Assembly (NCBI GenBank): GCA_031213475.1
Contig: JARUPZ010000013.1
Span: 186,001 to 250,000, forward strand
DNA from: Nereocystis luetkeana
Lineage: Eukaryota > Sar > Phaeophyceae > Laminariales > Laminariaceae
Direction of reading: 5' to 3'
DNA: 64,000 nt
A program made the translations under genes and the position numbers. The number at the start of each line of letters is the position of its first letter. The stretch's first letter is position 1. Below are positions 1 through 64,000 of the stretch, in pieces. A model generated the notes under the pieces. It was not told the DNA's origin and ran no database searches. It worked only from the letters and a program-made list of their open reading frames with translations.

Positions 1-541
1 CGCTCGTTAGGGGCTCCGACCCACCCTAGGGTCACCGTCTTCACACCATGGCCGGTGTCATGTGGCGGGAGCTGACCAGGCGTGTGATAAAAAAACATTC
101 GGCCGCTGGTTTGAACAAAACAGAAGACAAAACTTCTCCATCCGTCTCGAATGGCAAAAAATAGACTTTTTTTCAGGTTTGGGAGGATACCGTACGACGC
201 CGCCGGCAAGCTCTCGCCCCCTAGACCATGGATCCGCCTGATATCTTCGAGGCCGTCATCTAAACTCGTTGGGCTTGCCAGATACCGAGTGGGTTGGCCG
301 TGGGCTGAGTCTATGTCGAGATCGAGGGTCGATCGTCGCACGAGCTGGTTTCGATCACCGTGTTGACAATTTGCGACCAGATAAACACAAATTGGGCCGC
401 CTGCAGCCGTTGGGGAAAAAAAAAGAAAAAATCAAACATTTTTCTCTTTTGTTCCGACAGCGGCGGTACGAGAATTTTTTTTTTAAAGCCATATATTTCA
501 AAAAAAACTTTTGGACTTCGCGTTTCCATTGGCATAGGTCT
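1..541 (-). mobile_element. Inverted-repeat DNA element, copy A, cut by the window edge
   Basis: Read on the minus strand from 541, this begins AGACCTATGCCAATGGAAAC and then follows the same sequence as the elements at 22194-23149 and 40911-41698. It runs to GGAGCCCCTAACGAGCG at position 1, where the window cuts it. The family is defined by about 20-bp inverted ends, AGACCTRTGCCAATGGRAA, seen at both ends of the 22194-23149 copy. Open frames here (151-366, 269-622) are not conserved between copies, so I read the element as non-autonomous. The superfamily is not recognised. Confidence 0.65.
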
Positions 542-1740
542 TATGCATTTTTTTCAGGTGATCATATGACTGTTTACGAAGGCTTCGTGGTCTCTGGTCC
601 CATACCTGATCAGATTGTATAAAAATCACGTCTTATGGGGCCTGTTTGGTGGAAAAAATGTTCCTCCGAGATTTTATTACTCCTGAAATTCGATGAAATG
701 TTTTTTTCGGCAGCCTTTTCTGATCAACTCTGAAAGTGATAAAATTTGCTTTCGCACAAGACCTCGGTGGCAATATACAATTTTGTTTAGGTTATAGATT
801 GGGTTCATGACGGGTCACGACGCTACATGCTTGGTTACGCTTGTACACAGCTGGGCTCCAACACTTGTGCATCCGCCACCACGGAGAGGGAGGGCAGCGG
901 TACCTTGGCCACCATCGTGTCCCTTGCGGCCGCCCAACTGCAGCTGCTCTAGGCAAAACAACTTTGGAAACGAATAGGACGAGACTACAGCAGCAGTATC
1001 AAAACAATCTAACAGTTTTTTTCTGACTACGACCGCTGCAAGCAGCTCATGCTCCGCGACAGCGAGAGCTCCTTGCTGGTCCAGCGACTAGCAAACCCCT
1101 TACGCAGCTCCCCAGGGGGTTCCACATTACGCTGCTTCCTTCGAGGAGCTGGTGGTGAAGGTTGTGATCGCCCAACCCGGCGTGAGCGACTCCCGTTCGT
1201 GTCGTGTTCCACGTGAAGTTCAAAATGTCGGTTCTGCTCTGTTCTTTCAGTTCTCCCATGAAATAAAACCAAATCCACGATAAGACGGCATATGGCGCAC
1301 CGATCTGGTGTGGCTTTTTGCGGGTGGAAAATCCGACCTCCTGTCTCTTTCAATCACTCAAAACAAATGCACAAGACCCAGCCTCAGTCGAGACTGAGAA
1401 AAAGACCATAACAGGTAAGAGACATAAATTGAGGTGACAGATGCATGAACTGATAACTGAAACTCGGTGGCAGTGCTTCTTCCTGCGCCACTTGGCACTG
1501 ACATGATCTGTTCGTATTCCTATCTCGAAATGTAAATGGTATACGTATTGATACCGCGTATTGTATACCGGATGTGTGATTAAGTACCAGTAAGCGCAAG
1601 CACTGACGTATACCTGGTAGTGGTTAAATATCTATCCGGAGCGCATGGGTGCCGGCGAATGCTGGCACCCATGCAGAGCCCTTGTATTGTTTCACCTACG
1701 ATACCTGGTACATGTCAGCAATAGACGAGCAGTACAGGTT
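542..1740. other. Non-coding stretch, no gene supported
   Basis: Only short overlapping frames are present and none resembles a known family. The stretch contains a strong hairpin (1643-1674) and several ACCTGGTA octamers near 1605 and 1701. Confidence 0.5.
1643..1674. repeat. Perfect 11-bp stem hairpin
   Basis: GCATGGGTGCC is followed after 10 bases by its exact complement GGCACCCATGC. The hairpin stands alone in non-coding DNA. It could be a remnant of a small inverted-repeat element. Confidence 0.7.
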
Positions 1741-2160
1741 AGTATTACGTAATACCTGGTAGTCAGGTTCTACTGCAGTTATACTTGTAGACAACTTGTG
1801 GGCAAGACCAATCGACAGCAACTGGCGGCCTTAACGCCACAAAGAGAACGGATGCTAACACATACGCACGAATCTCAACTCTCCCTACCGTCGGGCCCGG
1901 GAGGCTTTGTGTAGTACGAAGTAGAGCAGAGGTAGTCTTAATCGTAGTTGTAGATGCTCGTTGCATAATACAAGCACAGATCAAGAGCCACAACGCACAG
2001 AACCAAGTCGAAACAAACGCCTGAAACAAACGCCTGACCCCCAGGCGTTTACAGCAACGCTCATTCATACCTCAGGCTCGGATACCCGGTGTTGGTTGAG
2101 ACGATGGAAGGCTCTTGTTTGGTGGTGGTCTTGTTCGCCATTTACCTGTTTTAGTCTAGA
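1741..2160 (+). repeat. Third copy of the palindrome-centre sequence
   Basis: This matches 39440-39830 in the same orientation and 40690-40270 in the opposite one. Shared blocks include the ACCTGGTA-containing start, GTAGACAAC, CATACGCACGAATC, and CATTCATACCTCAGGCTCGGA followed by TTTGGTGGTGGTC. A third copy outside the palindrome means that the sequence at the palindrome centre is a dispersed repeat. Such a repeat could have served as the homologous or fold-back site when the palindrome formed. Confidence 0.7.
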
Positions 2161-3480
2161 CGGGTTTTATATTTTCGTACACTGGCGTTCTTGCGAGGGG
2201 TTAGTGGACGTGTGCCTGTGTTCCAGTTGGACACGGGTGTGGTTGTGTGGTTCCAGCAAGGCATCAATAAATAAGCTTCAACCGGGAAACAGGGGTTACG
2301 TGGAAACCCCTATTTTCGCGATACGGCAGTTATTCAGTTGAATCTGGAGAACACACAAAACCAAGGGCCTCTGACGTCACGGGGGGAAGGCGGACATGAC
2401 CCCATTGCAGACGAAAGTGTGCTGTATATATAGCTATTGAGGAGCGATGCGATGATTGTCCTTTGCCCAAGTAGGCGTGGTGGGGGACGTTATACCCACT
2501 TTTGCGCGTGCGTACCGCTACCCGAACACGCCGATTTGGTCACCACGATTTTCTCCTGTCTCGCCAACGAAGAGCATGCGTAGAGCTATATCGGGAGACC
2601 ATAGTAAATAGCATCTATGGTACACACAAAAACCTATGTGTTTCCCTTTTTTTAGTAATAATATTTGGGCCTCCATAATAGTAAGCGTGTTTCCTATCCA
2701 GGGCAAAAAGTTTGAGCAAATTCCATGCACTCTCTCACACACATGAGAAAAATTCAAATTTGTTGTGCTGCTGCGTGGTACTACTACTCTGTTCCAAGAT
2801 ATGATCACCGGTCGTTTGAAACTTAGTTTTCAACCATTCCTTACATTAAGGGACAGTATACATTTCTACACTCGGTGTCATTCACATCCACGAGTGTCAC
2901 GTGTCGTGCAGTTGATGCGATAGTGTGTACGAGTCTGATACCACAGTGTCAAGACCCGAGGTCCAACGGCCACATACCCCCCACAACAAGTACACGGGAT
3001 ATTTTGCACCCGCATCTGGGGCAATAGTAACAGCAGTGTTACAGCAAACCCTAACCCTACGACGCCCTCTTCATAGAGAGAACATAATGATTCCGTGTAA
3101 AGTTAGGCGATGGGAAGAGAATTCGAGACTCGTGTGGGTCGCGACTCCGCCAATCTGATGGCTTCACATACTTATTGACGCTGTTGGATGCATAAATTTT
3201 GTTTACCCTCGCAGTAAGAAGCGCACACTTCGTCGTGGGGGGCACTAACGGCATGCATGTTAGTGCATGTCGTGGCTCAAACGTACGTACTCATCGGTAG
3301 TACCGTGTACATGTTGTGCGCCTACTCGCTTTCCTCACCTCAGATTTTCCTGGTGGCACAGCACGGAATGTGTTGGCTCCAGTGCACGAGCGCCACAACC
3401 TGCCACATCGAGCGACACCACGGAAGTCACCTCCCGCCCTGTCCGGCAGTAGACTACGCACGACGCCTTGAACGCCGAAT
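2161..3480. other. Non-coding stretch with one MITE
   Basis: Apart from the small element at 2586-2681, I see only short unconserved frames and no family signature. Confidence 0.4.
2586..2681. mobile_element. Small MITE, older copy
   Basis: This is about 96 bp with inverted ends (CTATATCGGGAGACCATAG and CCATAATAG). Its interior AAAAACCTATGTGTTT...TAATATTTGG matches the better preserved copy at 12218-12328. There is no coding capacity. Confidence 0.6.
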
Positions 3481-4852
3481 TCTGAGTGGTTGACCGGGTT
3501 CAGAAGTGAGACAGGTGCCCTGTCGACTCTGCCTACACCAAGCGCGAGTAGCGCGGGACTGACTGCACGTCCCTGCTCCGACTATGACGATGGGCGAGCT
3601 GTGGAGGGCGGCCCAGCTATGAGAATACCAGAAATGTCCGGTAAGCGGGCCGCGGTGGATTCTTGGCGCCGTCTCCGCTTTAGTGGAGGCAATAAGTCGG
3701 GGTCGCATCGTCAGAGGTGTAAGGGGAGACCGTGTCAAGGGAGAGGTATCCCCGTTTAACGGGTAGGCTATACAACGAGGAATACCGCGAGCAACAGCGA
3801 GTAGCGCGCGACGATAAGTTGGTCCGCCGAGCGCTAGAGATCGCGGACGATCAGGATAGGGATGACAAGACATGCAGGAATTCGTGTTCTGGTCGGCACC
3901 AAAGTATAGGGGGGGTGTTTCTTCTTCGTTGTCCACCGTTCGCGTCGACCCTCGCCGTCGCCGCGACCCTGGGAGGACCCCAACCACGACCCCGGAAAAA
4001 AACATGCGGCCGAGCGGGTTGCGTTTTCGTATTCAGGAAACTACAGGGGAAGCTTGTGGGTGATTGCTGGCGCCGGCCACTCCCCGTTTGAGGTTAAGAG
4101 AAGGACCTCCGTATCGAGTTCAAGAGAAACTCGGACGGGGGGGGGAGCGTGTACGGCCACGGTGATAACATAGGCAAACCGTTTGTGTTGATGGGTGTAT
4201 AGCAAGAACCGAGAAGTCGCGGGCTACCGCGAATATGTGGGGGGTGGCCGGTGGAATATGGAAGAGGGAACCCCCGGAGGACTAAAAACGGAGGGCCCGC
4301 CGCCGCCGCCAGTCGGACTCGAATCCGCAGTAGACGGCTGGCGTTAGTGGGGGCACGGCGGGGGAGAGTCGGGATGAGAAACTCCGGGGGCGCAAGGGCC
4401 TTCTCCATTGACGAGCTGGACAGGGTGATTATGTTCAAGTTCAGACTGCGCGTGGGCCAGCCGTTGGGGAGGCGGAGGGTTTCGCCGTTCACTTTCTGGT
4501 TCACTCCGAAAAATACTGGGGAAAGCGCTTTTCTAGGTGGCTTATATCATCCGTAGGCACCGACTTGTGGATGGTCGTCTTACTGGGGACGAGCTGCGGG
4601 CGCGTTGCTCCACTTGGTGAAGGGGCGATGGAAGTGACGGTGCGGCAAGTGGTGGGTGGGGGGACCAGATACCTCCTTGTTAACAGGGTGCACAGATTAA
4701 TCTGCCAACTGGTGGATGGGAGTGAATCGGCGTGCCCCCCAGGCGGGTTCAGCAGCTGGTGTCCGGATGACACCCCAAAGGTGCGTCTTTCTGGGGGGGC
4801 AAACTGCAGTTCATTGCTGGAGATCTCTGCTGCTCGCTCAGGTTCTCGCTAG
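3480..4852. other. GC-rich stretch with overlapping weak open frames
   Basis: Frames of 60-183 codons overlap on both strands, for example 3454-4005 (-), 3732-4091 (+), 4251-4556 (+), 4094-4504 (-) and 4565-4852 (+). Some plus-strand peptides are charged and protein-like: an Arg/Asp/Glu-rich stretch is encoded near 3750-3870, and an Arg-rich one ending in FSIDELDRVIMFKFRLRVG is encoded near 4260-4500. No frame is long or continuous and I recognise no domain. This may be the decayed interior of a mobile element or a broken gene. I cannot name a function. Confidence 0.25.
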
Positions 4853-6459
4853 ATTGGCTGAGGTTGCACGTGATCGATCACATTCATGTCCCTGGCTTTT
4901 AGTTCGTCTTTACGTATGCAATATGGGCCCGCCAACAAGAACCACCTAATATGGGCAAGCCTGACACTCTCAGTCAGGTGCCATCTTGAACCAACCTTTA
5001 GCATAGGCTATTATATAGGATTTAGTGTAGACGCCTGGCTGAGTTGTTTTCGTAACCCAATTTCCTAGCATTCTCCCAAAACAAAAACGTTATGTTCTTA
5101 TTGGGTGTTTTTTATTTGGCGGGCATATACAACACTCTCGGTTGGCTCAAATATTGGGGCCTATGCTGCACTATTGGTAGGCTCAAATGTCTCGTACCCT
5201 GTATGATGACATTCCATTTGCTTAACTTGCTCAAGTTGCGACGTTTTTTCCCTGTCTCAATGTGTGGTCACAGTATGTGTGTCTCTCTAGGATGAAAAAT
5301 CAGGATGCACATTGGGTGTATACCATTGGGTAGATTGAACGGTCTGAGGTGAAGCTCAAACTTACTACTGCACAACAGAGTGCGTTGTACCCAACATACT
5401 TGGCATGGCCCAATATCTCGTGCCTCATAGCAGTATGTAGACGGTCTATTTACAATACGTCGTCAGTACCCAGTAGATAAGAGTACACGAGTGCCATTGA
5501 GTACACTATGTCCAAATAGAGAGGTATAATGCGATGCCCCACAGTACCTGACGCCTAGGGTATTGGGTTTGTCCCAGCACCTCGGAACAGTACATACGGC
5601 ATCTCGAAATGGTGCTGCATTGCAGCAGCGTTGTACCTGGCATCCTGAGACGACGCTGTTGCTTGTATTCCGCTTCTACTGCAGTAGACATTGGTGCATG
5701 TGTTCATGTGACAACAGCGTATTTTCACGTTCGTCAATTCAATAAAAAAACAACTTTGCAGAAACAAAATTCTTCGACGGCACAACTCTGAATACGATAC
5801 CGACATGTCCTCGAACTCAAGAGGCCAAAGGTTACGCGGTCTCAAATGCACGTTGTTTTACTCTCAAACGCCCCATGTTGAGGTTTTGATTGGGCGTGGA
5901 TATGGTTGGTGTAGCTGCAACTATGAAGCGTTCTGGTAAATGGCGTAGCAAAGTGGTTTCAACCATGATTTCAAGGATGTGCAACCAATCAACCGTAGCC
6001 GAGTATATAGAGTGACTGGCAACGTGTATAAACACGACCATACGGCCAACATAACAAACCAAAACCCTTGCTGTTACTTCTGGCTCTGTCACCGGCGTGC
6101 TGTATGCCCTCTGAAGCGCATGAATCACGCGCTCCTCGCGATCTTGTTTGTTGGCAGCGGGAAATCCTTCTTTTACATGCAGAAAAAAAAGTAAAAGAAA
6201 ACCGGTCGGGTCACCTTATCCCAGTCCTTTTGCTCGGAGTGTCGCTCTTCAAAAAATACCTGCCACTTGAGAGGTTTTACGGGGGGCTTGCGCTATCCAT
6301 GTTTTCAGTTTTAGCCACCAAACAGCCTTTGGTTTAAAAGCCTGGCCGACGCATGTCGAAGTTCCACTACTGAAATTACTACCGTAGATGTGTACGTTCT
6401 AACTGTATACAACATGCGTCTATTTACTAGAACGGCACCTGGCATATTATTTTCAAGGT
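4853..6459. other. Non-coding stretch, no gene supported
   Basis: Only short frames are present. Part of 4940-5010 resembles the reverse of 52720-52770 (GGCAAGCCTGACACTCTCAG), so a dispersed repeat family is likely. Confidence 0.4.
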
Positions 6460-7440
6460 TGTTCATGACTGGTAATATTCGAGACGGGATGGGACGGGAC
6501 TGGGTTTGGATGATTCGCGGGAAAATCTCTTGAAGACAGGACGGGACGGGACGGTATGAAAATGAAAAACATGGTTGGCTGGTAGGGACTTGACGGTTGG
6601 TGTGAAATGATCTGAATGGCACGGGACGGTACAGTACAATGACTTTGTTTTTTAGGATGGGACAGGACGGTGAATCTATCCACGACGGTGTGATACGTAT
6701 TTGTTTCACGACGAAACCCGGGACACTATGTAGTTATGTCTCTGCGGGTCGGGACGGTTGATTTGTGTGTTCTGGACGTGACGAGACGGTCTTGGCTGCT
6801 GCTCTGGTGGTTGTATTTTTTGTGGTGCGAAGCGTTCGTAAGTTGTGGTTCGTGGTGATGGTGTTGGTGGTGCTCGTTGGTCGGTCAATCTCCTAACGTA
6901 CTCATCCACGATGGCGGTGTCGAGCACGGCGGTGCTGGAGGCGGTCCTGGTGGTATTTGGCGTTTGTTGTGTTGTCTCGTGTGTGTGATGTGCGAGCTGG
7001 GTGTAGTTTATACTGTCGGCATCAATTTTGGTGATTTCTTGATTTCTGATTCAAAAATAGCGTTTTTATTTTTGTCCAGCTTATTTGTCTAGTTTCACTA
7101 TTTCCTTGATAATCTCGTTAAGAGTAATTAATTTCAGACGTCGAGGTACTGCTTGTAGACGGCCGTCCGTAACAGCGATTATCTGACGACATTTTTGACG
7201 GGCAGAATATGTAATATTGTAGTACTAATGGTAGAATGATGGGACGGGGTGACGGAAGTACCGGGACGGGACGGTCAGGATAGAGTTTAACGGCGGGCCG
7301 GGACGACCGGGGCAGATTTTGTCCGTTTTGGCACCGGGGTGCGACGGCACGAATCAATGGTGAATTAATCCGCCGACGGGACGGGACAACGGTTCCGTCT
7401 TGACGTCGGGTGAACCGTTCCGTCCCGTCGTTACCGTTAT
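6460..7440. mobile_element. Candidate hAT-type non-autonomous element with GGGACGG subterminal repeats
   Basis: Dense GGGACGG/ACGGGACGG hexamer-like repeats lie at 6482-6800 and again at 7230-7430, with ordinary sequence between them. The outermost right part switches strand (CCGTCCCGTCG). Short GC-rich repeats clustered at both ends are typical of hAT elements. Both proposed ends contain a TTCAT...GGTAA-like stretch, but I could not define exact ends or an 8-bp target duplication. The minus-strand frame 7118-7570 (rich in SRPVP) is simply these repeats translated. Confidence 0.45.
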
Positions 7441-9879
7441 TATCGTCTCCCTGATGAACCATGAAAGAGCTTGACTGTTTTCTGATGTACCGCTCATACA
7501 AAGGGTGTTCCGACGATGTTGGGGAGTTCTTCAGTTGAGGACCCACGGCAGCCTGGAATGCTTTACCCATAATGTGTTAGAATTAAGCATGCTCTATCGT
7601 AGCACGCGTTGAACCCGAGAGGGTGTTCGAAATCTGCTTTTTACGACAACTATTTTACCCCAATGTCACAATGAGATACACACGATATAGGTGTTGTTTC
7701 TTTACTCATTAACAGAGAAGCGCTTCATGGACATGTTAGGATGGAAGTGTACTGCCATGACGACGCTAAAAACATAGGGAAGGCCTTTTCGGGTTGCCTG
7801 AAGCGTCCGCCGTATCTCCCCCTAGTATTTAGAAGGATGGCCCGCGCGTTTCTTGTCGACAAGTCGAAACACACCAGGAGGAATGTAACCGCCGCAGCAG
7901 CAAAACTTTTTGAGTTTTCACTCGACTACAGGGTGACCATCAGCCGCGGAGGCACATGAAACCAGCGGCGCGGCTGCTGTGGGCACACGGTGTCACCAAC
8001 GGGGGCCACTCGGACTGCGTTATTTTACCCCCTGATATGCAATGCTGCCCGCATGTATGTGCTTTCGAGTACAGCAGAAACTCAGAAATGGCAGTTTGGG
8101 TCGACACTTTGGGCGAAAACAGAAGATCACCTTATGTTGTTCGACCCTATCCAGACTAACAAGAAGCTTTGATGTCACTTTCTCACACGACTTCGAACGC
8201 GACATTGGCGCTTTGGGCGCCTGAATCGAGATCACCCCGCGGCTTGCATTATCGATATTCAAACTTGTTTCTTAAAATGGTATAACCCTCGAATACCGCA
8301 GTGCAGCGTTGCTCGCATCATAAAACCTATTCTAACCGACTGTCAGGCGGGCCCACTTTCGACCGGACGTGTTCGAGGTATCCTCCTAATGCCTTAAGGG
8401 AACGATGACTAGCCGACAAAGTTGACCCTAACGACAGGAGTAATCTTCCTGCCGTTGTCGTTGTTTCTCCTCGAAACGAAGTATAACAGGATCAAAATCA
8501 ATCACCAGATGTATTTTGTCCACAACGTTGTACCCTACCAGATACCTGGTAGGTATTTAGCTTGCATTACTTTCTCAGTCGACGACGTCATATGGACTCC
8601 GGTTGATGGCAATGGCTCTCCACATGTGTCACGCCCGTCGCGCCCCTGTCGCAGTATAGGTAGACATTTTTACCGAAGTAAACTATCGCTTAGCGATAGG
8701 TCTGTCCGAGTCAGCCCGGTAGGTATTGTTCTGTCGGAGGAGTGTATCTCGGTGCCGAGACTATGTACGCCTCTTTAAAAGGCTTGACTTCAACACTAAC
8801 GATGAATGAGTACCGTGGGCAAACCAACGTCCGCGAGTTGGGCGGTTGAACGCACCTGCTGATAGCCCATCTCGCCGGCGCTACTCTCTCTGCTTCTGGT
8901 GTTTTTTTTCGTTCGTACCAGGTATACGAGTACGAGGGAAGGTTGGCCATGATAGTTTCATCTCACACCAAATATAGTTCGGGAACGGTTGGTAAAGTTA
9001 TCAATATTCAACTCCAATTCATGGTTGTACGTTTTGTGTGCCTGGTAGGTTGGAAAAATCTCAAAGCGTTTCTTCGCTGTCAAAAGTCAAAACACACATA
9101 ATACTACGTGCATAAGGCCCGCTCGGTGTTGAATCTTAGACCTCAAGTATGCGCGTGCCACCACCGCAAGAGAATCTACCGTGTCCTCACCCCCGCCCGT
9201 ATGCTCAACGCACTACGTATGGCTACATCCATTGCTCGTTGTCTAACAGTCGTGAGTTGTGTACTATATATAATCAGACCCAAGGAAGGCTAAGAGAGTG
9301 TCCAACCCTAATCGAAATCCAAATCGAAATTTCGTTTTCGAGACTATATTTCGGTACCTATCTGGGATTTATCTTGACAAAACTCAAAACAATGTCTGTC
9401 TCCTGTCAGCGTATGTACGTTGGGATCCATATCTATGTTGATGTCCAGTCACTTCACACGAGCTTACCAAGTATCTTATGATATACGCGGAGAAATACGA
9501 TATGCGGCGAGACTTGAGTTTGTTATTTCTTGCCGACGCACTGTATTGAACTTACCTCTATCATACTGATCGTAATTCAGGGTAGCTAGCTTTCCAACAT
9601 AACTATTAATAAGTATCAGGTAACGTTCAAGTACGCTACATAGAAAGTTGCAGGGGTATTGCTAGGAGCGGTTCAGGAAACCTTGACGGGCTGCTGTAGA
9701 ATACACCTGCCCGTAGCATGGGCATTGTCTCGTGGTCAGGTGATGGCATCGCCCCCCTCGAGCACTCCCCCACTCTCTCCTCCACTCTCACTCCACTGTT
9801 GCCTCTTCTCCTCTTGATCTCTGAGATCAAGATTCCTTCTATAATGGCCACTTAAGCGCCAATTTCAAATCATCTTCTT
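7441..9879. other. Non-coding stretch, no gene supported
   Basis: Frames up to 118 codons occur (8422-8778 +), but none shows a recognisable motif or a copy elsewhere. The stretch contains ACCTGGTA/TACCAGGT octamers near 8541 and 8920. Confidence 0.35.
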
Positions 9880-10240
9880 TCTTCATCACAAGTGATCTTC
9901 ACAGACACTTCGGTGCCACCTCTGCCATCTCTCTTCACAGAGACAGGCCTCGACACATGCATTATTCCTTCAGGTTATGAGCCTCGTCTACCAGCTACAC
10001 ATCGACTGGCACCACGCAACGACATCTCCATCGGTTCATCAAGTTCTACAGGAATTACGAAGAACGTCCATCCGGTTTTTTTCAAGTGCGGAGGAAAACT
10101 TATTTTTTTCTCCTACAATTAGAAGACCAGCACCGACCTGGCGACGTCTACATCGAATTTCGTCAAGTGTGTTCTACAGGCTTACCTCAAGGAGGACTGA
10201 TTTCACGCTCCCATGCGCGAAGATTTCACGCTTCCATGCG
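9880..10240 (+). mobile_element. Possible relic of a LINE reverse transcriptase
   Basis: The frame 10086-10283 encodes VYIEF..VCSTGLPQGGLIS. The segment GLPQGG followed by Leu-Ile-Ser resembles the conserved G(L/V)PQGS-x-LSP block of non-LTR retrotransposon reverse transcriptases. Nothing else of the enzyme is recognisable, including the YxDD box. The match rests on about 12 residues, so it may be chance. If real it is a short, heavily decayed fragment. Confidence 0.25.
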
Positions 10241-11299
10241 CGAAGCAGGTAAGGGTACTACTGGTACTCATTCACGCGCGTAGCACGTGCGAGTAAGGAG
10301 TCCGGCTTCACGCTTTCACGCGCGAAACTCGTATTCGTACGTACCAGGTAAAACAATGTTTTCACGCTGTAAAGCGCAAAATAAGTCACGCAACCATTTC
10401 GTGCCATCACACGCAAAACTTCGTAGGCCTGACCCCCTCTGTTAATCTGCAACACCCCTACGCCTTTTTTTGTGGAGTTTGATAAGATATCGTCCCCCAA
10501 GAAACAGTCACCCAGAACAAAAAAATAAAGGCGAGGAACAAGAAAAAACAAATCCAGGAGCGGAATAATATAATGGGGCTGCCATGCTGGACTCCTTTCG
10601 CCCAACCCACATGTATGTAAGAAGGTGCCCAATTACCCAAGGAAAAAACAAATTACAGTTGGTGTGTGGACAGCGTGCACTAATGATGAATGCCCATATG
10701 CAAGATCTTGTCTGGTCGCGAGCTCGTTGTACCGCGCCCGCAGCGAACTCCAGTAATTCGTCTTCCTCCAGCTCCCCTTCCCTCGTCACTCCCAACAGAA
10801 CGAGCGTCGCGCGAGGAGACATGCTGGTTTGTTGAAGCTTCTCTTCTAATCGACAAATTGATTGAGGACTCGTGCTCAGTTGCGAGAGCTACGATATGCT
10901 CAAGATTGTCCAGTGTTGTTGTTGGCAGCCGTCTACAAGTTTCATGTTGGTTCCACTTGGACCAGCAGCACCGCATACCCTAAGGCCTTCCCTCTGGATA
11001 TTTGTGACTGTTGTAGCTGTCTGTTTCGTCGGGCGCCCTCCCCTCCAGTTGGATCGATTACCTGCCCGGTCGGTGTGTGAAATTGTCCCCCTCACACAGC
11101 AGTCCAAAGCGATTTGCGCTCATACCGGAACTGATATCGATAGCTGACACACTAATACATCTATTAATAGTGGTAATACATAGAGAGGGGCCTGGAAAAA
11201 CACTGGGCTTCTCGGCTGCCTTGTGTGTTGCCTTTCTTTTTCTGAAATTCCATAACATCATCAAAATTCATTAGCGCATCCTGTTCTTGGCCTCATATC
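10241..11299. other. Non-coding stretch, no gene supported
   Basis: A short cluster of TTTCACGC...GCGCGAA motifs lies at 10195-10330 and forms small imperfect repeats. Overlapping frames at 10680-11150 on both strands look like mutual shadows and have no family signature. Confidence 0.35.
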
Positions 11300-11760
11300 G
11301 GAGAGCGCCTTTTCCATCGTTTCCAAAGTTAGGAGTTGATTGGAGATAATATATATGTATCAATATGCGGAGGTGTTCTGTCCCTAGTCATGAACTTCTC
11401 CAAAAGCATAAAAATGAGGCTCGTTAAATTCCACATGTTTGGGAAAAAACAAGAGGAAAATATGGAAGATTGAAAAATTGAGCGAAAAAAGTGGAAATTC
11501 TGGAGAAAAAAACTCGCCAATAAGAAGAGCGTTTTTTCCATAGTTTTCAAAATTCGGAAATAATTGGAGATATTAATCAATATACGGAGGCGTTCTGTCA
11601 CTATTGGTGAAACTCTCCAGAATAAGCAAAAACATCAAGTTCGTGGAATTTCACATATTTTGGGAAAACAAAAAAAAAAATGGAAGATTGAAAACTTGCT
11701 CCAAAAAAATGTGGAGTTAATGGGAAAAAGTCTCCGATAACAGAGACCCTTACTCGACGC
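11300..11760. repeat. Two tandem ~225-bp units of a dispersed AT-rich repeat
   Basis: Units begin near 11309 and 11533 with CTTTTTCCAT-like starts, share GGAGAT...ATATGCGGAGG(T/C)GTTCTGTC, and end in TGGAAATTCTGGAGAAAAA or its equivalent followed by CTCCGATAA. The same tail occurs at 18990-19040, 59070-59105 and 59520-59555, so this is a dispersed family. It is non-coding. Confidence 0.65.
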
Positions 11761-12217
11761 GGGACCCACTCAATAATACATATCTCTGCAGCATAAAGAC
11801 CACCGCCAATCCTTCTTTCCGTGGGCGAAAAACATCGGGTTTATATACATACGTACGTGATTTGACATCATGTGTATCTGCGTGTCCGCAACTCCAATAA
11901 TACCCTCGGGGGTTCCGGTGTGAACGCCACCCCGCTCGCGAAACACTGTCCCTCCTGATGCATCAACCTAGAATCTTTAGATGGAGAAAGTTAATGATCA
12001 CATACTACGGCACAGAAGACGTGCATGGTAATAATGTATGGTATTCCCGTTTCCCGTTCGGCAAAGATATGTGAGACAATGTAATCAATAATGGCATCGT
12101 ATTGTATACGACAAGCACACTAGTACTAACTGCATGTTATACTACTAGATAATGTGAAAGCCCTGGGATCGATCGCCACTGCTGTATGTATGTACGACGT
12201 GTCATTAGGGGTACATG
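11761..12217. other. Non-coding stretch
   Basis: I see no gene and no repeat that I can define. Confidence 0.4.
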
Positions 12218-12328
12218 CTATTACGGGGGGCCATAGTTAACAGGACCTATGGTATACATAAAAACCTCTATGTTTAACCATTTTTACTAACAATATTTGG
12301 TCCTGTTAACTATGGTCCCCCGTAATAG
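12218..12328. mobile_element. Small MITE, well-preserved copy
   Basis: This is a 111-bp element with about 30-bp nearly perfect inverted ends: CTATTACGGGGG(G)CCATAG followed by TTAACAGGACC, mirrored by GGTCCTGTTAA then CTATGGTCCCCCGTAATAG. The interior is AT-rich. No target duplication is obvious. The related older copy is at 2586-2681. Confidence 0.8.
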
Positions 12329-14609
12329 TATATACTCAAGCGTGAGGGCTCGACTTCGAACATTACAATTAATTGTGTAAAATGTTGAATTACGACTTAC
12401 TTGCGAAAACATTTATGTTAACACACTTGCTTTGGGTTCCAGGGAACGAAGGGTCAATGAACACCCGTTGGCAAAGAACGAGGAGAGTGACAGCACGCAC
12501 CTCTTCGACGCCCCTAACCCTACGCGGCGAGCAGCGCTGGCCATGCACACCTACTACTCTGACCACCTAACTCCAGCTCACATATGACCCAGATGCAGCA
12601 ATCGTTTACTGCTAATACTCAGGCTGTGCTAACAAGCCAGTGGTACAGTTTGGGGTTCGTACGATCTCTACAGGCACAATAATACCAGTCGTACCTGGTG
12701 CAAAACAACAGTAGCAAGTATAATATACATACAGCAGTGCTATTCCGTGGTAATACACTTCAGAAAACAGCAAATCGAACCATACGAAACAGTCAGTATC
12801 CTCGATTCTGAACCACAACGTACACCTTAAACAAGAAAAACGTCAATACAGCATACGTATGCACCGGAGGTGTTCGAAGCTCCAATTCCGGGTGTTGAAA
12901 CCATACATCAGCGATGCTTGTGCTGATTCTTCATCCCAGAAAGCTTCATATATGGTACTTGACCTACCACCAACCGGCGGCCACACACCTAAATAACTGT
13001 ACTTACGCTATAAATGCAGGTGAACGGATAATCAAGAAACCGCTCACGAATGCATGTCATAGGGAGCACTACAGTTTGGACGAGATGTCTAAACAAAATC
13101 GAAGTACAAATATACTAACCGAGGCGAAAATCTACGGAAAGCACAGCCTCTGGCCGTCCATAACTATGTACCTGTATCGATAAGCTAGCGCTCGGCAACA
13201 CAGATGTGCGAAAGAAGCACGCCGAAGCGACAGCAATTCGAGCCCGGTATGTTGTTGAGCCGCGCATGGAGATGATAGCGCTTCCATAAAGTTATCCCCT
13301 CAGAGCCAAATAAATGTTTAATTGAGTTGAGAACGAGCTTCCAACCTTATTCTCGAGGGCATCATCCTGGACTACCCTCATATTGTGTTCGCTTTGGCTT
13401 GAACGCCGGGAAAGAAAGGCCCGAGAACGTCGGGGCTTGGTTGTGTGGCTCACGTGCAGTCTGTTTGCGGGAGTTTATATAGTTGTGTTGCCGTGCTAGC
13501 GGTGGGTTTCATGCTGTATACGCCATTCATTCCTGACGTGGCCGCACTGACCAGTAAAACGCTGAAATCTAGCTGTTCATGTTTCTGATTGTGTTTTCGA
13601 TTCGCAGCCGTCAACTTTGCTGTTTTGTCAATAGGTTGGCAAGAGTCCATGTTCCCGGAACCCGAAAAAACGAAGAGAACAATGGGGATATTTTTGTGCC
13701 AGGGACCAATCACCGTCCTGTTTCTGCTATTTATTATTTTCGGTTTTCGGTCCGGATTTTCGATTATGTTTGAACACGACCTAATTCAAACTGTGCATTC
13801 TCCTCGCAGGCCCAAAAAGCTTCCAGCCGCAATAAAACACAACCAACACCTGTGCTGGGAACAACAAAAATGTCAGTTCCCAAACTTCGGCATCGCTCGC
13901 CCTAAAGCAACTCAGTCGTAAATTGTTGATAATTAGTGTGGTCCATAAACGAGGTCGCGAAAGAACCAGGGGCTTGAAACACAAATAAGCCTTATGCCTT
14001 TACGGCGGTGAATCTACAGCGATGATGACGTGCCTCAATCTTCCGCGGTTTACCACCGTCGATAGAGCCGCTAACCGGGGAAGGCATGAGGCTTCAGAAG
14101 AGATATTGTCCATCTCCCGGAAGCGCAGATAGAGCGATAGGGCGACAAACCCAACGGCAGCTCGCAAACATTGCAAAAGGGTACATTTTTCGTATGTAGT
14201 TGGTCACATGTAGATGCCCGCGATAAATGGCAGCGTGTATATGGTCAAGGGCTTGACCTGCTGTAATCATCGAGATCGACACAATCGTTCCGTCTGGGAT
14301 GATCAAGTTAGGGGCATTGGAAACCAATAAATAACAAACGACGTGTCGTGCATATATAAGGGCGATGCCTAGGGGTGCTGCTATTGCAACGATATTTTTC
14401 CTCCCCCTGCTATATATGCCCATCTCGGCGATAGTACCGAAGTCATCGCCGGTTTCGTTCCTCTAGCTGTTTCTACATTCCGTTCTTCAGAACCTTGAGA
14501 CTTTTTGGGACGAATGTCCCGTTGTTTTATCTTTACCCTCTGACGTGATGAGGGAAAACATGCGAAGGCCGACACTTGTAGTTAACGTGATCCTGAAATT
14601 GGTTGCTGA
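12329..14609. other. Non-coding stretch, no gene supported
   Basis: Short frames occur on both strands (13450-13713 -, 13589-13921 +, 14094-14423 -) without family signatures. The last ~100 bases lead into the conserved block upstream of the broken EsV-1-7 gene. Confidence 0.35.
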
Positions 14610-14721
14610 CGCCACTGGCACGAACACTCGGTGTGCCTACGCCGGTTGAGAGACTCCCTGCCATGTTGGCTATCGCTTCGGCACTGCCTGAACCGTGTCG
14701 GCATCCAATCCCTTGGTGATA
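14610..14721 (+). promoter_or_regulatory. Conserved upstream block of the broken EsV-1-7 gene
   Basis: CGAACACTCGGTGTGCCTAC followed by GCC, then GAGACTCCCTG, then GCACTGCCTGA, aligns with the regions upstream of the other three EsV-1-7 loci (21871-22140, 48931-49214, 63895-64000). The closest match is the block upstream of 62566-63894, which is this gene's mirrored partner. The block is probably promoter plus 5' leader. Confidence 0.5.
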
Positions 14722-15780
14722 ATGGGTCGTTGCCGGTATTATCAGTGCGAAAAGGTTGCCAGGGCGGCACTACGAACGCGGCGTACTGCTAGCAACATGC
14801 TGAAGAAGACACCCTAAACATCCGCAGCAAGCTTCGCCCGCATGTTTCTTGCACGACGCACGCGGGCTAAAATGCGGAGGGCCGCAAGACAGCAGCTTAC
14901 TGCAAGCAACATCCTGCGGACGGTAGGGTAGACATCCGCAGTAAGCGCTGCTCACATGACTCTTGCACGAAGCGGCCGAGGTATTATACGGAAGGCAGCA
15001 AGACGGCCGTGTGCTGCAAGCAACATGCTGCAGACGGTACGGTAGACATCTGCAGCAAGCGTTGATCACATGACTCCTGCATGAAGCGCTCGCAGTATAA
15101 TGTGAAGGTCAACAGGACAGGGATGTACTGCAAGCAACCTTTTGAGGACGGCATGGTGGTCGTCAGCAAGCGTTACTCACATGACTCCTGTACCAGGTAC
15201 CCGAACTTTAATTTGGAAGGCAGCACCACAGCTGCATACTGCAAGGACCTTGCTGCGGACGGCATGGTAGACATCCGCAGCAAGGGTTGTTTACATGGCT
15301 TTTGCACGAAGCGCCCGAACTAATGTGGAGAGCTTCAAGGTAGCACCGTTCTGCAGGCAACATGATGAGGATGGTATGGCGTATGTCCTAACCAAAGATT
15401 GCGCACATGAGTCCTGCACGAAGCACCGCGCTTTAGTGTGGAGGGCAGCAAAGCACGGGCGTACTGCGAGCAACATAGTGGCAAGGGCATGATCGACGTG
15501 CGCATTTCGAGTACTCCACACGACTCTTGTTCCACAAGGTCGGCACGGGGTGTACTAACCAACAGTGTGAATGCTGCACGCACGCTGCACGAACACGATG
15601 TTTTGGATGATTCCTTGACTAGCTGGGGTTTACCATCATCTGAGGTGGTGAATGGTAGACAATTATCCAAGTCAAGAGCAGGGCAAGAAGCAGACCGTGC
15701 GCTGCCTCGATCACGGCCCCTTGACGGACGGAATGGTCGTTCCAACGGTTGGGATGGGTCTGAAGGACGTTCCTCGCACA
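14722..15780 (+). pseudogene. Broken EsV-1-7 repeat gene
   Basis: The start ATG is followed by Gly-Arg-Cys-Arg-Tyr-Tyr-Gln-Cys, the same start as the intact 805-residue protein. About seven 114-bp units follow, recognised by TACTGCAAGCAACATGC-type cores near 14782, 14899, 15013, 15125, 15237, 15351 and 15463. Several keep C-x4-C-x16-C-x2-H (for example SHDSCTRYPNFNLEG...YC). The reading frame is interrupted several times, so no full protein can be made. Past the repeats, a tail still resembles the C-terminal region of the intact genes (a Ser-Ala-Arg-Gly stretch and CLDHGPLTDGMVV, compare CPDHGFLKEQTVV). It lies convergent to the gene at 19453-21870. Its mirrored partner at 62566-63894 is intact. 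Confidence 0.85.
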
Positions 15781-15784
15781 TATA

Positions 15785-17478
15785 TAGGGTTTCCCCGTAA
15801 AATTTAAAAAAACGTCGTGAAAGAAGGTCGTCTCAGTTATTTTCCGGCAAAAAAAATCGTCGCGAAGTTCGCCGTGACGTTTGAACCACAGTTTGGCGAG
15901 TAGTCTGCGGAAATGATGTAGATCTCGACGTTCGGCCTGCTTTTTCATCTACCAGGTCACCTGGTACCTGGTATTATATTTCCTGTGAGGATTGCGCATT
16001 CCTCATACTCTCATCACCTACCAGATACAAAGCATGAACCCGCAAGAACTAAAACCTCCGGTTATCAACTGGCGCTACTGCCGTTTTACACCCCTTACAT
16101 TCGTGAGTCCAATCACGTGTGTGTTGATTACTGTATGTATGCCTGAAGCTCGTACAGCAGCAGTTGCCGGACGTACGAGCATACATACTCGTACAGCAAA
16201 CACACCAGGTAGGTGTCATACCTGGTATTACTATGTGTACTACTGCTGTAGTGGTATAAAACACTCGTATCTGGAGAGCAAGCTTAAGAAATGCAAAATC
16301 ATAGCAGGTATGGAGCAATCCTCCGTCCTGCTCCTTCGTACATCATACTCGTACGGACGCCATATATATGCTCTGAATGACCCGCTACATACAACCTCAA
16401 GCACACCCTGCTGCGGTACCGCCGCCTGTGTTATTCCCCCCCCCTGCTCATCATCCTCGTCTTTTTCATCTGCCTCCTCCACCCCGCTCGAACCTCCAAC
16501 CACAGCAGCAGCTCCCCCACCTCTCGTGCACACAAATTCCAACTCCGGTGAGCGTCCCAGCGAGCCAAAGCTATCATACAGACGCACTGGAGAGCTGTTG
16601 CTCCCGGTCACCCTCACAGGCCCAACGCCACCCCCCTCGACCCCCAGTCCGGCATGCTGCGGCTCTACACAGCCTTGGCGATGATCTCGGCTCGGCGGGG
16701 TGCCAGTGCGAAGGGAATGTCATTTGCGCTCGCTGTTGGTGTGGTTGCATGCCCCTTGCTGCGTGCACCCGAGGACATGCTTCCTCTCGTCGACAAGAAA
16801 CTCAACATGCGATCAGCGCAGAGCTGTAGTTGGGTTTCACACAAGCAGAAAGCAGTATCTATCTCCCGCGGTGCCGGCCGGCCACACGTTGAAGCGGTAT
16901 TATTGTCGGCCCAACGCCACCCCCCTCGACCCCCAGTCCGGCATGCTGCGGCTCTACACAGCCTTGGCGATGGTCTCGGCTCGGCGGGGTGCCAGTGCAA
17001 AGGGAATGCCATTTGCGCTCGCTGTTGGTGTGGTTGCATGCCCCTTGCTGCGTACACCCGAGGACATGCTTCCTCTCGTCGACAAGAAACTCAACATGCG
17101 ATCAGCGCAGAGCTGTAGATGGGTTTCACACAAGCAGAAAGCAGTATCTATCTCCCGCGGTGCCGGCCGGCCACACGTTGAAGCGGTATTATTGTCGTCG
17201 TGGCACACTGCTGCTGCTGTGGATTGCTTACAGCGCACGAGATGAGGGATGCCAAGACTGGGAGATGGGGATGGCCTGGCTGCGGTCTGTTCGCAGCTGT
17301 ACATCCTCACGACGAAAAAAAATATGCCGTAGAAGTACCTCTCGCCAGATTTTTTCGTCGTGGTAAAATTTCTAGGTTTTTGAATTTTTACGTATAATTG
17401 AGCGGCGTAACCTCGAGACGACTTTCTTTTGGCGAGACGACGATCTTCACGTCTTTCTTTTTTTACGGGGAAACCCTA
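15785..17478 (+). mobile_element. TIR DNA transposon, TAGGGTTTCCCC family, copy 1
   Basis: The left end TAGGGTTTCCCCGTAAAA and right end TTTTTACGGGGAAACCCTA are inverted repeats. Similarity extends imperfectly for about 50 bp (both ends carry a GTCGTCTC block). Each end is flanked by TA, fitting a TA target duplication as in Tc1/mariner-like or PIF-like elements. The interior is GC-rich and has Pro/Ser-rich open frames (15992-16684, 16377-16829) that recur in the other copies at 55604-56982 and 56988-57895. I recognise no transposase or DDE motif, so it is probably non-autonomous. It sits immediately behind the broken EsV-1-7 gene. Confidence 0.8.
16619..17196 (+). repeat. Recent 289-bp tandem duplication inside the transposon
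   Basis: 16619-16907 and 16908-17196 are nearly identical, with about half a dozen differences visible. The other copies of this element have the unit only once, so the duplication is specific to this copy and recent. The unit length is not a multiple of three. Confidence 0.85.
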
Positions 17479-19452
17479 TAATTTGTCGTGTGTTCAGACA
17501 TACCCCTCAACGACAGCATTGTGCGAACGCCCAGCAAAGAGACCGGTCAGGTTTCTCCGCGGACCGTCGCCCCCTCACCTGGCGAGTGTCAATCGAAGGA
17601 ACGTATCAAGTTTAAGCGTTGGCCGTCTTGTTTTAGACTGTCATGACTGGTGACCATTGGCAAAGAGTGCACCGTCGAATATCGGCTCAAAACCAGTGCA
17701 CATTTCATCTGTTATCCTTGTTGTGTTTCCTTGAAAATGATGAGTATGGTGGAGGCTTTTGTAGGGGGCGAACAACTACCTGCCGAATCTATGATTTGTG
17801 TTACATGTCTTGTTGACATGTTAGAGTTGATGGGATTCTTCCTGTGCGACTGCACAGCCTACGTTCGGCCGAGGTCACCTGCGTTGGATGAGCACTTCTA
17901 TGGGGGAAGAGAGGTGTACTGATAGGAATACCTGGAAGCGGCAAAGGTTGCATGCAGAGTAGAAGCTGGCTGACCACCCTCCCGTAGCATGTCACGCCTG
18001 CGTGTAGCTTGTACGTATTGTCAGAATATAACGTATCTTGACCAAAGGGGAAGGGGGGGGGGTGGTTGCTTCGCCGGTCGTAATTTGTTTGGCTGGCCAG
18101 GCAACGAGCCGATCGAGGCGGTTGCAGAGGTGGCGGGGATTAAAAACTAATTATTTTACGCACGACCGCTCATGTTCAATTGATAAGTTCGGTGATGTGC
18201 TTTGCCGCAGGTATATAAGGGGATGGGAAGAAAGGATGAACTATCGGCTAGTATGGAGTGTGGGAGGGGGTCGATGGTGAACGGTTCAGCACTGGTCGTC
18301 GCAAAGCGACGACAAGCGGGGGTCGCCCGTATACCTCGCACGCGCATAATAGGTGTGTTCATGAGCACGTTGGTCAGAACAAGTTGTCATTCATCGTCAG
18401 GTGGGTATGGGCTCGACCCATATATATTCTAGGGACTAGAAGGGGGTTCTCCGGACCAATGAGGTTTAGGACATGGGTTTGATTTTGCAGAACGAAATCC
18501 GAAAAGTGTGTTGAGCAGTTATAATAGACATATACTAACCGTCAAGACTATCCTATTTAAAGCCATGTGAACAATCGGGTCACATCCTACCTAAAATGGA
18601 TTGGGATGATACCTGACGCCGTTGAAAGCATGAATGCAAAGTACGCGCAAGATAGAAGTAACGTAGGCTAATATACATATCATAGGAACTTATACTTTCC
18701 CCCCATTCGACTTGCGACACCCCCTGGGATTCCAAGTCAACCGCATCCCAAAGGGGAACCTTGCACAGTAGTATAATGAACATGCAAGTTTCCTTATCAA
18801 TGTGGTGTTTGTGGAGGCGTTTTGGACTCACATTTCGAGGGGGTGTGACAACAGGATTTCAGGGGCGTTGGTATCGATTTTGTTTTCGCCATAGTTGCAA
18901 TAATTTCGAAGGGCGTGAAACTTAACTTTCGTGACAATTTGCCCTCTTTTGTATTTCACCTGTTTGGAAATATTTCACAAAAAATATGAAATATGCTCAA
19001 AAATTAAAATTCTGGAACAAAAAAGCTCTCCGATAACAACGGGTCTCAGACAGCCAGAGTACTGGAGTGTAGTACCACTACAGAGCTGCTGTGTTCGCCA
19101 CAGACACTATTAATAGTATTTCGTGCGGGAAAATTTCCATGAATTTTCGTGTCTATGATATACTGTACAGAAGTTATCTGAGAAAAAAAAACACCATTCT
19201 AGGTACGCTCTGTGAAGCAAGCACTCGGTGGCGACGGTTAGTGATGTGTCAACGAGAAGTTTTTTTTGCCGCCCAGGAAAGATTTCGGGAAAGAAAAATA
19301 TATATATATTTGTTTCGGGTTTCACCACCACAGAGGGAAAACCTGTGTGGGAGTATGGTTTCTTCTCTCATAACAGTCGGCCTGAGCGTTTTGCAACAAC
19401 CAATATAACGCGACCACTACCGCAATGCTGATCATGTCACGAGGACGATGGT
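17479..19452. other. Non-coding DNA between convergent EsV-1-7 genes
   Basis: No gene is supported. 18870-19040 holds a copy of the AT-rich repeat ending in GCTCTCCGATAA. 19195-19330 resembles 45180-45300 (GCAAGCACTCGGTGGC...GTTAG). The last ~60 bases before the gene's stop still match the right arm just after 51550 (GGACCGTCGTCCTGGTGACA). Confidence 0.45.
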
Positions 19453-21870
19453 CTAGCCCACAACATCCACCTCTATTTCTGCCTCATCAGGTTCCCCATC
19501 CTGGTCTGGTAAGGAGACTATGGGCCGGGGCACCACCGGAGGAGTCTCCCCTGGGGCCGTTCCGATAGTTTGGTCGTTGAGGAGCCGGTGTATGCCAACG
19601 CAAAGTGGGGTGTGAAGGACCTCCTTCCTGGGACCCATTTCCGCAGTTCCGACAACGTCCACTTCCATCTCCGCCTCCAAAGGCTCCCCAGACTGATGCT
19701 CGTTTGGCAAGGAAGGTAGCGTGCAGGAAACCTCCTTCGAGGGACCCACCTCAGCAATTTCAACGACCCGGCCCTCCTTGAGCACCACCGGAGCAATCTC
19801 CTCTGCGGTTTTGATGCGGTCATCATTGTGGTTCCTTGGTAAGGCAACGGAAGGTGGGGTATGATGAACTGCGTTTAAGGGGCCTACCTCTACAGTTCCA
19901 ACCGCGACCACTTCCATTTCCGCGTCAACAGATTCCCCAGACTGGTGTTCACCTGGCAAGGTGGTCCTGGCTAACGGCACCATCAGAGCAAGAGTCGCGC
20001 TTGGGGCCATTCCGATCGTGTCATCGTCGTGGAGGTGCCCGGGTAAGGCATCGGCAAGTGAGGTCTTAGGTACTGCTTTCCTCGGACCCACCTCCATGTC
20101 CGCCTCAACAGGTTCCCCAGACTGATCTTCGATAGGCAAGGTGATAATGGTTGGCGTGACCACCGAAGGGGTCTCTTCCGGGACCATTCCAACATTGTCA
20201 TCTTGGAGGTGCATGGGTAAGGCAACGGAAGGTGAGGTGTTACGTGGTGCTTTCCTGGGATAAATCCCTCCAGATGCTACGACCGTCTGCTCCTTGAGAA
20301 AGCCGTGATCGGGGCAAAGCGATGGCTGTTTCCTGTCGAGCTCCAACCTCGATCGTTTCCGACTACGCACCATCTCAGCTAGTGAATCGGACTCGGCACT
20401 GGCGCCGTCCAAACTGACTTCGTTTTGCGCGGTGCGTGAGGTGGGCTCAACAGTGATTGATTTGCCCGTTTGACCCCATCCCATTCGATATCGCATCTTT
20501 CGGATGTTCACCATGCCCGCCTCAGCATGTTGCTTGCAGTATGCCGCTGTCTTGCTGCCCTGTGCATTAAAGCTCGGCTGCCTCGTGCAGGATTCACGTG
20601 AGCAACGCTTGCTGCCGACGTTGACCATGCCATCCTCGGAATGTTCTTTGCAGTATACCGCCGTCTTTTTGTCCTTTGCATTAAAAGACGGGTACTTCTT
20701 GCAGCCGGAACGAAAGCAACGCTTGCTGTTCACGTCAACCATACCGTCCTGAGCATGGTGCGTGCAGTACGCCGCGGTCTTGCTCTTGACATTGAAACTC
20801 GGCTGCCTCATGCAGGAGGCACGTAAGCAACGCCTGCTGCTGATGTATACCATACCGTCCTCAGCATGTTCTTTGCAGTATGCCGCTGTCTTTCTGCCCT
20901 TTGTATTAAACGACGAATACTCCGTGCAGGCATCACGTGCGCAAAGTCGACTGACAATATCGACCATGCCGTCCTCGGCATGTTGCGTGCAGTATGCCGC
21001 TGTCTTGCTGCCCACTACATTGAATTTCGGCTGCCGCGTGCAGGAGTAATGTGAGCAACGCTTGTGGGTGACGATATTGACCATGCCGGCCTTCGCATGT
21101 TGCTTACAGTAAATAGCCGCCGTGCTGCCCTCGACGTTGTGGGTCGGTCGCTTCTTGCAGGAGTCCTGTAAGCACCGTTTGCTGATGATGTCCACCATAC
21201 CCTCCGTAGCATGCTGCTCGCAGTAAACCGCCGTCTTACTCCCCGCGACATTGAAGTACGGATGTTTCAAGCAGGGGTCGTGCAAACAACGCTTGCTAAC
21301 GATGTTCACCATACCATCCTTAGTGTGTTCCCGGCAGTATGCCGGCGACTTACTGCCCTTCACGTCGAAGGTCGGTCGCTTCTGGCAGGCCTCATGTAAG
21401 CAACGCTTGCTGACCACATTCACCATGCCTTCCTCAGCATGTTTCTTGCAGTACGCGGCTGTCTTGCTGCCCCCCAAATTGAAGCTCGGCTGCTTCAAGC
21501 AAGAGTCATGCAGACAACGCTTGCTGAGGACATCGATCATACCGTCCGCAGCATGTTGCTTGCAGTACGCCGGCGTCTTGCTGCTAACAACGTTATAGCA
21601 CGGGCGCTTGGTGCAGGAGGCATGCGAGCAACGCTTGTTTCGGACGTTCACCATTCCATCCTTGGCGTGTTCCTTGCAGTACGCCGACGACTTGCTGCCC
21701 TCCACGTTGAAGTTGGGTTGCCTCATGCAGGAGCCGTGCGAGCAACGCTTGCTGGAGACATTTATCATACCGTCCTCGGCATGGAGTTTGCAGTACACAG
21801 CCTTCCGGCCGCTCACCATGAAGTTGTAGGTCGCAGTCATGGCACACTCGTGATACTGGCAACGCCCCAT
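19453..21870 (-). CDS. EsV-1-7 repeat protein, 12 repeats with acidic repetitive tail
   Basis: This is a single open frame of 805 residues. Residues 4-459 are twelve consecutive units of C-x4-C-x16-C-x2-H-x12 (unit 7 one residue longer, unit 10 one shorter). All 36 cysteines and 12 histidines of the pattern are present, with a consensus like P-x-FN-x2-GSKTAAYC(K)xHAEDGMV. This is the EsV-1-7 family, which includes Ectocarpus IMMEDIATE UPRIGHT. The Cys/His spacing suggests metal binding. Residues 501-507 (RSRKRSR) look like a nuclear localisation signal. Residues about 540-805 are five degenerate acidic, Pro-rich units built on LPxEHQSGEPVEAEMEV...GPRK. I placed the start at Met-Gly-Arg-Cys because the other loci also begin M-(G/A)-R-C. 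An in-frame Met lies 9 codons upstream (21897). I see no intron. A role as a nuclear regulator is inference. The mirrored copy at 49215-51565 is broken. Confidence 0.92.
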   Translation of the reverse strand: MGRCQYHECAMTATYNFMVSGRKAVYCKLHAEDGMINVSSKRCSHGSCMRQPNFNVEGSKSSAYCKEHAKDGMVNVRNKRCSHASCTKRPCYNVVSSKTPAYCKQHAADGMIDVLSKRCLHDSCLKQPSFNLGGSKTAAYCKKHAEEGMVNVVSKRCLHEACQKRPTFDVKGSKSPAYCREHTKDGMVNIVSKRCLHDPCLKHPYFNVAGSKTAVYCEQHATEGMVDIISKRCLQDSCKKRPTHNVEGSTAAIYCKQHAKAGMVNIVTHKRCSHYSCTRQPKFNVVGSKTAAYCTQHAEDGMVDIVSRLCARDACTEYSSFNTKGRKTAAYCKEHAEDGMVYISSRRCLRASCMRQPSFNVKSKTAAYCTHHAQDGMVDVNSKRCFRSGCKKYPSFNAKDKKTAVYCKEHSEDGMVNVGSKRCSRESCTRQPSFNAQGSKTAAYCKQHAEAGMVNIRKMRYRMGWGQTGKSITVEPTSRTAQNEVSLDGASAESDSLAEMVRSRKRSRLELDRKQPSLCPDHGFLKEQTVVASGGIYPRKAPRNTSPSVALPMHLQDDNVGMVPEETPSVVTPTIITLPIEDQSGEPVEADMEVGPRKAVPKTSLADALPGHLHDDDTIGMAPSATLALMVPLARTTLPGEHQSGESVDAEMEVVAVGTVEVGPLNAVHHTPPSVALPRNHNDDRIKTAEEIAPVVLKEGRVVEIAEVGPSKEVSCTLPSLPNEHQSGEPLEAEMEVDVVGTAEMGPRKEVLHTPLCVGIHRLLNDQTIGTAPGETPPVVPRPIVSLPDQDGEPDEAEIEVDVVG

Positions 21871-22140
21871 TCCCGTCGCCGGTAGGTGGCACCGCACCGT
21901 AGTGGAACCGCGCCTTTATGGAACAGAACAATAGCGACAATGTAGTGGAACCACACTGCAGCGGAACGGCGAGCACGCTGAAACGGCTTAGGTAGCCGTG
22001 GACGGAAGGCGAGCACCGCTGGAAGCCTTGGGGATGGCGTATGCACACCTGTCATTCGTGGGACCGGCATTGTCGACGACAATCGTGAGGGGATAATTAT
22101 ATTAGATTTTCGCCAGCGTTGCATGCTGTTGTTGACACCT
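21871..22140 (-). promoter_or_regulatory. Upstream region of the 12-repeat EsV-1-7 gene
   Basis: Reading toward the gene, a CGAATGACAGGTG block (22036-22058) is followed by GGCTTCCAGCGGTGCTCGCC, then imperfect tandem GTGTGGTTCCACTAC / GCGGTTCCACTAC repeats up to the start codon. The right-arm copy (48931-49214) shows the same order. The intact gene at 62566 shares the first part. No clear TATA box is visible close to the start. Confidence 0.55.
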
Positions 22141-22193
22141 GCTGCTAAACAGGGGAACCTACGAGTAGAGTTTTTTTGGGCTACTCGCTACTA

Positions 22194-23149
22194 AGACCTG
22201 TGCCAATGGAAACGCGAAGTCCAAAAACTTTTCGTTCAAAAAGATATCTCTAAAAAAACAGCCGAAAATTTCCTCGTACCACCGTTGTGGGAAAAAAGAG
22301 AAAAAACGTTTGATTTTTTTCTTTGTTTTTCCCAACGGCTGCAGGAGGCGCAATTTGTTTTTTCTGGTTGCAAATTGTCAACACGCTGATCGTAACCAGC
22401 TCGTGCGACGATAGACGCTCAATCTCCACATACACTCAGCTCACGGCCAACCCGCTTCGTGTCCGGCAAGGCCATCGATTTGTTTTTTCTGGTTGCAAAT
22501 TGTCAACACGCTGATCGAAACCAGCTCGTGCGACGATCGACGCTCGATCTCGACATACACTCAGCCCACGGCCAACCCGCTCGGTGTCCGGCAAGGCCAA
22601 CGAATATAGATGACGGCCTCGAAGATACCAGGTGGATCCATGCTCTAGGGGGCGAGAGCTTACCGGCGGCGTCCTATGATATCCTCCCAAACCTGAAAAA
22701 AAAACTATTTTTTGCCATTCGAGATGGATGGAGAAGTTTTGTCTTTTGGTTTGCGCACGCCAGCGGCAAACGTTTTTTTCATCATAGTCAGCCCCCGCCA
22801 CATGACACCGACCATTGTGTGAAAACGGCAACCCTAGGGTGGGTCGGAGCCCCTAACGAGCGCACACGCAGTTCAGAATTCATGACGCAGTCGTTGGATT
22901 TGTCGATTTATGTCTGCTAAAAACTCGGAATATCGCCGCTTCGAACCAAAGATCGGTCTAAGTCTTTCTCAAGCCGATGTTGGCCCAACATCGGGTCCAG
23001 ATTTGTTTTTCACGGGTTTTCCCGAAAGTTTGGAACTTTTTTTTTTCAAACCGTGCCCATAGGAAGCATATTCTGAAAAATATTGTGGAGGGTATCTTTG
23101 AAATTCAAAGTTCTAAATGAAACCTCCGCTTTCCCATTGGCATAGGTCT
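22194..23149 (+). mobile_element. Inverted-repeat DNA element, copy B, full length
   Basis: The left end AGACCTGTGCCAATGGAAAC and right end ...CGCTTTCCCATTGGCATAGGTCT are inverted repeats about 20 bp long, and the element is 956 bp. The right-arm counterpart between about 48810 and 48935 lacks it, so it inserted after the palindrome formed. Copies A (1-541) and C (40911-41698) share the interior. The open frame 22459-22920 is only partly conserved with 41126-41551, so I do not call a gene. No target duplication is evident. Confidence 0.75.
22354..22603 (+). repeat. 125-bp tandem duplication inside copy B
   Basis: 22354-22478 and 22479-22603 both begin TTTGTTTTTTCTGGTTGCAA and run through the same GTCAACACGCTGATCG...GCCAACCCGCT sequence with a few differences. 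Copies A and C have it once. Confidence 0.85.
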
Positions 23150-24736
23150 GATGGCCGTGTAAGATATGTAATTCACTCAGAGACTGTTTATAAAAAACAT
23201 GTATATAGCGTGTCTTGATGGCTACGAGGTGTATAGCGAACGGCATGAAAACCCCGACGTCTTCCGAGGGTTTTGATTAGTCACTCATTCAACATTTTTA
23301 CTTGGGGTTAGTGCACTGTGAATACACCTCAATCTGAGTATAAGTCCAAGTGCTTTGTCCCAAGAACATCGGCTGAAAAACAACCCAATTCGCTGTCTAC
23401 AAAATCCTCACAAAACATGACTCCAGAACTCGAAAATCGTCTTCTACCAGCCCTCTCGGCTGAAGCCGCGTATCTAGGCTCGGCCTACACTAGATACGGT
23501 TGGTGATTTTGAAAAATGATTCAAAACTGACCTCGGCTACCGGATCTTTCGTCGGGTTAAGCTGTCATATCAAAAACCAGTTTTCGGGTGAGGTACTGTT
23601 AAAATTACAATAATAGTACTATCAAATACTACGAGTATACCAGTACCAAAGACTCCTCGAAAGAGGAGCCACATAAAAAGATAGTCGCAACACAGCGGCA
23701 GCTTGTTTATTGTGTATGTCCCACATCGTCAAGTTTCCGCATGCGGACCCAAGATTGATATATCATCGGAAAATCCGTACGTTCAACCCTTGGACAGCTG
23801 TTCCTTTAATGCTTCCATGCCATCAATTATATTCGTCCTTCTTTATCTCTCCCTCGGCCTCGCCTCTAGTCGTAACTCAGAGCGGGTGCCACATAACACC
23901 CCTCTCCATCACTACACTTCGTGCATTGCATTTCTATCGCGAGAAGACTAACAGCTCTTTCTCTCTTCATTGACTGGCGTCGAACTGTCTTCAAGTGGCG
24001 ACAAATAAGGGACGTCGTTATCGAGGTAGCGCAGAGATCTGAGTGGCGCTTGAAGACCCGGGTGTGCAGACAGTATCTGTAACTCAAATTGATGTTCTGC
24101 CCCTGCTGCCGTAGTGGCTCATAGTTATTCTTAACGACTTAGACACATCCGTGTTACTCTATGAGGCGTGTTTGCTTTATAAAGGGGGATCATAGCACCA
24201 ATATTAAAAGTGGCTCCCCACGCGAGGAGCTATTTCCAGTATTAACAGCAGTACCTGGTAGGTGAAATACAACCGAGTTCCGTGCAAAAATGCACGCTAA
24301 CCCCAAATACACAATCAAACTGGCTAGCAAAATCTCGCAACTCTAGTAAAAAGGGTCGCCTTTAGGCCGCCATTGGTTCAGCTGGTCAGAGCCAATCGAC
24401 CGAGTGGCTGCCCAAACTATGTACAGTCTTCACACTTATGTGCTTGCTAGTTTTGAGATATTGCACCGCCATGAGAATGTTTCAACACGCAGCATCACCC
24501 AGAAAACGTTAGGTTCAATTTCGTGTGAGGTACAAAGACACATTGCCGAGTGCTCCAGACGCCGTAGTGAAAACCGGGGGTAGACAGCTTTTACCGTAGC
24601 ACCAGACAATACCTGATATCCTGTAGGGTCTCAGCTTTCGACACTGCGCTCTCTGGAACCAGTACACACCCAGAATGTTGGACAAGGATTATTCACAGGG
24701 CAACGGCTAGACAATCTTCCGAGCGCAGTACAAAAT
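23150..24736. other. Left-arm non-coding DNA matched in the right arm
   Basis: 23300-23540 mirrors 48480-48720, and 23870-24232 mirrors 47890-48260. Short frames differ between the arms, so coding is unlikely. It contains two members of a small GAGGAGC hairpin family, at 23653-23668 and 24212-24229. Confidence 0.55.
23653..23668. repeat. Hairpin with GAAA tetraloop, member of a small family
   Basis: CTCCTC-GAAA-GAGGAG is a perfect 6-bp stem with a GNRA-type loop. Related, slightly different hairpins lie at 24212-24229 (GCTCCCCACGCGAGGAGC), about 47891-47908 (GCTCCTCACATAGGGAGC) and about 62069-62086 (GCTCCTCACTTGAGAAGC). Confidence 0.5.
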
Positions 24737-25822
24737 ATGCAGACCACCCCAGAATCAAATCTCTACAGTAGTTCGACTGCACATCCACACACACCATTAC
24801 GCTGCATGTTGTGCGTAGAACGCACTGACACTGTTGTGGCAGCTCTTGGCCAGTTGGGGGCTACGTATGTGATGGTGTGCTACTTTTCGTCTCAGCTTGT
24901 GTGTGTATCGCACGCAATCGCGAACCTCAGTCACAAAAAAACACGCTGGGCCTACATCCAGCTGCTGCGTGCTTTGTGTGCGACACATTGGCTGCTGTTT
25001 TAGTGTCTGCTATGCTGTGTTGTGAGCTACTTGTATGTGCTACCATACTGCCGTAGTCCGCAGTATCTGTGTAGCCCTGCGTGTTGATCATCATGTACGA
25101 CGGACATCGCAAACAGTCCGGAACGTGGGGACCTTCCGCATATGTGCAATTTTCGTCAACCTAAAATATGTGTGACTGTGGCTGGTGACGTTGGGTTTCC
25201 AGAGTGTTGCTAAGAATATTAAAACATGAAACAATCCATTTTTCATTTCCTTCATGAATCCGCGCGTTTCAGCCATTATAGAGACACTTCTTTCGCGGCT
25301 AGTGCATCTGCTGCCCTGCCCATCCTTAGCGACCATGCGCACCAATCAATACCATGGCTCCCATTGACTGCGGGCAAGTTCTAGACGCCAGACGATATGT
25401 GACATGCAATCGCGGTCGGCATCGTTCTAACTTGCGATGAAAATATTGGGCATCACAAATGGGTCTGTATAACGGGCATTTCAGGGGCTCAGGAGCTCCG
25501 CCAGGCACAGATGTCTCGACTGAATAGTGCTACACCTATCGCAGTACACGCCTCCTGCGAGTTTTGGTACTTCTAAGCTGGGTTAGTTCAAGTGTATGGA
25601 ACATGATGCGACGTACTGCTGTCATGTCGCAAACAGACAACGAGCTGTCGGTGCTTACCACTAACACAGGCTGGAATCGAGAAAACCCATGAAAGCAGAG
25701 GGTGATTTGTGTTGTGCCACGTATGAAAGAAGATTTCAAGAGTCGTGCGTTAGCATGAACGTGAGGCCTCCTGCTCCTGTATGTACTGGTGCTTCGGTGG
25801 TTTAGATCGCTAGATCGTTCGC
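24737..25822. other. Left-arm non-coding block mirrored at 46090-46810
   Basis: Shared landmarks in opposite orientation include CACTGCGCT/AGCGCAGTA, GGCTGTGACG-like GTGGCTG, GGCGTCTAGAACTTGCC and CAATGGGAGCCAT. Frames present in one arm are not kept in the other, so I read this as non-coding. Confidence 0.55.
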
Positions 25823-26200
25823 TTGGACGAGCAGGCAACTTCGGGAGTCTTTTCTTGTCGGAGCAAAGCAGCGCAGCACCAGTGTCAAACATTACAACAT
25901 ACACACGGCTCCCGAACCGGCCTTCTCGCCAAAGCAATCCAACTAAAGGCTGCCACTAAGCTCCACCAATACACAACCCTCGAAACCCGCTTTCTAGCTG
26001 TAGCTATAAAGCGAATCGGCAAAAAGCTGCGACTAACCTATCACGAACACACGACCCCTGAACACCACCTTCTAGCCGAAGCGAGTCACCAAAGCATCGC
26101 TAAAGCTCCCACCAGCACATGACTTCCGAAAACGCGAAAATGGTCTATTCGCCAAAGCGAGCCACCGAAGCACTGTGCTACCACACCAACCACCGCTCCC
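25823..26200 (+). repeat. Minisatellite of four ~70-75-bp units, open in one frame
   Basis: Units begin near 25903, 25973, 26048 and 26117 with ACAC(G/A)NC(T/C)CC(G/T)AA and contain CTTCTNGCCNAAGC. The plus frame 25823-26122 (99 codons) reads through the units as about 25-residue repeats (HTTPE..LLAEA..IAKA). It has no recognisable domain and a short length, so a protein is doubtful. Confidence 0.5.
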
Positions 26201-27599
26201 CTTAAAGGTTTAAGAACCTTTCACACGCCGGACAGAACATAATCTAGGTAATGAAAATCCTATCCAGTCCTTCATGCGATGTTGGGCGGGATCTATATAG
26301 TACAGATACAGCAAAGGAACCATATCCTAGGTCACCCAGATTATACGTCCCCCCGCCCGGCAACAAAAACTACACCCTACATATAACAAACCGATCTTCC
26401 CTGAAATATCTAGATCATCAAGTGGCAATCGATGATCCGTGCGAGGTAACAAACAATGTGAACATGCCAGGAAGGGTCGGGCGGGATGTGGACCAAAAAA
26501 GCGACCCGACCAGTAACTGGCGTGAGGGTGAATAACGTGGTTGTCAGGCCGTTGACAACCAGTCCACGTTGTCTGCGTAGCTTGCATCAAGGGTGGCACT
26601 GCTCCCGCGTAGTATTCCATAATACTTACAGATGAAACGGTACATGCTTGCGCCTGGGCGCGGTACAGGCGGTTAGGGTTTCAAATTTGTTCTTGTTACG
26701 AGAGGGCATAGTAATCAGTACTATGGTGTCTAAGCATAGAGGGATACCTGATTTTTGTGTCCGTCGTGGGTTCCGATTGCTATGGTCTCCCGTAGTAGAG
26801 TGCAGTGGATATGGTATGCGGTGAGGCTATATACATCGGACGTCCCCAGAAATTGGGTCATGTGTCTCGTACTGGATGGACTCTGAGGTACTGTAGCCCA
26901 AGTGACCGGGGCCCTCCCCTGACGCACAGTGAGCATAAATGAATCCTTGTGGAGACGTTGCACCAAGTAGCAAACACCACAAAGTGTCGGTGACCTGTCA
27001 AGTATGTATGGGGAACGGTGTGCTACGATGTTGAACGTCACCGCAAGGTCGTTTCGACCTCCACATCATGCAAAGTGGGGGGGTCCCCGCTGTGAGTGTA
27101 ACCAAAAACCCGGACACACCGAAGTCTGAGGCATTGGTGCACACTGAAGATCTACACCGGTAAAACGTTTCGGGTATGGCTGCGGAATACCTCATCGTCG
27201 ATAGTAGAATACCCTGATGTCCTCGTATACACAATAGAGCAATACTGTTCAGCAGAGCAGTGGTAGTACAGTGTCAGGAATGGCAAACTGTAAGGTACTA
27301 AGCCACAACCCAGTCATCTCAACACAACATCGTTTGATGCACGGGTGCACTCCAAAGCTACTACTGTAGTACTAGCCAGACATTTACTACCATGTAGTTG
27401 CAAGATGGTAGAACTGCTGTGGCCACCAGTGGAGTGTGTCGTGTTTATACGACTGGGAAGGAGCCTAGCCAGAGATAACGCATGCTAACTGTTCATGCAC
27501 GCAGGACTAGAGTCACCATTCGCGGTGAGATGTTCAGTTTTGTTTAATTTTCAGAGGGTCAATAAATGTATTCTAAGATGCTAACAAGTGCATGTGTGT
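26201..27599. other. Non-coding stretch, no gene supported
   Basis: Only short unconserved frames are present. 26705-26800 contains short repeats reminiscent of the MITE at 12218 (CTATGGT, GGTCTCCCGTAGTAG), but the match is too weak to call. Confidence 0.35.
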
Positions 27600-29279
27600 C
27601 CCTTAAGCCACGTGAATAACGATTATATTCTTACATTCGTATCCGGTGCCTTTGGGGTTTAGTGAATGAGGATGTAGCGGACCAATTTGGGAGGGGAACT
27701 GCCGCTTGGGGCCCAATATGCCCCCGGGGTGGTTGGTAAGAACCCCCGTCGTCCGAATGTTGTCAAACATCAGGATTGGCCCAGATAAGGTCGAAAATTG
27801 TGCGATCAGAAAACTATAGACAATACAGGTCTTCCCCTGTATAGTGTTAACCCCACACAAGGCCTCAAGTTATTTTTTCTTTTTTTTCCAAAACTTGCCT
27901 GACACAGCCAAGCATACGTGCTTTGCGACACAGCACAAACCGATGGCTCGCCTCAGGCCGTCCTCGCCGCTGCAGCACGTGAAGGGTGTATGGCCTACTG
28001 AGAAGATAGTCGTCGGTGGCAAGTTTTAGGGCCGTCTGTGGTCTGTGTCGGAAGGTCTTGCTTGAAGCGTGAAGCCTGGTCTATTTAGGTCTTGACGGTT
28101 TGCTCAGCAGAACGGGAGAAACCTCCGATCAGAAAGAATCGACACATAAACGGGATATGATTTCACATCATAAGCGACACTTACAAACACACGCCATCTA
28201 CGGCCTTCAAACTCGGCAACGAGGAATGTCAGATATATAGAGCATACACCATGGGAGATTTAACGTGATTCGTGCCCTGTGTGGCGAGGACTTACGGCGG
28301 CGGCTTGTCCTGTGTGTAAAAATAAGAGTTATTTTTACGTGGGAAGCGTACAGATATGGCCCATACTACCGACGGCACTGCTCGCGAGTTTCTGCACTCT
28401 GAATGGAAGACCTGTTAATTCCTGTTTCCCGATCCCATAATAGTCGGCCTCACAGCGGTACAGCGTTTGCGACGTCAAACGTAGTAAAATATATGTTCCG
28501 CATCAGCTACGGCTGTCCAAAAGCCAGTTTTTCGACCGACCGGAGATTTCTTATCTGAATTTCTCGAGCCCCGGTCCATCTCAGGTTTTGCTCTAATCGC
28601 GGCGTAAAGTTCTGTACGCACTACATCGGCCACGTTGAGTGGACTGGCGAGGGGTACGACGAGGATCAAAGGCGCAAATGCTGTAGAATATGTTTCAAGG
28701 CAATCCGAAAGTTGTGTTTGGTACCGTTTTTTTCACGATGGTTTTGGGCGTTTTACAACGATCCATAAGACCAGCATTTTGCTCGTTTTGTTGTTAAGGT
28801 TACAATAAAAATATATCGTGTTTAAGCAGCCAAAAATATACACTGGAATCAGATTCACTAAACCAGCTACATACAAAGTTCTGAGCATACCAGTAATGAT
28901 CGAGGATGCAGGCAAATCGGGGCCGGAAATTCGACAGTAATGCCAAGGGGTACAGTACAAGTACATATCGTGTTTGACTCAAGATAACTAATGAGCTGGA
29001 ATCCGATTCCACGAAGCAGCCACAACTAAATGTTTCCATCCGGCACATTTTTTGCCACCTGGCACAATGTGTCGATCGACTTTTTCAATGTAGAGGACGG
29101 AGCTGACCGCGAAGTACGCGAAAAGCCGACTTACATGTTTGGAGTATTGCCATCAAGCATCGCCCCCATCTGATTGTTTTGCGATCCTCTCTTTGGGCCT
29201 ACTCCAAAGTGCCGTTGTCAGCTACTGGCATATGTTCGTACACATCAGCAACAGCACCACTCTTACTACTGTATGATAA
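27600..29279 (-). repeat. Degenerate block shared with 43736-45440
   Basis: Read on the minus strand this follows 43736-45440 through GAATCTGATTCC, AACGAGCAAAATG, CCGGTCGGTCG, CTGGCTTTTGGAC, AACTTGCCACCGACGACT and GGCAAGTTTTGGAA. One frame gives related peptides in both arms, such as VGRK(T/I)GFWT(A/D)V(A/V)D(A/V)EH around 28500-28660, suggesting a decayed coding ancestor. It is interrupted several times and I do not recognise the family. A third weak relative lies at 19195-19330. Confidence 0.55.
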
Positions 29280-29540
29280 CTTGCACATTCGTATACCTAC
29301 AGCACACCTGCTTGTAGTATACGATATTACACAACATACTGTAATAACATAACGTTGTTGTCAACAACGAACAGCAGCAACATATCAAATACATGGTGCC
29401 AAAAAAAGGGGGGGGGGGGGGCGCACAAATGAAGCAGCCGCCCCCCCGAAAACCGAGCTCTGCTGGATTTGAACCCTTGACCTCCGGGTGAACGTGTAAA
29501 CACTGTGGGTTGAGCCACCCGAAACCCAATATATGGTGGC
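29280..29540 (-). repeat. tRNA-like SINE-type sequence, left-arm copy
   Basis: On the minus strand a GTGGCTCAACCC stretch (A-box-like) is followed about 40 bases later by AGGGTTCAAATCC (B-box-like), then a unique body and a tail GTAATATCGTATACTACAAGC. The T-arm stem does not pair, so it is not a working tRNA gene. The same layout is kept at 43478-43735. Both copies could descend from one insertion duplicated with the palindrome, so the family copy number is unknown. Confidence 0.5.
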
Positions 29541-30229
29541 ATGGACTGATGCCTCTGCGTACGTACGAGTAGACACTTGATTCGAAACGTTTGTTATGGT
29601 AAGAAAGACAAAATTACCACTCACCCCCGGAACGCGATACCAGTCCCGCGGAGACCGCCCCTGGCAGGGTCGGGAGGGGCGAGCAAGGTGAGGCACGTCC
29701 AGCAAACAGCGCACAGAGATGGACCTCAACTCAAGTTAGCTCGGTTTCGGCTCAAAACCTACAACAGTGTATAGCCGAATTTCAAACGTCTGAGAGCCGA
29801 CCCCATATCTATGTCCAAGTGAGGCTTCGTTGCGGCGGGCTGACGCCAGCTTGCGGCTTAACGCATCCCCGTAATGGCTGAGAGAGGTGCAGCAATTGGT
29901 AAACCGAAGCCGAACAACAAAACAACTGTACTGCTCAGGCGTGTGCAGTCAAGAACTTGCCCGAAATAAAAATATCATTGACGGTAACAAGTGCTGCTGT
30001 ATGAAGAACACCTTGGGTGGCAGGTATACAATGACGGACAGCAGCTGCAAGCAGCAGCACTCGCAACAGCAGCAGTATATATATACACATGGCAGCAGCA
30101 GAAGCAGAAGCATGCTGTATAATTACTGTACACTCACGCACAATCCTGGCACGTACTGATGTATAGTACATAAACAAACACCCGCGTGAACTCTACTAAC
30201 GGTACTATATTCGTATGATATGTGCGAAT

Positions 30230-30250
30230 AGGGTTAGGGTTAGGGGTTAG
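30230..30250 (+). repeat. Short interstitial telomere-like tract
   Basis: GGGTTAGGGTTAGGGGTTAG is three and a half TTAGGG-type units. It may be a scar of break repair or chance. Confidence 0.55.
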
Positions 30251-31632
30251 ACAATTTACCATCAGTATCTTATCATATTACCAGGGTATATCATGCGACG
30301 TATATACATACCACAGATCATGTGGGTACTGCTCCAGCTGGAGTACTGCTGGTAGTATGCTGGGGATAGAAACCAGCAAGCAGCAACGCCTAAAACCCCA
30401 GGGACTGAACAGCCGACTTCCGAAGGGGGGCCTCATTATTCAGGTGTGTACGTAGTCCACATCCTGAAAAATCCACCGTCGAAACCTGCAAAATCCAAAA
30501 ATAGAACTGCATACTTAGATCTCAATCCCTGAGCGTGCTCGGTTGGTACATCCCTGGCCTCTCAGGGCTCCCACTTCCAAACCGCCTCCTTTTATTACTT
30601 GCCGGACCTTTCCAGCGGTTCTTAGTTTTCTCGGTATTTTCTTCTTATTTTCTTCTTTCGTTTCGAGTGCGTGCGTGTTCTCCGAGCACGGGATCGCGGG
30701 AGGACCCGGCGCCGTCGCGGGTGCCAGCGGCTGCTGGCAGGTAGAGGGGGGGTTGCAAGGAGCGCGGTCGCCGCTTTCGTGCCTAGGCGTCGCGTGTGCC
30801 TCGAGACACGAGGGATGCATGAACGGGATCTGTTTGGCCTCGATTCGTGATTTTGGATAGATCACGAACGATATATAAGGGTCGTTCGATGTTGCAAGAT
30901 AGCATTCAAGCGGTGCTTATTTTTGAAACCACGTTCAAATTGAAAGAGGGAGCTGCGGAGTCTGAGTACCAACATTGTCGACCTGGCGAACGACGACCAC
31001 GGTGAGCACCGGGCTTCACGCGAGGCGGTCGACGGGGCTGACTGTGGCAGATAGTGAGGAAAGCTTCACCCGGACCGAATCGGTGGCGAGGTGGTAGCGA
31101 GAGGGGCGGGCGGCGTACGAGGCTGAGAGAGAACCTCTGCTGTGTGTGTGTTTTTTTTCTTCTTTATTTTTTGTTTTTTGACCGGCGGAAGGTGTTAATA
31201 TTAACAGAATAATATTTCATGAGGGGACGGGGATTTTTTTCTTTCCAATTGTTCATTGTTTTCGCGGTGCTGCTGTGCCGTCCTGCGCTTTCTCTTTCCA
31301 TGTCAAAGAGGAAAAGGCTGTGTGTCGTACAGCAGTACATACAGCAAGTATGTCAAAAAAGGAAAAGGATTACCCTACATCGGGTATGTACGTACGTACG
31401 GCATGTGAGTGAGCGTAGAGGGCCACGTACGTCCGGCAACCGCCGGCGAAGCGAAGCGTATATGGCGTCCGAGCTGTTCTTTGCTGAAGCATGGCGGCGG
31501 GACTCTTGACATTATCAAGTCGCCAGTTTGCAATTGTTATACGATCGATCATGAAAAAAACTATATTCAGTCACGGACCTCTGTCCGCTTTGCATAGTAA
31601 TTTGGTGTATTTGTCCTCCCTGAGCGAGCGTA

Positions 31633-31654
31633 GCGGGCGGCGTAGGCCGCCCGC
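31633..31654. repeat. Perfect GC-rich 9-bp hairpin
   Basis: GCGGGCGGC-GTAG-GCCGCCCGC, set between GAGCGAGCGTA and GGAGCGAAGCGCC. It is isolated, with no gene on either side. Confidence 0.6.
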
Positions 31655-34129
31655 GGAGCGAAGCGCCTTGTACGACACAACATATCTATATATTCTTCGA
31701 AGTTATATATTCAAGTGGCTGCAATAAAACCGATCAGCCTAGACAACGAGACACTGTAGATAGAAGACTCCCGCGCGAGGACAGCACGAGGCGAGCAAGG
31801 CCGGGGACACCTTCGGCAGAGTAGGCAGAGTAGGAGTCGAACACGATGAGGAAGTAGCGCACCAAGAGGTGGATCTCATCGCCAGGACGGGCGAAAATGA
31901 CTCGAAACTACGAGTAAGAAACCCTACATGTATCATGAAGCAGGCGCGCTAAGTGGCGCAGTACAGAGCATGCCGGACTACACACGCATCACTGTGCACA
32001 CGTGTTAGGTCCATACACAAAACGCATGATATGTAATGTAGGAAATGAAAATATTGTTCATAAAAGTTTCTGTTTATTACGTACCTGGTATTGAGAACAG
32101 AAGAACACGCGTTCGTAGTGCATCCTCACCAGCTGATTGTGGTAAAGCTCAAAGCACGAACGGAAGACGTAGGTGCACACCGTTGGCTCTTGAATGATAT
32201 ATATACTACTCGGGGTATTTGTGTTGTTGTGGCAAAATCGGTGCCCACTTCCACCTCGTACCCGCAAAACAAAGAAGCCGACACACAACACTCAACTTCA
32301 ACAGGTCACGACTTCGCATCGTAGAAAGAGGAATTTCGTGCTTAGTATGTTACAACGAATGTACAGAAAGATATAGCGCTGCGCTGCTGAGCTCACAGGG
32401 TGTGATTTGTGCCTTTTTCGTTTTACTCAAAGACATACGGCACTTTCTAGTTCTTATGATACCTGGTACCTTCAAGTTAGTGTGTGTGGGAGGGACTATC
32501 TCGCTTAGTTTTGACTGTTTTTCGATTCAGATTCGAGTTCCATTAGATTTGTTCTTTTGATTTATCACTTAAAATTTTGTTTTTCGGGAAATCATATTCA
32601 ATTTAGTGTGGGAGAGGCTATTTCGATCAGTTCTGAATGCTTCTCGATTCTAGTTCTTGACTTTTTTTCGACCTGACAAAAAAAAAATGAAATCAGTTTC
32701 TATTTTATCTTGGGTTTCGTGTTAGGTGAGTGGATGTGATTGCCGAAAAAACGAAAAACAGAAAGAAAGCAAAGAAAGGTTGGAAACTTCCGCAAGTAAT
32801 CCAAGACGAACGCCTGGAAGGTTATCCAAGAGGTGAAGTTAGGCAGGCGTGTTCCGGGTGGTAACTCTGGGAGTACAGCAAGGCCTTTTCGTCAAGTGTG
32901 GCCAGGACAATTATTTGTTGAGGTAAAAGGAATAAAGTCTATAACCGGGGATGGCACCGAAAGTAGGATGCCTGTGATAGGCAATACAGTACAGGATATG
33001 CAGTAGGAAATAGGAAACCGAGCTCAGCCTGGGTTTCCTAATATTGTATTTTCTGTAAGCCGCTTTCTTGCTGAGCATCATTCCCATTTAGGCCGGACAA
33101 AAATCATGCTGATTTCTTGATTTGGTTTTGAAAAGGTGATTGTTTACATTCCTGCAGTGCCATTATTGACTGTACGCCTATCACTGGTGCGCATGCGCAC
33201 CTTGCGCGTCCGTACTTTCTAGCGTATATTCTTACTCGTGCTTACCGACGGCGAGGAATCGTCTCGGTGACGGGGTTGGAACATTTCCGTTCACGCACCT
33301 TCCCGTTTCGTGAGTCAGTACTCCCTACAATGCCGTCAAAAATATATTCCCCGCCTTCACCCTCAACGGCAGAAACAAAAATGATGAAAAAAAAAAAATG
33401 TCTACAAGTGTGGTCCATCCGGTTAAATTTTGCCACCATTGCACCATATAGGAATCCATTTATCCTGGAAGACAGAATGACCCCTTGGTGCCATCATAGA
33501 ATATACCGCTGAAAAGCCCTGCTTCAGGCAGATCTTTTGTATCGATCAGTTAGTTCCTTTTTTTTGTTGTTGGCGAGATATTCGCAAAAACGTGGATATT
33601 TTCGTTGCTTTTGTTTGGTTTTATATGAACAAACGTGGGTTCCTTTTTTGTCTAGACCGGTTTTGAACAGATGTCGATCAGATTTATGTCGAGTGAAAGT
33701 TTTATTTTTTCCAGAGTTTTGGCAGAGAAAAAAACAAAAAAAACTTATACGGCGGTGGGTGTTTCGTTTCATGTGCTAACAACTGACTATGCAATCCCGA
33801 TAATTCGACGGATTTGGGGGAATTGGACCTGAACCCATGGAACTTATTTAATTTTGTGCAAAAAAAACAAAAACAGCGACATACGGCCACCCGAAGTTTC
33901 AAAGCGACACACAATGAGAGCCACACTACTGCTGTACACACATAAACACGCATAAACACACACGAGAACACAACCACGCACAAACATAAGCTGATTTAGA
34001 GGGCTGGGCGTCCTCGGGGTGTCAAGGCTAAGAGCGCTAGCGTCGCTAGTGGGCGGTTTTCGGAACGTGTTCCACCTGCGGAAGAAATCGATTCGGAGCC
34101 ACAAGAACCACCGTCTTCTCCTGGAGGTG

Positions 34130-34365
34130 TGCAGCAACTTGGTCATCCAGGAGAGGGTTGCACCAAGTATGATAGAGGTATTCTAAATCACCACATACCG
34201 AAAATACAACACAAGTAACAAGTCATTTGTCTATTTCCCCGCCAACATCCCAACATCCCGGTCTTTCCGGTCATGCTGGAGAGAATGGCACCGATCATGA
34301 TACATATATATTCTATTTTACCACATGCAGGAAAGAAAACACAAGCAAACAGTCGAGTTCCCCCC
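34130..34365 (+). repeat. Diverged tandem duplication of ~130 bp
   Basis: 34140-34235 and 34268-34365 share GGTCAT-CNGGAGAG-NTGNCACC, ATGATA, ATTCTA, ACCACAT and AAAACACAAG in order. No coding is evident. Confidence 0.55.
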
Positions 34366-35521
34366 CCCTCTCCCCCTCATTCGGGCCATTGTTTCTCGAA
34401 AAAGTGACCAATGCTCCGCTCAAGCCCACGGTTCTTGCCAACCTTGTTTGGCCCTACAACTCTTCAAAATTGAGCGAGAAAAAGTGGGGGTCACAAGATG
34501 GCAAGATTTGACCGGGTGGACTATACGAGTACAATGCTGTGCAGTATGTCACGGTGTCGAATTCGAAATATGTGTTGGCGGTTATCTCAAATTTGAAAAA
34601 CTGGAAAAAATGTCATTCGCGACCACCAGGAGCAGGCTCCAGGACGACCCGAAGGAGACGGGGCTTCGCCCCAGGGGGTAAACGGCCTTTCTTTTTCTGC
34701 AGGAAGCCCAGCCTAGAGTTTTTCCACCTGGTATTATCTTAGGAACTCGCTGTCTGGCTTTCTTATAGCCTGTTTCTCGTGCAGTTTAAGGCCACGCTGG
34801 CACCCTAACGTCTCCTGGTCCCCGGGTCTAGGTTGACTCTAATCTGTAGATATTTTGTAGGAACAGAAAAAACATCGCTGTTTCAACACGCTACGTTTAG
34901 AACTTCGGCTGCTTCATGCTTACGGGAGAGCAGCCGTGTTATGAACGAGGTTCATCACAGCAGCTACTGTTTCTCTCGAGATTAATCTCCCGCTAGTTCT
35001 CAACAGAGTTGTTGCAGTGTTCGAAAGTGGTCAGACTTTCGGGTGCACAAAATGAAACAAAAACAACCCCCAACTGACCATCTGCACTTCACTTGCCGAC
35101 AGCTACAGTTCCTCACAAGAAACCACAGGTACCGAATTTAAGGATGCTCCCGATGGGGTGTGTGAGGGCGTCAGGTGGTCCAGGCGGCAGTCGTAGGCAG
35201 CCAGAAACGACTCAAGAGGTGCTTTGTGTACTCGAAGTTGCAAGCGAGTGGCATAAAAACCGCTAAAACGCTAAAAAAATCACTTTACGCAAGGGAGCAT
35301 AGGACAATCGCTACATCACCGCGGGAGAAATGGCCTTCACTAATATTTTCTGTTCTCTAGGCGGACGACAACCCTCCTGGGCAGTTATCATCGAAGATGC
35401 TGCGGGGGGCGAAACTACGCTCCCATATGGTAGTAAGTTATTGGGCTTAAAAAATGGTTGAAAGGGACTAAAAAGCTCAAGATTCTTGAATATTTGCATC
35501 AACTATTCCACACCCCGGACA

Positions 35522-36012
35522 GCTCATAAACTAGCTCATATATATCGCGCATAGCTCAAGCTTCGAAAACATGCGCACATGAGCTACCGCCTACAGCTCA
35601 AGCCGGGCGGAACATGTGTAGCTCACGTAGCTCCGATAGCTCATCTCGAGGGCAGAGGAGCTAGTTCAAATAGCCCCTATAGCTCAGCCTCGAACAATGT
35701 GTGTAGATGAGCAATCTTCCATAGCTCAAGCCTTCAAAACATGTGCAAACGAGCCACCGCCTATAGCTCAAGCCGTAAAAAAACGTGCAATGAGCTACCA
35801 CCTGAAGCTCAAGCCGGGAACGCACGAGCAGATGAGCTACCGTCGATAGCCCAAGCAGGGAAAATATGAGCAGATGAGCTATCGCCTATAGCTCACTCCC
35901 GGAGAACGAAATTATAGCTCATGCACGCAGCTCATTGTAGCTCTTTCTCAGCAACGCATGCGTGTAAGATAAGTCTAGCTAAAATAGCCGACCCTCCGTG
36001 ACAACTGCTTAT
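35522..36012 (+). repeat. AGCTCA minisatellite tract, outer left
   Basis: Units of about 40-50 bp read TAGCTCAAGC(C/T)..GAAAACATGTGCAGATGAGCTACCGCCTA, with variable decay. The mirrored tract is 42563-43175, including the unique border ACGCATGCGT and ACGGAGGGTCGG on the far side. Confidence 0.8.
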
Positions 36013-36032
36013 GTATGTAAGTAATAGTGAAT

Positions 36033-37013
36033 TTCGGAGAAAAAAAAGAGGAAAAAGCGTTCAGGGTGATTGTTGCTCAGGGTTTGTCAAAGTCTCGCCG
36101 CATAAAAGACGTTTGCGGCTATTTTTTACCCTGAGCGCATTCTTTTTTTTCCAGATGCTTAGAGTTACAGGGTTTTACCCTGAGCAAAGAAGCTGTTCAG
36201 CGAAATGAGCATGGCACAGAGCACAGACAGTAGAGGATGCCTGTACCGTCACACAAGCAGCCCGGGACTGGCGCTGACTCGCCACCATAGGTTAGGGCGA
36301 CAAGGCGTGCCATTTCCTCGATCCAGTCGTCGTTTGGTTCGAGATTATTTGGCTGCGAGGAAGTAGCTTCGGCTATCTCGGCAGGCAAGGACGTGGAGCA
36401 TGCATCATCAATCTTCAAAAAACATAAAGACAAGCGACCTACTGTAACAACCTCACACCGCGTGACGGTGAGGAGGGCGGTGATGGCGTAGAAGGTACGC
36501 GAGGCGAACGACCACTCGCCAAAGCGTAGAGGTAACCGGGCGCACCACCTCCTGCACCAGTAGGCGTTTGGTTGTGATGGGGCTACATGTACTACTGAAT
36601 AGCAGCTGTACAGCAGGCAACCGCAGTAGGCGAGGCGAGGTGAGCAGAAACAGCTCGATAGATAGAAGCACATTATCACGCGCACACGAAAACGAGAACG
36701 CACAACCTCAAGCAGGGTGGCGGCCTGGAGGACAGCGACGGTCGTGATCGCGTTATAGTGATGAAGGAACGGGAGGGGCAGGTCGGGGCGAAAGGTGGTG
36801 GAACACGCGGCGGTCGACTGCACGATACTTGAAGCTTGCAGTGAAAAATCGGGAAGCTTGAACGCAGGTCCATGTCGTATGTATACCTTCTCCCACCCTG
36901 AGCATGTTGGGGGGGTTTTCCAAATGCTGGAAGCACCCACAATGAGCACCCACAATGAGCACCCACCCTGAGCCCCTACCCCGACCATATTTTTTTCCCT
37001 CTTTTTGTCCGAA
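36033..37013. mobile_element. 0.98-kb inverted-repeat insertion present only in the left arm
   Basis: The left end TTCGGAGAAAAAAAAGAGGA and the right end, read inward as TTCGGACAAAAAGAGGGAAA, are inverted repeats. Both ends continue to CTCAGGGT-type motifs (ACCCTGAGC occurs several times near the ends). The right arm has the uninterrupted sequence around 42550-42575. No clear target duplication is visible. It splits the conserved peptide frame described at 36976-37239. Confidence 0.65.
36197..36988 (-). CDS. 263-codon open frame inside the left-only insertion, product unknown
   Basis: The frame runs almost the full length of the 36033-37013 insertion. It encodes a Cys- and Ser-rich protein (several CFC/CYC/CRR runs). 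Its hydrophobic middle around residues 85-150 has no clean membrane helix. The more charged C-terminus contains NDDWIEEMARLVALTYGGES. I recognise no transposase, zinc finger or host family. It is the longest frame in the window outside the EsV-1-7 genes, but the high Cys content and overlapping frames at 36453-36671 and 36676-36966 are warnings. It may be a carried gene fragment or fortuitous. Confidence 0.25.
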   Translation of the reverse strand: MVGVGAQGGCSLWVLIVGASSIWKTPPTCSGWEKVYIRHGPAFKLPDFSLQASSIVQSTAACSTTFRPDLPLPFLHHYNAITTVAVLQAATLLEVVRSRFRVRVIMCFYLSSCFCSPRLAYCGCLLYSCYSVVHVAPSQPNAYWCRRWCARLPLRFGEWSFASRTFYAITALLTVTRCEVVTVGRLSLCFLKIDDACSTSLPAEIAEATSSQPNNLEPNDDWIEEMARLVALTYGGESAPVPGCLCDGTGILYCLCSVPCSFR

Positions 37014-37239
37014 CTGTCTCGTATGGGTTCGGCCTGGGTTTGATTGTGTTGTCCCCAGCCACATTGATGACGTTGTTCGTCAGGTCCACATCCATCGATG
37101 GGTCCGGTTGCTGCCCGCCGCCAGCCTGGTCTACGGCCGAAGCGCAGCTAGAGCTTCTACCCCGGGTCGTGGGCATGCTAGGGGTGTTGCTGGGAGGTGT
37201 CCGAGTTGCGTTCTGTTCGAGCGCGTCTTTTGGTTGCAT
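36976..37239 (-). CDS. Conserved Ser/Thr-rich N-terminal peptide frame, left copy
   Basis: 87 codons begin M-Q-P-K-D-A-L and include SNTPSMPTTRGRSSS, ASAVDQAGG, PDPSMDVD and DNTIKPRPNPY. The mirrored frame at 42341-42576 keeps the same segments with mostly conservative changes, while the flanking DNA has drifted. After RPNPYE the frame runs into the later insertion at 36033-37013, so its original end is lost here. I do not recognise the family. The low-complexity, acidic, Pro/Thr-rich composition suits the disordered start of a larger protein. Confidence 0.35.
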   Translation of the reverse strand: MQPKDALEQNATRTPPSNTPSMPTTRGRSSSCASAVDQAGGGQQPDPSMDVDLTNNVINVAGDNTIKPRPNPYETVRTKRGKKIWSG

Positions 37240-37440
37240 GGTGACAGCTGACAGCTGCTGTGTATAGCAATTCTCAAAAATCGAAAAATAAAGTAATGTT
37301 GGGTGTCGATCTATCGTCAGGTATCTTCAGAACAGAAGCAGATCCGATCTCGTACAATATCACATACTACCGTATCTGGTACGTACAAAATATATATTAT
37401 ATATATGGCTATTGGTGCTGATATCGTTACATTTTGATAC
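37014..37440. other. Non-coding continuation mirrored at 42110-42340
   Basis: Landmarks shared in reverse are GGGTGTCGATCTATCGTCAGG, AGATCCGATCTCGTACA and GATATCGTTA. The segment includes the conserved peptide frame ending at 37239. Confidence 0.55.
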
Positions 37441-37778
37441 AGCTCATGAACTAGCTCATCTATCCCCTACAGATCAAACCTTGAAAACATGTGCAGATGA
37501 GCTATCGCCTAAGCTCGAGCTTTGAAAGTATGTGAAGATGAGCTACCACCTATAGCTCAAGCTTTGAAGCATGTGCAGATGAGCTATTCTCTGTAGCTTA
37601 AGCTTTGAAACCATGTCCAGATGAGCTACCGCCTATAGCTCAAGCTTCGAAAACATGCGCAGATGAGCTACCGCGTATAGCTCAAGCCGGGGAAAACATG
37701 TGAAGCTAATGTAGCTCCTATAGCCCGTCTCGGGGGTAGATGAGCTAGCTCATGTAGCTCCTATAGCTCTCTCTGGAC
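37440..37778 (+). repeat. AGCTCA minisatellite tract, inner left part 1
   Basis: This is the same ~45-bp unit as at 35522. Together with 39000-39185 it forms one tract that was split by the 37779-38999 insertion. The mirrored uninterrupted tract is 41699-42165. Confidence 0.8.
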
Positions 37779-38999
37779 TATTGGTAGGACCCTGCGGATT
37801 CCGCCCAAAATGGGTGCCCGCCAGAGTTTGGAGCACGGACCCTATCCTACCCGCCGGGTGATGCCATTTTGACGGCCGGGTACCCGGCCAGATTTTTGAA
37901 GTTTTTTCTCCATATTTCAGTGCCACAAAGAATGAAATTTAAGTGGCGGATGATGTGCAGTACTGTGCTCTTGCCGAAATGAGGAGTACGAACAGTTTCT
38001 ATGATTGATTCGATACACAAGCCGCTTAACCATGCCGTGTCGTGTTTTACTTCATTGCGCTGGCGCCATATTTTGGGTTTGAATGTGCGGAAAGTTTGAA
38101 AATGTGTACGATCGAGGCGATGGTTGACGGTCTCCCGCTTAGAAGACTGCTGTGTTTTTTTTTCGACCCACTGCTACGTGGCAGCTATCGGAAGGCAGCA
38201 ATATGTCATCAAGATAACGACTGATCGTGTAACGCTGACTTACAATCCGTTGTATCATAGCAGAGTAATGCGGAACTGCCGCCGTCGATAACATATCAAC
38301 AACCGCCTGCGCTCGAAAATCGAAGGAATCGTGAACTGATAGAAAATAAACAGGCATAAAAAAAACGAGTACATGGTTGCTCGCAAAGAAGCGGCTACTG
38401 CCACCTACACCCCTTAACTCAGTAGGGGCTAGGGGCTAGCATCACAGATGCACACTCTGATACGACTCTCCACTGCTGCTGCTGTCAGAGCCGGGGGCTG
38501 CAGAGCCGTCGCCGTGCTGCTGTCTGTATCGCTTTCGAGGGTGCTTTGCACAGGCGGCTTGAAACTTTTGGCAGGATTCTCAGAAAAGATCGCCCCCTGC
38601 CAGCAATTCAGTTTCCTGAGAGACCGCGTCAGGATTGCTCGCCTCTTGGCTCATTGTGCCCAGCTGGTGCCGTGTGACGATACTGCCGTTGGCCGTTGTC
38701 GTCCCCTTGAGAGTCGAATGTACCTAGTTGATGGTTTGTGTGCTTGACTTGTGTGAGTGCGTGTTTTGAAATGGTCCCCTTAAGAGATTGCACAGGCAAA
38801 ATGAACCGGGAATACCAATTACCCGCGGGTACCCAAAAACCCGCGGGTACCCGGTTACCCGGTACCTGACGACCAAATTACCCTCCAGGCTCCGATTACC
38901 CGCGGATAAGGAGCTCGGACCCTACCCGCCAAACGGGTAGGACCCTGACGGGTATACCCGCCGGGTACCGGGGTAATTGAAATCAGGGTTCTACGTCTA
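37779..38999. mobile_element. hAT-type non-autonomous transposon with 8-bp target duplication
   Basis: The insertion is flanked by CTCTGGAC at 37771-37778 and 39000-39007. The right arm has the single uninterrupted site (CGCTGGACATATATGTGCAG read in reverse at about 41806-41830). The ends read inward are TATTGGTAGGACCCTG and TAGACGTAGAACCCTG, 12 of 16 bases matching. Subterminal GGGTACCCG/ACCCGCGGG repeats lie at 37800-37900 and 38805-38985, as is usual for hAT elements. Interior frames (38042-38224, 38448-38747) are short, so it is non-autonomous. Confidence 0.85.
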
Positions 39000-39185
39000 C
39001 TCTGGACATATATGTGCAGATGAGCTATCCTCTATAGCTCAAGCTTAGAAAATATGTGCAGATGAGCTACCCTCCTAGAGTTCAAGCCAGGAAAACATGT
39101 CTAGCTCACGTAACTCACCGGTGAGCTAGCTCCGTAAAGAGCCAGCTCGGGCTACCGTGAGCTGATCTGTCCGAGGTGTGAAACT
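39000..39185 (+). repeat. AGCTCA minisatellite tract, inner left part 2
   Basis: This continues the tract interrupted by the hAT-type insertion. It ends at GATCTGTCCGAGGTGTGA, which is matched in reverse at 41699-41720. Confidence 0.75.
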
Positions 39186-39910
39186 AATCTACGAAATACG
39201 GACCTTGGTTGCAAATCCCTTGCTCTAATGCCAAGTCGCATTTATATGTTGCCGAAACGCCTACGCACGGGTACTTGACGACTCATTCCTGAGGGTGCTA
39301 GCGTTCCTTTAGTATCATAGGTGTCCTGTATCTCGTACGGCCAGCTATTATAATGCCTGGTACATGTAATTTGTTTAGCCGTTTTTGGTACCTGGTACAT
39401 ATCCTGCATCAGGACCAAACAGGGTACCTATTGTTATACCTGGTACTGCTGTTCTGTCTGTAGGTGTAGACAACATCAATCGTCAGAAGCAGCCGGCGGC
39501 CTCATCTCCAGAAAGAGCCCGAGCGCAAACATATACGCACGAATCACGACGCGCTCTATCGTCGATCGCGGAAGGCGGTGCATAACAACTTATCCTGCAC
39601 GGCGGTCAACAGGCAGCACAGCAGGAGTGCTAGCTACAGCATGAGCACTGCTGTACGCGTAGAAGAATACGTTTGTATGCTCGTCGTATGATACGAGCAT
39701 TCCAAGGGAAACAATACACAAAGCCCAGCTTGAAACATATGCCTAGCCCCAAGGCCTTCATAACAGTGCGTATTCATACCTCAGGCTCGGACACCAGATG
39801 TTTTGGCCTCTCGTTTGGTGGTGGTCATTTGTGTGTGTCAATAATACAATTTCGCACCCGCAGAGGGGGTTTTCAATTTCACTATATAGCATGCTTGTAT
39901 GGGGGTAGGG
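39186..39910 (+). repeat. Innermost left arm of the palindrome
   Basis: GTAATTTGTTTAGCC...GGTACCTGGTACAT, GTAGACAACATCAATCGTC, ATTCATACCTCAGGCTCGGA, CTCGTTTGGTGGT and GCATGCTTGTATGGGGG follow in order. All recur in reverse between 40740 and 40105. The same sequence also exists at 1741-2160. No gene is supported. Confidence 0.75.
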
Positions 39911-40104
39911 GACAGCACTAGAAGCTGGTGCGCAAGAGAGATCGTGGCTGGCAGAGGGCTTGCTTTGCAAGCAGGCCCTAGTACACTTTCTTCCAGTTTG
40001 TGTGGATCGCTTCGGTAAAGGAGGTGTACATGAGGAGAACATCCGTGTATATGCGAATCCTTCTGTGCCTTCAGCGTCAGCAGCGTCAGCTGCAGGTACT
40101 TTCG
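39911..40104. other. Palindrome centre (loop), about 195 bp
   Basis: This is the only part of the centre where I see no self-complementarity between arms. It carries its own small hairpin at 39956-39978 (GGGCTTGC-TTT-GCAAGC then AGGCCC) and a CAGCGTCAG direct repeat at 40070-40095. Confidence 0.6.
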
Positions 40105-40910
40105 TACCCCCCACCCCCACACAAGTATGCTTTTTTATATTGAATGGAAACCCCGTTGGGAGTGAAATAAAAAAACGCATACCAGGTACAGCAGTAGGCA
40201 TTCCCTTTGTTCGTATCAGGGTATACATACAGCCCATAGATAATACCACCAAACGAGGGGCCTCCATCGACTCAGGAAACAGCGGGCGTCCGAGCCTGAG
40301 GTATGAATGAACATTGTTGTACACGCCTTAGGGCCGGGCATTTGTTTGGAGTTGGCGTTGTGTATTGTGTTTCTTGGGTCGTGCTACCTGTTGGACGGGC
40401 ATCTACAACTACAGCAGAACGTACAGCAGCAGCAGTAGAACCAGGTACCTGGTGCGTATTGGTTGGACTTGTACAGCAGGGCTACTCGTACATATGTACT
40501 ACTGGTTCTGCCTGTCGACCGCTGTGCGTGATAGCCTGCTTTACATAGCCTCCAGCGGCCGACGGTAGGGAGCATTGTGATTCGTTCGTATGGATTTGCA
40601 CCCGTGCTCTTTCTGGCGCGAAGGCCACCAGCTGCTGTCGATTGATGTCTGCACCTACAGCAGTACCTGGTACCCTCGTATGCTGATGTAGTTCGGTCCT
40701 GACATGTACCAGGTACCGAAGGTAAACAAATACTTATATCAGGTATACAGCAGTACAAGATGCCGAAGATCCTTCTTATATAGCTGTCGCTAGGAACTCG
40801 CGCAGCAGGATATTTACCACACTATATTGTCAACTTGTGTGCGTTCGGTGGATGGTGGACCGTAGTTGTGGTAAGTGTTGACTCGTCGCCAAGATATATT
40901 CCTTGGTAAA
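40105..40910 (-). repeat. Innermost right arm of the palindrome
   Basis: This mirrors 39186-39910, the best match being 40105-40740. It includes the 14-bp ACCAGGTACCTGGT near 40440 and CAGCAG runs. Frames here (39960-40310 +, 40384-40758 -) have no family signature. Confidence 0.75.
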
Positions 40911-41698
40911 AGACCTACGAGTATGGCAGTGCGAACGCGAAGTCAAGAAAAATATTTCAAAAATATATTGCTTTAAAAGAAGAGCCGAAGGTATCCTCGT
41001 ATCGCCGCTGTGGGGAGAAAGGGAAGAAAACTTCGACTGTTTCTTCCTTTTTTCAAACGATTGCAGGCGGCGAAAATTGGATTTTCTCGTAGCAAAAAAT
41101 CAACACGCTGATAAAAAAACAGCTCGTGCGACGATGGACGTGCGATCTCGATATAGACTTGACCTACGGCCAACCCGCTTGGTGTCGGGCAAGGCCAAAG
41201 GGTATAGGTGACGGCCTCGAAGATATCAGGTGGATCCATGGTCTAGGGAGCGAGAACTTGCCGGCAGCGTTCTCCGGTCTTCTCCCAAACTTGAAAAAAA
41301 AAAGTATGTTTTGCCATTCGAAACGAATCGAGATTTTGTGTTATTTGTTTTGTGCACACCAGCGGCCCATTGTTTCATATCATACACCTGACCAACGCCC
41401 GCCACATGTCACCGGCCATTGTGTGAACACGGTGACCCTGGGGTGGATCGGAGCCCCTAACGAGCGCACTCCGCTCAGAATTTGTGACGCAGTCGTTGGT
41501 TTTGTCGATCGATGTCTGCCGAGGACTCGGAATATCGCCGCTTCGAACTAAACATCCGCCTAGGAGTTTTTCTGAAGCCTCTTGACCCGAAATTGGCTCC
41601 AGAATTGCTTCTTTCGGGGTTAGATGAGAGGTTGGAGCTTTCCGTTTAAAAAAACGTGCTCATAGCAAGCTGTACCTGAAAAGTTCTGACGAGTGCAC
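40911..41698 (+). mobile_element. Inverted-repeat DNA element, copy C, right end missing
   Basis: It starts AGACCTACGAGTATGGCAGT and follows the interior of copies A and B, including GGAGCCCCTAACGAGCGCAC and GGAATATCGCCGCTTCGAAC. It stops at about 41698 without the right inverted repeat. A separate ~50-bp piece resembling that end lies at 43190-43240. The element is absent from the matching left-arm position near 39190, so it arrived after duplication. Confidence 0.7.
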
Positions 41699-42165
41699 AC
41701 CTCGGACAGATCAGGACACGGTAGCTTGAACTATGGGAGGGTAGCTCATCTGCACATGATTTCCAAGCTTGAGCTATACCTAGTAGAGGATAGCTCATCT
41801 GCACATATATGTCCAGCGTGAGCTATAGGAGCTACATGCGCTAGTTCATCTGCCCCCGAGATATGCTTTAGGGGCTACATGAGCTAGACATGTTTTCCCC
41901 GGCTTGAGCTATAGGCGGTAGCTCATCTGCGCATGTTTTCTAAGCTTGAGCTATAGGCGGTAGCTCACCTGCACATGTTTTCAAAGCTTGAGCTATAGAG
42001 AAGAGCTCATCTGCACATATTCAAAGCTTGAGCTACAGGCGGTAGCTCGTCTTCACAAATTTTTAAACCTTGGGATCGAAGGCGATAGGTCATCTGCACA
42101 TGTTTTCAAGGCTTGAGCTATAGGGGATATATGAGCTAGTTCATGAGCTGTACTAAAATATAACG
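41699..42165 (-). repeat. AGCTCA minisatellite tract, inner right
   Basis: This is the mirror of 37440-37778 plus 39000-39185, here uninterrupted. Units read TAGCTCATCTGCACATGTTTTC(A)AAGCTTGAGCTATAGGCGG. Confidence 0.8.
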
Positions 42166-42562
42166 ATATCAATACCAACAACCAAATATGTTTTGTACGT
42201 ACCAGGTACAGTAGTACCTGGTATGCGATATTGTATGAGATCGGATCTGCCTCCGTTTTGAAGATACCTGACGATAGATCGACACCCAACATTTTTTGTC
42301 TTTTTACAACAGCTATATACAGCAGCCGTCAGCTGACACCATGCACACCACAAGAGGCGCTCGCACAGAACACAACACCGACACCACACAGCAACACCCC
42401 TAGCATGCCCACGACCCGGGGTAGCAGCTCTAACGGCGCTTCGGCCGTAGACCAGGCTGGCGGCTGGCAGTAACCGGATCCATCGACGGATGTGGACCCT
42501 GCGAACAACGTCATGGATGTGGATGAGGACAACACAATCAAACGCAGGCCGAACCCATATTA
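42166..42562 (+). pseudogene. Right copy of the conserved Ser/Thr-rich peptide frame
   Basis: From 42341 the plus strand keeps SNTPSMPTTRGSSSNGASAV, DQAGG, PDPSTDVD and DNTIK-RPNPY, matching the left copy at 36976-37239. A stop interrupts the frame, so it is broken here. The final codons run on to TAA at 42574-42576. Confidence 0.45.
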
Positions 42563-43175
42563 TTCCTATACATAAGCAGTTGTCCCGGAGGGTCGGATTT
42601 TTTAGCTAGACTTACTTTACACGCATGCGTTGCCGAAAAATAGCTACAATGAGCTGCGTGCATGAGCTATGATTACGTTCTCCAGGGGAGAGCTGTAGAC
42701 GATAGCTCCTCTGCACATGTTTTCCCTGCTGTGAGCTATCGGTGGTAGCTCATTTGCACCTTTTTTAAGGCTTGAGTTGTAGGTGGTGGCTTGTTTGCAC
42801 ATGTTTTGAAGGCTAGCCATAGGCGGTAGCTCATCTACACACATCGTGCGAGGCTGAGCTATAGGGACTACATGAGCTAGCTCATCTGCCGTAGCTCATT
42901 TGCACCTTTTTTAAGGCTTGAGTTGTAGGTGGTGGCTTGTTTGCACATGTTTTGAAGGCTAGCCATAGGCGGTAGCTCATCTACACATATCGTGCGAGGC
43001 TGAGCTATAGGGACTACATGAGCTAGCTCATCTGCCCCCGAGGTAAGCTTCGGAGCTACATGAGCTACACACCTTCCCCCCGGCTTGAGCTATTATGGGC
43101 TGTCGCTCATCTGCACATGTTTTCGGAGCTTGAGCTACGCACAATAGCTTAGCTAGTTCATGGGCTATCCGGGAT
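42563..43175 (-). repeat. AGCTCA minisatellite tract, outer right
   Basis: This is the mirror of 35522-36012 but longer. 42750-42870 and 42890-43010 are near-identical, so it grew by an internal ~130-bp tandem duplication. Confidence 0.8.
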
Positions 43176-43477
43176 GTGAACGGGTGTCTCTGGAATTCAA
43201 ACGTTTTTTTTAACTTTGCGATTCCATTTGCATGGGTCTCAGTAAGGCAAGTTTCAATTTTTCCTGGATATTCAGCCAGCTCAAAATCCCCCCAAAAGTA
43301 ACACACAGCAGCAGCAACGACAAAGGCAGTATAATCAGCCCGACCCCAGCAGCAGCAGCATCAGCGGTCACCCCTAGTTTCCCTTTGCAACGGCATACAG
43401 CTGGACCCTCTTTGGGCTTTGTTCAGCGCTTGTGCTGTACCACTGTTTTTTTTTGCTGGTTTGATGGCCGTTGTACA
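43176..43477. other. Short spacer holding a remnant of the copy A/B/C element
   Basis: 43190-43240 resembles the right terminal 50 bp of the 22194-23149 element (AATTCAAA...CCATTTGCATGGGTCT). The rest has CAG-rich tracts and no gene. Confidence 0.45.
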
Positions 43478-43735
43478 AAATCGGCTTCGGCCAGCTCAAC
43501 TCACGGCATTCACGCTTTTATCCGGAGGTCGTGGGTTCGAATACAGAGCCAGGAGAGCTCGTACTTTTGTGGAGGGCTGCGTATATGTTTGCCTTTTTTG
43601 TTTTGGCTCCACGTATTTGCTCTGCTGCTGTTTGTTGTTGACAGCATCGTTTTTTATTACGTTGAATAATATCGTATATTACAAGCAGATGCTGTGGTAT
43701 ACGACGTGCAAGTTTTCCTGGCAATATTAGTGTTG
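43478..43735 (+). repeat. tRNA-like SINE-type sequence, right-arm copy
   Basis: A CCAGCTCAACTCACGG A-box-like stretch, then CGTGGGTTCGAAT 40 bases later (B-box-like), then the same body and tail (GTTGTTGACA, GTAATATCGTATA-type CAATATCGTATATTACAAGC) as the left copy. The acceptor and T stems do not pair. Confidence 0.5.
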
Positions 43736-45440
43736 TCGCTGCTGTTGTACAAACAAGTGTATGTAGGTTATGACGGCACCTTGACGGAAGCTCAAGATGA
43801 CAGGCGGCAAAAACACCAGATGCGAGCGATGCTTGGTGGTAACATGCTAAACGTTTGTGTCGGCCTTTCACGTACTTCGTAGTCAACCCTGTGTGCGTAC
43901 TACACTTAGCTTATTTGATTTACACATTGTGCCAGATGCCAAAAAGTGGGATTGATGGAAACATATATTTTGTTGCTGGTTCATCGAATCTGAATCCAGT
44001 GTAATTTTATTTTCACTCACACACGATGTAATTTATTGTACCCTGCAGCAGTACTGTCGCATTCTCGACCACGATTGGCCTACATTCGAGATGACTGCGG
44101 GCATACGCGGAGCTATATTTGCTGCTGGTTCATTGAATCTGATTCCCGTGTGTGTTTTCTCTTCATTATAAAGAGTTTTTTTTTTGTATGTACCCCTCGG
44201 CAGCACTGTCGCATTTACGGCCTCGGTGTGTCTACACCGTCGTTCATTACGGGCATGCACGGAACTAAGGCGGGCGTCCGCTCGCCGTGGCGAAACCACC
44301 TTGGTGTATATGAATGTGTATATATTTCATTGGCTCTGTAGATACTAGGTTATATTCCCTAGATCCCACCTCAACAACAAAATGAGCAAAATGAGCAAAT
44401 CATATTTCTTATCGGTCTTTCTAAAACGCCTGAAACCATCGTAAATGTAACGGATCCCGAACAAAGGTTTCCAATTGCCCTTGAACATGTTTCGCAACAT
44501 CTACGGTTTGCTCCTCATTGTGGCCCTCGCTAGTCAACTCAACCTGGCCGCTAATTGTAGTCGTAGAACTTTACGTAGCTATCAAAGCGAAAACTGAGGT
44601 AGGCCGGGGGAATTTCCGGTCGGTCGTAAAATTGGCTTTTGGACGGACGTAGTTGATGTAGAACATATGTGTTACTTCGTTTGACTTTGCAAACGCTGTT
44701 ATCGCTGTGAGATCGACTTTTATGGGATTGGAAACAGGAAACCAACCAGGTCTTCCCTTCATGGTGCGGAAACCCACGAGCAGTGACATTGGTAGTGATA
44801 ATTTATCTTTACGCTGCCCAAAAACAAATAGGGCGATTTTCCACACAGCACCAGCCGCAAACCCTGGGCACGGGTCACCGAAACCTCTCATGGATTTATG
44901 CTCTATTTGCCCGAGAGTCCTCGCTGAAGAGTTTGAGGACCGTAGGTGGCCTGTGTTTGTAAGGTTCGCTTGGCATGTGAGAGCATAACCCAATTCTTCA
45001 CAGTTTGTTTCTGATCGAAAAATTGCCTCCTTTTTTTTCAAGCAAAGGGTTAAAACCATGAAAGACCAGGCTTCACGCCCCAAGTGAGACCTCCAGACGC
45101 AGACCGCCGACGGCCCTCAAACTTGCCACCGACGACTCTCCACTCAGTGGACCATACACTATGTGCTGCAGCGACAAGGACGGTGTGAGGCGAGCACTCG
45201 GTGGCTGCGGTTAGGGCTGTGTCGAAGAGTAGGTATGTTTGGCTGTCTCAGGCAAGTTTTGGAAGAACAAAAAGAAACCTTGTATTGGGTTCAGCACCAT
45301 ACAGGGGGGGAAATGTTCTGTCTTCAGTTTTCCGGCCGCGCAGTAGTCGGCTTCATCTGCTCCAACCGTGAACTTTGACGAGATTCGGGAGACGGGGGAT
45401 TCTTGCCAACCACCCCAGAGACCGTTTAGACAAGACTCTC
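43736..45440 (+). repeat. Degenerate block shared with 27600-29279
   Basis: This is the mirror of the left block; landmarks are given in that entry. Frames 44571-45083 (-) and 44707-44988 (+) lie on opposite strands of the same segment. The left arm does not keep either one open, so I call no gene. Confidence 0.55.
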
Positions 45441-48400
45441 GAAAACAGGCCTGCGACCTAAACTTACAGCAGCACCAGCAACACCACAAGCCTTAAGTCT
45501 TACCTTTATGCCAGCACGACTCTCGAAACCTACCGTCTCACTGAAGTGAGACATTATGAGGGCTATACCACAAAACACCTTCCGGTGTTTTGTGTGTCGT
45601 CGATTTCCGCGTGTGATATTGGCAAGCACAGGCTATACGTTGCCTGTTTGCAACACAGCAGCCGTACAGCGCACCAGGGACTTCATACATGAACTAGCCC
45701 GAAATAGATAGCCCAAAACACACGGGAGGCGCGTGCTACGATAGGTGTAGCACTATTGGGCCGAGATATCTGTGACTGGCGAAGCTCCTCAACTCGGGAT
45801 ATCTTCGATATACCGTATACCCCACTTGTGATGCACAAATATGTTTCGTCAGCGCCTAGGCCATGGGGTTTCTCATCCTGCCTTGAGAGTACCTAAAATA
45901 TCAAAAGTATGTCTCGGGTGAGGTATGGAGCTTCTCAGGTGTGGAGCCTTTGAAATAGTACGAGGTAGGTGCTACGTATCCCTATGGTATCAGGCGCGAG
46001 AAGCACACCAGCACTGCACAAATTGCAGCCGACAAAAGCGCAGCAGACAGCACCACAGCAAGCGGTATAGTTCACAGACGGCAGGACGCAGCAGTTGCTA
46101 CATCTCCTTCGCAAGTTGGAACGACGGCGATCGCGGTTGTCTTTTCACGTATCGTCTGGCGTCTAGAACTTGCCTGTAGTCAATGGGAGCCATGTTGCTA
46201 ATTGGTGCAGATGGCTAGGCATGATAGCCGAGGACGGGTAGAGCAGCAGATGCACTTGCAGCAAATGACCTGTCTTTATCATGGGTGAAGACGCTTACGT
46301 GGAGGAAATGAAAGTTGTATGGTTTTGAATCAAATTTTATGAAGAGTCTGAAAACCCGACGTTACCGGCCACAGCCACGCATATTTTAGGTTTACAAAAA
46401 TAGTACATATGCGGAAGATCAGAATATTTTCGGACTGTTCGCGATACCCGTCGCACAGGATGAGCAGCCCCCAGGGCTACAGAGACAAACCACAGCAGCA
46501 CGGCAACACACACATAGCCCACAACATAGCACAGCAGGCACCACAACAGCGGCCAACGTGTTACACACACAGCGCGCAGCAGCTGGATGAAAGCCCAGCG
46601 TGGCATGTTCGTGGCTGATGTTCGCCATTGTGTATTGTGTGCGATACACACACGCAGAACAAGACGAACAGGCAACACACCACCACACACGTAGGCCACA
46701 ACAGCACATTATACACCACAACAACAGCAGTTCGTTCCACACACAACATGCAGCGCAATGATGTGGAGATGTACAGTCCAACTACAGTAGTTTGTTGATT
46801 TTCAGGATGGTCTGCATTTTCCACTGCGCTTGGATGGCCGTCTAGCCGTTGCCCTGTGATTACGCCTAGATGAACGTTCCACGTTTACGCCGGTACCAGA
46901 GCGCCTATTGTCCAAACCTAAGGCCCTACAGTATACGTATTATCTGGTAGTGCTACGGTATGCGGGCTACCCCACGTTTTCCCTGCCGCGTTCGGATCTC
47001 TCGGGAATGTGACTCTGTGCCTCACTTAGAATGGAACGTAGTATTGTCTCGGTGGTGCTGCCTATCAACCATTATATTCCCACGGCGGTGCATTATCTCT
47101 AAACTAGTTAGCACGATTTTTTTAAGACTGTAAATAGTTAGGGTCAAGTGGCTGTGACCAGCAGAAACAATTAGGACCTTAAGGCGACCTCCCTCCAGAA
47201 GTTTATTACCCCTTGCTACTAGAGCTGTGAGTTGGGTTACTTGAAAAGTCGCCAGCAAGGAAATAGTTGGCTAGGTATTTTAGTACACCCGCCGGTTCCA
47301 ACTATCCAACAGTTCGGGTTTCTGCATCTATGTAAATTATCCGTGCTATGGGATGCGCGTCTCTCCATGAGACCCGCCCAGGTGGGAAGAGGGCGCTGAA
47401 AGGTCTACTGCAACTCGTGACACGTTAAAACCCGTCACGTTCTGGTGTCGATGGCAAGACCAAAGCTTGTCTGTCGTTGTGTATTCGTTCACATGTTCAG
47501 TATGTTATTGAAGCCGACTAGCGTCAGCCGACTAGTCAAATGAAGCCAGTTACTAGGCTGGATTTGCTGGTCATCTAATGCCTAGCCGGAACGTGCAACC
47601 AACCCACAGCACTACTGTCTAGGCTTGACCCTCCTAACACGGATCAAATTGATCGAACTACAGTAAGAGCCGTGCCACGGTGGAGTTGTTACTTGATTAT
47701 GGTACGGCCGAAGGATTTCCCACTGACTCCGAGGGGGGGCTCTAATCTGGGGACCTACCCACATTTTGCGCCCGATTTGTACGTACTGCATATTATTATT
47801 TGCTGTCTAACTTCGATTGTAAATTTAGGGGTAACGTACGATATGCATAGAAATCGGTTGTTGGATAACTTACTATTTGTAGTAGAATAGAGCTCCTCAC
47901 ATAGGGAGCATCATGTAATGCAGGGGCTATAGTACCCCTTGATACAGCGTACGCGCCTCATACAGTAACACGGATGTGTTTAATTCGTTGAGATTGACTG
48001 CCCATCACAACGGTAGCAGAGGAAGAACCTCATATTTGATTTACATATACTGCTTGCACACCAGGGTCCTTGGCCGCCAGTCAGGATTCTACGGTACCTC
48101 GATGGCGTCCTTTAATTTCCTAATTTATTGCCACCTTTGGACAATTCGAGGCCAGTTCACGAGGAGAGAAAGCGCTGCAAGTATTTCTGCGATAAAAGTG
48201 CAATGCACGAACTGTAGTGGTGAGAAGGGGGGATAAAAGCCTACGATGTGGCACCTGATCTAAATTACAGTAGAAGAAAGAGACTAAAATGGACGAAAAT
48301 AGTAGATGGGGAGAAAAAATAATAACAACGGTAGTCCGAGGGGGTACGTGCGCGGGTCTTCCTGAAACGTAATAATCTTGTGGCTGAAAGTGGGAAGTTG

Positions 48401-48930
48401 ACGATGGGGGGTCATGCACAAGATGCAATCTGCCGTTGTCTTGCGGCTATGCTTTTATGTGGGTGATTTGAGTACCTAGGAAAGGTTAACAAGACGAAAA
48501 ACCCGGTAGCCTAAGTATACCATAAATAGTTTGCAAAAATAACTTGCCGTCTGAACACTGAGCCTAGATAGGCGTCTTTAGCCGAGAGGACTGACCAAAG
48601 CCGATTTCCGGTTTTTGGAGCCGAGGTTTCAGGGGGTTCGTAGAGAACGAATTGGGGTTTTGTTTACCCGGTGTTTTGGAGACGGGGTACCTGGAAGTAT
48701 ACTCCAATTTAAGTGCATGTACAGTGCGCTATCTTGAAAGGGTTATCCGAAAGACTATTAATGACCAATACCGGCGGAGCACTAGTCGTGTTTCCCATGC
48801 TATTCGTTGTACACCTAGGCCATCAGTGCACGTTTGTGTTTTCTCACAGGTGGTTTCTGGGTGACGTTCCATTAGTATAGAGCTCCTTGATCAGTCGTGA
48901 ATAGCCCCAGGCACCAATAGGTGCACACCT
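45441..48930. other. Right-arm non-coding DNA mirrored in the left arm
   Basis: 46090-46310 mirrors 25250-25450, 46310-46810 mirrors 24737-25345, 46800-46960 mirrors about 24580-24740, 47890-48260 mirrors 23870-24232 and 48480-48720 mirrors 23300-23540. No frame is preserved between arms. 45840-45960 belongs to a dispersed repeat also seen in reverse at 62090-62170 (CTAGGCCATGGG). Confidence 0.6.
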
Positions 48931-49214
48931 ATAGTAGCAGGTGTCAACAATAGCATGAAAAATCCATGAAAATGAAATATACAGACACCCTCACGATCAT
49001 CGTCGCCAATGCCGGTTCCACGAATGACAGGTGTGCACACGCCAGCCCCCGAGGCTTCCAACTGTGGTCGCCTACTCCTAGGCTATGCCTGAGCCGTTTC
49101 ATCGTGCTCACCGCTCTGCGCAGTGTGGTTCCACCACATCGCGGTTGCACTACAGTTCGATCCCGTTACCGTGTGGTGCCATCACAGTGCGGTGCCACCT
49201 ACCCTGCGACGAGA
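48931..49214 (+). promoter_or_regulatory. Upstream region of the broken 12-repeat gene copy
   Basis: It contains the CGAATGACAGGTGTGCACAC then GCC block (49020-49043), GAGGCTTCCAACTGTGGTCG, and the GTGTGGTTCCACCAC / GCGGTGCCACCTAC repeats up to the ATG. These are in the same order as upstream of 19453-21870. Confidence 0.55.
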
Positions 49215-51565
49215 ATGGGGCGTTGCCAGTACCATAAATGTGCCATGACTGAGATCTACAACTTCAGGGTGGGCGACCAGAAGGCTGTGTACTGCAAACT
49301 TCATGCCGAAGACGGCATGGTGAACATCTCCAGCACGCGTCCGACTTCTGCATGAGGCAGCCTAACTTCAACATCGAAGGTAGCATGTCGTCGGCGCACT
49401 GCAAGGAACACGCCAAGGATGGAATGGTGAACATCCGGAACAAGCGTTGCTCGCATGCCTTCGGCACCAAGCGCCCAGTGTACAATTTGGTTGGCATCAA
49501 GTCGCCGGCGTACTGCAAGCAACATGCTGGAGACGGCATGATCGACGTCCTCAGCAAATGTTGCCTGCATGGCTCTTACTTACCGTACCCGTGCTTCAAT
49601 TTGGAAGGCAGCAAGACAGCCGCGTACTGTAAGAAAATGCTGAAGGCGGCATGGTGAACGTGGTCAGCACGCATTGCTTACATGAGACCTGTCAGAAGCG
49701 ACTCGCCGACGTGGAGGGCAGCAAGATGTCGGCCTGCTGCTGGCAACACGCTATGGACGGTATGGTGAACATCGCCAGCAAGCGTTGCTTGCAGGACTCC
49801 TGCTCGAGACATCCATACCTCAACGTGAAGGGGGCAAGGCGGCGGTATTGTTTGAGTGGCATGCTGAGCACGTCTTGATAGACATCATCAGCGAGCGGTG
49901 CTCACAAGATTTCGCTAGCAGCGGATTATCTACAACGTTGTGGGCAGCGCGACAGGTGTGTACTGCAAGAAACACGCCAAAGCCGGCATGGCCGATAACA
50001 ACATCTACAGGCATTGCTCACATTGTTCCTGCAGGTGGCAGCCGAAATTCAATGCAGTGGGCAGCAGCGCAGCAGCATACTGCACGCAACATGCCGAGGA
50101 CGGCATGGTCGGCATCGTCAACAGGCTGCTCTGCGCACGTTACACCTGCACGAAGTACCCGTTCTTCATTACGAAGGGGAACAAGACGGTGGCATAGTGC
50201 CAAAAACACGCCGAAGGCTGTATGGCATACGCCAGAAGCAAGCGTTGTCTACGTCACTCCTGCACGAGGCGGCCGAGTTTCAATGTCAACGGCAAGACCG
50301 CAACATACTGCACGCGACTTGCTCACGACGACATGGTTGGCATCAAGAGTAAGCGTTGCTTGCGTTCCGGCTGCAAGAAATACCCGCTTTGAATGCAAGG
50401 GAAAAAGGCGGCTGTATACAGCAAAGAACATCCCAAGGATGGCATGATAAACGTCGGCAGCAAACGTTGCTCACGTGACTCCTGCACGAGGCAGCCAAGC
50501 TTTAATGCACACGGCAGCGAGACACCGGCACACTGCAAGCAACATGCCGAGACGGGCATGGTGAACATCCGAATGAAGTAAAACGGGACCACCACGGAAT
50601 GAGCCAATCACAGTTCAGCCTACCGCATGCACCGCGCAAATGGAGGACAATTTGGACGATGCAAGCTGTGAGCTATATTCGCCATTCGAGGGGGTGCATC
50701 GTCGGAAATGATCGAGGTTACATCTCGACGGGAAGGAGCAATCACTTTGTCCCGACGAAGGCCCCATCAAGGAGAAGGTGGTCGTAGAAATTGCGGGGAT
50801 GACTCCCAGGAAGGAATTCCTCACACCTCACCTTCCGCTGCTTTACTCGTATATCTCCAAGATGACACACCGCTAGACCGGCCGCAGAAGAGAGCTTTCC
50901 GGTGATGCCGCGAATCATGACCACCTCGCCTGACAAGGTTTAGTCAAGGAAGTCTGTTGACGCGAACATGAAAGTGGACGCGGTTGAAACTGTGGAGGTG
51001 GATCCCAAAAAAACAGTTCATCACACGCAACCTTACGTTTCCTTGGTCGTACACCTCAAGGATGACAACGTTCGAAAGGCTCCGGAAGAGACCCGTCCGA
51101 TGGTGCCGCGAGCCATGACCGCCTTGCCAAACGAACATCATCCTAGGGAACCTGTCGACGTAAAGCGTTAGAGTGGGGTAATTGAATCTGCGGAGATTGG
51201 TCCCAAGAAGAAGTTTCCTCACACCTTATCTTCGTCGCCTTACCCGGGCACCATAACAATGATGACACCGGCTGAACGACCCGTGGGGAGGCTCTTCCCC
51301 CGTCGGTGGCGCGAGCTATGACAGCCTTGCCAGATGAGCAATAGTCTGGGTACGGTTTTGAGGAAGACGAGGAAGTGGACGTCGTTGAAACTGCGAGAAT
51401 GGGTACCAAGAATGAGGTTCCTCACATCTCATTGGCGATGACACCGTCGGAACGGCCGTAGGCGAGAGTCCTCCGGTGGTGTTCCGGACCATAATCCCCC
51501 TGCCAGACGAGCAGAAGTGTGGGGAACCTGCTGGGGCGAACACGGGGGTGGACGTCGTGTGTTGG
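49215..51565 (+). pseudogene. Broken mirrored copy of the 12-repeat EsV-1-7 gene
   Basis: It starts M-G-R-C-Q-Y-H-K-C-A-M-T, almost identical to the intact gene, and follows it unit by unit (for example CSHAFGTKRP, CLHGSYLPYPCFNLEGSK, CSRDSCTRQPSFNAHGSE). It continues into the acidic tail: 50968-51171 still reads VEVDPKKTVHHTQP...LPNEHHPREPVDV. Several frame breaks and stops interrupt it, and some pattern cysteines are lost even within open stretches. It therefore cannot make the full protein and seems to have been released from constraint. Its intact partner is 19453-21870. Confidence 0.88.
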
Positions 51566-53408
51566 ACCGTCGTCCTGGTGACATTATATATCTGCAATGC
51601 GGTAGGGGTCCCCCTATAGTGCCGGGTGAGTAGGGCCGGCTGCCCGCTTGTGCCTGTGGAACCGCTTAGCACAGATAGTATTCACCAGTGTGGTGGTGTG
51701 CGGAGTAGTGCCGGTTGCCGCTATGGTGCCGGTATTGTTGACGAGAACATGCCAGACCTATATAGGGACCACTACTTCACTGCTGTGATCGTCGTTGCAG
51801 CCGTAATTGTCTACGTTGTTCAAGCTGGCTATTGACGCAGGCAAACCTCCGTCTATTACCGTATATCACGCTAGCGATGATACACCCCCTGGGATGAATT
51901 GGCGAGTCGACTTCATCAAACCAGGTGGGGGCACACAACCAAAACGCTGGCTTCGGAAAGCTGTCGTCGAGACCTTTCGATAGACGCATCGCTCGCAATT
52001 TGCACTTTCTCCGTTGTGGGAGCATCGGCTTGGACAATCGCCCGAGGGGGTGTGTTAGCTTGAGTATGTTCATTCAGGACGGGCATGTTGGATTTGGTAT
52101 TCGAAATGGGGTCAGCGATAGGATTACATGGTGTAGACACCACACGTTGCCGTCAAATTTGTCTGAGTTTACCCCCAGAGACTGGTGCACGTCCACCTCT
52201 CATATTCTAGTCGTTGTGACCAGCGGTTGGTCTGGTAGATACATGGTAAAGACTTACCCCTGGGGAGGAACTACTGGTCGAACGAATATCCCGATTATAT
52301 TCATGAATGGTGTATGTTTCATCATGTCCTCCGGTACTACTGCACAGCACAAACTACTGCGGCCGAAGCCGCCCTGCTGGCGGGGGTATGTTCTGTACTC
52401 GGTGGGAAAACAAAGGTGCCGGTACGAAAAAATGAGATTGGCAGAGTTACGGAATAGAAGCGGAAGAACAGTCGATACTTAGATGCATTCTACCATAGGG
52501 GTACGTTGCGCTTTTAGCCAATGTACTTTTGACTGGGTAATACACCCTCAGCTGAGAAACCACCCTAAGCAAATCCCATTCGTAATGCACAATGTTTTTG
52601 GGTTGCATCCTGAGACATGGGATTTGTTCATTGGGTTCAGCCTACATATTTTCTCAAACATCAGTTTCGGATGAGGTATGAAGCTGCCTTGGTTGGAGAA
52701 GTACCTCGGTGTGGGCCATGAGAGTTTCAGGTTGAAATGTCTGAGAGTGTTAGGCTTGCCGAGCAGAAGTTGAACACCGCTATTATGTAAAGCGCGTCGG
52801 TCCTGCGGCCGGCTTCAATTCGTTTCGATAATTTTGTGTATGCGCAGCAGGGGGGCTAGGGGTCCCTGTTTCGCGGGTCGCCCATTTGTGACCAGGTCGA
52901 GGTGATGGAGGAGGCGGCCGGCTTAGCGAGAACTGGATGTTGCGATGGTGAGCCGAAGCACTTGTCATTGCTGAGTCGTTGATGGAGCTCGCGCACTGAA
53001 GAGATACCCAATACGACGGAATCCGATTAAGTATTTCACAAGATATTTATTTCGTTGCAGTAAATATCCACGAGCTTATGAAAAAGGGCGTATCGGGCGT
53101 AGCTAACAGTTTTGTCAGAATGGCTTGTGGGTGCTTCAGAAGTGGGGGGCTTCAGAATAACAAGGTCATATCCCTCTCGTAGCACAGGTCTGCCTAGAGG
53201 TAGCCTGGACTATGTACAGTAGTGCGTTGTACTTGTACATGCACAATTGAACGGAAACGAAGGCGCTGATATACTAGTTTTTGTGCACATCAACCCGCTT
53301 GCTTTTTTTCGGCAGCCAGGGTCCTGAATTCCTTATACGTTCACTAGAAATACCAACATGCTCTTGCTTCAAGCAACGTAGACCGTGTAAACGACCACCA
53401 ACTCGCAT
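51566..53408. other. Non-coding stretch with one 185-codon frame of unknown status
   Basis: 51565-51620 still mirrors the sequence after the left gene. Frame 51925-52482 (+) has a Trp/Gly/Thr-rich middle (VTSGWSGRYMVKTYPWGG), but no recognisable domain and no second copy. I give it low weight. 52490-52770 belongs to a dispersed repeat related to 4940-5010. Confidence 0.35.
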
Positions 53409-53705
53409 TAGGGCAGGTCCAATACTTCCAGGGCTTGCCACGGTCCGCTAGTCCGAGCCGGGCCGGGCCGGGCCGAGAATTTTCGAACAAGGAAGGGCCG
53501 GGCCCGGCCAGGCCAGATCGGGCCGATATTTTCGCAGCAGTGATTGGCCAGAACGGGCCGGGCCTTGAAAATTCGAAAACACGATGGGCTTGGGCGGGAA
53601 GCGGCGCCGCGGCCTATCCTCCGAAAACTTGGTGGGCCAGGCCGGGCCGCGCCGCGCCCAATATTCTCGATGTCAGATGGCTCGGACCGGTTTTGATGGG
53701 CCGGT
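53409..53705. mobile_element. Candidate hAT-type terminus with GGGCCGG repeats
   Basis: TAGGGCAGGTCCAATACTTCC at 53409 looks like a hAT terminal repeat. It is followed by dense GGGCCGGGCC repeats to about 53700, much like the subterminal regions of plant hAT elements. I found no matching right end or copy of the preceding octamer ACTCGCAT, so the element is truncated or its end lies unrecognised in 53706-54680. The frame 53435-53710 is only repeat. Confidence 0.4.
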
Positions 53706-54678
53706 CCTGACCGCTGCCCATGATATTTGGTGTAGAGTTGCTTCTACATTACTACTGAATAATAGGTCGTCGTCGCCCATGGGGCGGCCCACGTCTTTCA
53801 AGAGGCCCGGGCTGCGGCTCATGACAAGCAGCGTACTCCTCCTGCTACTTAGGGTTAGTATTTCGGGTGTGTCTGAGTCGTTGTCCGCCAAAAATAGCTT
53901 TGTTTTTGACATTTGTTTCTGGGTAATCGCAAGTCTCGGGTGTACCATCTATTTTAAATTTGGTTCAGGGTATAGTTTATTTTTCTGCCACGAACAAAAC
54001 TCTATATTTTGTGAAAAATAATATTCGGAAGGAGTGATTTGACCACGGTAATTTCACGCAGTTAGTTGCTGAAAGCAGTTATTTGAAAGCGGTGTTTTCA
54101 CCGTCGTTGAAACATCCAGCCTCGAGCAAGCCACGCGCTCGCGGCGAGGGCTTCACATGTCTATCGCCGCTTCCCATCAAAGCGTCGGGGTTTCGCTCGG
54201 CAAGGTCGGCGAGAAGTCGCACTTCGCGGCTGTTTGTTTTCACTTTATCAAGACCAGAGGTTCACTGTTTCAAGATAATAGGAAGGAAAATCTCGGAAGA
54301 TGGCTTGGTTGTTTCACAGAAATCAAATAACCATCACGGCCATCTTCGTTTTTTATTATGGTTATAGTCAATAGCAAATGATGATGGTCATGACTACAAG
54401 CAAAAATGCGATCATCTCAAACATAGCAGGATACACGAAGCGAGTGCTCGCGATACAGAGCATCGCGGCGGGCATTTTCGCGAGCGACGTCGACAAACAT
54501 ATATATATACCAGTACATGAAAAGTCGACAACAAGAGCAATCAACGAGTGCCCACGATACTGAGCACGGAAGCGGGCATGTTTCAAGAGCGAAAGATGTT
54601 GTCACTGTGTCCGCCGCTGTGTGATGGGGTGGTGGTGTCGATGGGCAGCGCATGGCGAGAACTGCCCGCCCGAGCAAC
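53706..54678. other. Non-coding stretch
   Basis: It holds short frames (53584-54021, 54083-54367) without signatures. 54434-54500 and 54538-54600 are weakly similar (CGAGTGC...GATAC-GAGCA...GCGGGCAT), a small tandem duplication. Confidence 0.35.
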
Positions 54679-55600
54679 GGCGAGGTTCCATCGCACCCAC
54701 AGGGACAACAAGTTTCATCTTCTAATCAGAACTCATTCCATACATCTAAAGCAGCGACAAGCCGGGGACGGGCGCGGAGTTTTCCCGGATCGATACCGCC
54801 CTGAAAGATGTGGAAACCCCGCCCCCATCGGCTGATTACTGATTTTGGTGGGGCTCATAGAGCCACGGCGCGACAAGGGTCTCCTCTCAGGGCAATATCG
54901 AGGTCTCACCGCACCCGGGGATGATAAAGTCCCATCCCCGCATCATAAATCACTCCGTACATCTTCAACTCCAAAACTCTGGAGACGCAAGCGGACATCA
55001 CCTGGTCGATACCGCTGCGCAAATTGTGTAAAGCCCAACCCTACTGGCTGGCATTCGTGGAGCCAGCACGCATCCAAAACTGCCCGCCGGGACAACGGCG
55101 AGGTCCCGCCGTGCCTGGGGATGATAAGTGCCCGCCCCCTGGCAAACATTATTAATTACATATACAACTCCAACACCCCAGGGACAAAAATGGTGTTCCC
55201 CCGGGTCGATACCGCCCCACAGGCTGTGGAAACCCCGCTCACATCGGTTGAATGCTTTCTTGGGTGGGGCTTAGAACCAGTCTGCGGCGATAGTTGCCCC
55301 TCGGGACAACGTTGAGGTCCCGCCGCACCGGGAGACGATAAGGTCCCATCGCTGGATTAGAAAACCTTCACTGCATCTACAACTTCAAGAACCCGGAGAT
55401 AAAAGCGGACATCCTCCGCATCTACCAATCCAACAAGCCGCCGGGACGAAAACGGGCATCCCCCGGGTTGATGTCGCCCCGCAAAGTGTGGAAACCCCAA
55501 CTGCGCAGGCTGATTTACAGTTGGCTGGCTTTCATGCAACCAGCGCGCGGCAAGAGTTGCCCTACAGGACACCGGCGAGGTCCCGTGGCACCCGGGGATA
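54679..55600 (+). repeat. Satellite of four to five ~200-265-bp units
   Basis: Unit starts carry GGCGAGGT(C/T)CC near 54679, 54897, 55095, 55306 and 55571. Each then has ACAA...GGGGA(T/C)GATAA, ACTCC.., CGGGTCGATACCGCCC and TGTGGAAACCCC. The 156-codon frame 54845-55315 is this satellite translated. Confidence 0.75.
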
Positions 55601-55603
55601 ATA

Positions 55604-56982
55604 TAGGGTTTCCCCGTAAAAAAAGAAAGTCGTGAAGATCGTCGTCTCGCCAAAAGAAAGTCGTCTCGAGGGTACGCCGCTAAATTATACGTAAAAATTC
55701 AAAAACCTTGAAATTTTACCACGGCGAAAACATCTGACGAGAGGTACTTCTGCGGCATATTTGTTTTCGTCGTGAGGATGAACTGCTGCGAACAGACCTC
55801 AGCCAGGCCATCCCCATCTCCCAGCCTTGGCATCCCCCATCTCGTGGGCTGTAAGCAATCCACAGCAGCAGTGTACCACGACGACATATACCGCTTCAAC
55901 GTGTGGCCGGCCGGCACCGCGGGGGATAGATACTGCTTTCTGTTTGTGTGAAACCCATCTACAGCTCTGCGCTGATCGCATGTTGAGTTTCTTGTCGACG
56001 AGAGGAAACATGTCCTCGGGTGCACGCAGCAAGGGGCATGCAACCACACCAACAGCGAGCGCAAAAGACATTCCCTTTGCACTGGCACCCCGCCGAGCCG
56101 AGACCATTGCCAAGGCTGTGGAGAGCCACAGCATGCCGGACTGGGGGTCGAGGGGGGTTGCGTTGGGCCTCTGAGGGCGACCGGGAGTAACAGCTCTCCA
56201 GTGCGTCTGGATGATAGCTTTGGCTCGCTGGGACGCTCACCGGAGTTGGAATTGTTGGGCACGAGAGGTGGGGGAGCTGCTGCTGTGGTTGGAGGTCCGA
56301 GCGGGGTGGAGGAGGCAGATGAAAAGGACGAGGATGATGAGCAGGGGGGGGAATAACGCAGGCGGCGGTACCGCAACAGGTTGTGCTTGAGGTTGTATGT
56401 AGCGGGTCATCGGGGCATACATTTGTCGTTCGTGCGAGTATGATGTACGAACAAGCAGGACGGAGGATCGCTCCATATGGTTTTGCGTTTTGGAAGCTTG
56501 CTGTCCAGATACGAGTGTTTATACCACTACAGCAGTATAGTAGTAAACCAGGTATGACCCCTGATGGTGTGTTTGCTGTATGTATACTCGTACGTCCGGC
56601 AACTGCTGCTGTACGAGCTTCAGGGATACATACAGTAATCAACACACACGTGATTGGACCCACGAATGGAAGGGGTGTACAACGGCAGTAGCGCCAGTTG
56701 ATAACCGGAGGTTTTAGTTCTTGCGGGTTCATGCTTTGTATCTGGTAGGTGATGAGAGTATGAGGAATGCGCAATCGGCACAGGAAATATAGTACCACGT
56801 GTACCAGGTACCTGGTAGATGAAAAAGCGGGCCGAACGTCGAGATCTACATCTTTTCCGTAGACTACTCGCCAAACTGTGGTTCAAACGTCACGGCGAAC
56901 TTCGCGACGATTTATTTTGCCGGAAAATAACTGAGACGACCTTCTTTCACGACCTTTTTTAAATTTTTACGGGGAAACCCTA
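55604..56982 (-). mobile_element. TIR DNA transposon, TAGGGTTTCCCC family, copy 2
   Basis: TAGGGTTTCCCCGTAAAA at 55604 and TTTTTACGGGGAAACCCTA ending at 56982, each followed outward by TA. It is in opposite orientation to copy 1 and in the mirrored position of the right arm. It has a single 289-bp unit. The minus frame 55959-56798 (279 codons) has a Cys-rich C-terminal part and a Pro/Ser-rich middle, partly shared with the other copies. Overlapping frames are also open, so I do not assign a protein. Confidence 0.8.
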
Positions 56983-56987
56983 TAATA

Positions 56988-57895
56988 TAGGGTTTCCCCG
57001 TTAAAAAACAAAGTCAGGAAGATCGTCGTGTCGCCAAAAGAAAGTCGTCTGGAGGTTACGCCGCTAAATTATACGTAAAAACTCAAAACCTAGAAATTTT
57101 ACCACGGCGAAAACATCTGACGAGAGGTACTTCTGCGGCATATTGTTTTTCGTCGTGAGGATGAACTGCTGCGAACAGACCTCAGCCAGGCCATCCCCAT
57201 CTCCCAGCCTTGGCATCCCCCATCTCGTGGGCTGTAAGCAATCCACAGCAGCAGTGTACCACGACGACATACACCGCTTCAACGTGTGGCCGGCCGGCAC
57301 CGCGGGGGATAGATACTGCTTTCTGTTTGTGTGAAACCCATCTACAGCTCTGCGCTGATCGTATGTTGAGTTTCTTGTCGACGAGAGGAAACATGTCCTC
57401 GGGTGCACGCTGCAAGTGGCATGCAACCACACCAACAGCGAGCGCAAAAGACATTCCCTTTGCACTGGCACCCCGCCGAGCCGAGACCATCGCAAAGGCT
57501 GTGGAGAGCCGCATCATGCCGGACTGGGGGTCGAGGGGGGTGGCGTTGGGCCTCTGGGGGCGACTGGGAGCAACAGCTCTCCAGTGCGTCTGGATGATAG
57601 CTTTGGCTTGCTGGGACGCTCACCGGAGTTGGAATTTGTGGGCACGAGAGGTGGGGGAGCTGCTGCTGTGGTTGGAGGTCCGAGCGGGGTGGAGGAGGCA
57701 GATGAAAACGACGAGGATGATGAGCAGGGGGGGGGATAACGCAGGCGGCGGTACCCAAGCAGGTTGTGCTTGAGGTTGTATGTAGCGGGTCATCGGAGCA
57801 TATATATGGCGTTCGTACGAGTATGATGTACGAAGAAGCAGGACGGAGGATCGCTCCATATGGTTTTGCGTTTTCGAAGCTTGCTGTCCAGATAC
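56988..57895 (-). mobile_element. TIR DNA transposon, TAGGGTTTCCCC family, copy 3, truncated
   Basis: It begins five bases after copy 2 with the same terminal repeat and runs in the same orientation. It matches copy 2 closely, then stops inside the element at about 57895 (after GTCCAGATAC), losing the far end. The back-to-back arrangement suggests insertion next to copy 2 or a tandem duplication followed by deletion. Confidence 0.8.
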
Positions 57896-58880
57896 ATGCC
57901 TTTTTTTCAAGAACCCCACGAAATCGTGACAAAACGCCTCTGTGACGGAGCAGCACCTCCATCGTATAGGAACGAAGATGTCCGTATGCGAACCTTACAT
58001 GGTAGCACGTAACGCTTTGATAACATACATGTAGACGAATCTTATATGGTTGCACATAGCGGTTTGGGAATAAATCTGTAGGAGAATATTATATGGTTAT
58101 GCTCGGCGTTTTGGGGACATATATATATGTAGGCGAATCTAATATGGTTAAACGTAGCGCCTGGGGGATATTCAGTGGAGCCAGTCTAGAAACCCCCTTG
58201 TGAGCAGAACATTATGTTAGAGTTTGGGAATCTTCTTCATGGAAACGTCTCGGTAGACTGAATCAGCTGTATCTGCATACAGGTTCGTTTTTTCAACGTC
58301 TGGGCTGAGTTGTGTCCCCAACGAAGCCCACCCCGCTCATTCGAGTTGTCTTCCTCTCATCTTTCTTGAGGAGTAATGGTATAAAGATCGTGATCCACAA
58401 GCAGCGTGCCCTCCCCAGCATCGACATCCCTATGCCTCTTACCGGCTTAACCTCTGCAGTCTCTTCACACTTGGCAACGCCGCTTAGGACTCGTCACCAC
58501 TGCGCTCGACGCACCTGCTTTTCACAGCCTTCTTCTGCCCTCCCCGACGACTACCGTCACCCTGTGAGCATCATCAAGAGAGACTTTCTATTTATGAGTT
58601 CCAGTCAAGGCTCTATTTGCATGTAGTAATTTCCGTTATCCTTCCGGCCCTTGCGCCTTGTCTGGTTTCTTACCTTTAGTTTTTTCTCCTTCCGGATAGT
58701 CGTTTATTTCTTGAGTGAAACGCCGACTCCTCACTTCGAGGTGTTCGAGGTGTGGGGTAGATTTATATTTGGTTCTGTCTGAATAGCCACATCTTCGTTC
58801 TAGCTTCCCGATTTTGGGATGATATGGTCATCACCCTTATATCGTCGTGTAATCTGCATCTACAATTACCCAGGATAGGC
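57896..58880 (+). repeat. Duplicated block with ~50-bp minisatellite, first copy
   Basis: 57995-58190 has units TATATGGTTNCACGTAGCG(C/T)TTTGGGAATATAT(C/A)TGTAGGCGAAT. It is followed by ATTCAGTGGAGCCAGTC(T/C)AGAAACCCCCTTG and GGGCTGAGTT..GTCCC.AACGAAGCCCACCCCGC. The same order recurs at 58890-59480. Frame 58312-58626 is in the unique part and has no signature. Confidence 0.7.
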
Positions 58881-59490
58881 TGATGTGATGGAGTAGCACA
58901 TTCATGATATAGGAACGTTTATACCCGTATGCGGGCCTCATATGGCTGCACGTAGTGCTTCGGGAATATACGTGCAGACGGGTCTTGTATCGTCGCACGT
59001 AGCGTTTTGGGAATATATCTGCAGGCGAATATTTCCGTATCTTGATATATATGTCACCTTATTTCCAAAGCTTGGAAATTCTGGAAAAAAACTCTCCGAT
59101 ATGAATGAGCCTTTTATGTTTGGACGTAGCGATTTGGGAATATTTTTGTAGGCGAATCTAGTATGGTTATACCTAGCCCCTCGGGAATATTCAGTGGAGC
59201 CAGTCCAGAAACCCCCTTGTGAGCAGAACATTCTTCTAAAGTTGGGAATCTTCTTTATGACAACGTCCCGGTAGACTGAATCTCCCTACAGGTTAGTTGC
59301 GGTCAACGTCCGGGCTGAGTTTTGTCCCTGACGAAGCCCACCCCGCCTACTCGAGTTCTCTCTCTCAACTCACTCGAGGAGCACCAATAGGAGTATCGGG
59401 ATCCACACACAGTGTCCTACCCACCATTAACATATATATATTTGTCTTTCACCAGCTTGTACGTCTGCAACATTTTCACACCTCCGAATC
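58881..59490 (+). repeat. Duplicated block with ~50-bp minisatellite, second copy
   Basis: This is a direct repeat of 57930-58450 offset by roughly 0.95 kb. An additional copy of the CTCTCCGATA-type AT repeat (59070-59105) is inserted in the minisatellite. Confidence 0.7.
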
Positions 59491-62400
59491 TTGATACGAA
59501 TTTCCAAAAAATCATAATATGAAAATTAATGGAAAATGGCTCTCCGATACGAATTCAAGAGGGGAGTCCTTAGGCGTACGCAGGAAAAAGCGCGGTAACC
59601 ACGACCCCTGACGAAAATGGAATATGTTCTCTCAGACCGTCCGTCGTCAGTTGTCAGGCTAAGCTAACCCGCAGCGCCACGGAGTTATCGTCCCCAAACC
59701 CAGTAGGCCGCACCCATCATCTACTGGCTCACTAAGCATAGCTGGGGCGCCGAGTGGAAAACATAAACACTTGCCAAGCACTCATCAGGAAGAGCGCCAG
59801 AGTTTGAATTGGTTCCATGTCGGCTGTCGACGAGGCAAAGCCGGAGGATGTAACTGGTCTTGCGTGAACACCTCGAGCCAAGGGCTGTGCTGATTTCCAA
59901 CATCCTTTATTCCAGTTACCGCACGCCAAGGCAACCCTCAACACCCGCTGAGCATTGTAGGAGCGATACGACACTACCGTGCAAGACGCACACGACATGC
60001 TAAGGCTAATGTACGGCGGCCCTCAAATCCAGGGCGCGCCGCCTACCTTGTTCAGGTCGACATGAACCTGCGGTTAAACATTTGAGATCATCGTCGTGGG
60101 GACCAAGCGCGTTGCATAAATCTATTCGGCGCGGCTAGAACAATTTGGCGTTCGTACAGCAGTAGTACGTGCAGTGCAGGACAAACGCGTATGGCGACGA
60201 TGGGATGTCATGTGGTTAAATGACTCAAACGCGATATTACTGTAGGTCGACGCCCTTCAACCGAGTAATATCGATACAACACCGAGTTCGAATCTACCCC
60301 CGTGTATTCGCATTGTTCGGGCGGTCACGGGTTGACGCTGTTCGGGGTTGCCGTCAGCAAAAGGCGTGGATCTATAGTGCATGGCTTGCACCTGGGTGGT
60401 AGCTTGCGGAAACTGCACCACCAAACGCTTGACTTGTTGGAGCCGGAAGCCCGTCGGCGAATTGACGGCCAGATAGTCACTTGGAGCACTGTCAGTTCTG
60501 CCGTCAGGTGTCCTTCGGTGGTGTCGATATTCCCTGCAGCTGTTAATGGGGTTTCCGTTGTTGTTACAGTTGCGGTTGTAGTTGCCACCACAGTAGTTCT
60601 GGCGGCTTTGTGTGGAAGGCAACGAGCAATATCCGCCAACAACAGCGTTCGGACGATTCTGTCAACGGCAATAAGTTCTGCCCTGTATCGCGGCGTAGGC
60701 CAGAATGAGGATAAGGACACCCCTTGACGTGACAAAACGAACTCCATGAAACAATGTACACCGGCCTTTGTTGAAAACAACATGGTGTGTGGTAGGTTAC
60801 TCGTTCCCGACAGCCTTCGTTTCGTGAATGATTCAAAATATTTACAGAGGGGCAGACAGTACTAAGAGAGATTCCCCACGCCAAAGGCGTCACTCAAATG
60901 GAATCTTGCCAACGCGCCAAATACACGAGCTTTCGAGGGGCCCTTAATATATTTTCGCATAGAGTGCACCCCAATCTAGCTGAAGCATGTGAAACAATTT
61001 GCTCCGAACGAGACGGGCAACAACTTCAGTAGCAATACCAGCACCCTTGCGTTGCAGCGTTAGATGGTGCCTTCCTTTATTTCCGGCGAATAATGGAATA
61101 AACTCGAGATTACGTGAACTACGGAGATTGGGCATTCTTCAAAAAATATTTGGACAGTGGCACGTGTCTATCCATTAAACGTCAAGTGCAGTCTTAGGGG
61201 CGGTATTACAACCGCAACATCACATACTCACACACTCCTGCCGGAATTACGAACATCAGGTCTCTTTTCTTGAAGCGAAAGTAAATGCTGGTATTGCTGT
61301 ATTGACAGTAGTTTGTACCAGGTAACAGGTACCAGGTACGTGTTTTCTGTTAAGTATCCGGTACGTGCTTTAAACACCTGCAGCGACTACAGTAGTGTGC
61401 ATATGGAGCATTCGCCTAGTACTTGCGTGAAGGTGGATGGAGTACTTTCGCTTTTATAATGCTCGGGAATATTGCAACAACCGATCATGCCAGAGTTGAC
61501 TCCAACCTGATATGTACGTCACGAGAGACGTCGAATCGCAGATGGGCGCTATGTAACGCCACCAACGGCTGCTCCACGCAATTCAAAACACCCGGACTAA
61601 ATCAATCCGTCGCTACCTATGCATTGGAAGTAAAACGCGACGGGCTATGTAATGTCCACGCAAGCCATCGTGGCCACTTCCACGATTGCCAGCAATCAAG
61701 AACCTGTCCACAAACTTATCACTGATGGAACAATGATCCCAACCACGCCCTTGTTGATTAAGAATATTGCACACATGTAAAGTGACAGCAGGACAAAACA
61801 AGCTTGACACTGACCAGCTTTGTGTTTGTTGGCGACAATCCTGCCACTCTCAAGCATCCCTGGCGGTACCTTTCTTGCCAACCATGATATTCCTCCGACC
61901 GAGGCGACTTCGGACGCCGTAAGTGGGCAGCGGTATAAGACACCACCATATACAAGGATAGAGGGCGTTACAACTCTATCGGCACGACAAGAAGTCATTG
62001 GCCTTCAGGCGATATCTTTACCATCTATCTCGTGTTCTACGCTAGGGTAGTTTACTTTTCTTCATGGTGCTCCTCACTTGAGAAGCTCTTTACTGTTAGT
62101 ATTAGTACCTCACCTAAAAACCGCAGAAACGTCAAATCAAGATTCCCAATCCCATGGCCTAGGGTAAAAACGGCTATCCTACATAATGTTGAAAGATTCC
62201 TACGATAAGGCATGCCTCATCCCGCAGTTGAGGAGCCCCGTCTCAGTCAGAAAACGTTTCAGCCAAACTGTTTTACCCATATCGTAGCATGCCTCATCTA
62301 CCACACTAACCACATCGGTATCGATGCACACCGAGGCCTTTACAAGTAGGTGGGTGTCGACTGGTCTCGGGGCCGAAGCTCAGCAACACTCAACGGAAAC

Positions 62401-62565
62401 GGCAAAATGTGGGCCGACTTGGTGCTTGGCAGGCTCCATGTTGTGACCAACATTGTACATCAGGGGCACCATCTCCCCGCTAAATGGTAATGGACGATGA
62501 CCTGCTTGGGTCTACATAGTCAGCACTAGCCACAGCCGTTGAGCAGATGGCACGAACGCCACCAT
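59491..62565. other. Non-coding stretch with weak overlapping frames
   Basis: 60257-60893 has open frames on both strands (60302-60727 +, 60325-60783 -, 60257-60622 -). The plus frame ends in a hydrophobic run (SVVVTVAVVVATTVVLAALC) that could span a membrane, but the three frames shadow one another and none is recognisable. 62040-62300 belongs to the dispersed repeat seen at 45840-45960. A TACCAGGT cluster lies at 61316-61339. Confidence 0.35.
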
Positions 62566-63894
62566 CTAAAATAACACGCTCAGCTCCATCTCAGTCTTGA
62601 TGCAGTCCCCAGGCTGATGCTTTAGTTCAGAGGAGGGCGCCGTCCGCGCTATAGTCTGCCTGGTCTTCTCGGCCGTGGTTCTTGCGGTGCTTTCCTTGAG
62701 GCTGCTTTGGGAGGCACGGAAAGACGAGGCATATCGACCTCGCTTGGTGGGGTCGATCTCCACACCTTGAACAACCCCTTCCTTTTTGAAGGGACAGTGA
62801 TCAGGCTCCAACTTCCGTCGTTTCCGACGATCCACTACCACCTCCAACGGTGAATCGGAGTGTAATACGGGACCCACCGAAACACAGGGTTTGTGCTGGG
62901 CGCGTACCGTAGGTGACAGGTTGATTGGCTTACCCCGTGCTGACCCTGTTCGACGACGGTCGTCAATAGAACGTCTGGTGCGGACGTGTACCATGCCATT
63001 CTCGGCGTGTTGCATGCACCACACTGGCGTTTTGCTGCCGTCGATATTATAATGTGCATAACTCATGCAGGAGCCATGTGAGCAACGCCTGGTGCCGACG
63101 TTCTTCATGTCTTTACCCGCATGCTCTTTGCAGTATGCCGGCGTTTGAAGGCCTTCAACATTCAAGCTCGGTCGTCGAAAGCAGGACCCATGCAAGCAAC
63201 GTTTGTTGCGAATGTCCACCATGCCGTCCTTGGCATGCTGCTTGCAGTACACTGCAGTCTTGTTGCCCTCGATGTTGTAGTAAGGGCGTCCAATGCAGGA
63301 GTCATGTGCGCAACGCTCCTTGCGGCGGGCATTCACCATTCCTTCCTCAGCATGTTCCTTGCAGTAGACGGCCTTCTTCAGACCTGTGAAGTTGTACGTC
63401 GGTCTCCTCGAGCAAGATTCCTGTGAACACAATTTGCTAGTTACATTCACCATTCCGTCCTCAGCATGCTGCTTGCAGAACGTCGGCCTCTTGCTGCCCT
63501 CGACATTAAAGTTCGGCATCCTCGTGCAGCGGTCATGCGAGCAACGCTTGCTGGTGACGTTCACCATTCCTCCCTCAGCATGTTGCTTGCAGTACGCTGG
63601 CTTCGTGCTGCCTTCAATATTCAACGATGGTCGTGTGGTGCAACCGTGATGCGAGCAACGGTTGAAGCGGATATCTACCATTCCGTGCTCGGCATGTTGC
63701 TTGCAGTACGCGGGCGATTTGCTGCCCTCTATATTGAACGTCGGATACGTCGTACATGAGTCATTCGAGCAGCGCTTGCCACGGATGTTGACCATGCCGT
63801 CCTCAGCATGGTGTTTGCAGTACACCACAATCTTGCTGCCCTGCACATTGTGGCTCGCTTGCAATTGGCACTGTTGATGGCGGCAACGTGCCAT
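62566..63894 (-). CDS. EsV-1-7 repeat protein, 8 repeats
   Basis: This is a single open frame of 442 residues. Residues 4-308 are eight consecutive C-x4-C-x16-C-x2-H-x12 units (unit 5 one residue longer) with every pattern Cys and His present, for example CSHDRCTRMPNFNVEGSKRP. Then follow a basic cluster at residues 356-361 (RRKRRK), a PDHCPFKKEGVV motif related to PDHGFLKEQTVV of the 12-repeat protein, and a short Ser/Thr/Lys-rich tail ending MELSVLF. The long acidic repetitive tail of the 12-repeat protein is absent. I chose the start at Met-Ala-Arg-Cys to match the other loci; an in-frame Met lies seven codons upstream (63915). Family membership is clear. Metal binding and a nuclear regulatory role are inferred. 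The mirrored partner at 14722-15780 is broken. Confidence 0.92.
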   Translation of the reverse strand: MARCRHQQCQLQASHNVQGSKIVVYCKHHAEDGMVNIRGKRCSNDSCTTYPTFNIEGSKSPAYCKQHAEHGMVDIRFNRCSHHGCTTRPSLNIEGSTKPAYCKQHAEGGMVNVTSKRCSHDRCTRMPNFNVEGSKRPTFCKQHAEDGMVNVTSKLCSQESCSRRPTYNFTGLKKAVYCKEHAEEGMVNARRKERCAHDSCIGRPYYNIEGNKTAVYCKQHAKDGMVDIRNKRCLHGSCFRRPSLNVEGLQTPAYCKEHAGKDMKNVGTRRCSHGSCMSYAHYNIDGSKTPVWCMQHAENGMVHVRTRRSIDDRRRTGSARGKPINLSPTVRAQHKPCVSVGPVLHSDSPLEVVVDRRKRRKLEPDHCPFKKEGVVQGVEIDPTKRGRYASSFRASQSSLKESTARTTAEKTRQTIARTAPSSELKHQPGDCIKTEMELSVLF

Positions 63895-64000
63895 TTCCAC
63901 CACTGAACGGGGCAACGAAATGCCTCAGGCAGTGCAGGAGGGGCAACGAGCCCCGTTGGAAGTCTCTGGGCTGGCCTATCTTCACCTGTTATTCGTCGGC
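63895..64000 (-). promoter_or_regulatory. Upstream region of the 8-repeat EsV-1-7 gene
   Basis: Reading toward the gene, CGAATAACAGGTGAAGATAG then GCC, GAGACTTCCAACGGGGCTCG and GCACTGCCTGAGG align with the blocks upstream of the other three loci. The window ends inside this block. Confidence 0.5.

Follow-up and report, generated by a model that had tools for sequence, protein, structure and literature searches.

An inverted pair of EsV-1-7 gene segments in Nereocystis luetkeana is very probably an old local segmental duplication

Introduction

Inverted pairs of gene-bearing segments are found as palindromes on mammalian sex chromosomes, where arm-to-arm gene conversion is documented as the means of their upkeep (available part of PMC6790999). 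Head-to-head copies around a short centre are also produced by fold-back-primed inverted duplication. In the available part of PMC10622511, the yeast cases have at their centre inverted repeats of 3-15 bases separated by short spacers, and the cases described give rise to dicentric chromosomes that are stabilised by telomere capture.

EsV-1-7 genes form a large, virus-related family in brown algae, one member of which controls early development in Ectocarpus (available parts of PMC12993054 and PMC7457493); the family is also treated in PMC12477816. The available parts of these three papers contain no description of an inverted segmental duplication of EsV-1-7 genes, and a search for literature on palindromes in brown algae returned nothing usable.

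Here we analyse a 64-kb window of the brown alga N. luetkeana, C13:186001-250000, from an assembly of 465 Mb in 1,987 contigs. Positions are those of the window unless prefixed with a contig name. Contig C13 starts with CCCTAA telomere repeats; the window therefore lies 186-250 kb from a chromosome end. Its core consists of two inverted segments whose genes carry PF19114, the motif of the EsV-1-7 family, to which IMMEDIATE UPRIGHT of Ectocarpus and the EsV-1-7 gene of virus EsV-1 belong. Like the mammalian palindromes, it is an inverted pair of segments with genes; unlike them, its arms are ~27% different and no nearer to each other than to a copy in direct orientation. Like the fold-back cases, it has head-to-head copies and a short centre; unlike them, the copy is internal and old, with a centre too diverged for the joint to be visible.

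Results

Reverse-complement self-comparison of the window gave 17 inverted blocks in mirrored order, with 9,838 aligned bases at a mean identity of 76.6%, which bears out the original prediction that at least twelve blocks recur in mirrored order and opposite orientation. Three of three windows shuffled as 2-base blocks gave 0 matches. The innermost paired blocks (39866-39911 and 40154-40108) enclose a loop of 196 bases (39912..40107), matching the predicted centre at about 40.0 kb and loop near 200 bp. Block midpoints along the chain range from ~35.5 to ~40.4 kb because there is more inserted DNA on the left side.

The raw chain score of the window, 7167, was compared with five other, mutually overlapping 64-kb stretches of C13:1-186 kb, which scored 2264, 671, 177, 6465 and 1509 by the same chaining. 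Two opposite copies of one dispersed repeat account for the 6465, so that a raw chain score alone proves little. A second inverted pair on this contig, C13:116-121 and 147-154 kb, was palindrome-like and was rejected as a dispersed repeat. When the dispersed families identified here were masked, 12 blocks were left in the window with a score of 4067 (vs 7167), 11 of them in the core; the core blocks have a length-weighted identity of ~73% over 6,832 aligned bases. A core of ~19.2-51.7 kb is thus well supported, with 19.2-39.9 kb mirrored against 40.1-51.7 kb around 40.0 kb. It comprises one EsV-1-7 gene, the ~8 kb of DNA upstream of it and a small sequence, here called X. Since the arms are ~27% diverged in non-coding DNA, a false duplication made by the assembly is unlikely.

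The core belongs to a segment of which we find three copies, A, B and C. The left arm is copy B (19172..34777, + strand), an EsV-1-7 gene with upstream DNA and inserted dispersed repeats, defined by an A-B match spanning 19172 to 34777 in B, a B-C match (19401-29526) and a three-way alignment. The right arm is copy C (43483..51670, - strand), recognised by self-comparison and the three-way alignment; it is inverted relative to B and is without most of the counterpart of 25.9-27.7 kb. The gene part of copy A lies to the left of the window, at C13:156.3-168.9 kb, ~49 kb away and in direct orientation. A and B are therefore direct repeats and C is inverted, and it is B with C that makes the palindrome.

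The gene in B is an 820-aa open frame that carries 12 motifs (19453..21915, - strand; PF19114 matched in 12 stretches, E 4.3e-152), and that in A an open frame of 1,219 aa with 19 motifs by pattern scan. Copy C retains a frame-broken remnant (49140..50866, + strand), which the B protein matches in three frames and in which a pattern scan finds 4 motifs left. The B and C genes point apart, with their upstream DNA inside.

Beyond the gene, non-coding DNA is common to the copies in the same order. Among the best 40 of 775 candidates, 23.7-29.5 kb matches C13:161.0-166.5 kb directly, with one piece of ~0.4 kb flipped, as well as itself and, inverted, the right arm; the rest of these matches are short and fall on 27.8-28.5 and 28.8-29.4 kb. 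Outside the arms, the core non-coding DNA thus occurs, among the matches listed, only in the third local copy, bar those two short dispersed stretches, and dispersed repeats do not explain the shared DNA among these best 40 of 775 candidates. Between 19.26 and 29.77 kb, most 500-column bins of the three-way alignment are ~61-85% identical, with only background identity outside this range; the exceptions are an insert at ~21.9-23.3 kb and 25.5-27.7 kb, a stretch that C mostly lacks and that is flipped in part in A. Behind inserted repeats, A and B have two more pieces in common, which extend to 34.8 kb in B, so that the ~8 kb of upstream DNA in B becomes 12.9 kb when the part behind later inserts is included. 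The outer ends of the copies nearly coincide, at 19172-19401 in B and 51621-51718 in C.

The genome search found sequence X three times (both of two candidates scored, in a search that passes over very common words). X1 (1687..2130, + strand) belongs to copy A; X2 (39353..39911, + strand) is the inner end of the left arm, and X3 (40108..40746, - strand), inverted relative to X2, is that of the right arm, the latter two placed by genome search and alignment. Each lies at the inner side of its segment copy in constant relative orientation, so the ancestral segment took in an EsV-1-7 gene, starting with its 3' end, then the upstream DNA and finally X. A reading of X as a coding exon pair is not supported, as its matches are spread over many frames and frequently contain stops. 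Nor is there support for a gene hidden in the upstream DNA of the mirrored arms: tblastx scores are similar for frames on either strand, with no clear frame preference between copies. Rfam gave no match at the gathering score, and no tRNA was found.

These data bear on the idea that the mirrored order is a coincidence, with dispersed repeats and members of the gene family facing opposite ways by chance. The neighbouring stretch that reached 6465 on a dispersed repeat alone shows how such a chain can look; but 11 core blocks survive masking, long non-coding DNA is common only to the third local copy besides short dispersed stretches (best 40 of 775 candidates), and X is confined to the three local copies. 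We consider chance a very improbable origin of the core. The original prediction of a segmental inverted duplication rather than dispersed repeats thus applies to the core, though not to the outer blocks nor to several inner ones.

The prediction had also extended one ~49-kb imperfect palindrome over 14.7-63.9 kb, taking in EsV-1-7 arrays and repeats at both ends. The outer blocks are indeed mirrored: array D (14778..15534, + strand) and gene E (62566..63924, - strand) flank the genes of B (-) and C (+) symmetrically, and a dispersed repeat intervenes on both sides. D consists of degenerate EsV-1-7 repeats, found by repeat and motif scan, with 1 motif left by pattern scan; E is an open EsV-1-7 frame of 452 aa with 8 motifs (PF19114). 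The outermost pair of blocks (14.8-15.5 and 63.0-63.9 kb) is a 114-base coding repeat of EsV-1-7 genes. In eight comparisons for each at one setting, D matched the B gene with 254 bits, L003 (an EsV-1-7 locus on contig C26, another chromosome) with 237, A with 224 and E with 212, and E matched B with 334 bits, A with 322, L003 with 279 and D with 212. Each is thus closer to other family members than to its supposed partner, and we rejected D and E as parts of the palindrome.

The block next to D fares similarly. The dispersed repeat at 15783..17480 has two tandem copies in opposite orientation at 55598..57895 (self-comparison and genome search), which mimic an outer palindrome block, and it occurs in at least ~40 other places (best 40 of 184 candidates scored). 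Among these best 40, several copies elsewhere are nearer to 15.78-17.48 kb than its partner is, reaching 95% in the first 1.1 kb vs 92.5% for the partner. Self-comparison of the window found no single-copy DNA common to 10-19 kb and 52-64 kb and, apart from the EsV-1-7 arrays and this repeat, no further match linking the regions beyond 19.2 and 51.7 kb. That the whole 14.7-63.9 kb formed one palindrome is therefore most unlikely, and the mirrored, inverted match is real over its core of ~19.2-51.7 kb.

Dispersed repeats also lie within the arms. We scored at most the best 40 candidates per query in DNA genome searches, so copy numbers are lower bounds. A dispersed element with a 42-base minisatellite (35509..39112, + strand) is interrupted by other inserts and has an opposite copy in the right arm (41724..43178, - strand); a hand count from the genome search puts it in at least 14 other places. 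Another dispersed family is inserted in it at ~36.02-37.02 kb, giving two families, at 36.02-37.02 and 35.5-37.8 kb. For the element at 35.5-39.1 and 41.7-43.2 kb, the arm partner is the top match (864 bits; the next-best copy of that part scores 711), and B and C are 77-85% alike here, exceeding the non-coding arms; the element may be common to both arms or may have been inserted twice. The right arm holds a further dispersed repeat (40922..41694), a copy of which adjoins X1 in copy A; none was found in copy B between the 35.5-39.1 kb element and X2. Another is inserted at 22192-23067 in the left arm, and genome searches identified others at 30502-31672, also in the left arm, at 39200-39313, and in parts of 54.0-55.6 kb.

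We compared the three copies for signs of age and upkeep. In 3,294 non-coding columns, identity is 71.4% for A-B, 72.6% for B-C and 71.1% for A-C (Kimura distance 0.35-0.37), values somewhat raised because a 50-column window was used only if every pair in it was at least 50% alike. The X copies, too, are about equally far apart, with 64.5-69.0% identity over 400 columns. Because the three copies are about equally diverged outside the gene (71-73%), the palindrome is not specially maintained, and there is no sign of the arms being kept alike. We rejected gene conversion along the entire arms as a means of upkeep, the arms being no nearer to each other than to the direct copy A.

The markers of branching order disagree. 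B and C are the nearest pair in the non-coding and X sets, by one to two points. Sites shared by two copies number 385 (A=B), 425 (B=C) and 376 (A=C) in non-coding DNA, and 44 (X1=X2), 62 (X2=X3) and 57 (X1=X3) in X. When the gene is included and every column is used, A and B become the nearest pair (75.4 vs 74.4 and 72.4%) and A=B sites are the most frequent (673 vs 620 and 509). Inserts contradict each other as well: one element lies between segment and X in B and C and was not found in A, and another dispersed element adjoins X in A and C and not in B.

A palindrome could also be of use in itself: its two arms might provide the EsV-1-7 genes with an antisense or hairpin RNA, or with a two-way control region that they share. 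The divergent B and C genes, with their upstream DNA inside, would suit such a role, as would gene DNA that is 78% alike between B and C over 2 kb. The C gene is frame-broken, however, inserted repeats fill the centre, the arms are no more alike than A is to B, and the longest exact arm-to-arm match, and thus the longest exact pairing, is 37 bases. A functional palindrome would therefore be a highly improbable reading; the fold-back or hairpin RNA of the original prediction is possible, but weakly motivated.

We then looked at EsV-1-7 loci across the 465-Mb assembly, where a first look gave 1,710 candidates, 150 of which were scored as hits. These were grouped by hand into 69 loci on 16 contigs, a set that excludes copies that are weak or broken, C and D among them. 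Of 25 pairs of neighbouring loci within 50 kb, 13 were inverted; within 100 kb the figure was 15 of 30. Given this, and a direct third copy that is equally distant, the view of the arms as unusual is not supported. Flank copies were sought at one other EsV-1-7 cluster, on C14. There a gene near C14:7013.7 kb has a flank with one direct copy, at 7058.9-7064.1 kb (95%), and two inverted ones, at 7036.7-7037.9 kb (91%, then 86%) and 7119.6-7122.0 kb (68-74%). At two loci on two chromosomes, EsV-1-7 genes have thus been copied with their flanks, in both orientations and at different ages.

Discussion

The mirrored core is very probably an old local segmental duplication in an EsV-1-7 cluster, the segment being present three times, directly in A and B and inverted in C, with B and C forming the palindrome. 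A segment of EsV-1-7 gene, upstream DNA and X would have been copied locally in both orientations. Copy C could have arisen by back-to-front copying, for example by fold-back or template-switch synthesis at a break, or else two tandem copies were formed and one of them was inverted. Any of the three fits head-to-head copies with a short centre. Because the centre of this palindrome is too diverged, the three routes are indistinguishable.

The conflicting markers of branching order, and an inserted element that is more alike between B and C than the non-coding arms are, weigh against this account. So does the near-identical outer end of the three copies, which a simple duplication does not predict. 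Since all three end at nearly one outer point, a stronger reading can be framed, that EsV-1-7 clusters grow mainly by recurrent copying, in either orientation, of gene plus upstream DNA, with a preferred outer breakpoint at the 3' end of the gene. We hold this unlikely, if worth stating: were it true, the family would ride on a duplication-prone segment, leaving palindromes of many ages genome-wide.

The best reading is the plainer one, that EsV-1-7 clusters are built as segments are duplicated locally in both orientations, B and C being an old and eroded example in which one arm has a frame-broken gene. As a palindrome the structure is ordinary, a worn by-product of gene-family growth; what matters would be the added EsV-1-7 genes, the palindrome itself probably having no role. 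Copies of gene plus flank, in both orientations and of differing ages, give a concrete route by which the EsV-1-7 family grows.

Structure of the segment copies on C13

The three local copies of the segment that carries the EsV-1-7 gene, a member of a virus-related family, its upstream DNA and sequence X have outer ends that nearly coincide, at the gene’s 3’ end. This end lies at window positions 19172-19401 in copy B (direct), at window positions 51621-51718 in copy C (inverted), and at about 156.3-156.5 kb of contig C13 in copy A (direct). In copy A, a piece of ~0.4 kb is flipped with respect to copy B (window 25467-25891 versus C13:163411-163848), within DNA that is collinear apart from it. 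Left of the window, long dispersed repeats that contain tandem units within them form an inverted pair (C13:116-121.5 and 146.6-153.9 kb).

Repeated sequences on other contigs

Elsewhere in the assembly (G000), equal-scoring copies of one repeat recur every ~61 kb at six places on C22 (226769-591103), with one step doubled; this spacing suggests a large tandem segmental array. Pieces of C22, a large contig, were also matched with equal scores on the small contigs C1937, C1831, C1625 and C1114, a pattern suggestive of alternative haplotypes that were not purged from the assembly, or of repeats within it. On C8 (1936425-2024349), three equal-scoring copies of a short repeat spaced 43-44 kb apart suggest another large tandem duplication. 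An EsV-1-7 cluster occupies C14:7013000-7125000, where gene-flank copies occur in both direct and inverted orientation. These flank copies differ widely in age (identities of 95, 91 and 68-74%).
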